Position numbers and translations under genes: made by a program
Shown: positions 1-64,000 of the stretch, piece by piece
How the letters are laid out: every line of letters starts with the position of its first letter
Position numbering within the stretch: position 1 is the first letter of the stretch
Notes under the pieces: model-generated
The model's input: the letters and a program-made list of their open reading frames with translations, nothing else
What the model was told of the DNA's origin: nothing
The model's database searches: none
Assembly: GCF_000003815.2 (NCBI RefSeq)
Contig: NC_049992.1
Span: 19,414,609 to 19,478,608 of the forward strand
Origin: Branchiostoma floridae
Taxonomy: Eukaryota; Chordata; Leptocardii; Amphioxiformes; Branchiostomatidae
Reading direction: 5' to 3'
Length of the DNA: 64,000 bases

Positions 1-409
1 CAATGTTTATGTCGCTTCCTTTTGCTTGCTTTTCTACTCAACAAACATTTAAAGACCCATATTCATAGTGTTTTATGGAGCTTTATTTATGTGTATCATG
101 GCAGTCGTGTGACTGCTTGAAAGAGTTCGTATAGTTAGCGACACGAGCCGCCAATACGCAGAGGCCGGTGACCGCAGTGATTCAGCACTGTCAACATTAC
201 TATTAGAATTCTGTTTAAAAAAAAACATGAAGTAAATATGTTAAAGTATACTTGGAATGCAAATTAAAGCTGTGTGCATGGACTTGGTTTATTTACCTTT
301 GTAATCAGCATAGTCAGTGGTAACAAACACGGTGTACTTATGGATAATAAGATCAGCAAAAAATCCGTGCCGTCTTAGGACGGGAACCGTCTTAGGGCGG
401 CCCCCGTTA
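1..409 (+). mobile_element. Right-end fragment of a 1.08-kb transposon
   Basis: These bases match 59957-60370 almost base for base, ending in the same terminus (GGCGGCCCCCGTTA). The left half lies outside the window. Bases 410-497, up to the first exon's acceptor, hold nothing else recognisable. Confidence 0.8.
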
Positions 410-516
410 CAGCCGACTAGCAAATTCTACATGTACAAAATGTAAAAAATTCCTTCCTAAAAGACTAAATAGTGTTTTGATGTAACATATTTTGCAGCCT
501 GTGAAGAGCCATCCCC

Positions 517-3500
517 ATGGAGTTGGAGGATGCAGACTTCTCGGACACAGCGCTCCATGAGGCTGTTCGGTACGGGGATGTTCCGGGCGTGAAGAAAGCT
601 CTGAAGGGCGGACTGGACCCAAACCAGATCGGACTGTACCAGTGGAGCCCCCTGCACGAGGCAGCTTCTCTCGGGGATGCAGAGGTCTTAAAACTCCTGC
701 TGAAGTTCAAAGGTAATCAAATATATGTTGATCGAGGTTAGACATCTAGGTGATAAAATCCGCCAGAAAGTAGTTACTCAAGTAAATAAGTTAGTCAATA
801 GAGTCTCAAGCAACTGGATATGGTTTTAGAAATGGTCTCTTCAGGCACCATTAAATGTCTTTTGTCAGTGATACTGGTATAATTGTAGATATGTCTGTAT
901 ATGTTACAGTTTGGGCTCTTTATTTATGTGAGGCATTAAAAATCAGCCAACATGACGGTAACCATGACTACATTGTGTTTTTTTTTAAAATTTCATCAAC
1001 TGTGATAGCTATATATGCATCATATTATGCATTTTTAATCACATTGCCCTTGTTAATCTTATTTTTTTTTAAACTTATAATGCACATAAACATGTACATG
1101 AGTTTTAATTAGAGAAGGCTGTAACACTGCTTATTGTATCTTTTAGGTAAAGAGTTTTTAAGAAGTTTTTCAAGACCTATATGTTAGTGTTTGATCTCAC
1201 TTTCATCTTCTTCAATACTATCCAATGCCTTAAAAAGCATATTTGCCTTAGTAAGTTACCCTTTCCTTCTCAGGTGACCCAAACACAGCAGACTGTCTCC
1301 ATGGCTGTACAGCTCTGCACTACGCTGCCAAGGAGGACCATCCTGAATGTCTTAAGGTAGGAGAGGGTTTCTGTATAGTTCCTGCTTACAGGAGTGGTCG
1401 TGGGAGTGCTTTGCTGCTGAGTACACTGCCTCCCTCCATCTCTCCCTGTCGTGCACCAGCACTATATAGCCTTCTATATACAGGGCTCGAAATACCACCT
1501 GCATGTGCAGGTTAGTGCAGGTAAAATTGGGGCTGTGCAGGTATTTCTGGTGTCTACCTGCACCTAACCTGCACTGGTCCATGTACTGAGTTTATACATA
1601 AATGTCCTATGATGTAGCTGTATAAAGATTGTCATAATAGCTGTTACCACCTATAAAGTACAAAAGAAAAAAATAGCAATGGTTCCTGAACCAATTTAGT
1701 ATGATCTAAAATTCCTAAATTCGGAGTGGTGCAGGTAAAATTTGTCTTGTGCAGGTAATTTTTAATGTTACCTGCACCAGTGCAGGTATGCAGAAAAAAG
1801 TATTTCGAGTCCTGTATATAGTACACAATAAAAGTCTGTCCCTTTCATTGCCACCTCTCCTATGAAAAATTAGTCTCTTTTTCAGTCTCTCAGAGTCAAG
1901 CTTTTTGGGAGGCTTATGATGTACTCTTTTGTGGATCATGGTAGGTCTCTAGAAACCTAATGATAATTATACAATTAGAACTGAATAATGCCATGAAAAA
2001 AGAGAAATTCAATGTACATTTCAATTCCCTCAAAATCCTGACTTGTAAATGTAGACTATAGCAGCTAGGATTTTATTATTGGGTGTTCAAATTTCTTGGT
2101 GACTGAGTTGCCACACAGGCGCATGTGCCTTAGGGGAGGGCCCCCAAGGGGGGATACCGACAACGCTCTACGCTAAATTCGGGAGGGCCGGCTACGTAAT
2201 ACGCTAAATCATGGACGCTTTATTACGCTCTACGCTAAATTAAGCCCCGGTCACAAAGCGCGTACGATTCCTTGCGATGGACTATTCCGCATATCGTACG
2301 ATGAGCGCAGTACATCGCAAGAAAATCGTAAGCATCGCAAGCCATCGCAACGCATCGGATGGTGTTCAAAATTTTTCCAGCGTCGCACGATTTTTCACTT
2401 GTGTCTCTTCTGTATAGCCGTCTGACTGCTTTTGTGCTTCTTTAACCAACAAAATGTGGACATAGCTGTTAAATACCTTCCTATAATATCTTTAACTGTA
2501 AAAATAAATTTAAAATGACCATGACAATAAGAGTATTACAAGCAAAAGTTCAAATCAAGCGTGAGCACTGGTATGGTTATCTCGGCCTGCTTGCCGGCTC
2601 TACGTGTCAGGCTCTTTCGAAGATCGTATCATGATATGCTATCAACAAAAAGATGCCATCATACAAAAATCAAATGATAAGCATTATATCATATATATCT
2701 CTACCTGCCTTTATGTTCGAGTTGTCCCCATGGTTATTACGATTATGGTAAACTGACCCAAGACCGACGAGAGCTGAGATTTGATCTAATTATAAACTCA
2801 CGTGCATGAAGTGATCAAACAATTGTCTGCATCACCTGTGCGTGGCGCGCTGTTCTCTGGTTCCGACTGTGGCAGTTGCGNNNNNNNNNNNNNNNNNNNN
2901 NNNNNNNNNNNNNNNNNNNNNNNNNNNNNNNNNNNNNNNNNNNNNNNNNNNNNNNNNNNNNNNNNNNNNNNNNNNNNNNNNNNNNNNNNNNNNNNNNNNN
3001 NNNNNNNNNNNNNNNNNNNNNNNNNNNNNNNNNNNNNNNNNNNNNNNNNNNNNNNNNNNNNNNNNNNNNNNNNNNNNNNNNNNNNNNNNNNNNNNNNNNN
3101 NNNNNNNNNNNNNNNNNNNNNNNNNNNNNNNNNNNNNNNNNNNNNNNNNNNNNNNNNNNNNNNNNNNNNNNNNNNNNNNNNNNNNNNNNNNNNNNNNNNN
3201 NNNNNNNNNNNNNNNNNNNNNNNNNNNNNNNNNNNNNNNNNNNNNNNNNNNNNNNNNNNNNNNNNNNNNNNNNNNNNNNNNNNNNNNNNNNNNNNNNNNN
3301 NNNNNNNNNNNNNNNNNNNNNNNNNNNNNNNNNNNNNNNNNNNNNNNNNNNNNNNNNNNNNNNNNNNNNNNNNNNNNNNNNNNNNNNNNNNNNNNNNNNN
3401 NNNNNNNNNNNNNNNNNNNNNNNNNNNNNNNNNNNNNNNNNNNNNNNNNNNNNNNNNNNNNNNNNNNNNNNNNNNNNNNNNNNNNNNNNNNNNNNNNNNN

Positions 3501-6500
3501 NNNNNNNNNNNNNNNNNNNNNNNNNNNNNNNNNNNNNNNNNNNNNNNNNNNNNNNNNNNNNNNNNNNNNNNNNNNNNNNNNNNNNNNNNNNNNNNNNNNN
3601 NNNNNNNNNNNNNNNNNNNNNNNNNNNNNNNNNNNNNNNNNNNNNNNNNNNNNNNNNNNNNNNNNNNNNNNNNNNNNNNNTACGACGCACTGCGCTTATC
3701 CTGCGCATCGGAAGGAATCGCAAGGAATCGTACGCGCTTTGTGACCGGGGCTTTACGAAGTTTTATTATGCATTATGCAAATCTTTATCGTCTTTTGGCT
3801 GAACTCCGCCGACAGCAGAACAGGTGAAGAGGAGATCTATACAAAACTTTAATATAATGCCATCAACAAGATTCAAACTTAACTTAGACGATATAAAAGC
3901 ACCCGTCTTGCTGGCTAGAGGCGTCGGCAGCAAATTCTTTATACTGACGTAATTTTCAGCACTTGTAGTCGCGACAAGCGGAGGCGCGACAATCCTAGGG
4001 GCGTCCGGGGTATGGTCCCCCGGGAATATTGTGAAATGTTGACCCTCTGAAACGCCATTTTATGCATTTTGAAGGGCAAATTTTGCTCACAGACTAAGCT
4101 AAGTAGAATGGCATTTCAATTAGAAATTCACGTGGTTTTAGCTTTAAGTTATTGAGGGCAACGCCCCCAAACATCATTTTCAGATTTCGTCGCAAGGTAG
4201 GTACGGAAAAATTTGGAAATTTGTAACCTCTGAAACACCATTTCCTGCATTTTGAGGGACAAATTTTGCTGGCAGAGTATATGCTCAATGTACTGACATT
4301 TCTGTCAGAGAAAAGTTTTTATTGGGGGCGACGAGCGACGGAAAGTCGTGAGCGCCAGAGGCCCAAGTCGTCGCAAGCCCAAGGGCCGCCCGGAGAAAAA
4401 TTGAAATCTTGACCCTCTGAAATGCCATTTCCTGCATTTAAGGGGCACATTTTGCTTGTTAACTAACTAAGGTCGGTAAAAGATTTCTACTATTTGGGGG
4501 CGACGCTCCCGCAACATATGTTCACCATGTCCAATACCGAAGTCCTGAGCCATCGCAAGGAAGCTCCAGCGAAATTTTGAAATCTGGACCCTTTGAAACG
4601 TAATTTGCTGCATTTTCTCGGGTAAATCTGCCGGTAGACTAGTTAAGTTTAATGAAACTTGGATTATGCTTTACGAACAATTAATATGAATTACGTTTTA
4701 CGGTAAAATCCGGTTAGCTTCTACGTAATACGTTAAATTAAAGAGGCCAACATCGCTCGACGCAAAATGCACCGATTACGCTCTACGTTGAATTCGAGCC
4801 CCCCGCTACGGAGTACGTAGAATTAAAACCGCCGATTACGCTCTACGAAAAAGGGCTTGGGGGCCCCCTTAGGGGTGTGTGGGGGGCATCCCCACCACAT
4901 CCTCCCCCCAGCAGAAAGTAACATCTCCCACTCCTATCCTGTAGGCTCTACTGACTGCAGGAGGACAGATAGACCTGAAGAACCACCATGGCGAGACATG
5001 TGTGGACCTGGCCGAGGGGGAGTGTCGGAAGATGCTAGAGGAACACAAGGACAAGCTGCGTGAGTGGTCTGGGGTTTTCTGAAAGCTCACCTCACATTCA
5101 TAATCATTGTGTTCTCTAGGAAGCTGCACGGTTTCTTCCTTGGTGGTGTAACTGGTAGCATGTAGGGTTCGTAATACCTCCATGCCCTGATGTTGTGCCC
5201 TTGGGAAAGGCACTTTACACTACATTTCCTTACGATGGAGTGATGCCCACCGAGCATCTGTCTAAAAGTGTGCCAGAAAACATACTGCAGATTTCGTGCG
5301 TTAATGTGCCAACATCTGCACATTGACATGAAACCAGAACCATTTACAATTATTGTCATCATTATTTCATGAAGGACTCAGACTTTCATTGTTACACAAT
5401 TACAGCCAGTACTTGATCTTGTTCTTCAAGTGACCAGAAAAAAGAACAGAAAATATATTTCTAAGCTAAGGATACCAGCAAAGCATTCTAGAATACAGCA
5501 GTCTTGTGGTCATTTTAATCTCTTGCTACATAGTGTATGCCCGTTGTAGTTCTTTAATGGCCCAGCTAACAAGCTTCTTACTCTCCCCCTGACCAGGTGT
5601 CAAAGATCTCCTGGCCATGTCAACCAGCCAGGCTCGTCAGCACATCATTCAGGAACAACAGGAGGAACTGAACTCCAGGAACAGTAACCATGGTGATGGC
5701 AGAACAGGTGGTTCAGGAGATTCTGGTAGCCATGGTGATGATAGAACAGGTGGTTCTGAGACAGCTGACATGGCCTGGGGGGAAAGGCAGGACAGACAGG
5801 ACAGACCTGTCAGTCTGGAGGAGGAAGCAGGTAGAGACTGTGATTTATCATGGAAACTGATCTTTTTTAGTTGTAGCAAACTATCAGTACTGGAACAGGA
5901 CTGTCAGTAGCTCAACAGTTACTGACAGTTACATTTCAGAAACATTTCAGCAAAATAGCTCTACTGACAGGCTTGGAGTATGACTGACAAGTACTGATCG
6001 CACTCCGGCTGATCCATGACTGTTTTCACAGTACTGAAATGCCTCTGATAATGACTGAAATTTCTGATGATGACTGATAGTTTGCTAAGGGCACTGTGAA
6101 TCATAGTACAATGCTAAACTTTCTTCCAACATAAAGGTATACGTACACAGATCAAATTTTCAATGAACACTGTTGCCTTCTTCAGGATCAAAACTTCCTG
6201 GCACATTTGACCAATTGCTGACATCATGTATCTGCAAAATCCTGCGTTAATACTCATGTCTAACATGTTCTCAGTTAAAAACAGAAATGTTTCCACACAT
6301 TGTGTGGAAACCTGCACACATCGTGTGGAAACCCCACACATCGTGTGGAAACTCCACACATTGTGTGGAAACCTGCACACATCGTGTGGAAACCCCACAC
6401 ATCGTGTGGAAACTCCACACATCGTGTGGAAACTGCAATCTGTCCTATGGCGATTGATGAGCAGCGCGTGACGCTTGTCCGTGTAAACAGCCCCCGTGAC

Positions 6501-9500
6501 GCACAGCGGCATTACGTGTCACGTGTTGCCTCCAGGGTTGGGCGTACGACAGACATTGGGCAGTTTGCGGCATCACTGAATGTGCCGATGTCGTAGGCAG
6601 CCCACTTTCGCTTTGCAGTAGGTCAGGGGTCATATGCGAATGCCTGAGACCTTTCCCACCCTTGATTCAACCCACGCCACACTCGTCTGGTCACCAGGGT
6701 TCACGGCTGTGCGCTGCAGTGTGATGTGTTGTGGTGCGCCATGAGAGTCGCAGTGGGTTTGTGTGAACCGAAAACTATCCTAGGCTACTGTCGTAGGGGA
6801 ATCATCATATGTCGCGCAAATTCCCTCCTATGAACCGGCCTTAGTGTGTATGTTCTACCTTTGGTCTTTTGTATGTTCTACATGTAACGTTAGGTATAAT
6901 CCATCAAAAGAGTGCTGTATTTAACTAAACATTCAGTAGATCTATAGATACATGCCAGGTATCCTGACATTCCTAATAACTCCAATTCTTTTGTCTAGAT
7001 TTCATCTGCTTCTAACAGGACACAGGTATTTTAGGTAATACAAAATCTAACACAAAAGGAGGATAGTCGTGACACCAAGAAATTTGATATTTTTGTGTAG
7101 CCTCTTATTCTTGTCTAGGACTGAACTAATCTTTGAACTCTTTCCATGCAATCACAAATAACACTCCATTGACACAATACTTTCACAATGGAAACATCTT
7201 TTGACAAATGCAATAAAGTGATTTAAAACCATGTTTCTAAATGATCCCTCCAAAATTTAAAGTTCTAAGGCAGTCCCAATAAGTGGCTCACAGTTTCTAT
7301 TTCGTCATTTCAGTTAGCTTAGAAAGTAATCATAGGGGCAGGAGACAAGAAACACTCTTGTTTTGTGTTCCTTGGTGACCTTTGATATCTTGTTTAGTAC
7401 TCCTTAGAAAGGATGAATGCAAAGCAAAAAAGATTTGTACAGAAATGTAAGCTGTCCATAATGNNNNNNNNNNNNNNNNNNNNNNNNNNNNNNNNNNNNN
7501 NNNNNNNNNNNNNNNNNNNNNNNNNNNNNNNNNNNNNNNNNNNNNNNNNNNNNNNNNNNNNNNNNNNNNNNNNNNNNNNNNNNNNNGAAAGAATCATCTG
7601 GTCCCTGTTAGTGCTGTCATTAGTAATTGGCCATGAAATTAGGCTAATCTCTTAAGTACACAATGTTCTCTGGGGGCTGGATCTAGAAACCTGTCCCTGG
7701 GGTAACATCATATATTCCAAGCACCACCAACTGGAACTGTCTGTACTACTCCTATGCCGGTTTTCAAATTCAAGAGAACACATGCCTATATACCATAATA
7801 CCCTCATTGTTTACAATAGATTGGTAGCAGATGTTCAAGGCAGAGCCAGCCATGACATACTGGACATGGTGTATCAGATATCATTGCTATGTATTCAAGA
7901 TCTAATCTGCAGAATGTTGGTAAAAAAAAATTCTGACCAGACAGGTTTCTCTGACATCCACTACCAGTATACCCCAATTTGGGGTGAAGAGCTGGGCTGC
8001 TCAAAACATTACAATCTTTCACCCCAAGATCTGCTTGGAGATCTGTTTTAGCTTCTGCCCTCCGAAGTCTAAGTTTGTATAGAAGCTGATCATAATAATA
8101 ATAATAATAATGATAATCATCTGGTGTATTTTGCCAGCCAGTAGGTACCCCAAGTATGAGTAATGATGCTGTTTAATGTGGTCGAGGCACCTCCTCGAGC
8201 ACGGGACCCCCGTTTTACGTCCCTCCCGGAAAACGATTTCGTGGAAAACTTCGTGAGGCTACAGCAATCCGGACGTCCTTGGGTGGGGGACTCCCATCCA
8301 AGTACTGTCCGGACCGCTCGTTGATTAACTTCCGAGATCGAGGGATCGGGTGTACCAACGCACCACGTGGCCGTAGCTGAAAGGAGTGGATAAAAACAGG
8401 ACAAAGGCTTCCCACAGATAGAATCCAGTTTCCCCAAACTGTATACTACCACTACACTATTATGGGACAACTGTACAAAGGAAATCTTCATTCTCTCCCC
8501 TCACCCATTTTCTCCATCATGTGTTTAGAATCCATGCAAGAGTCAACGTTTGATTACATCTGCTTATCCTTAAAAGTTTTTTTCCAGACTCTGTGAGACT
8601 CCATCAATTACAAAATATAGTTAGTGTGTCTGCACATGTCTAAAATGCATTTGACATCATCAAGTTATTGTGACAAAGTAAAGAAGAAATTTAATTCTGT
8701 ACAAGGTACAGTATTCAGTTTATTCTGTGAACACAGGGAATAGCCATCCTGGTGTACTCTCCAAGCAGAGGTTAGGCTCCGGTTGTTTTTACGCCTTTTT
8801 TTAGTCGCTTTTATAGGCCTTTCTATTTTGTATTGTTTCTTGAAGTCCGCCCGCCAAAGTTAGGTTTTGACAATACAAGATACAATACAAAACAGAAAGC
8901 CTGATAAAAACGACTAAAAAAAATGTAAAAAACAACAACCAGAGCCAAACCTCTGCTTGGAGAGTAATCCTGATGTTCCCAATTAGGAAACCAGCAGGGG
9001 ATTCTCAGGCCATCCACCAGAGTGGCCAAACCAGGTCAAAGAAAGGTTACCATACAGCTGGGTGTATTATGTTTCATACACATGTCCCTCCAAGCCCTAT
9101 CACTGTATGTTTATCTTTCATAGAATGTATAAAGGATAATTTTTATACAATACATGTGAATGTATGTGTGAAAAAAAAAAATTCGGATATGTCCCTTTAT
9201 TCACTCATGTTGGTTTATTAAACCATTACATGTTTTTGCAATGGAAGTCTGAAAACAAATTATGAATGCATAGTTCAACTGGAAGTTTGTTTGTTTGTTC
9301 TAGACTGTCACCACCGTTTTCGTATGGACACTCGGACTCTAGTTTGTTGGTAGCATTAACGTTTGTTACGGATAGTAGTCTCTTTTTACCTATGTACAAT
9401 ATATGATGATCTTTCAGTAATGACTGGTTACAGAGTAAATAGGGATTTCTAACAAGGGAAAAGGGGATATATGATGGATTTCCTGATAAGTATTTAGATG

Positions 9501-12500
9501 TGCCCACAAGTGACCTAGTTACAGAGGAAAGACTCAATAGTGGGGAGTCCAGGACAGTAGAGGGTTTTGCCCTGTATTAGGCCATACCAATTTAATTTCT
9601 TGGTTCACGGATTATCAAAAAAATAGAGAGAGAGAGAGCGACAGGGCGAAAAAAAAATTGTAAAATGGTTGGGGTAAAGATAAGGGCTAATCCAAAGCAT
9701 AAGGAATAAAAAGTTTTCAGCTTGAAAAAAGTACAAAAACACCATTACTATACAGTAACAGAACCTGTTCGTTGAAAATTACAAAAGTAGTGTCAGTTTT
9801 TATGTTTGTCCCATCTTTCATGAATGAAAAATATAACTGCAATAACAATGCCCACATTTTAAGGAGCTTATAATATAAAGGCCAATCTGCTACACCAGAA
9901 AGTTGGTGAATAGTCTCTTTAATGGTGAAAATTTGCTGAGTGGTAATTTTTATTTTTTATTTTCCAAAAAATAGGAGCGAGCGAATCCGTGAACCAATCA
10001 ATAAAATTGGTATGGCCTTAGTACTAGTAGCTTTTGGGTGGAAACACACTTCAAGACTTCAAATCCTGACAGACCTTTGATCACCTTTAGAACTAACTCC
10101 ATGTAGGGGCTGTTTCCAGAGGTGGTCTGACTTTCCACATAAAATTCTCCATGGGCAAGGAAACCATGCTAAGGGGGAACAGGCAGACCAGCAGGCACTT
10201 GGGCAAACAGAGTGTGAACAGAGCTTCTTTGTGACCTGTTCATGACCTTATTTTAGTTTCAGTGTAACTGTTATCCCTACCCAACAAAAGAAGTTCAACT
10301 CTACTCTACTCTACTATTAATATTGTATTCACATTTTCAAAACTTTTCACTTACATTGTAACTGTATATATAAAACATCATTGAGCCTGAGATTTTTTCA
10401 GCTGCTTGGGGATCGCTCATTTCATCCGTAGAGGTGGTGGAAGATCAAGACATCTGAATGGATGTATGCAATTAACAATAGATAGCAGCTTAAACATTGA
10501 GACCCAGAAAAGCTTGAACAATCATCCCTTTCCTAAGTGTACATTCAGTCAAGTATTTCACAAGCCTAGCATGGTCTACCACAGGCCTGATCCACCACAA
10601 TGAACCTCCCCAGCAGCTAAGTAAACCACAGCTAAGGCCCACTTTACATTACGTTTTTCGCGTTAGCGGGACTGGGCGTTAGGCGGGAACCCCCCAGACC
10701 ACCATGTGACGTGTAAGGAGAGTTCCCGTTAACGACTGCGTCCTGGGCCATGTGGGCCATTAGTCTGTGTAACACAAACTCCGCTGTCCAGGGCTGTAAC
10801 TGTTTGGCGGGCTGCTATAAGCGAGATTTAATCAGGCTAGTGGGCCATAGAAAACAGGCCAGCTTCCTAGCTCCAGGGACCAGGCAACATGCCCCTTTAA
10901 GCCGGCTTTACAATTCATGCGGACGCCGGCCGAATTTGTAGCTCGGTCAGAGCTCGCCGAATTTCAACATCGCCCGAGTATCGGCTGTATTTTTCGCTGA
11001 AAATCTGCCCCCTTTACAAATGGACGGAGCCTGTCCGACGTCCGTCCAACACAACTGATAATAATTTGTTAAAGAGATTGTACTATGTCTTGAACGTGGA
11101 CGAAGTCAGAACTGGCTAACCTTGTAAAAAGCCAATATTTGTGTCAAATGTAATTTCTGAGTTGCGGAATATATGTAGGACATGAGTGGAGTGGACGAGC
11201 ACGCTGAAAACAATAATATCAACTGGAATGTTGTGATACACCAATCCGAAAACTACCACAAGAGCCACAAAGTGAACAGACCAGTCTTATTCAACATAAT
11301 ACAATAATTTAGACAAAGCTGAAATCGGGCAAACCTCGGGCGAACCTTGGGCGAACCTCGAGCGAAGGCCGTCCGAGTTACAGACTAGAAGCCTTCAGAC
11401 ATGAAGAATATATGAACTCACACATCCAAACCTACAGCAAAAAATAAATAGGAAGTATTGTCTTCGTGTCCAATTGCCTTACATTATAAAAGGTACGCAG
11501 CTTTCTTAAGTTCATACAGTAGTCTTTATGTATCTTATTTTTCGGAACAAACTGTTTACTAAAGATGAAAGCCCAAAACAAAGGCACGTGTTCAACACAG
11601 GTGTCAAATTGATTAGGTGACAGTTAAAATTCTGCCGGAGCCCTCCCGAGCTCCCAGCGACACCAGCACAACGCTCGCCCAAAGCACGCCAAACTTGTTA
11701 AAAGTCGGACGGAATATCGTCCGGTTATTGCAGGAAGCCCGAACGAGTCTGGCGCGAGGCAGAAGAGTTCGGGCAAACTCCGACCAAAAAAGAGAGAGTC
11801 AAAAACCGTCGGGTTGCCGGCCAAGTCTTGGCCATTGCCCGGACAAGCTCCGGTCGAGCTACAGGCAACCCATTGACGAGCTCTCCGAGCTCAACGCTCG
11901 CCACCGAGGCCTCGCTGAAATTAAGCGCAGGCCGAGCTGCCCCGCAAACGCAGGCCGAGCTGCTAAAAATCGGTCGAGGCCCGCATAATCGCCCAAACGC
12001 CGGTCATACTCCGGCCGAAAATGTCCATTTGGTGCTCGCCAACAATTCGGCCGAGCTAAATTCTTGATTTGTAAAGGGGGCTTTAGGACAGGCCCTCTCG
12101 GTTAGACCCAATCCTCAAATTTTCTTGAGAGCATGTATGTCCTGGAGTCAAGGAGGTGATGACTAGGAGTCGATGGTCCTAATGCTAAATAGCCTGGTAT
12201 CCAAACCCCAGCCTGATCTCAGGTACTAGTATCTATGATCTATCGTGCAGGGTTCTGGCAGATTTTTGAGTCCAAGGGTAGGTATCCAGGCTATAATGCT
12301 AAGGCTCTGGAAGCAGTCTAGCATCCAGGCTAGCCTATTCTGCCCTGGCTTATAGTACTGTATAAGTTATACTTTGTAATGTACAGCTTGAGCAAGAAAG
12401 CAGTAATTACACAGTGATAATACCATAACACTCAAAACTGGTAACTCCAGAGAAGCCATCATTCTATCATCACATAAGGCTGGTTTCAGATATGCAACTG

Positions 12501-15500
12501 AGCTCAGCTGTGTCCTCCTCTGAAAGGAATAACATCATTCTGAGAATCTGATCCTCCCCAAGGAGACTAGTGTCATTCTTGTTCCACTGTCTGCCTCAGG
12601 GCTATGAGCCCTTTTTTTCTGACTTCTACAATGTGTATCTGACAAACAATTAGCAATTCTTAGATCTGTTTGGTCCCCAAAATTAGTAAGTATATTTGTA
12701 GACTTTACATATTGAGTTCAATACTAAGAAATATTCTAGATTGTTCCTCTGAGTTGAGTCAGGTGGGCCAGTCTCACTGCCCATGTAACGTTATACCAGG
12801 AACTGGGTGTACATTTGTACCTACTAGCTGCTGAGGCTGTTATCTCCAATTGGACACGCCTTGACCTGTCACTGCTCACTGCTGGAAGTAGTTAATGGTT
12901 AACTTTTAAGCAGATGTAAAGATCTGGTTCAGTCTCAGTGTTTTCAGTGCTTTTAAATGTTTTTGGAAGTTAATACACTTTCTAGGGGTTTGCCTCTTTC
13001 AATGTGGTGACTTATAAGTAATTCTTAGTACAATTCTCTAAGATAGTCTTACTAAAATTGCAAACACATGATTGTGCCAGGTCCTTACATCTGCTTGAAC
13101 ATTAGAACTTTGACTCCTAGAGGATACAAGTGCAGGTGGGGATCAAGATATCTGAATGGTTGAACTTAACTATTTGACCCCAAAGTCAGTAACTGTTTTC
13201 AGCATGTAGAACACATCTTAAAGGACAGCATCAGAAAATTTTCAATTCATTATTTTCCAGTAGGTTACTCATTAAAAAGTTGATGTACGTCAATTTTTAC
13301 ATTGATCCGCCTAATATGACCCTGTAGACACGTTTGAGCTTCGCGCTCTCCTCCTTTCCCCGCCGCGCTGGCCGATGACGTAATGGCCGCGTTCTGAGAG
13401 TCTGACGTCACAGATCCAAAACTTCTAGCCAGCCATTTTGCTCCGTGAACCTCGGTCCTCTCAGCGGTAAATAATCACTCCGCCATTCTGGAGTTCAGTC
13501 CGTAGTTGTTGACAATTACTTTCGTGGACCTGTAAGTCGCATTGTGACCTGTCTACGAAGCCATAGTCCCCGGGAGACTAAACATGAATGAGCTTGCCTG
13601 CGAGTAAACCGCGCGGCGACGGGACGAAATCAGAACAATGGCGGTGGGGAAGGTTCACGCACCGTGCCATTCTGGACTGTTACAAGAGCGAGTTTGGGTC
13701 AATCCTTACCTTCTCCTTTCCAGACAGCACAGCGATAAATTACACGTAAGCTTCCACGAATTTTGGTTGAACTCACAGTTGTCCAACTGGCAGTGACATT
13801 AAAAAAAAAGAAACATGTTGCGCTGAGAACATACCCTTGATCACTACATATCGAACGATCCCCTTATCGTGCCNNNNNNNNNNNNNNNNNNNNNNNNNNN
13901 NNNNNNNNNNNNNNNNNNNNNNNNNNNNNNNNNNNNNNNNNNNNNNNNNNNNNNNNNNNNNNNNNNNNNNNNNNNNNNNNNNNNNNNNNNNNNNNNNNNN
14001 NNNNNNNNNNNNNNNNNNNNNNNNNNNNNNNNNNNNNNNNNNNNNNNNNNNNNNNNNNNNNNNNNNNNNNNNNNNNNNNNNNNNNNNNNNNNNNNNNNNN
14101 NNNNNNNNNNNNNNNNNNNNNNNNNNNNNNNNNNNNNNNNNNNNNNNNNNNNNNNNNNNNNNNNNNNNNNNNNNNNNNNNNNNNNNNNNNNNNNNNNNNN
14201 NNNNNNNNNNNNNNNNNNNNNNNNNNNNNNNNNNNNNNNNNNNNNNNNNNNNNNNNNNNNNNNNNNNNNNNNNNNNNNNNNNNNNNNNNNNNNNNNNNNN
14301 NNNNNNNNNNNNNNNNNNNNNNNNNNNNNNNNNNNNNNNNNNNNNNNNNNNNNNNNNNNNNNNNNNNNNNNNNNNNNNNNNNNNNNCGAAGCCGACATTT
14401 CGCGCCATTCACAATGCCGGCCTGTTTTGTATGTATGTTTCGGCGCGAAAAGGGGATCGTCCGATGTTGTCAGAGGAAAATGTTTCTTTTTTTTTTTAAT
14501 GTCACTGCCAGTTGGACAACTGTGAATTCAACCAAAATTCGTGGAAGCTTACGTGTAATTATCGCTGTGCTGTCTGGAAAGGAGAAGGTAAGGATTGACC
14601 CAAACTCGCTCTTGTAACAGTCCAGAATGGCACGGTGCGTGAACCTTCCCCACCGCCATTGTTCTGATTTCGTCCCGTCGCCGCGCGGTTTACTCGCAGG
14701 CAAGCTCATTCATGTTTAGTCTCCCGGGGACTATGGCTTCGTAGACAGGTCACAATGCGACTTACAGGTCCACGAAAGTAATTGTCAACAACTACGGACT
14801 GAACTCCAGAATGGCGGAGTGATTATTTACCGCTGAGAGGACCGAGGTTCACGGAGCAAAATGGCTGGCTAGAAGTTTTGGATCTGTGACGTCAGACTCT
14901 CAGAACGCGGCCATTACGTCATCGGCCAGCGCGGCGGGGAAAGGAGGAGAGCGCGAAGTTCAAACGTGTCTACAGGGTCATATTAGGCGGATCAATGTAA
15001 AAATTGACGTACATCAACTTTTTAATGAGTAAACTACTGGAAAATAATGAATTGAAAATTTTCTGATGCTGTCCTTTAATGATGTATGAGTAAATGTGGA
15101 CATTTATGCAAGATTTTTGACACCACAACCTTATAATCCTAGTAGACATTACCTTAAATTTACTTGGCAATTCAAAACTGAGCATCTATTAACCATTACC
15201 AGAACTTCCAATGCTTCATTACATCCCAAGGCAGATTTGCAGAAACATTCAATTTTATATCATCTGATATTTTCCTCATTTTGTAGTTGACTACTTTAGT
15301 ACTTAATTGGAAAATGTAGCACATACTGTATAAAAGACACACAAGGGTGGAGATGGTAATTCTGGCCTCAACAGGCCAAAGCTCTAATCTCTCATCGCCT
15401 AACACAAAACAGATGTGGCTACAATAGATCTACAATGATCCATCTTTTGTGGAACATGGATAGACACATATAATATTGGCCCTAGATAGACCTGTATATA

Positions 15501-18500
15501 AGCCTAGGGAAACTTCTCCTGTGGAATACTATTTAAGCAAATTGGGGAAATGATCACCATCATTAAAATATTCAATCTGATCAATCTTAATGATCAATCT
15601 TCAAGTTTACTTCTTCCTATGACCAAAGATACTAATGAAAACAATAGATCTCTTGTTTCTCTATGATACAAAGTAACTCTGTGCATACATATGCTGTTAA
15701 ATGCAACTTTATAGTAATTGGTGTGAATGAGGACAAAGTGGGTTAGAGGTTAATTCTTTGATAACAATAATTTAGTTTTGTGATGACTTTTGAGTCTACT
15801 AGTACATCTTTACCATCTGCCTGAAAGTGTTCTGTAGGGTTTTCTCTCTGTCAGAGGCTAAGTGAGGTCACATCATCACTCACATGGGACTCTGATACAA
15901 ATCTATCTGTCACGGCTTGTTATACACTAATGCTTATTAAGTAAATACAAACAGCAGGGAATAGCTTCTGTTTTAGCCAGGGCAAGACTTCAAGCATGAG
16001 TAATAGTGTATATAACTAAATACTAGTATGATAGCCCTTAGGTATAATTAAGGGGTAATGACCTGACCCGCACTGTGAAGTGCGAATATGGTGTCATAAG
16101 GCCTGGTCCTTTGTTATAAGCACCAAATAAAACCAACAAATGAGTGAAGCGAACAAGGGGTGGTTTTACAAGGTGGTAATAGCAAAGGACCAGGCCTTAT
16201 GACACCATACACAATGAGAAACAGGTGGGTCATTAACATATTTAGCATATACATGTAGCCTACTGAAAATGAAACATTCAAGAGATACAAATTCCAATAG
16301 AACTTGTATCTCTTGAATGTAATAAATACAAACTTTAAAGTTTATCTGTGTTGGTAGAAGTCATTATTGAACTAGTTAAATTGTAATTTCCAACACACCC
16401 AAATTTTCGACTGAACAGCTCCAGCTGCTGTGACATCACGTTATGCAGATTGAACACGTGACGCAATACGCAGTGGATCATAGGGTTCAGGTTCCCTGAG
16501 CACAGACGCCCGAGTTCAACAACCTCAGAACTTTCCCAACATATTCACATAGAATCACCGGGTCATTCGGTTTCACTGGACAAAGTTAAAATCTTGGACA
16601 TAGAGCCAAACTTTTTTGCTAGAGAGATCAAAGAAGCCATCTACATCAGAGCTTTACAACCATCCCTGAACAGAGATGGTGGGCGCTATAGTAGTTTAGT
16701 TAAATACTGCACACTTTTGATGGAATATACCTAGAACATACCTAAGTCCGAAGGTAGAACATACTATGACCGGTTCATAGGAGGGAATTTGCACGACATA
16801 TGATGATTCCCCTAGGACAAGAATAAGAGGCTACACAAAAATATCAAATTTCTTGGTGTCACGACTATCCTCCTTTTGTGTTAGATTTTGTATTACCTAA
16901 AATACCTGTTAGAAGCAGATGAAATCTAGACAAGAGAATTGGAGTTATTAGGAATGTCAGGATACCTGGCATGTATCTATAGATCTACTGAATGTTTATT
17001 TAAATACAGCACTCTTTTGATGGATTATACCTAACGTTACATGTAGAACATACAAAAGACCGAAGGTAGAACATACTACGACCGGTTCATAGGAGGGAAT
17101 TTGCGCGACATATGATGATTCCCCTAGGACAGTAGCCTAGGATAGTTTTCGGTTCACACAAACCCACTGCGACTCTCATGGCGCACCACAACACATCACA
17201 CTGCAGCGCACAGCCGTGAACCCTGGTGACCAGACGAGTGTGGCGTGGGTTGAATCAAGGGTGGGAAAGGTCTCAGGCATTCGCATATGACCCCTGACCT
17301 ACTGCAAAGCGAAAGTGGGCTGCCTACGACATCGGCACATTCAGTGATGCCGCAAACTGCCCAATGTCTGTCGTACGCCCAACCCTGGAGGCAACACGTG
17401 ACACGTAATGCCGCTGTGCGTCACGGGGGCTGTTTCCACGGACAAGCGTCACGCGCTGCTCATCAATCGCCATAGGACAGATTGCAGTTTCCACACGATG
17501 TGTGGAGTTTCCACACGATGTGTGGGGTTTCCACACGATGTGTGCAGGTTTCCACACATCGTGTGATAGAATTTCTGTTTTTAACTGAGAACATGTTGTC
17601 TGTTACTCTCGCAAGTTTACATTCTGAAGTGATTGGTCATCTGTATTGACCTGAAGAAAGCGACTGTCGCCGTTAAAAATTTGATCCATCTATACTTTTG
17701 TGTTGGAAGAAAGTTTAGCATTGCACTTGAAGACTTTGATTTGCTTCAATCTGTGTTTTGGGCTTGCAAGACACGGTTTCATTCACCTAATACTTGCTAT
17801 TAGTTGCAAGATAACTTTCTATATAAACTGCAAGTATATGAGGTTACATTTTGCAGTTAAGAAGAATTCTTGTTGATTTTTATTTTGTATTCTATCTTTT
17901 TAATATATTATACAGTTGGTGGCTCCTTGCTTCTGTCGTTTGAGTACAACTCCAGGAAAGCTGTTCTAAAGGTGCGAGTTTGGGAGCTGCAGGACCTACT
18001 TCTTCCACCAGGTGGGGCTTTTTCACAAGTCTCACCTCACAACATATATATACCAGTAACTGAACTTAGTGTTACTGTCACATTAGTCATTTTTTTTTCA
18101 ATCTCAGGAGAAACAACAGACTGCCCTAAGCATGCAATATTATAATCAGTTAGAATCTGTTTTAATTCGAAATCACTGTAAATTTTGTAGCATGTCTATT
18201 TTGTTGGTGTATATGTTGTAGAATACAGTTGTTGATTTGAATACAAAAGTAATGTCTTCTTTGCTTTGAAAAAATTGAGATATGTAATCATGTTTTGCCT
18301 CCACCCACAGCTGACACATCTATGATAGCTTCCATACACGTCAGGAGCCTTCTTATCCCAGACAAGAAAGGTCAAACCAAGAGGAAGACTGAAGACGTCA
18401 AAGTTGACCTCGAGGAACATCAGCCCAAGGTCAAGTACGAGATCAGGGGCAAGGGGGAGGGCACCAAGGTCACCTTCGTTCCCACTAAATTCTCTTTCAA

Positions 18501-20451
18501 GAAAGGACTTGAGTATGAGGATGTTGATAAAGAGATGGTTGAGAGGAGGACAGTAAGGTTAGAAGTGTGTATAAAACAGAGATTCACGGGGAAGAGTTAC
18601 ATGGTGGCCAGTCTGGAGTTGCCGCTGAAGGTTGCGGTCAAGAAACTCCTGAAGGAGAAGTTTCCTCTGAGGGTGCACATCAATCCCAGCATGCCTCACA
18701 GCCTGCAGGCGTACACGCTACAGGACCTTGTTGTCAGTAATCCGAGTGTCGTGACCGTCAGTAACCCCGATCTCAGGTCAGCGTCGCTGACAAGGTTACT
18801 CGCAGACGACCCCACTCCAAGGGCACACAGTGATGGCGACCTCCAACAGGTCAGCAGTCAAAGGTCAGGGAATGTGCCCTCTATAGTGATCAACATTCCG
18901 CAGGAGGATTCGGATACGTCGGACGCTCTGAGGCAAATCAGAGTCATGGAGCACACGGATCGGGTTTCACACATAAGCAGGAGTGAGTCCGACCTCCAGT
19001 TTACCGCCAACATTCCGTCCGATCAGGATATGTTGAGACAAGTTCTGATTGGTAGAACAGCCATGGCGAAAAGCTCGCCAAACATTTCATTAAACATGGC
19101 CGAACCAGAGGAAGGATTTGAGGTTGTTGATGTACAAATGCCAGGCTCGGTTACAGAGAGCAAAGTTGACATCCCAAAGCCTAGCTCAAAAAGTAAACAC
19201 CTGACAAGTAAAGGAAGAAAACAGGAGGAAAAGAAGTTGTCAAAAAGAAAAAGTGAAGTGGGGCCAGTGATTTGTATGGAAAGTCCAGTTTCATCTACAA
19301 TTGTAGAAGTAGAGGAGATACCAGAGGAAAAAGACTCGCCAAGGCACAGAAGTAGGCCAACATCACCAAGACAGAAAGAAGAAACAGATAAGGGCAGACG
19401 GCACAGAGAGGAAAAGATTTCCATTCCCCTTCCAGACATTATGAACAAGGGAGTGGATTCTAAAGTAGAGAAAAGGGTTTCCAAAACTAAAGGAGGGATT
19501 GAAGATGATTTAGATGTTGACAAAAAGTCTAAGAAGAAAGTGCCATTCTTAAAGAAGAAGGTGAGAGAGAAAAGACTTGAAGGGATGGTGCTGGAGAACA
19601 GGCAGGCAGATGATCAGGGAGCTGGAGAGTCAGAAATACAGGAAACATCTTTTGTCTCACAGCGTGACAAAAGTCCTCGACCTGGCCACGCCGTCCGCCA
19701 GGGCGACGGAGAGAACAAAAGAACGACTAAAATGGATGAGAGGAAGAGAAGAGAACAGTTAGAACGAGTCAGGCCAAAGTCTCCCTTTGAGAAGGCTGGC
19801 GAACTCCTACCCACCATCAAAACAAAGTCGAAGAGAAACAGGAGGGAAGCAGAGAGGTACATCATGAGTGATGAAGAGGATGACCTTTCACCTCCTGACC
19901 CCTCAGCAATACCGGTCAAAGGTTGGATGGGGGCAGAAATCAAGACTGTCGAGCCAAGGGTCAAGAAGGGTCCCAGGTCAAAATCAAGAGAGAGGGTGTT
20001 AGATGGATCCAAAAAGGATGTCATACAGGACACACCAAAAGGTGCCCTAAGACAAAATCTTGTAGACCAGTACCGCTCACAAATGAAGCACCTGGCAACA
20101 CCTGAGTACAGATTACAGCTGTTCCAGAGGACAGGGAACCAGCCGCATCCAGCTACACCTGGCGTCCTTCAGCTGCAAGAGACTGACCTTAGCATGTCCA
20201 CTATTGAGCAAATGGACCCCTTCTTTGTGCCTGAAAGTCCCACCCAATCACCGCTTGCCTTACAAACTCCGCACCCAATGGACCAATCAGGTGCCTTGTT
20301 GCATTCGAAAAGGGACCAATCACCAGCCAAGTTGAGATCTTCTAGAAAACCAGAGAAGTCAGGGACAGAGATGAAATACTTCCCAGGTAAACAATGTAAG
20401 GAGAAAAAACAGTTTTTCCAAGACTTTGACCTGGAAACAAGCGAGGTTTAG
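517..20451 (+). CDS. Ankyrin-repeat and C2-like domain protein, 954 aa, six coding exons
   Basis: Coding exons: 517-712, 1274-1356, 4945-5059, 5597-5830, 17916-18011, 18311-20451. All introns are GT/AG, phases chain without a break, and the sum is 2865 nt (955 codons with stop). The start is the first ATG after a 3' splice site at 496-497, so a 5' UTR exon must lie upstream. Residues about 9-125 form three ankyrin repeats (TALHEAVRYGD, SPLHEAASLGD, TALHYAAKEDHPECLK). Residues about 145-209 are low-complexity, rich in Gly, Ser, Asp and Gln. Residues about 210-350 begin with a synaptotagmin-like C2 signature (GGSLLLSFEY) and contain SLLIPDKKG, but the DPYV-type calcium-binding Asp is absent (IASIHVR), so any C2 fold is probably calcium-independent. 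The remaining 600 residues are charged and probably disordered, with many Lys/Glu blocks and SP sites. I do not recognise a named orthologue. Ankyrin plus C2 suggests a membrane-associated scaffold (inference). Exons hidden in gaps of the 12-kb intron cannot be excluded. Confidence 0.85.
736..830 (+). repeat. Fragment of an abundant dispersed repeat (AGTAGTTACTCAAG family)
   Basis: GAGGTTAGACATC followed by AGTAGTTACTCAAG and CAAGCAACTGGATATGG. Related pieces occur near 34610-34660, 36175-36250, 39660-39690 and 51640-51757. It lies in intron 1, which holds nothing else of note up to 1273. Confidence 0.6.
1481..1816 (+). mobile_element. CAGGG-terminus (hAT-like) element, GTGCAGGTAA subfamily
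   Basis: Termini are CAGGGCTCGAAATAC and GTATTTCGAGTCCTG (inverted). Subterminal regions contain repeated TGCAGGTA words in both orientations. I could not find a clean 8-bp target duplication; flanks are TATATA-rich. Partial relatives lie at 23490-23530 and 45495-45585. Confidence 0.6.
2243..3752. mobile_element. Foldback element with TTA target duplication (gap inside)
   Basis: Terminal inverted repeats start AGCCCCGGTCACAAAGCG and extend at least 35 bp. TTA flanks both ends (2240-2242 and 3753-3755). The centre is an 800-bp gap (2881-3680). TTA duplication is typical of PIF/Harbinger elements; no transposase is visible. Confidence 0.6.
2881..3680. other. Assembly gap, 800 N
   Basis: Run of N in the centre of a foldback element. 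Confidence 1.
6116..7118 (+). repeat. Left arm of a long inverted repeat with palindromic minisatellite
   Basis: Closely matches the reverse complement of about 16818-17720, both inside intron 4 of the ankyrin/C2 gene. Both arms share the TTCTTCCAACA(T/C)AAA edge, the minisatellite, a GC-rich middle, and the AT-rich tail with TTTCATCTGCTTC. ORFs across the minisatellite are repeat artefacts. Confidence 0.75.
6292..6441 (+). repeat. Minisatellite, about seven 19-21-bp palindromic units
   Basis: Unit roughly CCACACATCGTGTGGAAAC, itself a near-palindrome. Units alternate in a three-unit higher-order order (CCTG, CCC, CTC linkers). The opposite arm (17489-17567) has only about four units. Confidence 0.85.
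7464..7586. other. Assembly gap, 123 N
   Basis: Run of N in intron 4 of the ankyrin/C2 gene. Confidence 1.
8090..8377 (-). repeat. 5S rRNA-derived SINE
   Basis: On the minus strand the head (8376-8258, about 119 bp) is a diverged full-length 5S rRNA: CTACGGCCA start, CCCGATC, GATCTCGGAAGTTAA, and the intact AGTACTTGGATGGGAG of the internal control region. A unique body follows and it ends in an (ATT)n tail at 8093-8115. A 5S head, body and simple-repeat tail define SINE3-type elements. Box A is altered, so I do not call a functional 5S gene. Confidence 0.7.
8757..8964. mobile_element. TA-flanked MITE (CTCTCCAAGCAGAGG termini)
   Basis: Perfect terminal inverted repeats CTCTCCAAGCAGAGGTT / AACCTCTGCTTGGAGAG, flanked by TA at 8755-8756 and 8965-8966, as for Tc1/mariner-like elements. 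The subterminal arms also pair imperfectly. The same terminus appears at the exon 3 donor of the membrane-protein gene (62564). Confidence 0.75.
9580..10017. mobile_element. PIF/Harbinger-like MITE, TTA duplication
   Basis: Termini GGCCATACCAATTT and its complement (AAATTGGTATGGCC), flanked by TTA at 9577-9579 and 10018-10020. It is the intact, uninterrupted relative of 37521-38231. Confidence 0.7.
10900..12082. mobile_element. GC-rich element with TTA duplication
   Basis: Starts AGCCGGCTTTACAA and ends TTGTAAAGGGGGCT, flanked by TTA (10897-10899, 12083-12085). The interior is rich in CGGCCGA/TCGGGC words. GC content explains the long ORFs around 11617-12067, which lack protein-like composition. 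End design resembles the element at 2243-3752. Confidence 0.6.
12086..13217. other. Intronic stretch without coding signal
   Basis: Part of the 12-kb intron. Apart from a weak inverted pair (TAGCCTGGTATCC near 12190 and GGTATCCAGGCTA near 12284) I see no gene, RNA or conserved element. Confidence 0.5.
13222..15075. mobile_element. Large TTAA-flanked foldback element, copy 1 (gap at centre)
   Basis: Two arms of about 650 bp are near-perfect reverse complements. Outer ends read TTAA-AGGACAGCATCAG and mirror. TTAA occurs at 13218-13221 and 15076-15079. A 513-bp gap (13874-14386) occupies the centre. Copy 2 is at 46050-47290. No transposase is readable. Confidence 0.8.
13874..14386. other. Assembly gap, 513 N
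   Basis: Run of N at the centre of a palindrome. Confidence 1.
15080..16080. other. Intronic stretch without coding signal
   Basis: AT-rich, no recognisable exon, RNA or transposon terminus. Confidence 0.5.
16087..16209. repeat. Foldback repeat with 27-bp perfect arms
   Basis: Arms 16087-16113 and 16183-16209 (TATGGTGTCATAAGGCCT and mirror) enclose about 70 bp. A second hairpin, arms ACATTCAAGAGATACAA and mirror, lies at 16273-16319. Confidence 0.75.
16818..17720 (-). repeat. Right arm of the long inverted repeat
   Basis: Reverse complement of 6116-7118, including the TTTCCACACGATGTGTGG units at 17489-17567. A further partial duplicate of its inner edge lies at about 16690-16850. Confidence 0.75.
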
Positions 20452-21818
20452 AATAACTAAAGTTTGGTAATTCTAAACCTCGCCACAGAAGCATGCATTG
20501 TTGCGCTTGTTGATACATTCAATTGTATCTTGCCATTTTTTACATAAATTAGCTTTTCTATTGATGTAAATACTGAAATTTAGTATCTGATATATGTATT
20601 TTTTACATTTTATAAATGTATTTAGGCCGAGAAAGACCATTTGAGAAATAAGAATGTTTTATACATAATGGTAATCATTTCCAAAGCAATACCTAATATT
20701 TCTTATCCTACATGTATCATGCCACCTATAAGCTTATTGGAAGTGAAGTATTTGTGGAACCATGACTATTTTATGATTTTTTACAGAAAAATTTAATTCG
20801 GCCCTTTCAGTTTTGAGAGGGTACAAAGTGTAATATACAAAAATCTTGATGATCTTAAAACTTCAGATGCAATTTTTCTTCTTATTTTGGTGGGGTTTTC
20901 TTTTACACAATTTTTGCATATTAAGTCAAAGTATATGTATATTAAAACTATCAACTAAACTGTCTTGTTTTGCGTTTTATTCTGCGGAATTGATTATTAT
21001 CTAATAACTGGTATCAAATGAGTAAGACACAGAGTATGGAGGTCTTACTCTAAATTAAATGAAAATTTTGCCTTTTTTGTGTAGAGAAAATGAAATGTAG
21101 CAATAGCTTTTCTCATGATTTTATAGCAAGAGTAATTTCCGTATACAATAGAATATTCTGTACATGTTGTAGTATCAAATTTCAATTTCAAATCATACAT
21201 GATAAATCATGATGTTTCGAAGTTACATGAGGTACATGATCATATCAGCAGCTATATATTCAATATAATATTGGTCAAAAAGATATAAAATGCAACAGTA
21301 TATAGAAATCTAATAATAGTGTTTAAAAGCACTTGTTTCTTTGTAATTACTGTACTATTATCTACTATACAAATAGATTATATTCATTTCTTTGGTCCAG
21401 TTGATAAAGAATTAAAAACAGACAGTCATAAACTATCCTTCAACTACATAAAATAATTACATTGCACTTGTCAACTTTGGCATCAGACATTTGGGTCCTA
21501 ATACTTTACGTGTTTACAAAGCATTTTGTATAAAAATTATGGCACATTAATAATGGTGTGTAAAGCCTCTGTTGGTGACCTACATTAAGTTCAGTGTATC
21601 GTTGTGAGCAACATGTATGATGTATAGTTCTCATGAGGGATATGCAACAGTTACCACAAAAAGCAATTTTGAAACTCACACAGGCTTAAGGTAACAAATG
21701 GACTAATTTTGGTCTGTCTGGCTCGTATACCTGAATAGTTTCATTCGGTTCACTAGTTAACAAAGTTCTGTGGAAACAACCATAAAGCTAGCCGACCCTT
21801 TGGTGACCGTCTGTCCAT
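20452..21818. other. Convergent 3' ends: ankyrin/C2 3' UTR and tail of the FYVE gene
   Basis: AT-rich sequence between the stop codons of two convergent genes. A plausible plus-strand poly(A) signal is ATTAAA at 20941-20946 followed by a T/G-rich tract. I could not pick a signal for the minus-strand gene. Confidence 0.5.
20941..20946 (+). terminator. Candidate poly(A) signal ATTAAA, ankyrin/C2 gene
   Basis: Variant hexamer about 490 nt after the stop, followed within 20 nt by TGTCTTGTTTTGCG. Position only; no transcript evidence. Confidence 0.35.
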
Positions 21819-24800
21819 CTAGCTTCTTGTAGATTCAGTTCCAACTGTTGTCGACCTTTGACCCTTCTCCTGATTGTCCAGTAGTTGTAGCTGTGCAGCC
21901 TGTAGGGCTTCCTTGGTTCTCTTGAACTTCTTGTCGACACACTTGGCGCAGAGCTGCAGGTGGATCTGTGTCACGACTATCTCGCTGCGTTCTGACAGAA
22001 ACTGTGACACGTACTTGGTTCCGTGTGCCTTGGTGAGCCGTCGTGACGGGCGGACAAACCGGTGGGAGGAGCCCTGCAGACAGCGCTTTACAAACTCCTG
22101 CACCTGGAATAGGAAAATAAAAATTTCATCTTATTGTAGCAGTTCAGAATGTATTTACTCTATTTTCTAATGACTGATTTATTGAATAGCAGCCAACTGT
22201 TTGAAACTAGCCTGCCGAAATTACTGTAAGCTGCAAGTCCATTGTGAGCTTACTAGACTAAGCACTTCAATCTTTGCTTTCAGAAGTCCTCAACTGAATG
22301 CAACTGTTGAATGTCAAGAGTAATGCAGAATAGGAAACAAATGTTAAAAACAATTGACTGCAAGTTTTAAGTCACAATGTCATGTAATTCATTTGGCAAA
22401 ATTCAAACACTACAGGGTAAAAGGTAATGTTGAAATTCCACAAGGAAGTATGTGTCACTATGTCATTCAAGTAAAAGTTGTTACCTGCAGTTGATGCTGG
22501 TCCCAGTCCTCCCTGTGCTCCTGGATACTAATCTGTAGTTCCTCCATAACCACTCCTTCTACAGTCGCTAACACCTGGGCTATCCTGGGGGCGAACTGGT
22601 GCTTATCTGTAGCAAACAAAAATGTCTGAGTTTGCAGAATACAATAAAGACTTATCATCAGATTCTGTGTCTAAGGAAGATACTAGGCATCAGATGTGAT
22701 GACTTCATACCCAACACTGAAGTAAGAGCTAGCGCCATGTTAGGACAGGGATCGCTATAAGGGAGCGACTCTTGGGCAACACAATGCAACTGTTAACTTG
22801 AGGTCTATTCCAGCATGGCCGGCATAGTCGGTGGTCGATGTTCGGACTAACGTATCACATTATCCGTGACGTAATCACATGTGGGAATGTGGACCATACC
22901 ACTTACAACATGGGTGGTAATCTAAACCTAACTATAACAGAGTGGCGTAGGACCAGTGTCTGTGACAATTCGAAAGCTGCATTTGAGCTGGTTGGCCATG
23001 GACCATGTCGTGAGACTTCCATCAGACAGACTGACAAAAAAGTCATGCACTGGTCTCCACGGGTAAGAGACGCAGAGGTCACCCTAAGATGAACAACAGG
23101 TAGACCATCGAGAGGGACCTCCAAGCAGCTAACATCAGCTGGAAGGATGTAAGGAGGATAGCTGCCGACAGAGCCTGCTGAGCCAACCTGACTGCCTCAT
23201 GTGTCGGACAACACGGGAGCCCCTATGTCTAAGTAAGTATCATCAGATTCTACATAACACGATTTCTTTGATGAAGTACCGAGGTAGCATGCCCTGTCAC
23301 ATTTTGCACCACAATGTTACCTGCTAAGAGTAGAGCCTCCAGCCCCAGCTGTTTGGTGCTGATGTAGGCAGAGTTGATGGCCTGGTGGTCCACTATAGCC
23401 TGGATCTCATTCAGGACCTGGGGAGGGGGGCGCAACAAGGTCAAGAGGGCTTGAAACATAAGTAACACCTGTATATACAAGTAAACTTAGAGCTGTGCAG
23501 GTATCTCTGGTGTTTACCTGCACCTAACTGCCGTGTGAGTACTCTTGTATATGTGCTTGGTATTTGGATATTTGCCAAGTGGATAATTGTTTGCACGAAT
23601 TGACACCATCAAGGAACTGAGAAAAGTGGTATGGAGTGCCTAATCCCCATTGCACATCATTTTGGGTTGTCAGGTATTTGATTCCAAGATCTCTTTTAGC
23701 TTATAGTTTTTAGTCAAAAGTGCTTCCAAACAACCAATAACTTTAATACATATAACTAGGGGACCTGACGTTATTTACTGGGGGGGGAGGGCTGGTGCAA
23801 AATAGGTCTGGTAAAAAATTTTTCAATGGTCCCCCCCACGCCCCAAAAAATTTTTCAATGGCCCCCCCCTCGCCTCAAAAAATTTTTCAATGGCCCCCCC
23901 CCTCCAATTTTTCCTTGCCTTTTCCATTACACACAGTCTGTCATTAAGTAATATAGCAATAACAATAGCGGTAGCGTTGTTTGAACGTGACGACGATCGG
24001 CCCGGGGTGTCAAGACCCGCGCGTCAACAAATTACGCACGTTGGAGTCCTGCTGGGGCATATGTTATCTCCCAAAGTTTTACAACAGCCGAGTTTTCATT
24101 TTGATAGCATATATACAAACATGTAACACTTGGTGTTGTTACACTCACGCTGCAACGGTTATAAGACTTACCTTGTCTGATATCACTTCTCCGATCTACG
24201 TGAAAAAAAGTCTCTGGTAACGTTTAATACGCAAGATCACGAAACTGAGCGTTTCCGCCAGACCGACGGCTAGCTGTTAAAGGCCCGACGGTCCAGGGAT
24301 CGGAGGGCCGAAGTCCCGACCGGTCTCGGGGGTTAGGGGCATGCTACCCGGGAAATTTTGATATTTTTGACCCTCTAAAACGAAATTTCCCGCATTCTAT
24401 GAGGCAAAATAATTTGGATTTTATGCGTCCACATCAACGAGGAGAAAAGCGGGCGGGGAGGGGCGGTAATCCAACTTCGGCAATCTTTTCCACTACACAT
24501 GTACGAAATTTACACAAAAGAAAACAAATTAATGTTGTAGATGGAAGAGACTTGGGTACATTTTAGCGATATCGTTTCGAAAGCCGCTTCAAGACTGCTT
24601 CAATCTTTCCAAAACGGGAGTTATTTCGGTCAATTGCAACCTACAAACTTGCCAAAAAAATTCGCGCCACCGTGATTACGTCATATGCAGCAGAGAGCCC
24701 GCTGTCACGAAAGTAAACATCGTAATGTTTTATCCCATTGCCGTCTGTGAACCATTCCGTATACAAAGAACAGATGCACGCAGGATTGATATTTATACCA

Positions 24801-27800
24801 ATTTTAGTTTCTATAGTTTTCTTAAACTTCGTGCGAACATGGAATCACACGACAGAGGCAGCTGCAGAAAATTTCTCAGTATGGGGAGGGCGAACTATAT
24901 CAACGTAATCCTTGGGGGTCCGGGGGCATGCTCCCCCGGGAAAATTTGGAAATCTTGACTACTAGTATCTGAAACGGTCTTTCCTAAATTTTGATGGGCA
25001 AAATTTGCTGGCAGATTAAGCTTTAAGTTTAATAGCCTTTCTATTAGAACTTCACATGGTTTTGAGGGCGACGACGCCCCCAACGTATTTCCACGATTTC
25101 GAGCGCTGGGCATGGCACGAGCCGTCGCAAGGTAGGTCTGGAGAAATGTCATTCAAATGATGAAGTTTGGACCCTCTGAGACACGATTTTCTGCATTTTG
25201 AGGGATAAACTTCGCTGGTAGACTATGCTAAATGTAATGACAATTTTCTGTCAGAGGAAGAGATTTTTGATGGCGACGAGTGCCGAAGTGTTGTGTGCGC
25301 CAGAGGCGCAAGCCGTCGCAAGGGACGTCCAGAGAAAAATTGAAATCTTGACCATCTGAAACTTCATTTCCTGCATTTCAGGGGCACATTTTGCTTGTAT
25401 TTATCAAGGCCCCTCAGCCAATTTTTTTTCAATGGCCCCCCCCTCGGCTCAAAAAATTTTTCAATGGCCCCCCCCTCGGCTCAAAAAATTTTTCATTGGC
25501 CCCCCCCACCTATGCACCAGCCCTCCCCCCCCGGTAAATATCGTCAGGTCCCTAGGCCAACAATGCTGTCATTGCTGTGTAATATAATTGAGTTCTTAGC
25601 ACAATGTATTCCTATTAGCAGCCTCTACTGTGTAGTGGCCGGTGCAATGGCCGAGTGGGTAGATTGTTCGCCTTGCATTCGGTAGGTCGTGAGTTTGATC
25701 CCTGGCCAAGTCTTACCAAAGACTTTAAAATGGTACATGCTGCTTCCTCTGCTTAGCACTCAGCATTCGGGAAAGAGTATGGAAGGTGAACACACACCAC
25801 TGCCAGTGGACTAGCCCCCTGCTGTAGTGATTGCACAAAGTTGTGTGGCCCAGGGCTACTGAAACGGAGATGGGCGCCGCCCTATGGGGCATCAGGCGCG
25901 GGAAGGAACTTATCTTTGACCTTTGACTAAGTGTGTAGAGCTGACCTCTGTAGGAGTCATGGCCTCCAGCCTTCTCCTCAGGTCCCTAAACTGGAACATG
26001 TTCTCCTGGTAGAACTCGTACTTGGCCCTCAGCAGCCCCTTCAGCAGCTTCAGCTGGGCAGCTGTGCTGGGCTGGAGCCGCTTCAGGCTGGCCACCTCCA
26101 CCACAAGCCTCGTCAGGTGGTCTGACAGGTCTGCCTGCGCCTTGGCTAACATCTGCATGTTACTTCTGGCCTGGAGAGGAATAAAGGATTATCCATTATT
26201 GCTATGGAGATTTCAACATTCCCTTAACCGAGACAGGGGCGATACCGACTTTCAAGGACCTGTGACCCATCGCTGATCCGACAGGTCTGCCTGTGCCTTG
26301 GCTAACATCTGCATGTTACTTCTGGCCTGGAGAGGAATAAAGGATACATTATTGGAGATTTCAACTTTCCCTCAACCGAGACGGGGGCCGATACCAACTT
26401 TCAAGGACCGTTGACCCATTGCTGATCCGACAGGTCTGCCTGCACTTTGGCTAACATCTGCATGTTACTTCTGGCCTGGAGAGGAATAAAGGATGCATTA
26501 TTGGAGATTTCAACTTTCCCTCAACTGAGACAGGGCTGATACTGACTTCCAAGGACCTTTGACCCATCGCTGCTCTGACAGGTCCACCTGACGTGTGCCT
26601 TGGCTAACACCTGCATGTTACTTCTGGCCTGGAGAGGAATAAAGGATACTTTATTTTGAGAAAATCTTCAACCTTCCTTCAACCAAGACGGGTTGATACT
26701 GACTTTCCTTTGACCCATATTGCTAATTGCTAATGCGGCTAACATCTGCATATCACTTCTGGCCTGGAGAGAAAGAAAGGATATTACCATTTGAGAAAAT
26801 CTCTAACCTGCCCTCAACCGAGACGGGGGCCGATACTGACTTCCAAGCACCTTTGACCCATTGCTTATCTGGCTAACATCTGCATGTTATAGGCTGAAAA
26901 GGAATAAGGGACACATTCTGAGAAAATTAAACATTTAAAAAAAATCTTTGACTGAATCTCCTAGTCTTTTACAGTTAGCTGACCCTAGCGCTGTCAATGT
27001 TGCATTGCTAAAACTGCACTCCTTCAAAAATTTTCCATGCAGACATACTATCTGACAGAAGGAAAAACCCACATACAATGTACATATACAATGTACTACC
27101 ACACAGACAGTAAGCTTTTACAACCAAACTAGTTTGCTCAAAACAAGTTTGTGGATTGTTTAAGTGTGTTTTATTCACTCATACACAATGTATGTCACAG
27201 GCCACAATATCAGACATACATGAAGCACAGTAGACTCATTCTCCACACTAACAACATTTTTTGAACTGTTGAAGAACTTGTAAATAACAATACCTGGTCT
27301 GCGGGGTGACATGCTGAATAAAAGTTCAGCCCCAGATGTCTTACAGAAGAACAACTAAGGTGCAAAAGACGTTGATCAGCTTGAGGAATGAGACCACTCT
27401 ACCTTATACACGTCAGGTATTATCTCACCTGTGGAAGGTATTTAGGACTGCCTGCACTGATCTCCAGACCTTCGATCAGTTCCTGGTACTTGGGTAGCTG
27501 GGAGTCAACCTTGGACTGGGTGGCTGAGATCTTCTCATAGACCTGAGAACAAGACAACACAACAAGACAGTGTTAAACACTATGTACATGAAGTGGGCAA
27601 AATGAACTTATAATGAAACAATAGGACAGTTGGATGTCCTCTATGCACACACTTACTTATGTAACACATTGTGTGTCACACACATGCACACATTCGCTAT
27701 AGCTAATTAGCACTTACTAGTAGGAAGTACTGTTTAATGCTAGAGAACATGTCCTGCAAGTAAAAATTGTACCAGTATATCCTCTATGCCTGACAGGACC

Positions 27801-27851
27801 CCTGTGACCCCCCTACATATGCAGGCACACATGTGCGCACACAAATATACG

Positions 27852-27884
<33 letters not shown>

Positions 27885-28024
27885 ATTCAATATAATTCTT
27901 CTTCAAAAGTACCTGTTAAATGCTAGAGGAAATGTCCTGCAAGTTGTATGATTGTCCTCTATGGCTTACAGGACCCCTGTGACACTTCTACATATGCAGG
28001 CACACATGTACACTCACTCACACA

Positions 28025-28071
<47 letters not shown>

Positions 28072-31000
28072 ATTCACTACAATTCCTCTTCAAAAGTACC
28101 TGTTTAATGCTAGAGAAAATGTCCTGTTGTTCCTCCTCCACCACAGCCTGTGTGACCTCGGCCAGCTGGATGTCCTCTAACTGTGCCTGACAGGACCCAC
28201 ACACACGCTGGTACAGGCACAGGTTGGGCTCCACCTCAGGACAGCCTTTCACCTTGATGATGGCCCAGTGTGGGTCTGGGTGGGACAATACAGAAATGAG
28301 TGGAGATGTCATTCTCATTTCTGTATTTTCCCACCCAGACCCCAGTAAGACTTTACCTGAGTTTCATTCCCCATGGTGAGGTATATGGAGAAAATATGGT
28401 TCTTTTCAGTTAATAGTACTGTTACATGTAGTAAGACTATTATCTCATTCCCCATGGTCAAGTATATGGAGGATAAGGATCTCTCTTTAAAGTAAGTTAC
28501 ACATGTACTGTTACATGCATGATGTAGTATGACTATAGCTGAGTCTCATTCCCCATGGTCAGGTATATGCATGAAGAGGATAAGGTTCTCTACAGTATTA
28601 CATGCACATTCTAATAGGAAAACTATACCTGAGTCCTGTTCCCCATCGTCCGGTACATACAGGATGAGATTCTCAGCTGAACAGGAGGAACAGATGACAC
28701 GCCCACACACACGGCAGTTGTGCTTCTGTGTCAGTAACCCAAACTTCTGCTCACACAGCTAAGAGGAGAAACAAATTTCAAAGAAGGATAAAAAAAATGG
28801 CAGAGCATTACAAAATGTACAATTTCATCACATTCAGGAAGGTGGCATTGTATCAATTAACTTTGATGGTAATACTGTTAGCCTTAAAGATCAAGCTACA
28901 TTTGAGAGATATTCAATTTTTTTCTAAATTTTTCAACTTGTCTAAAGCTTCCTTAACATAGTTTTCAGCAGCTAAAGACTTTTAAAACAAATTATGATTT
29001 GATGATCATTATGTCTGTTATGTGAATATTGTTTTGCGTAATGAACTTTGTGAGATTCAAGGGCCTCCCTGAAAAGCAATGCCTATATGCTACTGATAAA
29101 TGAATTTGAGTAGCCTGACGTGAGAGCCAGCGCATGTAAACAGCCCAGGTAGCAAGGCCTGGTGCACAGTCTTGCCTTTTCCATAAACCATTTCTGCTAG
29201 GAGGAAGAAAGAAAGAAGACAGAACACACCAGCAAAATCATAATAGATATGATTCAGAAAGCCTGCTGACCTGGCAGAAGTCTGTGGCCCCCTTGGGAAG
29301 ATAGAAAGTTCCTTTCTGCCAGTCTGGGAGGGAAAAACTCTTCATGATCTCCAGAGAGGCAGACTTCAGCCATGACGTCCCTCCTGCCGCAAGGAACCCT
29401 TCAGTTAGACGACGGCACTCCTGAGTAAAAACAGTTGTAATTTGAACTTAAGAGAGCTAGACTTCTGTAGCAACAAGAGCACAGGTATTTTGTAAAAGTA
29501 TATGCCACTTCAGTCGTTTTGCATTTTGTTCAGCATAGAAACTTATGGCAGACATACCTGTCTACAACCATTTGGGTAAATCTTTCTTACAGTAACACTA
29601 CAATATTTTCTAAGAAATGATGTTGAAAAGCCATTTCATTTCCAATGGCATCTATATGTACATGTACAGTCCTTACCGGTAACTCGTAAACTTCAAATAA
29701 TGATGAAAAGTCTGGCATTTTTGAATGACATAGCAGATATACATTTGCACTGAGAATTTTGATAATGACAACACTGTATCATCATGTACAATGTACATGT
29801 TTCTACCTTCTGATAGTCCAGTTTCCTGTGCAGCCTGCTGCCAGACTTAGACTTGTACTTGGGGCTGGTCTTCCTGCCCTTCAGTGTGAAGAACAGATCA
29901 GTCAGGTCCTGGGTCTGCCCTATGGTCTGTGGACCCTCGTCAAAACAGGAAGCACACACCTGGGCAAGAAGGAAGGAGCGAGGACACCTTAAGGCTAAGG
30001 AGTGAGGTCACCTTAAGGCTAGAGTGTCTTAAATTCTTGTGTAGGAATCAAAGACAGGTGTAAGAATCAAAGACAGCCTCAGAGGAATATTGGCAAGATT
30101 GTAAATGCAATGTCATTTGGGGTGGGTACCGGTACAAAGCTGTGTTTTTTTTCTTTTTGTATTGTTGGACAGGTAAAAAAAAAAACAGACCTGAAAAAAA
30201 TCAGTAGACTGGATTTTGGACAGAGTAGAAAATGACCGGATTGTATCAGTACAGTCTGGGTTAACCCTTTTTGTGCTTACTGGTTCAAGAAAATTAAAAG
30301 TTTCTACAGTCAAACTTGCAGAGTTTACATAAAAATAGGATTTTAAAAAATTAATGCCAATGGTAGTCACATACTGCACCAAATAGATTCCTTTGTAACA
30401 CATTGGGCAAGTTTTTGTCCAAGTTCATATTTAAACCGGACTCTGATCCTCTGCACCTGAATTGTACATGTACATGTACCTAAATTTTCTGTACCGATAC
30501 CCACCCCTACTGACATATGTATTTATTTGATTAAAGATGTTGATATGGACATCCTAAGCAAAAGAAATACAGAAGTGAGAGACCTACAGCAGAAAGTTGT
30601 TTGCATCTGTGATGAGGAAGACATCTTGGCAGTAGTGTGCAGTCAACTGCATATGGGACAGGGCATGCAGTTTATTAATTGATAGGACGATGATTATCAA
30701 TATACAATTCTGACGATCATGCCGAGAATAGTAAGGCAATATCATGCCAAGAATAGAAAAATGAGACAAGAATCACCTGTACTCTACTTCAGGGCTTTAG
30801 CCAGCTCGAAATTTTTTTCTGTCAGCCAATTACAATCGTCATGAAAACCGCGAAAATTATTAATTAATTAGGAGGACTGAACTGAGACCTTGAAAAACGG
30901 GTTTTAATGAGATTATCGTATGCGAAAGGGCGCCGACACACATTGTCAACAATCATAATAATAGCAAAACAAACAGTGTGTGGCTTTTACGGCCGTGGAC

Positions 31001-33199
31001 AGCGTCCCCAAGCCGCCTGTAGCTTCCACCAAGGATTTTTGTCCGTCAAGGTTGATGGATTGGTTTTAAAATTTTTCTGTCAGACGCAGCAAATTTCCGT
31101 CAATTGACGGAAAAACGGACGCTGGCTAGACCCCTGCTCTACTTTCATCTCTAATCATTTTCATTGAAATACCAATTGCTAGTGAGCAAGAACTACTACT
31201 AGTAAGGTGCTAGGTGGCTAAGGTAAGAGGTACAGAAGAGAACAAGCAAACATATTGATTATTATGTCTCCTACTTGCATCAAGTCCTGAAAGTAGTAAA
31301 AAAACTGCTACTATATTGATATGGAAACTTTATGAAATTTAAACTTTTAAAGAATGAAAACAAAGCTGATATATGACTTGTACAGTATGGACAGGGATAT
31401 TGGGGGCTGTACCTGGTAGCTCCGCCCATTTGGATCGGGCTCAGCTAAGATTGACAGCTTTCTCCTGTACCTGGTACACTTCCAGCAGCACACATGTCCA
31501 CACCTGTAAGATCACAAGGTAGGTATTATGATTGTAGTGAAGACACATGACACTCAAACTGAGAAATACTACTTTGAATTGTGATATATATGTAGAGGAG
31601 ATATATGTAGTGTATGTATGTACATATGTATGTATGTATGTAATGTAAATTTGGGCACACAGGGCTGGAAATACTGGGGTTCTGTGCACCCAAAATTGGA
31701 GCTGTGCACCCACTTATTTTCTGTGGGTGCACAGGGTGCACCCAAATATTTTCATAGGCTTATGCATGTTAAGATGTCAGTATACTAAGTAAGCACCATA
31801 TTCTTGACATCTATGTGTTAGAAAGATAATAAAATGACTATCATAGTTAAGTACCGATTTCTGAAGAGCTCCGTTCAAATTACTAATTTATTAGGCTTGC
31901 AATTAAGTTATTCTGATATTCTACTTTATTTCATGTGGTGCACCCAAAAATATTTTGGTGCACCCAAATTTCTAGATTGGGTGTACCAGTGCACCTATTC
32001 CCAAAAATGAATTTCGAGCCCTGGCACATGTGTGTGTGTGTGTGTGCACGTAAGTCTTCATCTGTTTCCCACCTGTAGCAATGGTGTTTTCTGTCTGTCA
32101 AGCCAAACTTTTTCCGACAGTTGCTGCAGTTTGTGACTTCTCCACTAGGTGTCCAGTGGCTCTTCTTGATGTAGGGAAAATCCTGCGCGTCGATTGGTCG
32201 GTTGTTCTGGTGGTCACTGACGAGCGTTCCGATATTCTGCTGGACCTCCGACCACTCACTGGAGATGATCATGCTGGGGGTCCTAATGGGGGGATTCTAG
32301 AGACAAATGGTAAAACATAAATAAGTGTTTTCAAGGATCCAACTGCTCATGCACATGTCAAGGGTGAAGGCCACACGTGTGAACATAAAATTTAAAACCA
32401 CCGCGAACATTTTTCTATCATGGTATGAGACTGCAGTCTATGGTGTTACCGCGAAATTAAAACCACTGCGAAAAGTCCTTTTCCCCGCTACCGCGAAATT
32501 AAATCCCCACGAACTTAAATGCATTTACAGTATCTTGTCCCTACCATTCTACATAATCAGATAAATGGCCTCAGTCGATTGGTTTGTGTAACAATGTCCT
32601 GATGTGTTTCGTTTACGTTTTCGGGGCCTTCACTGTTGACACGTGCATGCACATTTAGATCTATGAAAGTGCTTATTACATCAGCTGAACATGAGAACAA
32701 CAAGAACAGAAAGCAAAAAACCTTCACATTTTCATCTCCAATACCAAGCTTGCGAATTGCAAACACTGAACCTGGACTTTGTCACAAAAGTCAAAGATAC
32801 TTTTGTAGTCACATAACGTTACATGTATTCATAGACACACCGATGTAGCAAGGTTTTAAATTTGGCTTGAAATCTGTCATTTGATATATCTTTATAATAT
32901 CACTAAATGCGGAGTGGTACACATTCAGCCGTTATGGGTGTGCCTGGGTGAAAGTAACACATAGCTCCTTCAGTCCTTGCCAAAACGTAAACAACATTTC
33001 TTTCAACCTTAGGAAAACAAGGCCGGCATGCAAGTCTTCGCGACAGCTGTGGCAATCAGTTCATTAAAAAAAATATCATTGATTCTTTATCTATTTAATG
33101 TCATCAAGAACTACTCGTAATACTTTAGACAGAAGAAGAACAGAAGTGTGAATTCCTCACTTTGGAGTAGGGACTGACTGGAACAGTAGTGGCTGCCAT
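21819..33199 (-). CDS. Double FYVE-type zinc finger protein, 601 aa, 12 exons
   Basis: Exons in transcript order: 33199-33161, 32296-32073, 31503-31413, 29959-29807, 29420-29271, 28758-28629, 28275-28100, 27542-27429, 26170-25946, 23417-23321, 22606-22485, 22103-21819. All junctions are GT/AG, phases agree, and the total is 1806 nt. Start context is CAAGATGGC. FYVE 1 spans about residues 60-125: C70/C73, the basic patch RKHHCYRCG with C86/C89, C94/C97, then C120/C123. FYVE 2 spans about residues 216-292: C218/C221, KHNCRVCG with C234/C237, C242/C245, then C288/C291. Both depart from the canonical RRHHCR and WxxD motifs, so phosphatidylinositol-3-phosphate binding is likely but unproven. Residues about 300-510 are helical and heptad-like (AQADLSDHLTRLVVEVASLK), suggesting a coiled coil. 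FYVE proteins act on early endosomes; two fingers plus coiled coil recall Vac1/Pep7, DFCP1 or rabenosyn, but I cannot name an orthologue. It shares a short intergenic region with SZRD1. Confidence 0.88.
23759..25552. mobile_element. TA-flanked 1.8-kb non-autonomous transposon
   Basis: Inverted termini GGGGACCTGACG / CGTCAGGTCCC, with a G-run then AGGGCTGGTGCA on the inner side, flanked by TA. Just inside both ends are direct repeats of a unit with AAAAAATTTTTCAATGG plus a C-run (23815-23905 and 25418-25505). The middle (24290-25400) carries the same tandem GACCCTCTGAAAC units as 4020-4670. Confidence 0.6.
25635..25912 (+). repeat. tRNA-derived SINE
   Basis: The head resembles a tRNA: box A TGGCCGAGTGG at 25648-25658 and box B-like GAGTTTGATCC at 25691-25701. 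A conserved body follows (GTGAACACACACCACTGCC, GTGGCCCAGGGCTACTGAAA). A diverged copy lies at 38690-38960. Confidence 0.75.
26125..26900 (-). repeat. Tandem array of exon 9 acceptor of the FYVE gene
   Basis: The true 3' splice site at 26171 and about 45 bp of exon 9 are repeated with flanking intron at offsets of 156, 149, 153 and 135 bp (TCTGGCCTGG at 26165, 26321, 26470, 26623, 26758), plus a decayed sixth unit near 26890. Each early copy retains a usable CTCCAG acceptor. Confidence 0.85.
27720..28110 (-). repeat. Duplicated exon 7 donor edge with (CA)n tracts
   Basis: The exon 7 end (AATGCTAGAGAAAATGTCC in plus orientation) recurs at about 27737 and 27919, each followed by a degenerate exon piece and a (CA)n or (AC)n run (27845-27880, 28025-28065). 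Unit about 182 bp. Confidence 0.75.
28360..28650 (-). repeat. Duplicated exon 6 donor edge
   Basis: ATTCCCCATGGT, the exon 6 end, recurs at 28366, 28447 and 28548 before the true exon edge at about 28638. Spacing 81-101 bp. Some copies keep a GT at the donor position. Confidence 0.75.
30118..30510. mobile_element. Relative of the TAGGGCTGGGTA element
   Basis: Ends GGGGTGGGTACCGGTAC and GTACCGATACCCACCCC match the 39002-39427 family. Target duplication not clear. Confidence 0.5.
30790..31136. mobile_element. hAT MITE with perfect 8-bp target duplication
   Basis: Starts CAGGGCTTTAGCCAG and ends CTGGCTAGACCCCTG. CTCTACTT flanks both sides (30782-30789 and 31137-31144). TCCGTCAATTGACGGA lies subterminally. 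It sits in intron 3 of the FYVE gene. Confidence 0.9.
31670..32024. mobile_element. CAGGG-terminus (hAT-like) element, GTGCACCCA subfamily
   Basis: Ends CAGGGCTGGAAATAC and ATTTCGAGCCCTG. Contains about ten GTGCACCCA words in both orientations. It lies between exons 2 and 3 of the FYVE gene. Confidence 0.6.
32390..32535 (-). repeat. MITE fragment (TACTGTAAATGC family)
   Basis: On the minus strand it reads TACTGTAAATGCATTTAAG then GGGGATTTAATTTCGCGG. The second copy in the window is at 45113-45185 in opposite orientation. Confidence 0.6.
32536..33160. other. FYVE gene intron 1, no feature seen
   Basis: No exon, RNA or transposon terminus recognised. Confidence 0.5.
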
Positions 33200-33441
33200 C
33201 TTGTTTCGGGATCAAAATTAGTCGCACCCATCGTAAAACAGGGGTGATAAAAAAAAGTCTTCTTCCAACTTAAGTTGATACCTATTTCTGCTTTCTTAAA
33301 CTGTACATAACTCTAAACTATATGCATTATTTGATTGTCTTTACCATTTTACAACTGAAAAGTCAGGTACAAGAGAAAGAATAAAAATCCAACCTTTGGT
33401 GTTAGTAGTAGTGGTTTCGTCCGTCAGTGAAGAAGAAGAAT
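33200..33441. promoter_or_regulatory. Putative bidirectional promoter of SZRD1 and the FYVE gene
   Basis: Only 242 bp separate the divergent start codons at 33199 (minus) and 33442 (plus). Both starts sit in YY1-like contexts (CAAGATGGC on minus, ATGGCGGC on plus), typical of TATA-less housekeeping promoters. No TATA box or transposon is apparent. Both 5' UTRs must be short and may overlap. Confidence 0.65.
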
Positions 33442-35525
33442 ATGGCGGCAGGCAACGACGATGTATTTGACAGCTGGGAAGATTTAGCCGATAGCGGGGT
33501 AAGAAAGACATCACTGTCTAAATTATATCACTCTTGGCGTAGCCAACATATGGAAGTCTTAGCTGGGAAAGTTATGAGTCGTTTCAGTAAATAGAGTAAA
33601 AGTTATAGTAATCGGCGTAAGGGTGGATTTCGTGAGTACGCACAACGTGTGCCCCCCTCCCACCCACAGATTCCATTCAACAGACGTGTGTTACATATGA
33701 TATGTATACTATTATTTGTTTGGGCGTGTAGCCATGTTTGGATGTCAGTGGAACCATGGATATGTTAGACTTATTTGTGGGTCCAAAACAAAACAATCCG
33801 AATTTCCCCATGCCATGCCATTGAATTTGATGTAATTTATTGCAAGAAATTGTTGAGGAAATTGTAATGTTTTGCTGTTACTGTTTGCTGTAGCACTTTC
33901 CATCAACGTGTTATATGTGCACATGAGGTTTCATTTACTTATTGCAGTATCAGAAAGCGAGTAGATTGTGAACTGATTACATAACATATGCTAGAGAAAA
34001 TATCTATGCCAGAGAAAAATAATATAAATGGACGCTGTTCTATTTTTACAGATTTATGCAAACTTATAAGACTGCATATACAACGCTGTAATGATATAAC
34101 AAGTCACTCAATGCTCATATTGTTTTCAGGAGTTAGAACGTCGCTTAGAGAAAGACATGAAGACTAAAGAAATAAAGATCAGCAAGTGAGTAAACTGTTG
34201 TGTACCATTTGGCTGATTTTCTAACAATAGTGTTAAACCATATTCTTGTACTTAATAGATATTATGCATAATTCAAAAGTCATTTGTGCAGCTGCAAGCA
34301 ATTATTTCGCACAGTGTGGACAGTGTGCAAATACATTGTACTAGTCGCAAATTGGAAGTAGCAAACAATTCAAAATCGAGTTGTACATGTGTAATACATC
34401 AAACCATTTTCCATCCATTTGGTGTACTACTACTATAGTGTCTTATTACCCCGGTCTAACCTTTATCAAAATACATGTAACTGGAAATCCACCTGATTCT
34501 TTGTATTGTTTGTCCCACTTAACAGTTTGTGATTTGCATTTAGCTTCTAATTATTTGTCACTGACGAAAGACACTGGATGGCTATCTGAAACATTTGACC
34601 GTTTCCTAAATTATATCCAGCTGCTTGAGTAACTGCTTTTTGGCATATCTTATTACATGGCTGTCTAACCTTCATCAGTGTTTAACTTCCAACAGTTCAC
34701 TAAGGAACGTTCATTTTCCCTGTAACAGAAAGAACAACAATAGAAGCCCAGCAGCGCCCATAGTTCTTGAAGAGGACACACAACGCACACAGTACCAGCC
34801 TCAGCTGAAGATCCTGAAACGACCAACCCACTCCCCCGACACATCATCCCCCAACAGTACAGACGGTAAGCCCAAGGCGAAGCACAAAACCCTGGCCCAG
34901 AGGGAGGCAGAATACGCGGAGGCTCGGCTGAGAATACTGGGAGCTACGTCAGCAGAGGAGACCCAGGAAGAGAGGTAACATTATCTTGTATGAAATTTTA
35001 TATACATCGTGAAGGTATCATGGTACCAATAAGAGTGCCAGATTATCTGTCCCAGGGTTGGACAAGTCCACTAGCCCTATTGTCCTGGGCAAGTGAAAAT
35101 GCCGATCGGGCAAGTGCATGNNNNNNNNNNNNNNNNNNNNNNNNNNNNNNNNNNNNNNNNNNNNNNNNNNNNNNNNNNNNNNNNNNNNNNNNNNNNNNNN
35201 NNNNNNNNNNNNNNNNNNNNGCATAGACTAAAAAACGTACCTGGCAGAGAACAGAGGGAGAAATAGAAAACAGTAACGTATATAATTCCATGCTATTACC
35301 AAAACTATTGTGTACAGTCATGTTATCATTACTAGTATCTCTTATTGTTTACTGTACTCCTATGACTCATACTATAAGTTATAGATTATATCTCTCTCTC
35401 CTGTACTCCCCAGGCCTGCCCATCTAGTGCAGCAGCTGGAGGAACTGAAAGTGGAAGATGGAGTGAACGTTGTACGCCAGCCTCGAGGGCCGGACGGCAG
35501 CGCAGGGTTCCAGCTCCAGAGATAG
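33442..35525 (+). CDS. SZRD1: SUZ RNA-binding domain-containing protein 1 (SZRD1), 156 aa, 4 exons
   Basis: Exons: 33442-33498, 34130-34185, 34729-34974, 35414-35525; GT/AG junctions, continuous phase, 471 nt. The product matches vertebrate SZRD1 (about 152 aa) along its whole length. The acidic N-terminus reads DSWEDLADSGELERRLEK. The SUZ motif lies around residues 46-75 (PIVLEED ... QLKILKRP), then SSPNST, the strongly conserved AQREAEYAEARLRILG at 95-109, and the C-terminal SUZ-C-like stretch VVRQPRGPDGSAGF. SUZ domains bind RNA in other proteins; the cellular role of SZRD1 is poorly defined, with growth suppression reported in human cells. The start codon lies in a GC-rich, YY1-like ATGGCGGC context opposite the FYVE gene. 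Intron 3 contains a 100-bp gap and a truncated transposon. The 3' UTR holds a long inverted repeat (35557-35820). Confidence 0.95.
33499..34129. other. SZRD1 intron 1, no feature seen
   Basis: AT-rich; no exon or repeat signature recognised. Confidence 0.5.
35045..35225 (+). mobile_element. Truncated CAGGG-terminus element interrupted by a gap
   Basis: Begins CAGGGTTGGACAAGTCC with repeated GGGCAAGTG words, then the 100-bp gap at 35121-35220 hides the rest. Confidence 0.45.
35121..35220. other. Assembly gap, 100 N
   Basis: Run of N in SZRD1 intron 3. Confidence 1.
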
Positions 35526-35556
35526 TGTAGGACCGCAGCTCACCAGGACACCATCC

Positions 35557-35820
35557 TCCTACGCAGGGACATCCAAAAGCCAAACTGCCTGGATGTGCCC
35601 TGCTCTTTCAACCATCACTCTTAGTTCCTGACCGCCCTGCTTATAAATATTAATGAGGTTACCCTTATACATGCAAGACAGCTTTTGAAAACGGAAAGCC
35701 TATTGTCTGATTGGCTGACAGCTGGTTTGGGGGGGACGTCCACAGGAACTAAGAGTGACGGTTGAAAGAGTGGGATACATCCAGACAGGCAGTTTGGCTG
35801 TTGGATGTCCCTACATAGGT
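35557..35820. repeat. Inverted repeat in SZRD1 3' UTR
   Basis: Arms of about 75-80 bp (35557-35630 and 35742-35820) begin just 32 bp after the stop codon. They pair through GGGACATCCAAAAGCC, AAACTGCCT, CTTTCAACC and CTCTTAGTTCCTG. The transcript could form a long hairpin. Confidence 0.8.
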
Positions 35821-35825
35821 GGATG

Positions 35826-36705
35826 CCAGAACATATGCCCTTTACACTCATAAGGCCACACTAGTACTAAGACATCACAATAAAGAAACACAGAAGAACT
35901 GCGCTTTGAAAGAAAGAGATCTCGGTATATGCAAATCTCCAGATTCCCTACCCCCCCCCCCTCTTTATATCCCTAACCCAGCTCAAAGAGCTACTAGAAT
36001 CAATACTATAAAGCAGACACACAGCAAAAAAAGAAGACTCATGTATTTTGAGCTGTTCAGGGATAAGAATGAAAGGTTTTCCTGTCGCAGATGACTTGTA
36101 TTTTTGAAACGAACTCCAAACTACCTAAACCTTTCTACATTGAAGGTACAGAGATATGCTAAGTAGTTAGCTACCTAAGCAGCTGGATATGATTTTGGAA
36201 ACATATTCCAAAATCATATCGAGTTGCTTGAGTGACTCCTATTTGGCATACCTTAACCTTACCCTCTAATGCACATCAATGCTGATGAGCTGTTCTATAT
36301 ATAACTAAATTTACATGTTGATGGATGTCAAGGTATGATGTCTTACCTTACGGTTGACTCAAACTTCTATGCTTTGAACTGTGTGTCAAACAAATGTTAA
36401 CTAGAAGAAGAAAAAAAATTTATCTTTACAATGTTTGACTTCCATGCTCTACTTCTCAAATGCTACATCTACAATGTACTCGGGACAACGGTAATATCAA
36501 TTTCAGGGTTTGGGCTACATGTAGTTATAACTTCCAGAGGTCTATAGATAGCCCATCTTGGCCTACAAGGCCCTTCAGAGTTATGTGTCTGCAGACATTA
36601 CAGGGTGTAGGAAAAGAGCTCGTATTTTTGGTTGATGATTAATTTTGTTTCCTAAGCTAGGACATTCAACTGTATACTTAGAAACTCAGAGTAGTTCTTG
36701 CCTCA
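35826..36705. other. Probable SZRD1 3' UTR or intergenic sequence
   Basis: Contains a fragment of the AGTAGTTACTCAAG repeat family near 36175-36250 and no coding signal. Confidence 0.45.
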
Positions 36706-36710
36706 CTTAC

Positions 36711-36829
36711 TAGCCTGGGTACCATCCTATTTCTACCGGGGCTCCTTACACTCACTTCCTTAAAAAAAAATATTTTTAGGGGTAGCGAGTGTAAGGAGTC
36801 CCGGTAGAATACGAATGGTACTCAGGCTA
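36711..36829. repeat. Short foldback MITE
   Basis: TAGCCTGGGTACCAT and mirror ATGGTACTCAGGCTA, with CTCCTTACACTC arms inside. Similar TAGCCTGG termini are at 12190. Confidence 0.65.
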
Positions 36830-37314
36830 CTCACTTACTTCATGCATCCGCATTATATCACAGGAAAGTTATAGTTTGAATCTCCGTTATCTTATTATTA
36901 ATAGGACTGCTTACTGATATCTCAGTATGTATAGTTTTATCAATGTTACAAGAGAAAGTGGAAAAGAAAAACGAAGGAAAGAACAAGTATTTACGTTGTA
37001 GTTTTATTTGAACCGAAACTTTCTGGACTTCCGAGATAGTGGCTTTGTGTTAACGTCTTAACACTGCAATTGGTAAACCTTTACAAAACAGCCACATGTG
37101 GATAAATTGTGGAAGCCTAGCCAAGATTTTGTGCAACATAATTGCAGAGCGTTTCTTACACATATGTACATGTATCTTGCAGAGTATTGAAGAGATGTAA
37201 GTAATAGTATAGAGTAAGATTGTTGAAAATGTTGAGATAATTGTGAAAAGGATACGCTTTGTATGGTAGGGTTTATTTTCTTGCTCGTGCTACCACTGTG
37301 CAATTGTATTTGTA

Positions 37315-37320
37315 AATAAA
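37315..37320 (+). terminator. Candidate poly(A) signal AATAAA for SZRD1
   Basis: TGTAAATAAAG with T-rich sequence just downstream; would give a 3' UTR of about 1.8 kb. A nearer AATAAAG is at about 35879. Confidence 0.35.
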
Positions 37321-37520
37321 GATAAAGAAAAAATGTGCTTTTTTTTTCAGCACAAAGGTTGTACATGCTTCTTCACTTCTGGTGTGACGTGATCTGGGTA
37401 TCTTCTAATGCTAAGGCTAATGATTCAGTGGCTATTTCGTACAGTACAGTAAGAAATACAGTATATATACTACAATACAGTACCTTATCAGCTAACCTAT
37501 TTTAATGAAATGACCTATAA

Positions 37521-38231
37521 GGCCACACCAATTTAATTTCTTGGTTCACCGATTTTTTCATAAAAAATATGAAGCGAGAGGGTGAAATAAAAATAAAAAT
37601 TGTAAAATGGTTGGGGTTAAGGTAACGGCTAATCCAAAACATAAAGAATAAAAAGTTTTCAAGTGCAAAAAGTACAAAAACACTATTACTGTACAGTAAC
37701 AGCACCTGTACCCACACTTTAAGGAGCTTATAATATAAAGGCCAATTTGCTATACCAGAAAGTTGGTGAATGGTTTCATTAAAGGCAACCTAAGCCATAT
37801 CACATTGTTAAAAGTGGAAATATTCTGAATAAGGCAGTCTGTATAATATTGACATCTAATGCACTATTTTAGCACATTTACATCATTATTTCATAAATTG
37901 AGCCGTGAAAAACAGCGCGGGAATGAGTTGCACAATGATTCCAGATCAAGTCCTTATTTTTGGGGGGTACAATAATAAGTAATATCCTCGTGCAACTTGT
38001 CTCTGGGCTGTTTTTAACCGCTCAAAGTATGAGATGATGATGTAAATGTGAGAATACAGTGTAGTAGATGTCAATATCATGCAGATTGCCTTATTCAGAA
38101 TATTTCCACTTTGATGCTGTAATATTGCTTAGGTTGCCTTTAATGGTGAAAATTTGCTGAGTGGTAATTTTTTTTTTCCAAAAAATAGGAGCCAGTGAAT
38201 CCGTGAACCAAGAAATTAAATTGGTGTGGCC
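37521..38231. mobile_element. PIF/Harbinger-like MITE carrying a nested insertion
   Basis: Termini GGCCACACCAATTTAATTTC and mirror, flanked by TAA (37518-37520, 38232-38234). Same family as 9580-10017. It is split by the TTAA element at 37783-38139. Confidence 0.75.
37783..38139. mobile_element. TTAA-flanked foldback MITE (AGGCAACCTAAGC)
   Basis: Termini AGGCAACCTAAGC / GCTTAGGTTGCCT with TTAA at 37779-37782 and 38140-38143. The sister MITE at 9580 has a single TTAA at this spot (about 9920), an empty site. Confidence 0.85.
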
Positions 38232-38466
38232 TAATGTAAAACATAGGTAAAAAGTTGCAGTAGTTTGGAGTCCAGAGAAAAGGGCACTTTAACACACTCT
38301 ACAGTGAAAGATGGCATTTTCATCACAGACCAGTGACCTAAAAGACTGGTCAGGACTTTTGCTGCCCCAACAATTGGCTTGCTAGGAAACTGATGATAAA
38401 AGTACATTTTACACAGACCACTCTGTACATAGGCCTATAAAGATGTGAAGTAGATTGTGTTGAAGA

Positions 38467-38472
38467 TTTATT
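38467..38472 (-). terminator. Candidate poly(A) signal AATAAA for UTP3
   Basis: Minus-strand AATAAA 31 nt after the UTP3 stop codon. Confidence 0.5.
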
Positions 38473-38502
38473 TTCAAGAGACAAGACTGATTATGTATCT
38501 GC

Positions 38503-41500
38503 TCAAGTAATAAGTCGGGTGCTCTTCTTCACTCCAGCCTTGATGCCGGAAAACTCGCCATCGTAACGTTTAAGCTCTGTCCGGGGTTCACGCACCTGTG
38601 TACAACCAAAAACAAAGGAATTAAGCCACAATAGTTTCCATAAGAATAACCCAAAATTATACTCAGGTATATTAGGTGTATTTGTACCATGAAATTGGCA
38701 AGTCAGTAGAGTTCTCGCCTTGTATTTTAATTGGTAGGTTTGTAGTTCAATCCCTGGCGTAGTTATACATAAGGCTTCAAAAATGGTACATACTGCAAAA
38801 TGCAAATCACTCAGCAATTTGGGAGAGAGTATATAATGAAAGTTGAACACACACCACTACGTGTGGACTAGCTCTCTGCTGTAGTGATTGAGTGGCCCAA
38901 GGGCTATTGAAATGGAGATAGGAACCACACTATGCACCTTCAGGTGTCAGAAGGACTTACACTACATATTAGATATTAGGACTTAATATAAAGGCTTGCA
39001 CTAGGGCTGGGTATCGGTACAGCGTACCGGTATAAAACCGTTTTTTCTTATTGGACCGGTCCAGAAGAACCGGACCTGAGAAAATTAGGTGGACCAGATG
39101 TTGGACCGATTAGAAAATTAACAGATTATCTTATCAGGCATTCACACGTTTGGCGCTTGCAGATGGAAGAAAATAACAAGAGTGAAGTAGAGTAGAGTTT
39201 ATAGTCATTTCTACCACGTTTTACAGCCAATCGTACAGGTGCAGTTAGCTTTGTAGGATTTTAAAACGCCAGTGTAAGTCTAATACTCCACCAAACAGAT
39301 TTCTTTGTAGTAAAATGGTTCATTGGTATGACTCATACTGAATCAGGTTCAGGTCTGGACCTGGACCTGATCCTTTGGACCTGAACCGGACATGGACCTG
39401 AATTCTCTGTACCGGTACCCAGCCCTAGCTTGCACCATCTGAGAGTAGTAGTCAGGGCTCGAAATACCACATGCATATGCAAGTTTGTGCATGTAAGATT
39501 AGTGTGGTGCAAGTAAGTTTAGACCAAACTTGCACCAGTGCAAGTTAATTTTGTCCTCTAATACCTGACATTAGAAAAAGCTTACAAACACCAAGAATAT
39601 TATCTGTCATTGAAAGGTAAAAGAAAATAACACTTGATAAAAAAGCCTAAGTTTGTCCATGGAGGTTAGACATCCAGGTAAACAATATTTCAAGACAATT
39701 CCATCTCTACAATGCTTAAGATCCCTTTGGTGTTGTCTTACCTTGATTTGCATTTAAGTCACATTTGCATACAAGTTAGTGACTTTGATATGTTCAACTG
39801 GTTTTTCCAGTTATATGTACTTGTAATGAGTTGTTCTACCACTTCATTCCAGCGATTAGTGATGGATGTCAATCGCGAGGCATGCAGAAGAAATCTATGG
39901 ATCTTATCGAGTTGTAGACATTGGATTGATCTTTAATTAAGCCTAAATTCACCTTTTTTGAAACTGTACAATCTAAAACTAAAAAAAATATGCTATGGAA
40001 AAACAAATACTTAAAAGTATCCAAACATGTGGTCTTTATGTATCCCCATTTACTCACATCCATTTGCAAATTTTCAGAATAGGAGATAAAGAGTTAACAG
40101 TTCACTGTTTTGGGTTGTGCAAGTAAGTTTCTTTTGGTGCAAGTTACCTTTTGCTCAACTTGCACTGGTGCAAGTTAACTGAAAAGTGTATTTCGAGCCT
40201 TGAGTAGTAAAACTTTATAATACATGACTGTATGGGCAAAAGTTTGACTGCATTTATCATATACCTCTCAAGCTTTTTTAACCAATAATTTTCTTGTCTT
40301 ACTGTATGAACCATTCTATCAGTAGATGGATAGGAAATAAGGTTTGCATGAATGACACAAGAAGAAGTGCCTGACAGCCCATACCTGGCCCTTCCTCCGG
40401 ATCTTAGCCTTACGAAACTTCTTCCTCAGCTTCACACGAGGGTTTCTCTCCTCCTTCTTCCTTTTGGGAGTCAGGCCCTTGTTCTTAGATATCTGGAAGA
40501 GTAAAGAAAGAAAAAAAGATTGAACACTATACTACTAACAAGTCACTTCTTCCTCTTGGGAGTCAGGCCCTTGTTCTTAGATATCTGGAAGAGTAAAGAA
40601 AGAAAAAAAGATTGAACACTATACTACTAACAAGTCACTTCTTCCTCTTGGGAGTCAGGCCCTTGTTCTTAGATATCTGGAAGAGTAAAGAAGGAAAAAA
40701 AGATTGAACACTTTACTACTAACAAGTCACTTCTTCCTCTTGGGAGTCAGGCCCTTGTTCTTAGATATCTGCAAGAGTAAAGAAGGAAAAAAAGATTGAA
40801 CACTTTACTACTAACAAGTGAAGTCACTGCTTCCTCACTTGTACTAAAGTTGCTATACAAAGATTTCATCTCATACACCAAAGGTATTTAAGCTTGCTCG
40901 CCATTGTTTAAAGCCCTCAAGTGTAAAAGACTTTAATGGGAAATTCATGGATCTAAGTAGCTTCTACATAATAGAAGCCTACCTGTATGATTCAATAAGG
41001 AGGTGAGAGAGACAAGTCTTAGCTCAAGGATTTTTTTTGTCTGAAAAATTGCTCCCAATTGTTCAAAGTCTTGGGATATTGTATACTAGTGAGTAGTGAC
41101 AACCAGCCTTAAAGATACAACCTCCAACACAGATACCAGTAGTACATGTATGTTCCTGACGCAGCCACCCTACCTCATAAGTGATGGCTCTTTTCCCATC
41201 CTCCTCTTCCACCTCCATCTGGTCCTCGGTTGGCTTATCTTCTGCCACTGTGTCTTCTTCCTCTTCTCCAGGGCTGTAAAATAAGGAATTGTGTAAAGGA
41301 TTTGTATTAATGTGAAGAACAACGTTTAAAAATCAATATCAATATGCTGTTATAATTTTTTCCTTTCAACTTCATTTCAGGCACTCTTCCCATATCATAG
41401 TGACGAAAACAAAATAATGTAAAAACATACAATTTACAGGAATACAGTATATGTACAGTAAAATGTTGAGTAGAGTTAGCCAGGGTGTTTGAAGATAAGG

Positions 41501-44500
41501 TTGATGTATGTATGAAACAGATCCATGCTACATAGACTGAAACACAGCTACATCTTTAATTTTACAATTATATTATGACTGATACAAACAAGAATAGCAT
41601 GTTGAAGTTGAAACTCTGCAAGAAAGAATTTGAAAATTACACAAATTTACTCATTTGGTATATCTGTCACTGCACACACACAAGGCACTTTGGAGTTTCC
41701 TGACTAACCTTTCGTCCTCTTCTTGCTGGGCTTTTCTTCTCTTGGCCTTCAGCTGTTCATAGAACTCAATAGCTTCCTTCTCTGCTGCTGTCAGGTGCTC
41801 TTTCTTTCTCTGGTGGGAAACAGAAAACATTATCAAGTCACCTGCAAACTTCCTATAGCTACTGAGTTAGACTACATTGCCATAGTATTAGTACACTATG
41901 TTGCTTCTAACAGTAACTGGGTAATTCAATCAAAAGTTCAATGTGTCAAGTAAACTACGTGTAGAATAATTCAGGATCTTGTAAAGCAAGTTTACCACTT
42001 TTGTAAGCGAGTAGTAAGATGTGACTCTAAAAGTGGCATCTCACTGCACTTGGGGCACCAGTTTGGCACTGCAGGGTTCGAAACATGACTCAACAGATTG
42101 CAGAGATAAAGAACAAATTTTCTTACATTTTGTGTATTTTGTTGTCCTGTAAGTCATACTTTTACATATTAGGCATATCTAGATTTTTTTTTTAAATTGG
42201 AAAAAATAACACAACAGTGCAGCAGTGAACAAACCCCGCAGTGCCGCACCGGTGCCCCAAGTCCAGTGAGATACCACCTTTAATTGGTACAAATGTTTAT
42301 GTAACTAATTTTAATATAATCGGAAACAGAATTTGAAATCTATGTCTATATCTTGTGTTGTCACTCTCCTAAGTTTACAAGAGGACTACTTGTCTAAGAA
42401 GACCAGATTACAACAATCCCTCCGTGGTTGTCTTAGACAAGTTTGACTGTACCTTCTTCAGTTTTGCACTCTTGAGAGTCTGTTGTGTCTGTGAAGTCTC
42501 CTCTTGTGCCACACCGTCCGTGTTCGTCTGAGTGTCTGCAGGTTTCTGTTTCTCCTTCTGTTTCCTCCTGGCTTTCTGCACCCCCCCAGGCTGCGCCTCT
42601 CCTGCCCCCACCCCCCCAGGGGGTGCTTCCCCTGCCCCCTCCTCGCTGGGCTGTAGAAGGAAGGACACCTCTGGCTCCAGTTTTTGGTCTAGCGGCTCCA
42701 ACTCATTGATCAACTGAAGTGTCAAGAAACAAGACTGTTACATAGAGACCAACACGAGGGTCAAGAAACAAAATTGTTAGATAGGTAGATAGATAGTTCA
42801 TACTTGTACTTTGTGTGTTATTGCCATCCCCATGGCAAGCCCTTTGTAATAGCCATTAGATAGTTAGATAAACCTGCCTGTAAGTCTCTCACATCCAAAA
42901 CAGTATATAAACAAAATTGGTAGTCATACGGACCACATACATGTGCATGTACCTAGCATACAAACATTTCAAGACATTTTTTGGGATTTTTCAAAAATTA
43001 GGAAATGTGCATTCATTGGGTTTTAGTGAATACAAATTCAAAGAGGTTGGTTGGCAATTTGTATTTTGGTTACTCTGTTTATCAAATTTGTTGAGTTATT
43101 GAGAACTTGCTGATGACTGACATTTCTATACTGCACCAGTCTGTTGATGACCGGATGACTGCGCACGTTGGGGGTGTGGCCTGCCTTCAGCACCAGGTAG
43201 AAGGAAATGTTCACACAGTAACTGGAAAATAAGTCATGACAGAGAAGGATTGAAACACCAACACAAAACCAATAATTGTATACAGCCTCAGTCAAACTAT
43301 GTACTACACACATGTGCATAAGGCAATGTTATACGAGGTTGAAAAGGACTACTTTTGAAATCATTGGTCCTTTTCCTGGTAACCGTATCTGATAATATCT
43401 TGATAATATGTCAGTTACTCTGTAGTAACAAATCATTAGTGCTTAAAATCACAATACATATGATATAACATAAATCATAGGAGTAAAGACAAACTGACAG
43501 TTGCCTTACTTGAGGTAGAGTTGAAACTTTGTCTCCACATAAGTTGCTCCCTGGAACAACAATGGTAGGTAAACTGTTAAAAATGCTATCTTCCATCAAT
43601 GATTTTAGCTAAAGCACTACTAGTAGGTATCTGGTAAGTTAGAAGATCTGTGATGATGTAAAGAAGAAAATTACTTTCCTTTGACTTAGCTTGTCACTTG
43701 GTAATATATAAGATGTTGGATTATCTTATAAAAAAAAACATGTTAAATCTTTTTTACATGCACATTCATGGCCCAGATTTTTAAGATAAATAAAATATTA
43801 CAGCAATGCCCAATAGTTATCATACCTTTCCAGGAGGTATGATTCCAGACCGAACCATTTTCAGCAGGGGGTGGAGTCTGTCAATCACCTCTTGTAGCTG
43901 TGTGGGTAAAAATGACAAAACGTAAAGTTACTATTGAAGTCAAAACACTGCTTACCCTATCTAATGAAGGATAAATGTATCTATTGCACACAAAATTGCA
44001 CATTTCAGTTTACTTTGTTCAACTATACGTCACACGTCACAGAGTTTTGGCCAACCCAAATAAAAATTACAAGAAAAAAATGATGATAATCCCTACCTAC
44101 CAACCCCATTTTTTGGGGACTGAAACAGGCAACACATTTTTTCCCCCATGCCTTATCGATTTCTTACCTTTTCCTTGAAGTCGTCCATGAGTTCCTGAAG
44201 CTCCGGTGCCTCCTTCTTGAGTAGCTCCATACGCTGCCTGTGAGACAGCTGACTCAGGTCCTGTAAGACTCTCTCTTCTGCCTCCTCCACTGGTAGGGCA
44301 GCATCTTCTGTAGGCTTCTTAGCTGGCTGGAGATATAAATCATTACAGAAGTAAACATCATGTGAGACAGCTGACTCAGGTCCTGTAAGACTCTCTCTTC
44401 TGCCTCCTCCTCTGGTAGGGCAGCATCTTCTGTGGGTTTCTTAGCTGGCTGGAGGGAGAAATCATTACAGAAGTAAACATCATGTGAGACAGCTGACTCA

Positions 44501-47500
44501 GATCCTGTAAGACTCTCTCTTCTGCCTCCTCCTCTGGTAGGGCAGCATCTTCTGTAGGCTTCTTAGCTGGCTGGAGATATAAATCATTACAGAAGTAAAC
44601 ATCATGTGAGACAGCTGACTCAGGTCCTGTAAGACTCTCTCTTCTGCCTCCTCCTCTGGTAGGGCAGCATCTTCTGTGGGTTTCTTAGCTGGCTGGAGGG
44701 AGAAATCATTACAGAAGTAAACATCATGTGAGACAGCTGACTCAGATCCTGTAAGACTCTCTCTTCTGCCTCCTCCTCTGGTAGGGCAGCATCTTCTGTG
44801 GGTTTCTTAGCTGGCTGGAGGTATAAATCATTACAGAAGTAAACATCATGTGAGACAGCTGACTCAGATCCTGTAAGACTCTCTCTTCTGCCTCCTCCTC
44901 TGGTAGGGCAGCATCTTCTGTGGGTTTCTTAGCTGGCTGGAGATATAAATCATTACAGAAGTAAACATCATGTGAGACAGCTGACTCAGATCCTGTAAGA
45001 CTCTCTCTTCTGCCTCCTCCTCTGGTAGGGCAGCATCTTCTGTGGGTTTCTTAGCTGGCTGGAGGTATAAATGACGGCATAAGAAAAAATCAATGCCATG
45101 TAAAAGGAGATACTGTAAATGCATTTAAGTTCGCGGGGATTTAATTTTGCGGTTCCGGAAAAAGGACTTTTCGCAGTGGTAACCTGCACCATGTTATGCA
45201 CTGTGTATTTATAAAGTGGATTTTTCTTTGCTATACTGGTTGTTATGCCACAAGCAAGAGATGCGATAAAGATGGCCAATGAACAGCTTCCAGTGTGATT
45301 TTTGTTTATAAAATCTGTGAATACTAGTACCGCACCATAAGTGGTGTAAAAAAAAATCGAATCAGACACTCATGGGTTTGACCATATATTCCATCTTTTG
45401 AGACTTGTCCTTGTAACTTATTCCTACAGGACTGGTGTAAATGTTGTTCAAAAGGTTGTTTTATCCATGGCCACTTTTGGGGTATATTCAAATGGTGCAG
45501 GTAACATTTCTTTGGTGCAGGTAATTTCAAAAGTTATCTGCACCTGTGAAGGTAGACTAGACAGAATAAAAGTATTTTGAGTCTAACTTGACCTGGCTAC
45601 ATTCAAACAAGTAGTGATGTGTTTATTGGTCAGAAAAAGTGAGAATATACATGCAGCTACTTCAGGGGTAGAGTGACCCTGAATTTTGGAGTGACCCAGA
45701 ATCCAGTTGTTATTGTATTTCCATTATTCTTAACAAATATTTTAACACCTTTATCTTTCTTGCATATGAGAAACATTTTTACAAACTAAGTCATTTTGTT
45801 TCAGTTTTGTGGAGATTCCTTTTCATTTTAGCAACAGACTGGTAAGTACCTTGAAGAGGTCTAGCCCAAAGTCCTCCTCGCTGAGTGCCTCAGTCATACG
45901 TTTCTGAATGGCCAGAGCTTCTCTCTCCTCCTCCTTCTGAGCTTCCTCTTCCTCCTCATCCCCTACTACTCCTGAGGACACAACAGAACACATTGTATAC
46001 CACATTCCATGTCAGGGAAATACAAAAATTGAGAAGAATCCTATATTAAAGGAAAGCATCAGAAAATCTTCAATTCATTATTTTCCAGTAGCTTACTCAT
46101 TAAAAAGTTGATTTACGTCAATTTTTACATTAATCCGCCCAATATGACCCTGTAGACACGTTTGAACTTCGCGCTCTCCTCCCCTCTCCCGCCGCGCTGG
46201 CCGATGACGTAATGGCCTCGTTCTGATTGCCTGCGCGCTGACGTCACAAATCAGAATTGAAACTTCTGGCCCTTCTGGCCATGCCAGCCGTTTTGCTCGG
46301 TGAACCTCGGTCCCTTCGGCGGGAAATCACACCGCCATTCTGGAAGCCAGTCCGTTGTTGTTGACAATTAACTTCGTGGACCTGTAAGTCGCGTTGTGAG
46401 CTGTCTACGAAGCCATAGTCCCCGGGAGACTGAACATGAATGGGCTTGTCTGCGAGTGAACCGCGCGACGGTACGAATCAAAACAATGGTGGTGGGGGAG
46501 GTTCGATATGTAGCGATCAAGGGTATGTTGTCAGAGGAAAAATGTCACGGATACTCTTGTTTTTTTTTACTGTCACTGCCAGTTGGACAACTATGAATTC
46601 AGCCAAAATTCGGGAAGCTTACGTGTAATCATCGCTAGCTTCCGAAAGATNNNNNNNNNNNNNNNNNNNNNNNNNNNNNNNNNNNNNNNNNNNNNNNNNN
46701 NNNNNNNNNNNNNNNNNNNNNNNNNNNNNNNNNNNNNNNNNNNNNNNNNNAGCTTACGTGTATCATCGCTGAGCTGTCCGGAAAGGAGAAGGTAAGAATT
46801 GACTCGAACTCGCTCCTGTAACAGTCCAGAATGGCACGGTGCATGAACCTCCCCCACCACCATTGTTTTGATTCGTACCGTCGCGCGGTTCACTCGCAGA
46901 CAAGCCCATTCATGTTCAGTCTCCCGGGGACTATGGCTTCGTAGACAGCTCACAACGCGACTTACAGGTCCACTTAGTTACTTGTCAACAACAACGGACT
47001 GGCTTCCAGAATGGCGGTGTGATTTCCCGCCGAAGGGACCGAGGTTCACCGAGCAAAACGGCTGGCATGGCCAGAAGTTTCAATTCTGATTTGTGACGTC
47101 AGCGCGCAGGCTATCAGAACGAGGCCATTACGTCATCGGCCAGCGCGGCGGGAGAGGGGAGGAGAGCGCGAAGTTCAAACGTGTCTACAGGGTCATATTG
47201 GGCGGATTAAAGTAAAAATTGACGTAAATCAACTTTTTAATGAGTAAACTACTGGAAAATAATGAATTGAAGATTTTCTGATGCTTTCCTTTAATATTGT
47301 AGAGACAAAAATTTATACGTGTGTACTTTTGTGTTGGAAGAAATGTTAGCATTGTACTAATAACAGAACATGCTTTTGGTTGAGCATTGACACATTTGAC
47401 CACTGAGTATGTTTCACTTGTTTATATGTACATTGTAAAGTAAATTCCCTCACTTTAGATATACACTGTATAAGTAGCACTGAAAAATGTATATTCCACC

Positions 47501-50500
47501 TCATGCATTTTGATCAACTGACAATAAATAACCCCATACAATCATTCGAGTACAATTATTCGAATTACAATATGTGAATTACTCCAGTTAATGTACAGAT
47601 ATTGAAAAATTCAAACCTAATATGAACTGAACAAAACAAAACTACTCTCTAGTCTAAACGCCTATTTTCAATGTTGAGAAAACTAAGTCAGTAAAGAAAT
47701 GTTCCTTACCTGGCAAGTCTTCGTCTATATAGTCAGTGTTGTAGTACAGGGACTTTTTCTTTCCCCAGGCCTTCTCATCTGGCATGTCTGTAGGAAGTAG
47801 GAAAAGAAAGTACACATGTAGTACAATTCAAGTAGCCCTTTGTAACAGCCACAGGCTAGTCGGGCAGCCCTGGCAGTTTGTCCTGAACAGCCAAAGTTAT
47901 GAATAAATAAATAAACTAGTTCATGTGACACATGCATGTAAATAAAGAGTTACATATAACTTGTTTCAGAATGCTGAGTAATGATACTCTATAAACTCAA
48001 CAGATATTGGTGCTCAAAAGATAGCAGCATACTCTTTGTCAATAACTGCTCTTTCTCTTTGTCAAAATTTGCAAAAATTGATTGGTTAGTGTTTGCATAC
48101 CATCATCCTGTTCTCCCATATCGCTGTCTGCCATCTCATCATCTTCATCTTCCTCATCATCAGAGTCGGGTACATCAAGTGCCATCACCTCCTCCTGTAC
48201 AGCAGTGATTAAAAAAATGAGGTTGAGTGGGAAACACTGTCTTCTCAGTCTTTTCCTAAAAGTCGATGGTATGATTTTTGTTGCTCATGCAGACTACGGA
48301 TCCAAAGAGACAAAACAATACCCATCCGCCTGCTGCTTTACCATGTAAATTTGATGCCAAATGGCTTGCCTCCTTTGCAGGCTTTTAGGATATGCAATTT
48401 TCAACATGGGCCAGGTTCTCTAATGCCATGGGAGAAGTTTCCATGTGCATCAATCCCCCCATCTAGGAAAGAAAAAAAATGCTGATGCTCCTTAAAGTCT
48501 GAGAAGCAGGCTGAAGATGGATTCCTTAAAAACATTTTCGGAATGAAATCTGAGAGGTGTGGGCAACAGGATTTTACAATGCCAACTCCTCCAGCATGCA
48601 TTTAAAACAAGACGTAAGAAATAAGCGAGTAAAAACTAATAATTTAAAACATTCTATAGCTCACCTCTTCCTCACTGCTGTCTGCGGGTTCCAAATCTCG
48701 AGCTGCATCCAACAGAACCTACAGATCCAATAAGATAACATCAGATTTCTTTTTGCACCAATGCTGTCAAAAGTCAAATGTCTTAAATTTTCTTAGCTGT
48801 ATTCTGCTTCCAACCATTGTTACAATGCTAGCAAGGTAGCATCCATGATGAGGTAGTGATGGTAAGAAGCGGACTTGAACTAACACGACTAGACTTCAAG
48901 CTACACTGTCAATACATTCAAATAAGTCCATTCACTGATCCAACTGCACATGCAAAGGTCAAGGTCCTTGACTTGAAAACTTGCCTCTACCATGCTTTAT
49001 ACATGTCTAGGTATGTACAGTGTCTGCCAGTTGGTGTCCAGTGATTTGTCTATGTTTCATGACCCTTCACCTTTGACCCATGCATGTGCAGTGAAATCTG
49101 TGAAAAGGCTTATTGACAAATCATTGTTGAGAAAGTCTTTTCTTACGTTTTTGTAAAATTTGTATCAGTCTGCTACACATTTTAAATTTCACATCACTGC
49201 CATCACAGTGACTTTTTAACATTTCTATCATACAAACTTTTATGGATATTCATCACCTTATCTTTTTGAGAGTAGAAGTCGTCAACTTCATCCTTCAGGT
49301 AGTCCTCAGGTTCAAGTTCATCATTCTGTGCATCTGACGCATCACTGTCGTCTTCTGTTGCCTTGGCAACTGGCTTCTTACTCCGCCTGAGATTGACATA
49401 CAAAATGTTGTGCATTATGATGTATCATACTCAAAATGTCTTCCATTTTCGGCAATATGAGGGATCGCTGTTCTTGTTAACATCTAGGGTATTGTACAAC
49501 CGGTTGTTACAACTACTTGCTTCAACCTGCATTCTTCCAGAAAGTATGTCAGTCACCATGACTTCATTGTGATCGCTAGTGTAACTTACTAGTACATGTT
49601 GTATAACATTGTATTTCGCAGAGTTCATAACGCCTGTACGGGGGACAGGAATTCTGGGCAATATGTCAGAGGTGAACAGAAGGCCCTAGATCATAAACCT
49701 TCAGCCATTTTGCAGGGGCCACTAGGTTTTGGACATTAATGCCCCGTTCATGATGCAAAAAATGAAACGGTTCTATCGGTTAGGCCTGGAAATTCGACAA
49801 CAAACGACAGGAAACGGTTTGCATTTTGCGTTCACGATGCAAACTTGCAAACCGTTTCAGTTCCTTGAAAAGGCAAGGTAATGCGACCTCTGACCCCTGA
49901 GGTTGTTGTGATCTTGCCCAAACTTGTACTTCTGTGTCAGATTATTGGTCTTTGATCATAATTGAACCAATATCTTACTGAATTCCAAGCTGGGTTCTGT
50001 TATGACCTTGGAAATGCCTCTGAAAACATTGTGGTACCGATATATGCCATGCTATGACATTTCCACTGGATCTCCTGACACATTCCCCTTGCGATATCAG
50101 GACTGCTAGCTCCTCAGTCGACCATGAGGCGGCCCGATTATAGAAACGAATCGTACGATTGAAAACGCGGCCGAAAAACCCGAATGACAGGTTAAAAATT
50201 GTACTTTTCCCCCGTGGCACCACCAAATATGAACGCACATGCCCCGATGTAAAACGGATCGCGCCGCTTTTGCATTCATGATGCAAATTCGCAATTCCGG
50301 ATAAGGAAGAAACCGTTTCAATACTACCTCGCGAGGAGGTTCCGAACAAACCGTTTCCTATCGCTTCAGATCCGTTTCGGACCGCCCATGATGACAAAAC
50401 TTATCCGTTTCAGCTGGCCTAACTGATAGTAACCGATAGAACCGTTTCATTTTTTGCATCATGAACGGGGCCTTATTAATACGCAAATCAAAACAATGTC

Positions 50501-51004
50501 TGACAGGCCTACTTCTTTATTTCATATTTATTTATTACTTTGTCACAGATTGTACTATCCGAGGCTACTGTCACCCGTACATGCACATTGAACTCTGTGA
50601 AAGTGCTTATTCTGCTAAATTATCCTGCACACGTCTGCCTGTAAATCCTTTTCATGCTAACAAATATCCCTTTAAAAAAAGTTATAAATTTTGAGAACAT
50701 GGTGAAGCATTGATGTGTTTATAACTCTTCAACCCACTAAAAGCAACACGCTATTCTCCAATTAGCTTTTCAAGCAGTCTTCCCTTTCCACAACACTAAA
50801 AGTTTCCATGTCGAGGCAAAGTTTATGCTTGGCACATATGACCGTGAAAGCAGTCGACGCGAGAGCCCCCCTCCCCATTTCTCAAACCAGACCAAACCAC
50901 AGTGACCACAGTCCTCTGCTCAAGTTTTGTACAATCTATGGTAGTAAGACACTATTCAAATGTCGCGTCGAAGACATGACTTACTTTCTCTTTCCTCTTG
51001 CCAT
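38503..51004 (-). CDS. UTP3: UTP3/SAS10 small-subunit processome component, 510 aa, 15 exons
   Basis: Exons in transcript order: 51004-50985, 49386-49257, 48718-48665, 48194-48101, 47787-47710, 45971-45850, 44326-44168, 43897-43826, 43550-43510, 43221-43122, 42713-42453, 41809-41709, 41273-41174, 40492-40385, 38595-38503. Phases close perfectly (1533 nt). Hallmarks: a basic start (MARGKRKRSKK); DEVDDFYSQKDK; acidic runs; KAWGKKKSLYYNTDY near 105-119, matching human SWGQRKKLYYDTDY; a Sas10/Utp3/C1D domain around 190-290 (VRSGIIPPGK, NYCVNISFYLVLKA, HPVINRLVQYRN); and the Sas10 C-terminal domain around 430-508 (KRAITYE, SKNKGLTPKRKKEERNPR, RYDGEFSGIKAGVKKS). UTP3 is nucleolar, part of the U3/SSU processome, and needed for 18S rRNA processing. 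Human UTP3 is, as I recall, single-exon, so the 14 introns here are notable. The exon at 42713-42453 has a Gly/Pro-rich insert not seen in the human protein. Two introns carry splice-site-spanning tandem arrays. Confidence 0.95.
38690..38960 (+). repeat. Diverged copy of the tRNA-derived SINE
   Basis: Aligns with 25655-25912 through TTCTCGCCTTG, AATCCCTGGC, GAACACACACCACTAC and GTGGCCCAAGGGCTA, with many substitutions. It lies in the last intron of UTP3. Confidence 0.7.
39002..39427. mobile_element. hAT-like MITE with perfect 8-bp target duplication
   Basis: TAGGGCTGGGTATCGGTAC and mirror GTACCGGTACCCAGCCCTA. GCTTGCAC flanks both sides (38994-39001, 39428-39435). Confidence 0.85.
39456..40203. 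mobile_element. CAGGG-terminus (hAT-like) element, GTGCAAGTAA subfamily
   Basis: Ends CAGGGCTCGAAATACCAC and GTATTTCGAGCCTTG. Many TGCAAGT words near both ends. Flanks AGTAGTAG/AGTAGTAA suggest an 8-bp duplication with one change. Confidence 0.6.
40440..40800 (-). repeat. 92-bp tandem array of UTP3 exon 14 acceptor
   Basis: TGGGAGTCAGG recurs at 40465 (true exon), 40557, 40649 and 40741, exactly 92 bp apart. Each unit contains the AG acceptor and the first codons of the exon (ISKNKGLTPK). Confidence 0.9.
42031..42279. mobile_element. TTAA-type MITE (GTGGYATCTCACTG)
   Basis: Arms AAGTGGCATCTCACTG and mirror CAGTGAGATACCACCT, with ACTTGGGGCACC inside. TTAA on the right (42280-42283), CTAA on the left, read as a mutated duplication. 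Confidence 0.65.
44300..45065 (-). repeat. 122-bp tandem array of UTP3 exon 7 acceptor, seven copies
   Basis: TTAGCTGGCT occurs at 44319 (true exon), 44441, 44563, 44685, 44807, 44929 and 45051, always 122 bp apart. Each unit has an acceptor AG and the first 29 codons of exon 7, then joins intron sequence without a donor. Variant bases are shuffled among units. The ORFs that run through the array are by-products. Confidence 0.92.
46050..47290. mobile_element. Large TTAA-flanked foldback element, copy 2 (gap at centre)
   Basis: Same family as 13222-15075: TTAA-AGGAAAGCATCAG ends, near-perfect arms, 100-bp gap at 46651-46750. Inserted in UTP3 between exons 5 and 6. Confidence 0.8.
46651..46750. 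other. Assembly gap, 100 N
   Basis: Run of N at the centre of a palindrome. Confidence 1.
49740..50472. mobile_element. Inverted-repeat element (GCCCCGTTCATGATGC)
   Basis: Termini GCCCCGTTCATGATGC and mirror extend through AAAAAATGAAACGGTTCTA; the AAACCGTTTC word recurs inside. It lies in UTP3 intron 1. Target duplication unclear. Confidence 0.65.
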
Positions 51005-51299
51005 CGTTGGAGTCTAAATAGTCCTCAGAAATCCCGAGAAAATTTCGTAGAATCTGCGCACCATGTGGAGACCATCGTCTTCTGGGAGGTTAAAGGTCAC
51101 AGTTCAGAACTCGCGAGATTTTTCATGCAAGTCAGCTGCGCCACCTGGCGGTAAGCTGCGGTGTGGAAGGTTAACGTTGCCTCCTCGGCAGACTTCTAAC
51201 GGGGTTGTTTTAGGGGCGGTCAAGTTCAAGATTTTCAACGTTTGGAGAGAGGGATTACCGTGGAGGGGAGTTTACCTAGGATTTTGCCAAGGAGAGGAG

Positions 51300-51323
51300 T
51301 TTTTTTTTTTTTTTTTTTTTTTT
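51300..51323 (+). repeat. Poly(T) tract, 24 bp
   Basis: Uninterrupted T run about 300 bp upstream of the UTP3 start codon. Confidence 0.95.
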
Positions 51324-51370
51324 CGTAACCATCGAATTCGTCTGTCTGCCTGTCTGGATCCAGGAGGACG

Positions 51371-51620
51371 ATTCGTCTTAGCGACCGTCGAAGCATTTAT
51401 TTATCCAAGGCCTTTCTACATTCGCAAAGATAACTTGGATTGTCGCGAAAACTGCTTCGACGGTCGCTAAGACGAATTCGGTGTTTACAAGAAAAAAAAA
51501 TCGATTCAGTTACGACGGAAAATTCAACGTTCGCGCAAACAAATTCAACAGTCGCGCAAACAAATTCGACGATCGCGCAAAGAAATTCGACGTTGCGCAG
51601 ACAAATACGACGGTCCTAAA
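51371..51620. repeat. 25-bp inverted repeat plus 21-bp tandem array
   Basis: Perfect arms at 51371-51395 and 51453-51477 (ATTCGTCTTAGCGACC and mirror). Then 4-5 units of 21 bp from 51520 (AAATTCGACGATCGCGCAAA), sharing the TTCGACGGTCG word with the arms. Confidence 0.8.
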
Positions 51621-51670
51621 GCAAACATCAGTAATGAACGTCGATGTAGGTTATACATCCAGGTAATAAG

Positions 51671-51757
51671 ATACACCAAAAAGTAGTTACTCAAGCAACT
51701 GGATATGGTTTCCAAATCCATATCCAGTTGCTTGTGTAACTACTTTTTGGTGTATCA
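51671..51757. repeat. Hairpin with 39-bp arms
   Basis: ACACCAAAAAGTAGTTACTC...GGATATGG and its near-perfect mirror around a 9-nt loop (TTTCCAAAT region). It is the foldback form of the dispersed family also seen at 736. Confidence 0.8.
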
Positions 51758-52362
51758 GTAATGTGGGTGCTTTTGGCGGTTGAGGCGAGGCAGTTTGGAT
51801 ATAGACTCTATGTTCTTGACCAACATTACATGTATTGAAGAGATGTTGAATTAATAAAACATGTAAATTCCCGACTCTTAGATGATGTGAAATCTGTTAA
51901 TACATCGATGTTTAGAGTCGTTTGACAGTTAAACTCTGACCTCTGACTTTGTATTTACGTATAGTGTGTTGACTTATAAACTTTGGAGTAAAAGTGTTTA
52001 AAAGGGCTAAAAGCATTCAATCTAATTTACATGCAATTAAATGCGGATGTGCTGAGAGAAGACATCGTTTCTATTCAAGAAGTCTATTCAAGAAATCTAA
52101 CGTTAAATCTCAGTTAGCGTTTTGATCCGTGTATATATACCTTTGTTTTGGAAGTTCAGCATTGTGCTATGATTACTACCAACACAGATGAGCCTCCTTG
52201 CTCACCACCCACCTATTTTTTTGCTAGCCCAAGACATATGAATATGAGAAGCAATCTTGTGATACGTCTGATTCGAAGAAAGGTTTGACATTTGGCACCT
52301 TTGTTTTTCTACTGTATGACGAGACTAATGTTTGGAATAGTAGGTATTCCTTACGAGATTAA

Positions 52363-52842
52363 GGTCTCATTGATGAGTTTCTTCTTCCCATAGACTTCTA
52401 TGTTATAATTCGTGGTTTAAAAGGGCGCGTTCATAATGAAGCTACGTGAAATTTCAGCAGATTTTTCATTCTTTGTCGAGCACATTTACCCTATATCGTG
52501 GGAAAAAATTGCCAATGTAAACTATACATAGGAACTTTTTTTATAGCAATTACAAACTACGATTAGTCAATCCCCACAAAAGGCACTTTTTCGCTGCTAT
52601 TGTACAACCGCACCACTCAGCACCCACGACTGTGTACCTCCGATCTAGCGCGCGGCTGCCAAACTTTACCTGCTTATTTCTTCAGTTAGAAACAAAATTT
52701 CACCAATCTAACTTTTGATATCAGTTCCGCTGGCTAACAGGGAATTTCTCACCGCTAAAAACATGCGTCTATACAGCCGTTCAGTTTTTGGCTCGGATCT
52801 CTTTTAGGGTGTCCACTCGCGGAGTAATACATCAATGAGACC
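52363..52842. mobile_element. TTAA-flanked MITE (GGTCTCATTGATG) in block A
   Basis: Inverted ends GGTCTCATTGATG / CATCAATGAGACC with TTAA at 52359-52362 and 52843-52846. Block B has the uninterrupted site near 58345 (GAGATTAGGTATTGC). Confidence 0.8.
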
Positions 52843-54784
52843 TTAAGTATTGCACAAATCCGCACTTACGTAAACCAAGGGTCAACTCACAAGTTCAGGT
52901 AATGATCATCAAATCTGTACATTGTGACACTTTGGAAAATGGCCGATAAGTATCCATTTTTTTAGTTAATGTTAAAATCATAATGGTGGCAAAGAGATGT
53001 AAACGTTTACTTTACGCAACGCAGTGGTATGATAACTATTCAAGATCCTGATGTTTAATCTGTCTGGTGTCTATAAAATATTCCTGGACAAGTTCATTGT
53101 ATACGCCATACATACACTTTTTATTGTGACCCAATCAAATGTGTCTTGTGATTAAGTACTACACCTTTTTTTTTAAACAAGAACTTTTAGTACCTAATTC
53201 CACATTTAAGTTAACAACAAACGATCAGAAATATTCGATAATGAGCGTCCGTGAAATGGTTCGTCCTGAGTCTTGAATAATTCATTTCCTTCAACTGACA
53301 CTGGGAATGAATTTTGTCTATCCAGGAGCAAATATCACAGTCTTATCTACAGTTTGGTTGGAGTCCAGATAAAGCTTTAGTCACCACAATAGAAGTTATC
53401 TGGTAAGCATAGTCTGTTTCATCGTTTACTTGATTAAGCTCGCCGAACTGAAACCAATTCGTTTGCTAAACTGTGGTAAGAAACTTTGCTATGATTTCTC
53501 TCATGTATTTTACCAACGCTTAAAAATATGACGTTACCATGCATATACATTAGCGAGCCTGACATTTTATCCACCTCACGGTGCAATTATGGCGCATAGA
53601 TAAGTTTGTATAAAGTGGCAAAAGCGCTTAGAGATAAATTATGGTATTTTTGTTTTTACAAATGTACTTGTTACATGTGTAAGCTAGCCAATAATGAACA
53701 CCACCATGCACCTAATACCATATAAATGTTAATTTAATGTCATTTTCAAAAAAATAAGCTCTAATTATTTCATGGAGGTAAGAGTTCGCCGAACGTTTGT
53801 TATTGATAATATTCTTCATATGAACACTGATTTTTTTGCGAAAATACTGTCCTCTTTCTGCTGAGCACCGAATATTGAACAGTTTTTGTCGCTGAGACTT
53901 ATTCTAAACGTGAAGAAGACTTCGCCCCCGCAGACGCTTTGCTGTGACCACTGATGCCTAACGTCTGATGTATATGTGTAGAAAAGTAGAGAAGTGTAGG
54001 TGTTTTGTAGTTTCAACTGGTTGGTACGTCACTGCGCACACTTTGTTATTTTGACGCCATGACGTTTAAAACTTAACAATCATTTAGCATCATTCGTGTA
54101 AAAATGGCTTAGACAAACTAACATGTTGAAGTCGAGGGTGTGACTGAAACCCCCCTAAAAAGTTATCGTTTTGAATTTTACCCTCTTTAAAATGAGGTCA
54201 TGCGAGCCATGCTGAACTGTAGCCGACTCACCAAGGTAGTCAGCTGTAAAGGTCACGCGCATTGATACACCGAATGGGCAAACATCACGATCTTATACAT
54301 AAAATCTGAAAGTCCACTCATTACACTACCATATAGCAAGGTTCATGTCTCGCCATTTTTAACGTTACAGTGTTTACAGACGCTTCCAGATTTCTGCCGC
54401 ACTACTTTTTTTACCCCTACGTTATTCATGGGGTCGCGGATAAATACTGTGTTCTGCTACCACGATATGAATAAGTCAAATTGTCTTGAGGAAGGTGACA
54501 GGTTGTCACTAGTGAAAAGTTGGTGAAATCAAAGGAAGTGATGTGAAAAAAAGTCTCCTTATTTCACATAAGGTGTTTCCTTGTTTTATGTATGGGGTAC
54601 CTCTGCAGAAAGATGCGCATAGTTGTCGTTCGGAACGTTCTTCATGGTTTCAGTACATTTATTTATTTATTTTACATAGGGTTAAAGTTTAGGGACCATA
54701 ATGCATTTTAATGCATCGTGACTACATGTTCGAACTAAGAATTGTGAATGTTTTGCGCATATACAGGGTGACCAATAATTAAGC

Positions 54785-56570
54785 ATGACTGAAGGCAACA
54801 TCACCCCAGACGACGTGCCAAGTGTCGACGAAAACAGACATATCCCGAGTACAGAACCGAGTTCCATACGAGACGTGCCAAATGCACTGCAACAAGCACG
54901 TTGTCGTAAGTTTGTTTTTCTTATAGTTATGTTCTGTTTTAGTAATCTAAAAAAAATAATAGCAAACGTGGCATTTAATGCAAATTGCAAGTTACAAAAA
55001 CTCGTTTTGTATTTTCGATAATTCTACTTGTTTTCTTACAGCGGTACGTTTTCTATGTAACACTGGGGGTCTTATGGATATTCCAGACATATTTAATGTC
55101 TTGCATTCAAAAAATAGTTGATGGTCATTATTTCTAATAAATTAACCTATTCAAAATTATAACGTCTTCATTTGGTAATGTTTTTTTTTTTAATTTTCGT
55201 AAAAAGTGTAATAGTTTTGACTTAACTTTAATGGATTTATTAAGAGTTATTTTCAAATGCATATGGTTATCTTACTAGCTGTTTGTCCTTACGTCATACC
55301 TACAAGAAAGTATAGACGCATGAGTCGTGCTACATGGAAAATGGCTTTTATGTTCCCTCTTCTCATGAATATCTGTAATACATGTAGGCTATAGCTAGAT
55401 ACATGGATCATTAAAACCAACACCTTGACGTTTAAATCATGTGTATTTCCAGAGTGCACTTACAGATGGCTGAGCGTTGCCGTGATAGTAATTACCTTGT
55501 TGGCGGCATCGTTTGGTTTGGGAACCTGGATTTATTTCCACAACAATGTTCGAGACGTTCATAAAAAGGTAAGAAAATGGTCTTCATTCCGTTTCGGGAT
55601 ATAGCCTTCGTATATGTCTTTGCCAAAGACATACACGTAGGCCACATCCCGAAACGGAATGAAGACCGTTTTCAGACACGGTGTCTTGTAAACATGTTTA
55701 GGAGGGCATTGATGATCGCATATCATGATAATAATCAAAAGGGCTTTACATTCGTTCACTGTATGAGCTATGTAAACTAGAATCTCTCCTATCTACAGAC
55801 AATGGAGGCTGTTTATAACACATCCAACCGAGGTCAGCCTGCTTTGAACTCTACCTACACCCATGGTCAGCCTGCTGTTAACACCACCTACACCTATGGT
55901 TAGTTTGCTGCGGACCTCACCTACAGCATTTAATTTTAATACCCCTGTTTCGGACACTACTTACACCCCTGGTCATTCTGCAGTAGACACTACCTACGCC
56001 ATTGGTCAGCCAATTTTTTTGGGTCGTTTTTTAGGCGATTTAATCGGGATTTTTATCCTTTTTTTTATGTTTCCCGGCCTAACCGCGGAGGTGACCAAAG
56101 CACAATAATGCTGAACTTCAGGCTAACAATAACTTCCTTGGTTAAGATAAGTCTTTTATAATCTAAACTAATTAAAATTGAATGGTTACATAATCATCTC
56201 ATAATTCCTGCCAATGATGATTCTACTTGTATAATCACAGAAACCATTTATGATACATCAATCGAAAAGGTGAATATATTTTGGCAAAGGTATGAGATCG
56301 TACATGTTGACTGAATGAACCTTTCGTCCAATAGGTCCTAAGAGGAAGTGGCGAGACGACTTGCGTTGCGGCCAGGGTTACCCTGCAGATGATGGTAACC
56401 CTGCTGAATGTGATCCTGACGGTGAACTCCATTGCTGCTCTCCAGGGAACTGGTGCGGTTTCACGCCTTACCACTGTAATTGCCGCGGCTGTGTCGACTA
56501 CGGAAAGCGGAAGAAGAAGGAACATAGAGAAAAATGCACGAAGGAAAACTTTTGTGAGTGTTTTAATTAA
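54785..56570 (+). CDS. Membrane protein with hevein-like domain, tandem copy A (altered exon 3, possibly broken)
   Basis: Exons: 54785-54905, 55453-55568, 55799-about 55898, 56335-56570. Exon 1 encodes a 40-aa presumptive cytoplasmic tail. Exon 2 carries a single transmembrane helix (WLSVAVIVITLLAASFGLG) with no signal peptide, implying type II topology. Exon 3 encodes the start of an 11-aa stalk repeat (GQPAVNTTYT) with N-glycosylation sequons. Exon 4 encodes the cysteine domain. Compared with copy B, exon 3 has TAG at 55901-55903 in place of CAG, a small insertion near 55930, and a deletion of the original donor. If the GTTAGT overlapping the TAG is used as donor (exon end 55898, phase 1), exon 4 follows in frame and a shortened stalk results; otherwise this is a pseudogene. 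The exon 4 stop is at 56568-56570. The tail GTGAGTGT inside exon 4 could also be a donor. Function unknown; lectin or receptor role is inference. Confidence 0.6.
55574..55672 (+). repeat. Intronic 99-nt hairpin, copy A
   Basis: Two arms of about 49 nt (GGTCTTCATTCCGTTTCGGG and mirror) with almost no loop, starting 6 nt after the exon 2 donor in a 230-nt intron. ORFs on both strands here are artefacts of the palindrome. Confidence 0.85.
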
Positions 56571-58165
56571 CATGTCGATAGTTCTCTGTACCCCTAATTG
56601 AATGGATGTATTTTTAAGGTCAAGTTCATTTATAGGCGATAGGCTGTCAAGTTTTTGTCGAAATCGCTGTTGCTTTGAGTACGCCTAACTGAAATAATGC
56701 TAAATCTGTGATTCTATCCCAACACTTATTATCACTGATAACTGACATACATAACTGTTTTCAAACCTAACTATTATGCATATTTTCTATAGGATCGTAG
56801 GAATGAGCCAGTTTTCGATTAAGGTCTATCTCAATTTCTAGTAGTTTAACCAGGTACCATAAGATGGACCCCCGAAGATTCACATGAAAAACAATGTTGT
56901 AAATAGTGCTTGCTCAAGAGTGACCTGAATACCTGAAGTGAATATCTGAAGTGTACATAACTTGGGGATCAACAATGCTGCATGAATATTTTAAATGTGG
57001 CAGTCTAGGAGTAACAGCCGTTATGGCAATCGTCAACGTTACGTTTTATACTTTAGATTTCGAACATGCGTAAAAAACAATGTTATTGGGAGGGATTGGC
57101 TGCTACCGACATTTATCTTTTATACTGACCGACATTGGTGTAGCTTTTTGGGGGGCCATGAAACGCTTCCAGAATGGTAAAAGGAGGGAGTAGTTCCTAC
57201 ACGCCTCAGCTCCTATCAGTATCACAAATGTATGTAAGACTCTGTACAAGCTGAAGTTGTGCAATACGGTAGATTAAGATATGTCAATTGTGCCCGACAA
57301 GGGGGAATTTGAAATAGAATCATGCTAAAACAGTTTGCTAGTCTTCAAGATCGGTCTAACCAGTCTCTATGTAATGTTCTAGCATTTTGAGTATAGACTT
57401 TATAGTCATGATATTTATATACATTTCAAATATTACATCATTTTAGAGATGTTATCTTAATAACAATGTCAATTGCGCCTCATTTTTCGGCGGGGAGACA
57501 ACTTGCAGAGGTGGCATGTGACCTATTTTGTCTCCCCTCCTTTTTATGGAAAGTGCAATAAATAAATCAATAAATAAAAAATTTAATTATTGCTGTGCAA
57601 TCTATTTACTAATCATTTTTACAGCAATTCAGAAGTTGAAAATGTATATCTTATACATAGTGTGTTGTCGTATGATCTCTGAAATATTAGCCCTAAAAGG
57701 GGGCTTAAAACTTAAGTCAATTCAATGATTTCAAAATTCATTTACCTTTGTGGAAGGATATTTTTTTCAAATTTTTGTGGAGAAACAGACGCAAACTATA
57801 GAGACACAACTTTTCGTAGCTCGCTTTTCCAGTTGACACTAATGTGTAGGTTTTACACACTGTCATTTCTTCAATACCATTGTGTACTTTGCAAGCAAAG
57901 AGCCACCCACATTCTTTTGCTAGACAAAGATATATGAACATGAGAAGCAATTTTTGTTTGTGATTGTCTGAAGAAAGAGGAACTTTGTTTTTTTATAAAA
58001 GCGCGAAGATGTTTTGCCATCGTGTTTTTTTACAAACAGCTGCAGATTAGTTTTGCGAAACGTAGGCCTATAGGTAGTACTATCTAGATATAGAATTTGG
58101 GAGATATTGCACGAATCCGTACTACTGAACCTATTTACATCGAGGAAGCAGCTGAGATGACTCTC
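56571..58165. other. Downstream flank of copy A
   Basis: 56571-57430 matches the flank of copy B; beyond that the sequence is AT-rich with an AATAAA cluster at about 57555-57580 that could serve as a distal poly(A) signal. Confidence 0.4.
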
Positions 58166-59288
58166 TCAACACAGAAAAGCCTCCTTGATCACCACCCACC
58201 TTCTTCTGCTAGCCAAAGATATATGAATATGAGAAGCAATCTTGTGATAAGTCTGAGGAAAGGCTTGACATTTTGCACTTTTGTTTTTCTACCGTATGAG
58301 GAGAATAATTTGATAAAAAAAAGTAGGTATTGAGACAAAGCTTGTGAGATTAGGTATTGCATATACCCGTACTTACTAAGGGTCAACTCACAAGTTCAGT
58401 TACTGATCATCAAACCTGTACATTATGACACATTGAGAAATGGTCGAGAAGTATCCAAATATTTCGATCAATGTTTGAAATTACAATGGTGCCAATTCTA
58501 CCTTACGTAACTCGGCGGTATGATAACAATTCATGAACCTGGCGTTTCATCTGTCTGATGTTTACAAAATGCTCGGGCAAGTGCATTGAGGTATTTTTGA
58601 ATGGAAGGGGTTTGTATGCGCCATACACATGTATACAATCAAATATGCATGGTGATTACGTACACTTTTATTAAGACAAGCGTAAGAACGTTATTTACTT
58701 AACTCCACATATACCAACAAGAGCTCAAAAATATTTCCATCTACATTCGATGTTCGTCATTCGCCCTGAGTCAATAATAATTTATTTCAGTCAACTAACA
58801 CTGGGAATGAAAGCTGTCTACCCAGGAACAAATATCGCAGTCATATCTAGGGTTTGGTTGGATTCCGGATAAAGATACATTCAGGCGACCCATTAAAGTT
58901 ATTAGGTGAGTAAAGTCTATCTCATCGTTTGCTTGATTAAGCATGCCGAAATGAAACCGGTTTGTTTGCTTAATTGTGGTGCGGAACTTTGCTATGATTG
59001 CTCTGATGTCTTTTACCAACGCTTAAAAATATGACGTTATCATGCATAAACATTAGCGAGCCTGACATCTTATCCACCTCATGGTGCAGCTATAGCGCAT
59101 AGATAAGTTTCTGTAACGTGGCAAACACGCTTAATGATAAATCATGGGAGTTTTTTAAATTATAAATGTACCTGTACATGTGATAGCTAGTCAATGAGGA
59201 ACACCGCTATGCATATGATATCATTTAAATGTTTTGTCATTTTGGTAACATCTACAAAAGCTCTTAATATTTCACGGCCGCCGAACTC

Positions 59289-60370
59289 TAACGGGAGGTG
59301 CCCCAACACGGTACGCTTTTTATTGCGCTCAAACTCATGGCGCTCCATCGCTAGTTGCCTGAGAGTGGTCAAATTTTGATGACTGAATTTTTTACACATA
59401 GATTTGAACAACATACTTGAATAAGAAATGCATTCATGTGGTTCATGAACCTTTCGCGCTGCATGTTACAAGCGGCAAACACTGTGAGACAATTTCGTGT
59501 ATGTAACCTTCCAATTTTGTGCTACGCTGGACAGTGTGCCTAACTCGGTACGCTTTTTTTACATTTTGCTCTCTTCAGAAGTAAGTGGTAAATTTAAGTA
59601 CACAGGAAAAAATCAATAATATGATATTTTAGCTTTCTTTTGACAGTAAAATCGTGACTGTATGTACTTCTTGTCTCACATGAGGAAGGCTGTACCTAGA
59701 ACAATCCAGCTCATGTTTTTACGGGCAATGGGCTGAATGCACTGATTGTGAATGCCCGACTAAAAAAACCATTACGAAAAAAAGACGCCGCTTACATCAA
59801 CAAAACTCGGTCTGATTATATGAAAATATCATCTACATCTCTCTATCAAGTCTTATTTTCATAGACAGCACGAATCATTTGTTACAGTCAAATAAATCTT
59901 TGGATCGTACTCTAGTCTGTCACCTTCACGGCCACACTCCCTTGGGAGTACAATGGTGGCAATGTTTATGTCGCTTCCTTTTGGTTGCTTTTCTACTCAA
60001 CAGACATTTGAAGACCCATATTCATAGTGTTTTATGGAGCTTTATTTATGTGTATCATGACAGTTGTGTGACTGCTTGAAAGAGTTCGTATAGTTAGCGA
60101 CACGAGCCGCCAATACGCAGAGGCCGGTGACCGCAGTGATTCAGCACTGTCAACATTACTGTTAGAATTCTGTTTTTTTTTTTAAACATGAAGTAAATAT
60201 GTTAAAGTATACTTGGAATGCAAATTAAATCTGTGTGCATGGACTTGGTTTATTTACCTTTGTAATCAGCATAGTCAGTGGCAACAAACACGGTGTACTT
60301 ATGGATAATAAGATCAGCAAAAAATCCGTTCCGTCTTACGACGGGGGCCGTCTTAGGGCGGCCCCCGTTA
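59289..60370 (+). mobile_element. 1.08-kb non-autonomous transposon, full copy inside duplicated block B
   Basis: It begins TAACGGGAGG and ends CCCCCGTTA, short inverted termini. The equivalent place in block A (about 53785-53800) lacks it, so it inserted after the duplication or was lost from A. A small inner hairpin lies near the right end (ACGGGGGCCGTC / GGGCGGCCCCCG region). No coding capacity is visible. Confidence 0.7.
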
Positions 60371-61341
60371 GTTATCAATAATATTCTGCATATGAACACT
60401 TTGCGAAAATACTGTCGGATCTATAATCCTCTTTCTACTGAGCACCGAATATTGAATAGTTTTTGTAGCTGAGACAAATTTTAAACGCGAAGAATACTTC
60501 ACCCCCGCAGACGCCTTGGTGGGAGTGCTGATGCCTAACGTCTGATGTACATGTAGAGAGCTCGAGGTGTAGGTGTTTTGTAGTTTCAACTGGTTGGTAC
60601 GTCACTGCGCACACTTTGTTATTTTGACGCCATGACGTTTAAAACTTAACAATATTTAGCATCATTCGTGTAAAAATGGCTTAGAGAAAATAATATGCTG
60701 AAGTCGAGGGTATGACTGAAACCCCCCTAAAAAGTTATCGTTTTGAATTTTACCCTCTTTCAAATGAGGTCATGCGAGCCATGCGGAACTGTAGCCGACT
60801 CACCAAGGTAGTCAGCTGTAAAGGTCACGCGCATTGATACACCGAATGGGCAAACATCACGATCTTATACATAAAATCTGAAAGTCCACTCATTACACTA
60901 CCATATAGCAAGGTTCATGTCTCGCCATTTTTAACGTTACAGTGTTTACAGAGGCTTCCAGATTTCTGCCGCACTACTTTTTTTACCCCTACGTTATTCA
61001 TGGGGTCGCGGATAAATACTGTGTTCTGCTACCACGATATGAATAAGTCAAATTGTCTTGAGGAAGGTGACAGGTTGTCACTAGTGAAAAGTTGGTGAAA
61101 TCAAAGGAAGTGATGTGGAAACAAAAGTCTCCTTATTTCACATAAGGTGTTTCCTTGTTTTATATATGGAGTACCTGTGCAGAAAGAAGCGCATAGTTGT
61201 CGTTGGAAACGTTCATCATAGTTTCAGTAGATATAGGGTTAAAGTTTAGGGACCATAATGCATTTTAATGCATCGTGACTACATGTTCGAACTAAGAATT
61301 GTGAATGTTTTGCGCATATATAGGGTGACCAATAATTAAGC

Positions 61342-63133
61342 ATGGCTGAAGGCAACATCACCCCAGACGACGTACCAAGTGTCGACGAAAACAGACATAT
61401 CCCGAGTACAGAACCGAGTTCCATACGAGACGTGCCAAATGCAATGCAACAAACACGTTGTCGTAAGTTTGTTTTTCTTATAGTTCTGTTCTGTTTTAGT
61501 AATCTTAAAAAAATAGCAAACATGGCATTTAATGCAAATTGCAAGTTTAAAAAAAACTCGTTTTGTATTTTCGATAATTCTACTTGTTTTCTTACGTACA
61601 GCGGTACGTTTTCTATGTAACACTGGGGGTCTTATGGATATTCCAGACATATTTAATGTCTTGCATTCAAAAAATAGTTGATGGTCATTATTTTTAATAT
61701 ACTTAACCTATTCAAAATTATAACGTCTTCATTTGGAAATGTTTTGTTTTGTAATTTTCGTAAAAAGTGTAATACTTTTGACTTAAGTTTAATGGATTCA
61801 AGAGTTATTTTCAAATGGTTATCTTACTAGCTGTTTGTCCTAACGTCGTACCCACAAAAAACATAGACGTATGAGTCGTGCTACATGAAAAAATTGTCTT
61901 TTATGTTCCCTCTTCTCATGAATATCTGTAATACATGTAGGCTAGATACATGGATCATTAACACCAATACCTTGACGTTTAAATCGTGTGTACTTCCAGA
62001 GTGCACTTACAGATGGCTGAGCGTTGCCGTGATAGTAATTACCTTGTTGGCGGCATCGGTTGGTTTGGGAACCTGGATTTATTTCCACAACAATGTTCGA
62101 GACGTTCATAAAAAGGTAAGAAAATGGTCTTCATTCCGTTTCGGGATATATCCTTCGTATATGTCTTTGCCAAAGACATACACGTAGGCCACATCCCGAA
62201 ACGGAATGAAGACCGTTTTCAGACACGGTGTCTTGTAAACATGTTTAGGAGGGCATTGATGATCGCATATCATGATAATAATCAAAAGGGCTTTACATTC
62301 GTTCACTGTATGAGCTATATGAACTAGAATCTCTCCTATCTACAGACAATGGAGGCTGTTTATAACACATCCAACCGAGGTCAGCCTGCTTTGAACTCTA
62401 CCTACACCCATGGTCAGCCTGCTGTTAACACCACCTACACCAATGGTCAGTTTGCTGTGGACCTCACCTACGGCATTAATACCCCTGTTGCGGACACTAC
62501 TTACACCCCTGGTCATTCTGCAGTAGACACTACCTACGCCATTGGTCAGCCTGCGGTGGACTACTCTCCAAGCAGAGGTTAAGTTTTTTTTGGTCGTTTT
62601 TTAGGTGATTTAATCGGGCTTTTTATTTTGTTTAATGTTTCCCGGCCAAACCGCGGAGGTGACCAAAGCACAATAAGGCTGAACTCCAGGCTAACGATAA
62701 CTTCCTTGGTTAAGATAAGTAATTTATAATCTAAACTAATCAAAATTGAATGGTTAGATAATCATCTCATAATTCCTGCCAATGATGATTCTACTTGTAT
62801 AATCACAAAAAACATTTATGATACATCAATCGAAAAGGTGAATATATTTTGGCAAAGGTATGAGATCGTGGAATGTTGACTGAATGAACCTTTCGTCCAA
62901 TAGCCTCTAAGAAGAAGTGGCGAGCCGACTTCCGTTGTGGCCAGGGTTACCCTGCAGATGATGGTAACCCTGCTGAATGTGACCCTGACGGTGAACTCCA
63001 TTGCTGCTCCCCAGGGAACTGGTGCGGTTTCACGCCTTACCACTGTAATTGCCGCGGCTGTGTCGACTACGGAAAGAGGAAGAAGAAGGAACATAGAGAA
63101 AAATGCACGAAGGATAACCTTTGTGAGTGTTGA
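61342..63133 (+). CDS. Type II membrane protein with repeat stalk and hevein-like cysteine domain, tandem copy B, 232 aa
   Basis: Exons: 61342-61462, 62000-62115, 62346-62577, 62904-63133; GT/AG, phases 1-0-1, 699 nt. Residues 1-41 are polar and cytoplasmic; 46-68 form one transmembrane helix; 80-157 are a stalk of degenerate 11-residue repeats (GQPAVNTTYTN, GHSAVDTTYAI) with NST and NTT sequons. Residues about 163-210 have eight cysteines spaced C-x13-C-x7-CC-x5-C-x6-C-x1-C-x2-C. The CC-x5-C-x6-C core (CCSPGNWCGFTPYHC) matches hevein/CBM18 spacing and keeps the Ser and one Trp of the chitin-binding site, but other aromatic positions differ. A Lys/Arg-rich tail with three more Cys ends the protein. 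Exon 3's last codons and donor lie in a transposon-like terminus (62564 onward). A perfect GTGAGT at 63123-63128 means the 3' end could splice onward. No named family recognised; a surface lectin is a reasonable guess. Confidence 0.75.
62121..62219 (+). repeat. Intronic 99-nt hairpin, copy B
   Basis: Same structure and position as in copy A, with a single difference near ATATATCC. Confidence 0.85.
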
Positions 63134-64000
63134 CATGTCGATAGTTCTCTGTACCCCTAATTGAATGGATGTCTTTGGAAGGTCAAGTTCATTCATAGGC
63201 GATAGGCCGTCGAGTTTTTGTCGAAATCACTGTTGCTTTGAGTACGCCTAACTGAAATAATGCTAAATCTGTGATTCTATCCCAACACTTATATTATCAT
63301 CACTGATAACTGACATACATAACTGTTTTTAAACCTAACTATTATGCATATTTTCTATAGGATCCTAGGAATGAGCCAGTTTTAAATTAAGGTCTATCTC
63401 AATTTCTAGTAGTTTCACCAGGTACCATAAGATGGACCCCCGAAGATTCACATGAAAAACAATGTTGTAAATAGTGCTTTCTCAAGAGTGACCTGAATAC
63501 CTGAAGTGAATATCTGAAGTGTACATAACTCGAGGATCAACAATGCTGCATGAATATTTTAAATGTGGCAGTCTAGGAGTAACAGCCGTTATGGCAATCG
63601 TCAACGTTACGTTTTATACTTTCGATTTCGAACATGCCTAAAAAACAATGTTATTTGGAGGGATTGGCTGCCATCGACATGTATCTTTTATACTGACCGA
63701 CATAGGTGTAGCTTTTTGGGGGGCCATGAAACGCTTCCAGAATGGCAAAAGAAGGGAGTAGTGCCTACACGCCTCAGTTCCTATCAGTATCACAAATGTA
63801 TGTAAGACTCTGTACAAGCTGAAGTTGTGCAATACGGTAGATTAAGATATGGCAATTGTGCCCGACAAGGGGGAATTTGAAATAGAATCATGCTAAAACA
63901 GTTTGCTAGTCTTCAAGATCGGTCTAACCAGTCTCTATGTAATGTTCTAGCATTTGGAGTATAGACTTTATAGTCATGATACATATACATTTCAAATATT

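Follow-up and report, generated by a model that had tools for sequence, protein, structure and literature searches.

Lancelet genes can carry repeats termed mirages, which have been published for Adh, troponin C, globins and PGBD5 (PMC3087553, PMC3902484). The Adh3 mirage of amphioxus goes back to Canestro et al. 2002, as cited in both of these papers. Among the globins, BflGb6 and BflGb9 carry mirages (PMC3087553), and troponin C and PGBD5 are further carriers (PMC3902484). The 3' boundary of exon 2 of BflGb9 is present in duplicate (PMC3087553), the PGBD5 repeats adjoin 5' splice sites (PMC3902484), and a figure legend allows for duplication at 5' and 3' boundaries alike (PMC3087553, PMC3902484). 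At Adh3 and BflGb6, alleles or somatic cells are reported to differ in copy number (PMC3087553, PMC3902484). A related phenomenon is intron gain via tandem duplication or repeat expansion, as in Cryptococcus CNN00420 (PMC2395259) and in a globin model (PMC3087553).

We analyzed a 64,000-nucleotide stretch of Branchiostoma floridae DNA, referred to here as the window. A sequence-only reading had proposed that five exon edges in it are amplified as tandem arrays of the mirage type. We confirmed that all five edges lie inside local repeat arrays. Tandem Repeats Finder (TRF), a junction-copy search and alignment found the arrays real and at the positions proposed (Table 1), and their features match those of the published lancelet mirages (PMC3087553, PMC3902484). 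Judged by sequence, the five arrays fit as further mirages in two more genes.

Table 1. Genes and exon-edge arrays in the window (positions counted from its first nucleotide)
Feature	Position	Strand	Details
Double-FYVE zinc-finger gene	25916..33199	-	9 coding exons; exon peptides, splice flanks
Acceptor-edge array, last exon of double-FYVE gene	26124..26896	-	units ~149-156 bp; coding junction 26171
Donor-edge array, double-FYVE exon 28100-28275 (donor 28099)	27717..28138	-	units 175-187 bp
Decayed donor-edge array, double-FYVE exon 28629-28758 (donor 28628)	28335..28674	-	probe and alignment
SZRD1	33443..35525	+	4 exons; SUZ 4.5e-16, SUZ-C 5.9e-10
UTP3/SAS10 gene	38509..49386	-	14 coding exons used; exon peptides, splice flanks
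UTP3 acceptor-edge array	40454..40820	-	92 bp x 4; coding junction 40493
UTP3 acceptor-edge array	44239..45072	-	122 bp x 6.8 (TRF); coding junction 44327

The identity of the double-FYVE gene is supported by Pfam (PF01363, E = 2.6e-26, two stretches) and by FYVE chains in the PDB. UTP3/SAS10 matches PF09368 (2.2e-28) and PF04000 (1.2e-15), and its likely start exon is predicted at 50985-51004. The two host genes had been taken to be adjacent. However, SZRD1 separates them, and a search for local duplications in SZRD1 found none.

In the double-FYVE gene, TRF reports the acceptor array at 26171 as 26124-26692 with a 149-bp unit. Its four decoys, at 26327, 26476, 26629 and 26764, all retain the AG, and the units are 72-93% identical to the coding copy. 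The donor array at 28099 (TRF, 27780-28126, 187 bp) has one clear decoy at 27913 and a weaker one at about 27739. A CA repeat sits inside its unit. The array at 28628 is absent from the TRF list, and a search of this edge with a 40-bp probe at 70% yields no copy, but 30 bp spanning the junction match at 80%. Alignment shows the coding copy plus three copies that are 58 to 74% identical, spaced by about 90 bp and located near 28539, 28446 and 28358; GT is lost in two of the three.

In UTP3, TRF reports the 40493 array as 40454-40819 (92 bp x 4.0), with three decoys at 40585, 40677 and 40769 that are 95-99% identical to the coding copy. The 44327 array has six decoys, and its units are partly organized as 244-bp dimers. 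A mobile-element origin of this array is unsupported by a DNA search of the whole genome in which 40 of 2,285 candidates were scored. With 43800-45200 as the query, it returned 42 matches, one being the query's own locus and the other 41 belonging to a dispersed element of the neighboring intron (about 43928-44168), all of which leave the array uncovered. Among the candidates scored, no second genomic place of the 44327 unit and no second allele of the searched stretch appeared, a depth at which rarer copies could be missed.

Chance resemblance of the copies is excluded because, across the five loci tested, the fraction of windows covered by 30-bp matches at ≥80% to reversed sequence is only 0 to 0.0002. 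The repeat unit spans an exon-intron boundary at all five window edges and at five edges outside the window. One copy lies in the real exon and the others are intronic, as shown by the Pfam-supported UTP3 and FYVE models and by the in-frame stop that results from use of each of the 15 scoreable decoys. The splice site had been said to be included in every repeat. This holds on the acceptor side, where all 13 decoys retain AG and score near or above the true site (5.4 at 44449 versus 2.0 for the true site), but only two of five donor decoys have a scoring GT. Many units, and not all, thus keep AG or GT. The coding copy is indeed always terminal, but this is mere geometry, because only the copy attached to the exon body can code. 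Divergence is visibly greatest far from the exon in several arrays, a polarity that we do not claim as a result; when the intron parts alone were considered, it proved partly an artifact of the truncated end unit.

Like the amphioxus mirages, these arrays consist of tandem exon-edge copies with intron and exon parts on the acceptor or donor side. The exon-joined copy would be the one used, according to the gene models, AG or GT is often kept, and the units diverge. The hosts differ from the earlier ones, being the double-FYVE gene, UTP3 and, outside the window, a CCT gene and a legumain-like gene. The proposed extension of mirages stands for two more genes in the window, but not for donor edges, which were already published for BflGb9, for PGBD5 and in the figure legend (PMC3087553, PMC3902484). 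As in Cryptococcus CNN00420 and the globin intron-gain model, splice sites are duplicated within a gene and could become new introns or exons. Unlike in those systems, the reading frame here would break if a scored decoy were used. Ordinary minisatellites of the same genome have similar unit lengths and copy-number spread, but they lack a known exon edge and hence any copy known as coding.

Five further mirage edges were found outside the window, in sequence not selected for repeats. A CCT gene (L034) has one acceptor edge and one donor edge duplicated, a legumain-like gene (L018) has a duplicated donor edge, and one predicted exon in L013 has its two edges duplicated separately. Four of the five are two-copy cases rather than arrays. 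In these two-copy cases (L034, L018 and L013), a shared block of 37 to 82 bp recurs 134 to 196 bp apart, and the spacer is unlike in seven of eight flank comparisons. The same flank test on six other pairs found a like flank in four and none in two. By this comparison, the two-copy cases look more like local copy-and-insert than clean tandem duplication. A globin family search gave 12 globin matches and no tandem partial ones.

We then asked how often repeats cross exon edges. Local nonsimple repeats make up 3.6% of the window and 4.85% of 230,364 non-N bases in 24 sampled loci; L021 alone accounts for 38% of the repeat cover in these loci, and the remainder gives 3.1% cover. Exon interiors are 2.3% repeat and intron interiors are 7.8%. 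For the rotation test, repeats were rotated along their own genes and crossed edges were counted. Repeats crossed 10 of 220 edges, against a rotation mean of 10.08, and 1,130 of 2,000 rotations reached or exceeded the observed count. At this sample scale, the test does not bear out the suggestion that the edge arrays reflect a process rather than chance. With the window left out, the count was 5 of 171 edges (mean, 4.63; 1,029/2,000 rotations reach the observed count). The non-CCT genes sampled outside the window gave 3 of 61 (mean, 1.76; 507/2,000), with two of the three crossings from L013, and the CCT genes gave 2 of 110. Across the 24 loci, 4 of 92 edges of predicted exons were crossed, against 2 to 8% at intron offsets. 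The CCT and non-CCT counts suggest mirages at about 2 to 5% of exon edges.

The rotation set held 22 genes or gene pieces: three window genes (other window genes were unused), six CCT genes, taken from nine places that each had at least three matches, and 13 pieces from nine random loci among the 24 of ten kb. The 13 pieces come from 23 predicted chains outside the window. The ten doubtful chains omitted include the L021 repeat-protein chain and an L013 plus-strand chain, whose exons account for three of the four crossed edges in the set of 92. Sixteen weak exons were dropped (four in L014, eight on the minus and one on the plus strand of L018, two in L019 and one in L024), as were CCT exons in L034 (five) and L031 (two). 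Pfam, run on 20 exons, matched 10, two of them under its cut-off; L013, L014, L019 and one L022 piece lack Pfam support. One UTP3 donor was entered one base off (flank CA), and the count is unaffected, as no repeat lies there.

The rotation test is lenient toward chance, in that an edge anywhere inside a many-copy array counts as crossed. Arrays were also counted against random seeding, because intron cover grows with copy number whereas an edge must be included in the original segment. Of 32 arrays in the 24 loci, between 2 and 5 cross a predicted edge, and random placement would give 1.2 to 2.9. Outside the window, five of eight arrays within curated genes cross an edge against about 0.3 to 0.4 expected, a suggestive count that is not significant (tail, 0.06 to 0.17). 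The five, counted by hand, lie in L034 (two), L013 (two) and L018 (one), and the noncrossing arrays are L034 5949-6420, L019 2704-3108 and L019 4242-4439. Matches below 85% identity and units of <40 or >400 bp were excluded, as were the L034 2372-2747 fragments, which are joined to a 68-bp array. The tally becomes 5 of 9 if the 508-bp pair of L033 is counted. A mild excess of edge-crossing over chance is possible; a two- to three-fold per-array excess (our own arithmetic, with placements at 141 bp) is possible as well and is beyond the power of this sample to settle.

We favor the explanation that mirages are by-products of a high rate of local duplication, with no edge targeting needed and a modest edge preference possible (probability, about 0.68). 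Segments of about 40 to 250 bp would be copied locally at a high rate, consistent with the roughly 3 to 5% of sampled sequence found in such repeats, and some copies would expand into tandem arrays. When a segment straddles one exon edge, exactly one copy would remain on the exon body with the frame preserved. The remaining copies would become intronic decoy splice sites and would presumably be removed by splicing. Decoys may be tolerated because use of a scored one adds an in-frame stop, so that the faulty mRNA from occasional mis-splicing would be eliminated, and because exon definition would favor the site paired with a nearby true site at the other exon end. The repeat depletion of exon interiors suggests that wholly exonic duplications are purged, so that arrays appear in introns and at edges. 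The edge arrays are thus probably tolerated by-products of a duplication-rich genome.

Exon edges might instead be preferred sites of local duplication, for example if stalled transcription, R-loops or base composition led to breaks or slippage. In the two window genes, each of the five arrays crosses an edge (product of chances, 5e-4). Over the whole window, 3 to 6 of 12 arrays do so; random placement gives 0.5 to 1.6 and reaches the observed count in 0 to 15 of 400 placements. However, the window was selected for edge arrays. The curated genes outside the window, the L013 exon with its separately duplicated edges and the CCT gene with two such edges point the same way, but the rotation test shows no excess, and there is no significant excess in random and flanking loci. 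Edge copies may also remain recognizable longer, since selection holds the exon side of the coding copy. We therefore consider edge preference rather unlikely. Slightly less likely still is the fuller version, in which edges are preferred duplication starts, mirages number in the thousands, near-identical splice sites compete and the copies supply intron and exon gain. The intact AG and high scores of the acceptor decoys would suit decoys that are retained to serve as alternative splice sites (acceptor or donor) or to regulate splicing. Yet every scored decoy brings a stop, the youngest arrays are too recent for AG loss, and the decayed donor array has mostly lost its GT, which makes a function very improbable. 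To assembly errors, such as two haplotypes joined head to tail, we assign the lowest likelihood. N gaps do occur in the assembly, and an earlier genome draft misassembled the BflGb6 mirage (PMC3087553), but units differ, as at 26171, copy numbers reach seven, and the published mirages are also backed by sequence traces and RT-PCR (PMC3087553).

By-products or not, mirages have so far been described gene by gene in the accounts cited here (PMC3087553, PMC3902484). If the sampled rate of 2 to 5% holds, there would be thousands genome-wide. They would then offer natural tests of how the spliceosome selects an acceptor when as many as seven near-identical ones are present, and would continually supply material for intron gain via duplication. 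They also carry a warning for annotation, as decoy copies can pass for exons: the gene finder mistook decoy copies for exons in UTP3, the FYVE gene and the CCT gene.

Five splice-site edges lie inside tandem arrays in the window (C14:19414609-19478608) of this 513-Mb genome, three of them acceptors and two of them donors. TRF listed four of the five arrays. The array at donor 28628 was detected neither by TRF nor by the 40-bp probe. The arrays are of the known mirage kind (lancelet minisatellites spanning an exon-intron boundary), as the sequence-only reading had suggested; globin and PGBD5 cases are described in PMC3087553 and PMC3902484. The globin mirages affect both acceptor and donor edges and differ in repeat number between two haplotypes, with BflGb6 units measuring 150-160 bp and BflGb9 units 157 bp; the same paper presents an intron gain model and cites Adh3 and two more papers on further loci (PMC3087553). 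Splice sites of PGBD5 carry 60- and 108-bp repeats, and globins, Adh and troponin C are cited there as other cases (PMC3902484). Donor edges, which that reading had offered as an extension, were thus already in print (PMC3087553), and its description of the hosts as two adjacent genes is inexact because SZRD1 sits between them. No genome-wide mirage count was found in the literature searched, whose coverage leaves out most subscription journals. Our analysis adds more host genes, both within the window and among the sampled loci, and gives an initial small-scale estimate of frequency.

Host genes, edge arrays and edge copies (bare coordinates, window positions; L-numbers, sampled loci outside the window with their own coordinates)
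Feature	Position	Strand	Unit or copies	Remarks
Gene with two FYVE fingers	25916-33199	minus		nine exons
SZRD1	between FYVE gene and UTP3/SAS10	plus		
UTP3/SAS10	38509-49386	minus		fourteen exons used; Sas10 C-terminal domain, E 2.2e-28
Array	26124-26692		149 bp	TRF
Array	27780-28126		187 bp	TRF
Array	donor 28628		four copies (array decayed), spacing about 90 bp	30-bp probe and alignment
Array	40454-40819		92 bp x 4.0	TRF
Array	44239-45072		122 bp x 6.8	TRF
CCT chaperonin gene on C11	L034, 3174		68-bp acceptor array	
Same gene	L034, 6770		donor copy	
Exon series	L018, 8515		donor copy	
Predicted exon	L013, 8289-8451		both edges copied separately	gene without Pfam support

Each acceptor array has its true site in the copy closest to the exon body, and the decoys (4, 3 and 6 per array) are intronic and upstream of it. 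The coding copy is terminal because a duplication that crosses an edge leaves, by geometry, one copy attached to the exon. AG is kept in all 13 acceptor decoys, some of which outscore the true site with a simple matrix (5.4 at 44449 versus 2.0), and a GT that scores is kept in 2 of 5 donor decoys. Because an in-frame stop follows from every acceptor decoy and is met in reading through to both scorable donor decoys, the terminal copy is, judged from sequence, the sole copy able to serve. We infer that the arrays were built by local copying and then unequal exchange; the terminal site would be chosen through exon definition, and faulty transcripts would be cleared.

Identity of decoys to the coding copy is 95-99% in the 92-bp array, 90-98% in the 122-bp array, 93 down to 72% in the 26171 array and 74 down to 58% in the 28628/28629 array. 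Since these identities are unequal, the arrays seem to differ in age. In the 28099 donor array (27717-27940), an acceptor-like TTGCAG stands directly before the copied exon fragment in the decoy units and is missing from the coding copy. Because of this motif, each decoy unit could resemble a tiny exon; the gene finder predicted 27718-27753 as an exon. Among the 40 of 2285 candidates scored, the sole full-length genomic match of the UTP3 stretch 43800-45200 was its own locus, which does not prove uniqueness. A dispersed element of ~230-270 bp (about 43928-44168) lies next to the UTP3 array and accounts for the 41 other reported matches, located elsewhere in the genome.

We scanned 24 loci of 10 kb (twenty random, four flanking the window) for local repeats, using 40-bp probes at ≥80% identity and shifts of 25 to 1500, with simple sequence excluded. 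Local repeats made up 4.85% of 230,364 bases, and 3.6% of the window. One locus, L021, contributed 38% of the repeat bases; the background minus this locus is 3.1% by our arithmetic. In this locus (1285-8549), local repeats take up 43% of the positions, and an extended open frame encodes degenerate protein repeats. Restricting close-copy clusters to unit lengths of 40 to 400 bp left 32, from 14 of the 24 loci.

Five cases in two genes had been taken to suggest a process rather than chance. The refutation test proposed with that claim, run at small scale on 22 genes or gene pieces (3 from the window, 6 CCT chaperonin genes and 13 pieces from nine random loci), finds no excess: repeats crossed 10 of 220 splice edges versus a rotation mean of 10.08, and 1130 of 2000 rotations reached 10. 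Crossings were 5/49 versus 5.32 in the window genes and 5/171 versus 4.63 outside the window (CCT genes alone, 2/110 versus 2.84; sample genes, 3/61 versus 1.76). When edges were taken from predicted exons alone, 4 of 92 were crossed in the 24 loci (intron offsets, 2 to 8%) and 6 of 42 in the window, two being decoy copies called exons (intron offsets, 7 to 14%). Repeats covered 7.8% of intron interiors (3573/45871 positions) and 2.3% of exon interiors (294/13030). The rotation result goes against a special edge process.

We also counted per array, because an edge needs inclusion in the original segment and intron cover rises with copy number; this count points in the opposite direction. In the host genes, a random seed of tolerated segments includes one edge with a chance of 18 to 28%. 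Each of the five arrays in the FYVE gene and UTP3/SAS10 includes an edge (product 5e-4), in a window chosen for that feature. Outside it, our tally has an edge crossed by 5 of 8 arrays within curated genes; at a chance of 0.30 to 0.40 the tail is 0.06 to 0.17. Against predicted edges, 3 to 6 of 12 window arrays crossed versus 0.5 to 1.6 by random placement, a count reached in 0 to 15 of 400 placements. For the 24 loci, the figures were 2 to 5 of 32 versus 1.2 to 2.9 (61 to 203 of 400), and for the CCT loci 1 of 3 versus 0.3 to 0.6, where the 68-bp acceptor array went uncounted owing to its weak true acceptor. Edge copies may also be recognisable for longer, because selection maintains the exonic part of the coding copy. 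Exon edges may be preferred two- to three-fold.

None of the stretches from L034, L018 and L013, in which the additional mirages lie, was picked for repeats. The L018 exon series is presumably legumain-like; its first exon matches Peptidase_C13 at E 1e-4, slightly under Pfam's cut-off. The two-copy edge duplications (L034, 6750-6920; L018, 8474-8663; L013, 8118-8705) share a short block with a mostly unlike spacer, and their sequence looks more like local copy-and-insert than plain tandem duplication.

Other repeats were seen alongside. By eye, a UTP3 intron (about 46050-47300) holds a long inverted repeat, with about 46050-46505 reversed at about 46850-47300 and an N gap between; a foldback transposon or an artefact of the gap is the probable explanation. 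At 6279-6450 and 17486-17565, a 20-bp unit (CCACACATCGTGTGG and its reverse) forms arrays on opposite strands with flanks similar by eye; these are probably ends of one and the same mobile element. Repeats of 33 bp at 55832-55925 and 62379-62558 have consensus units one base apart, and the same period recurs at 6301-6476 of L006 and 8470-8706 of L008; these are possibly coding repeats of a local gene family.
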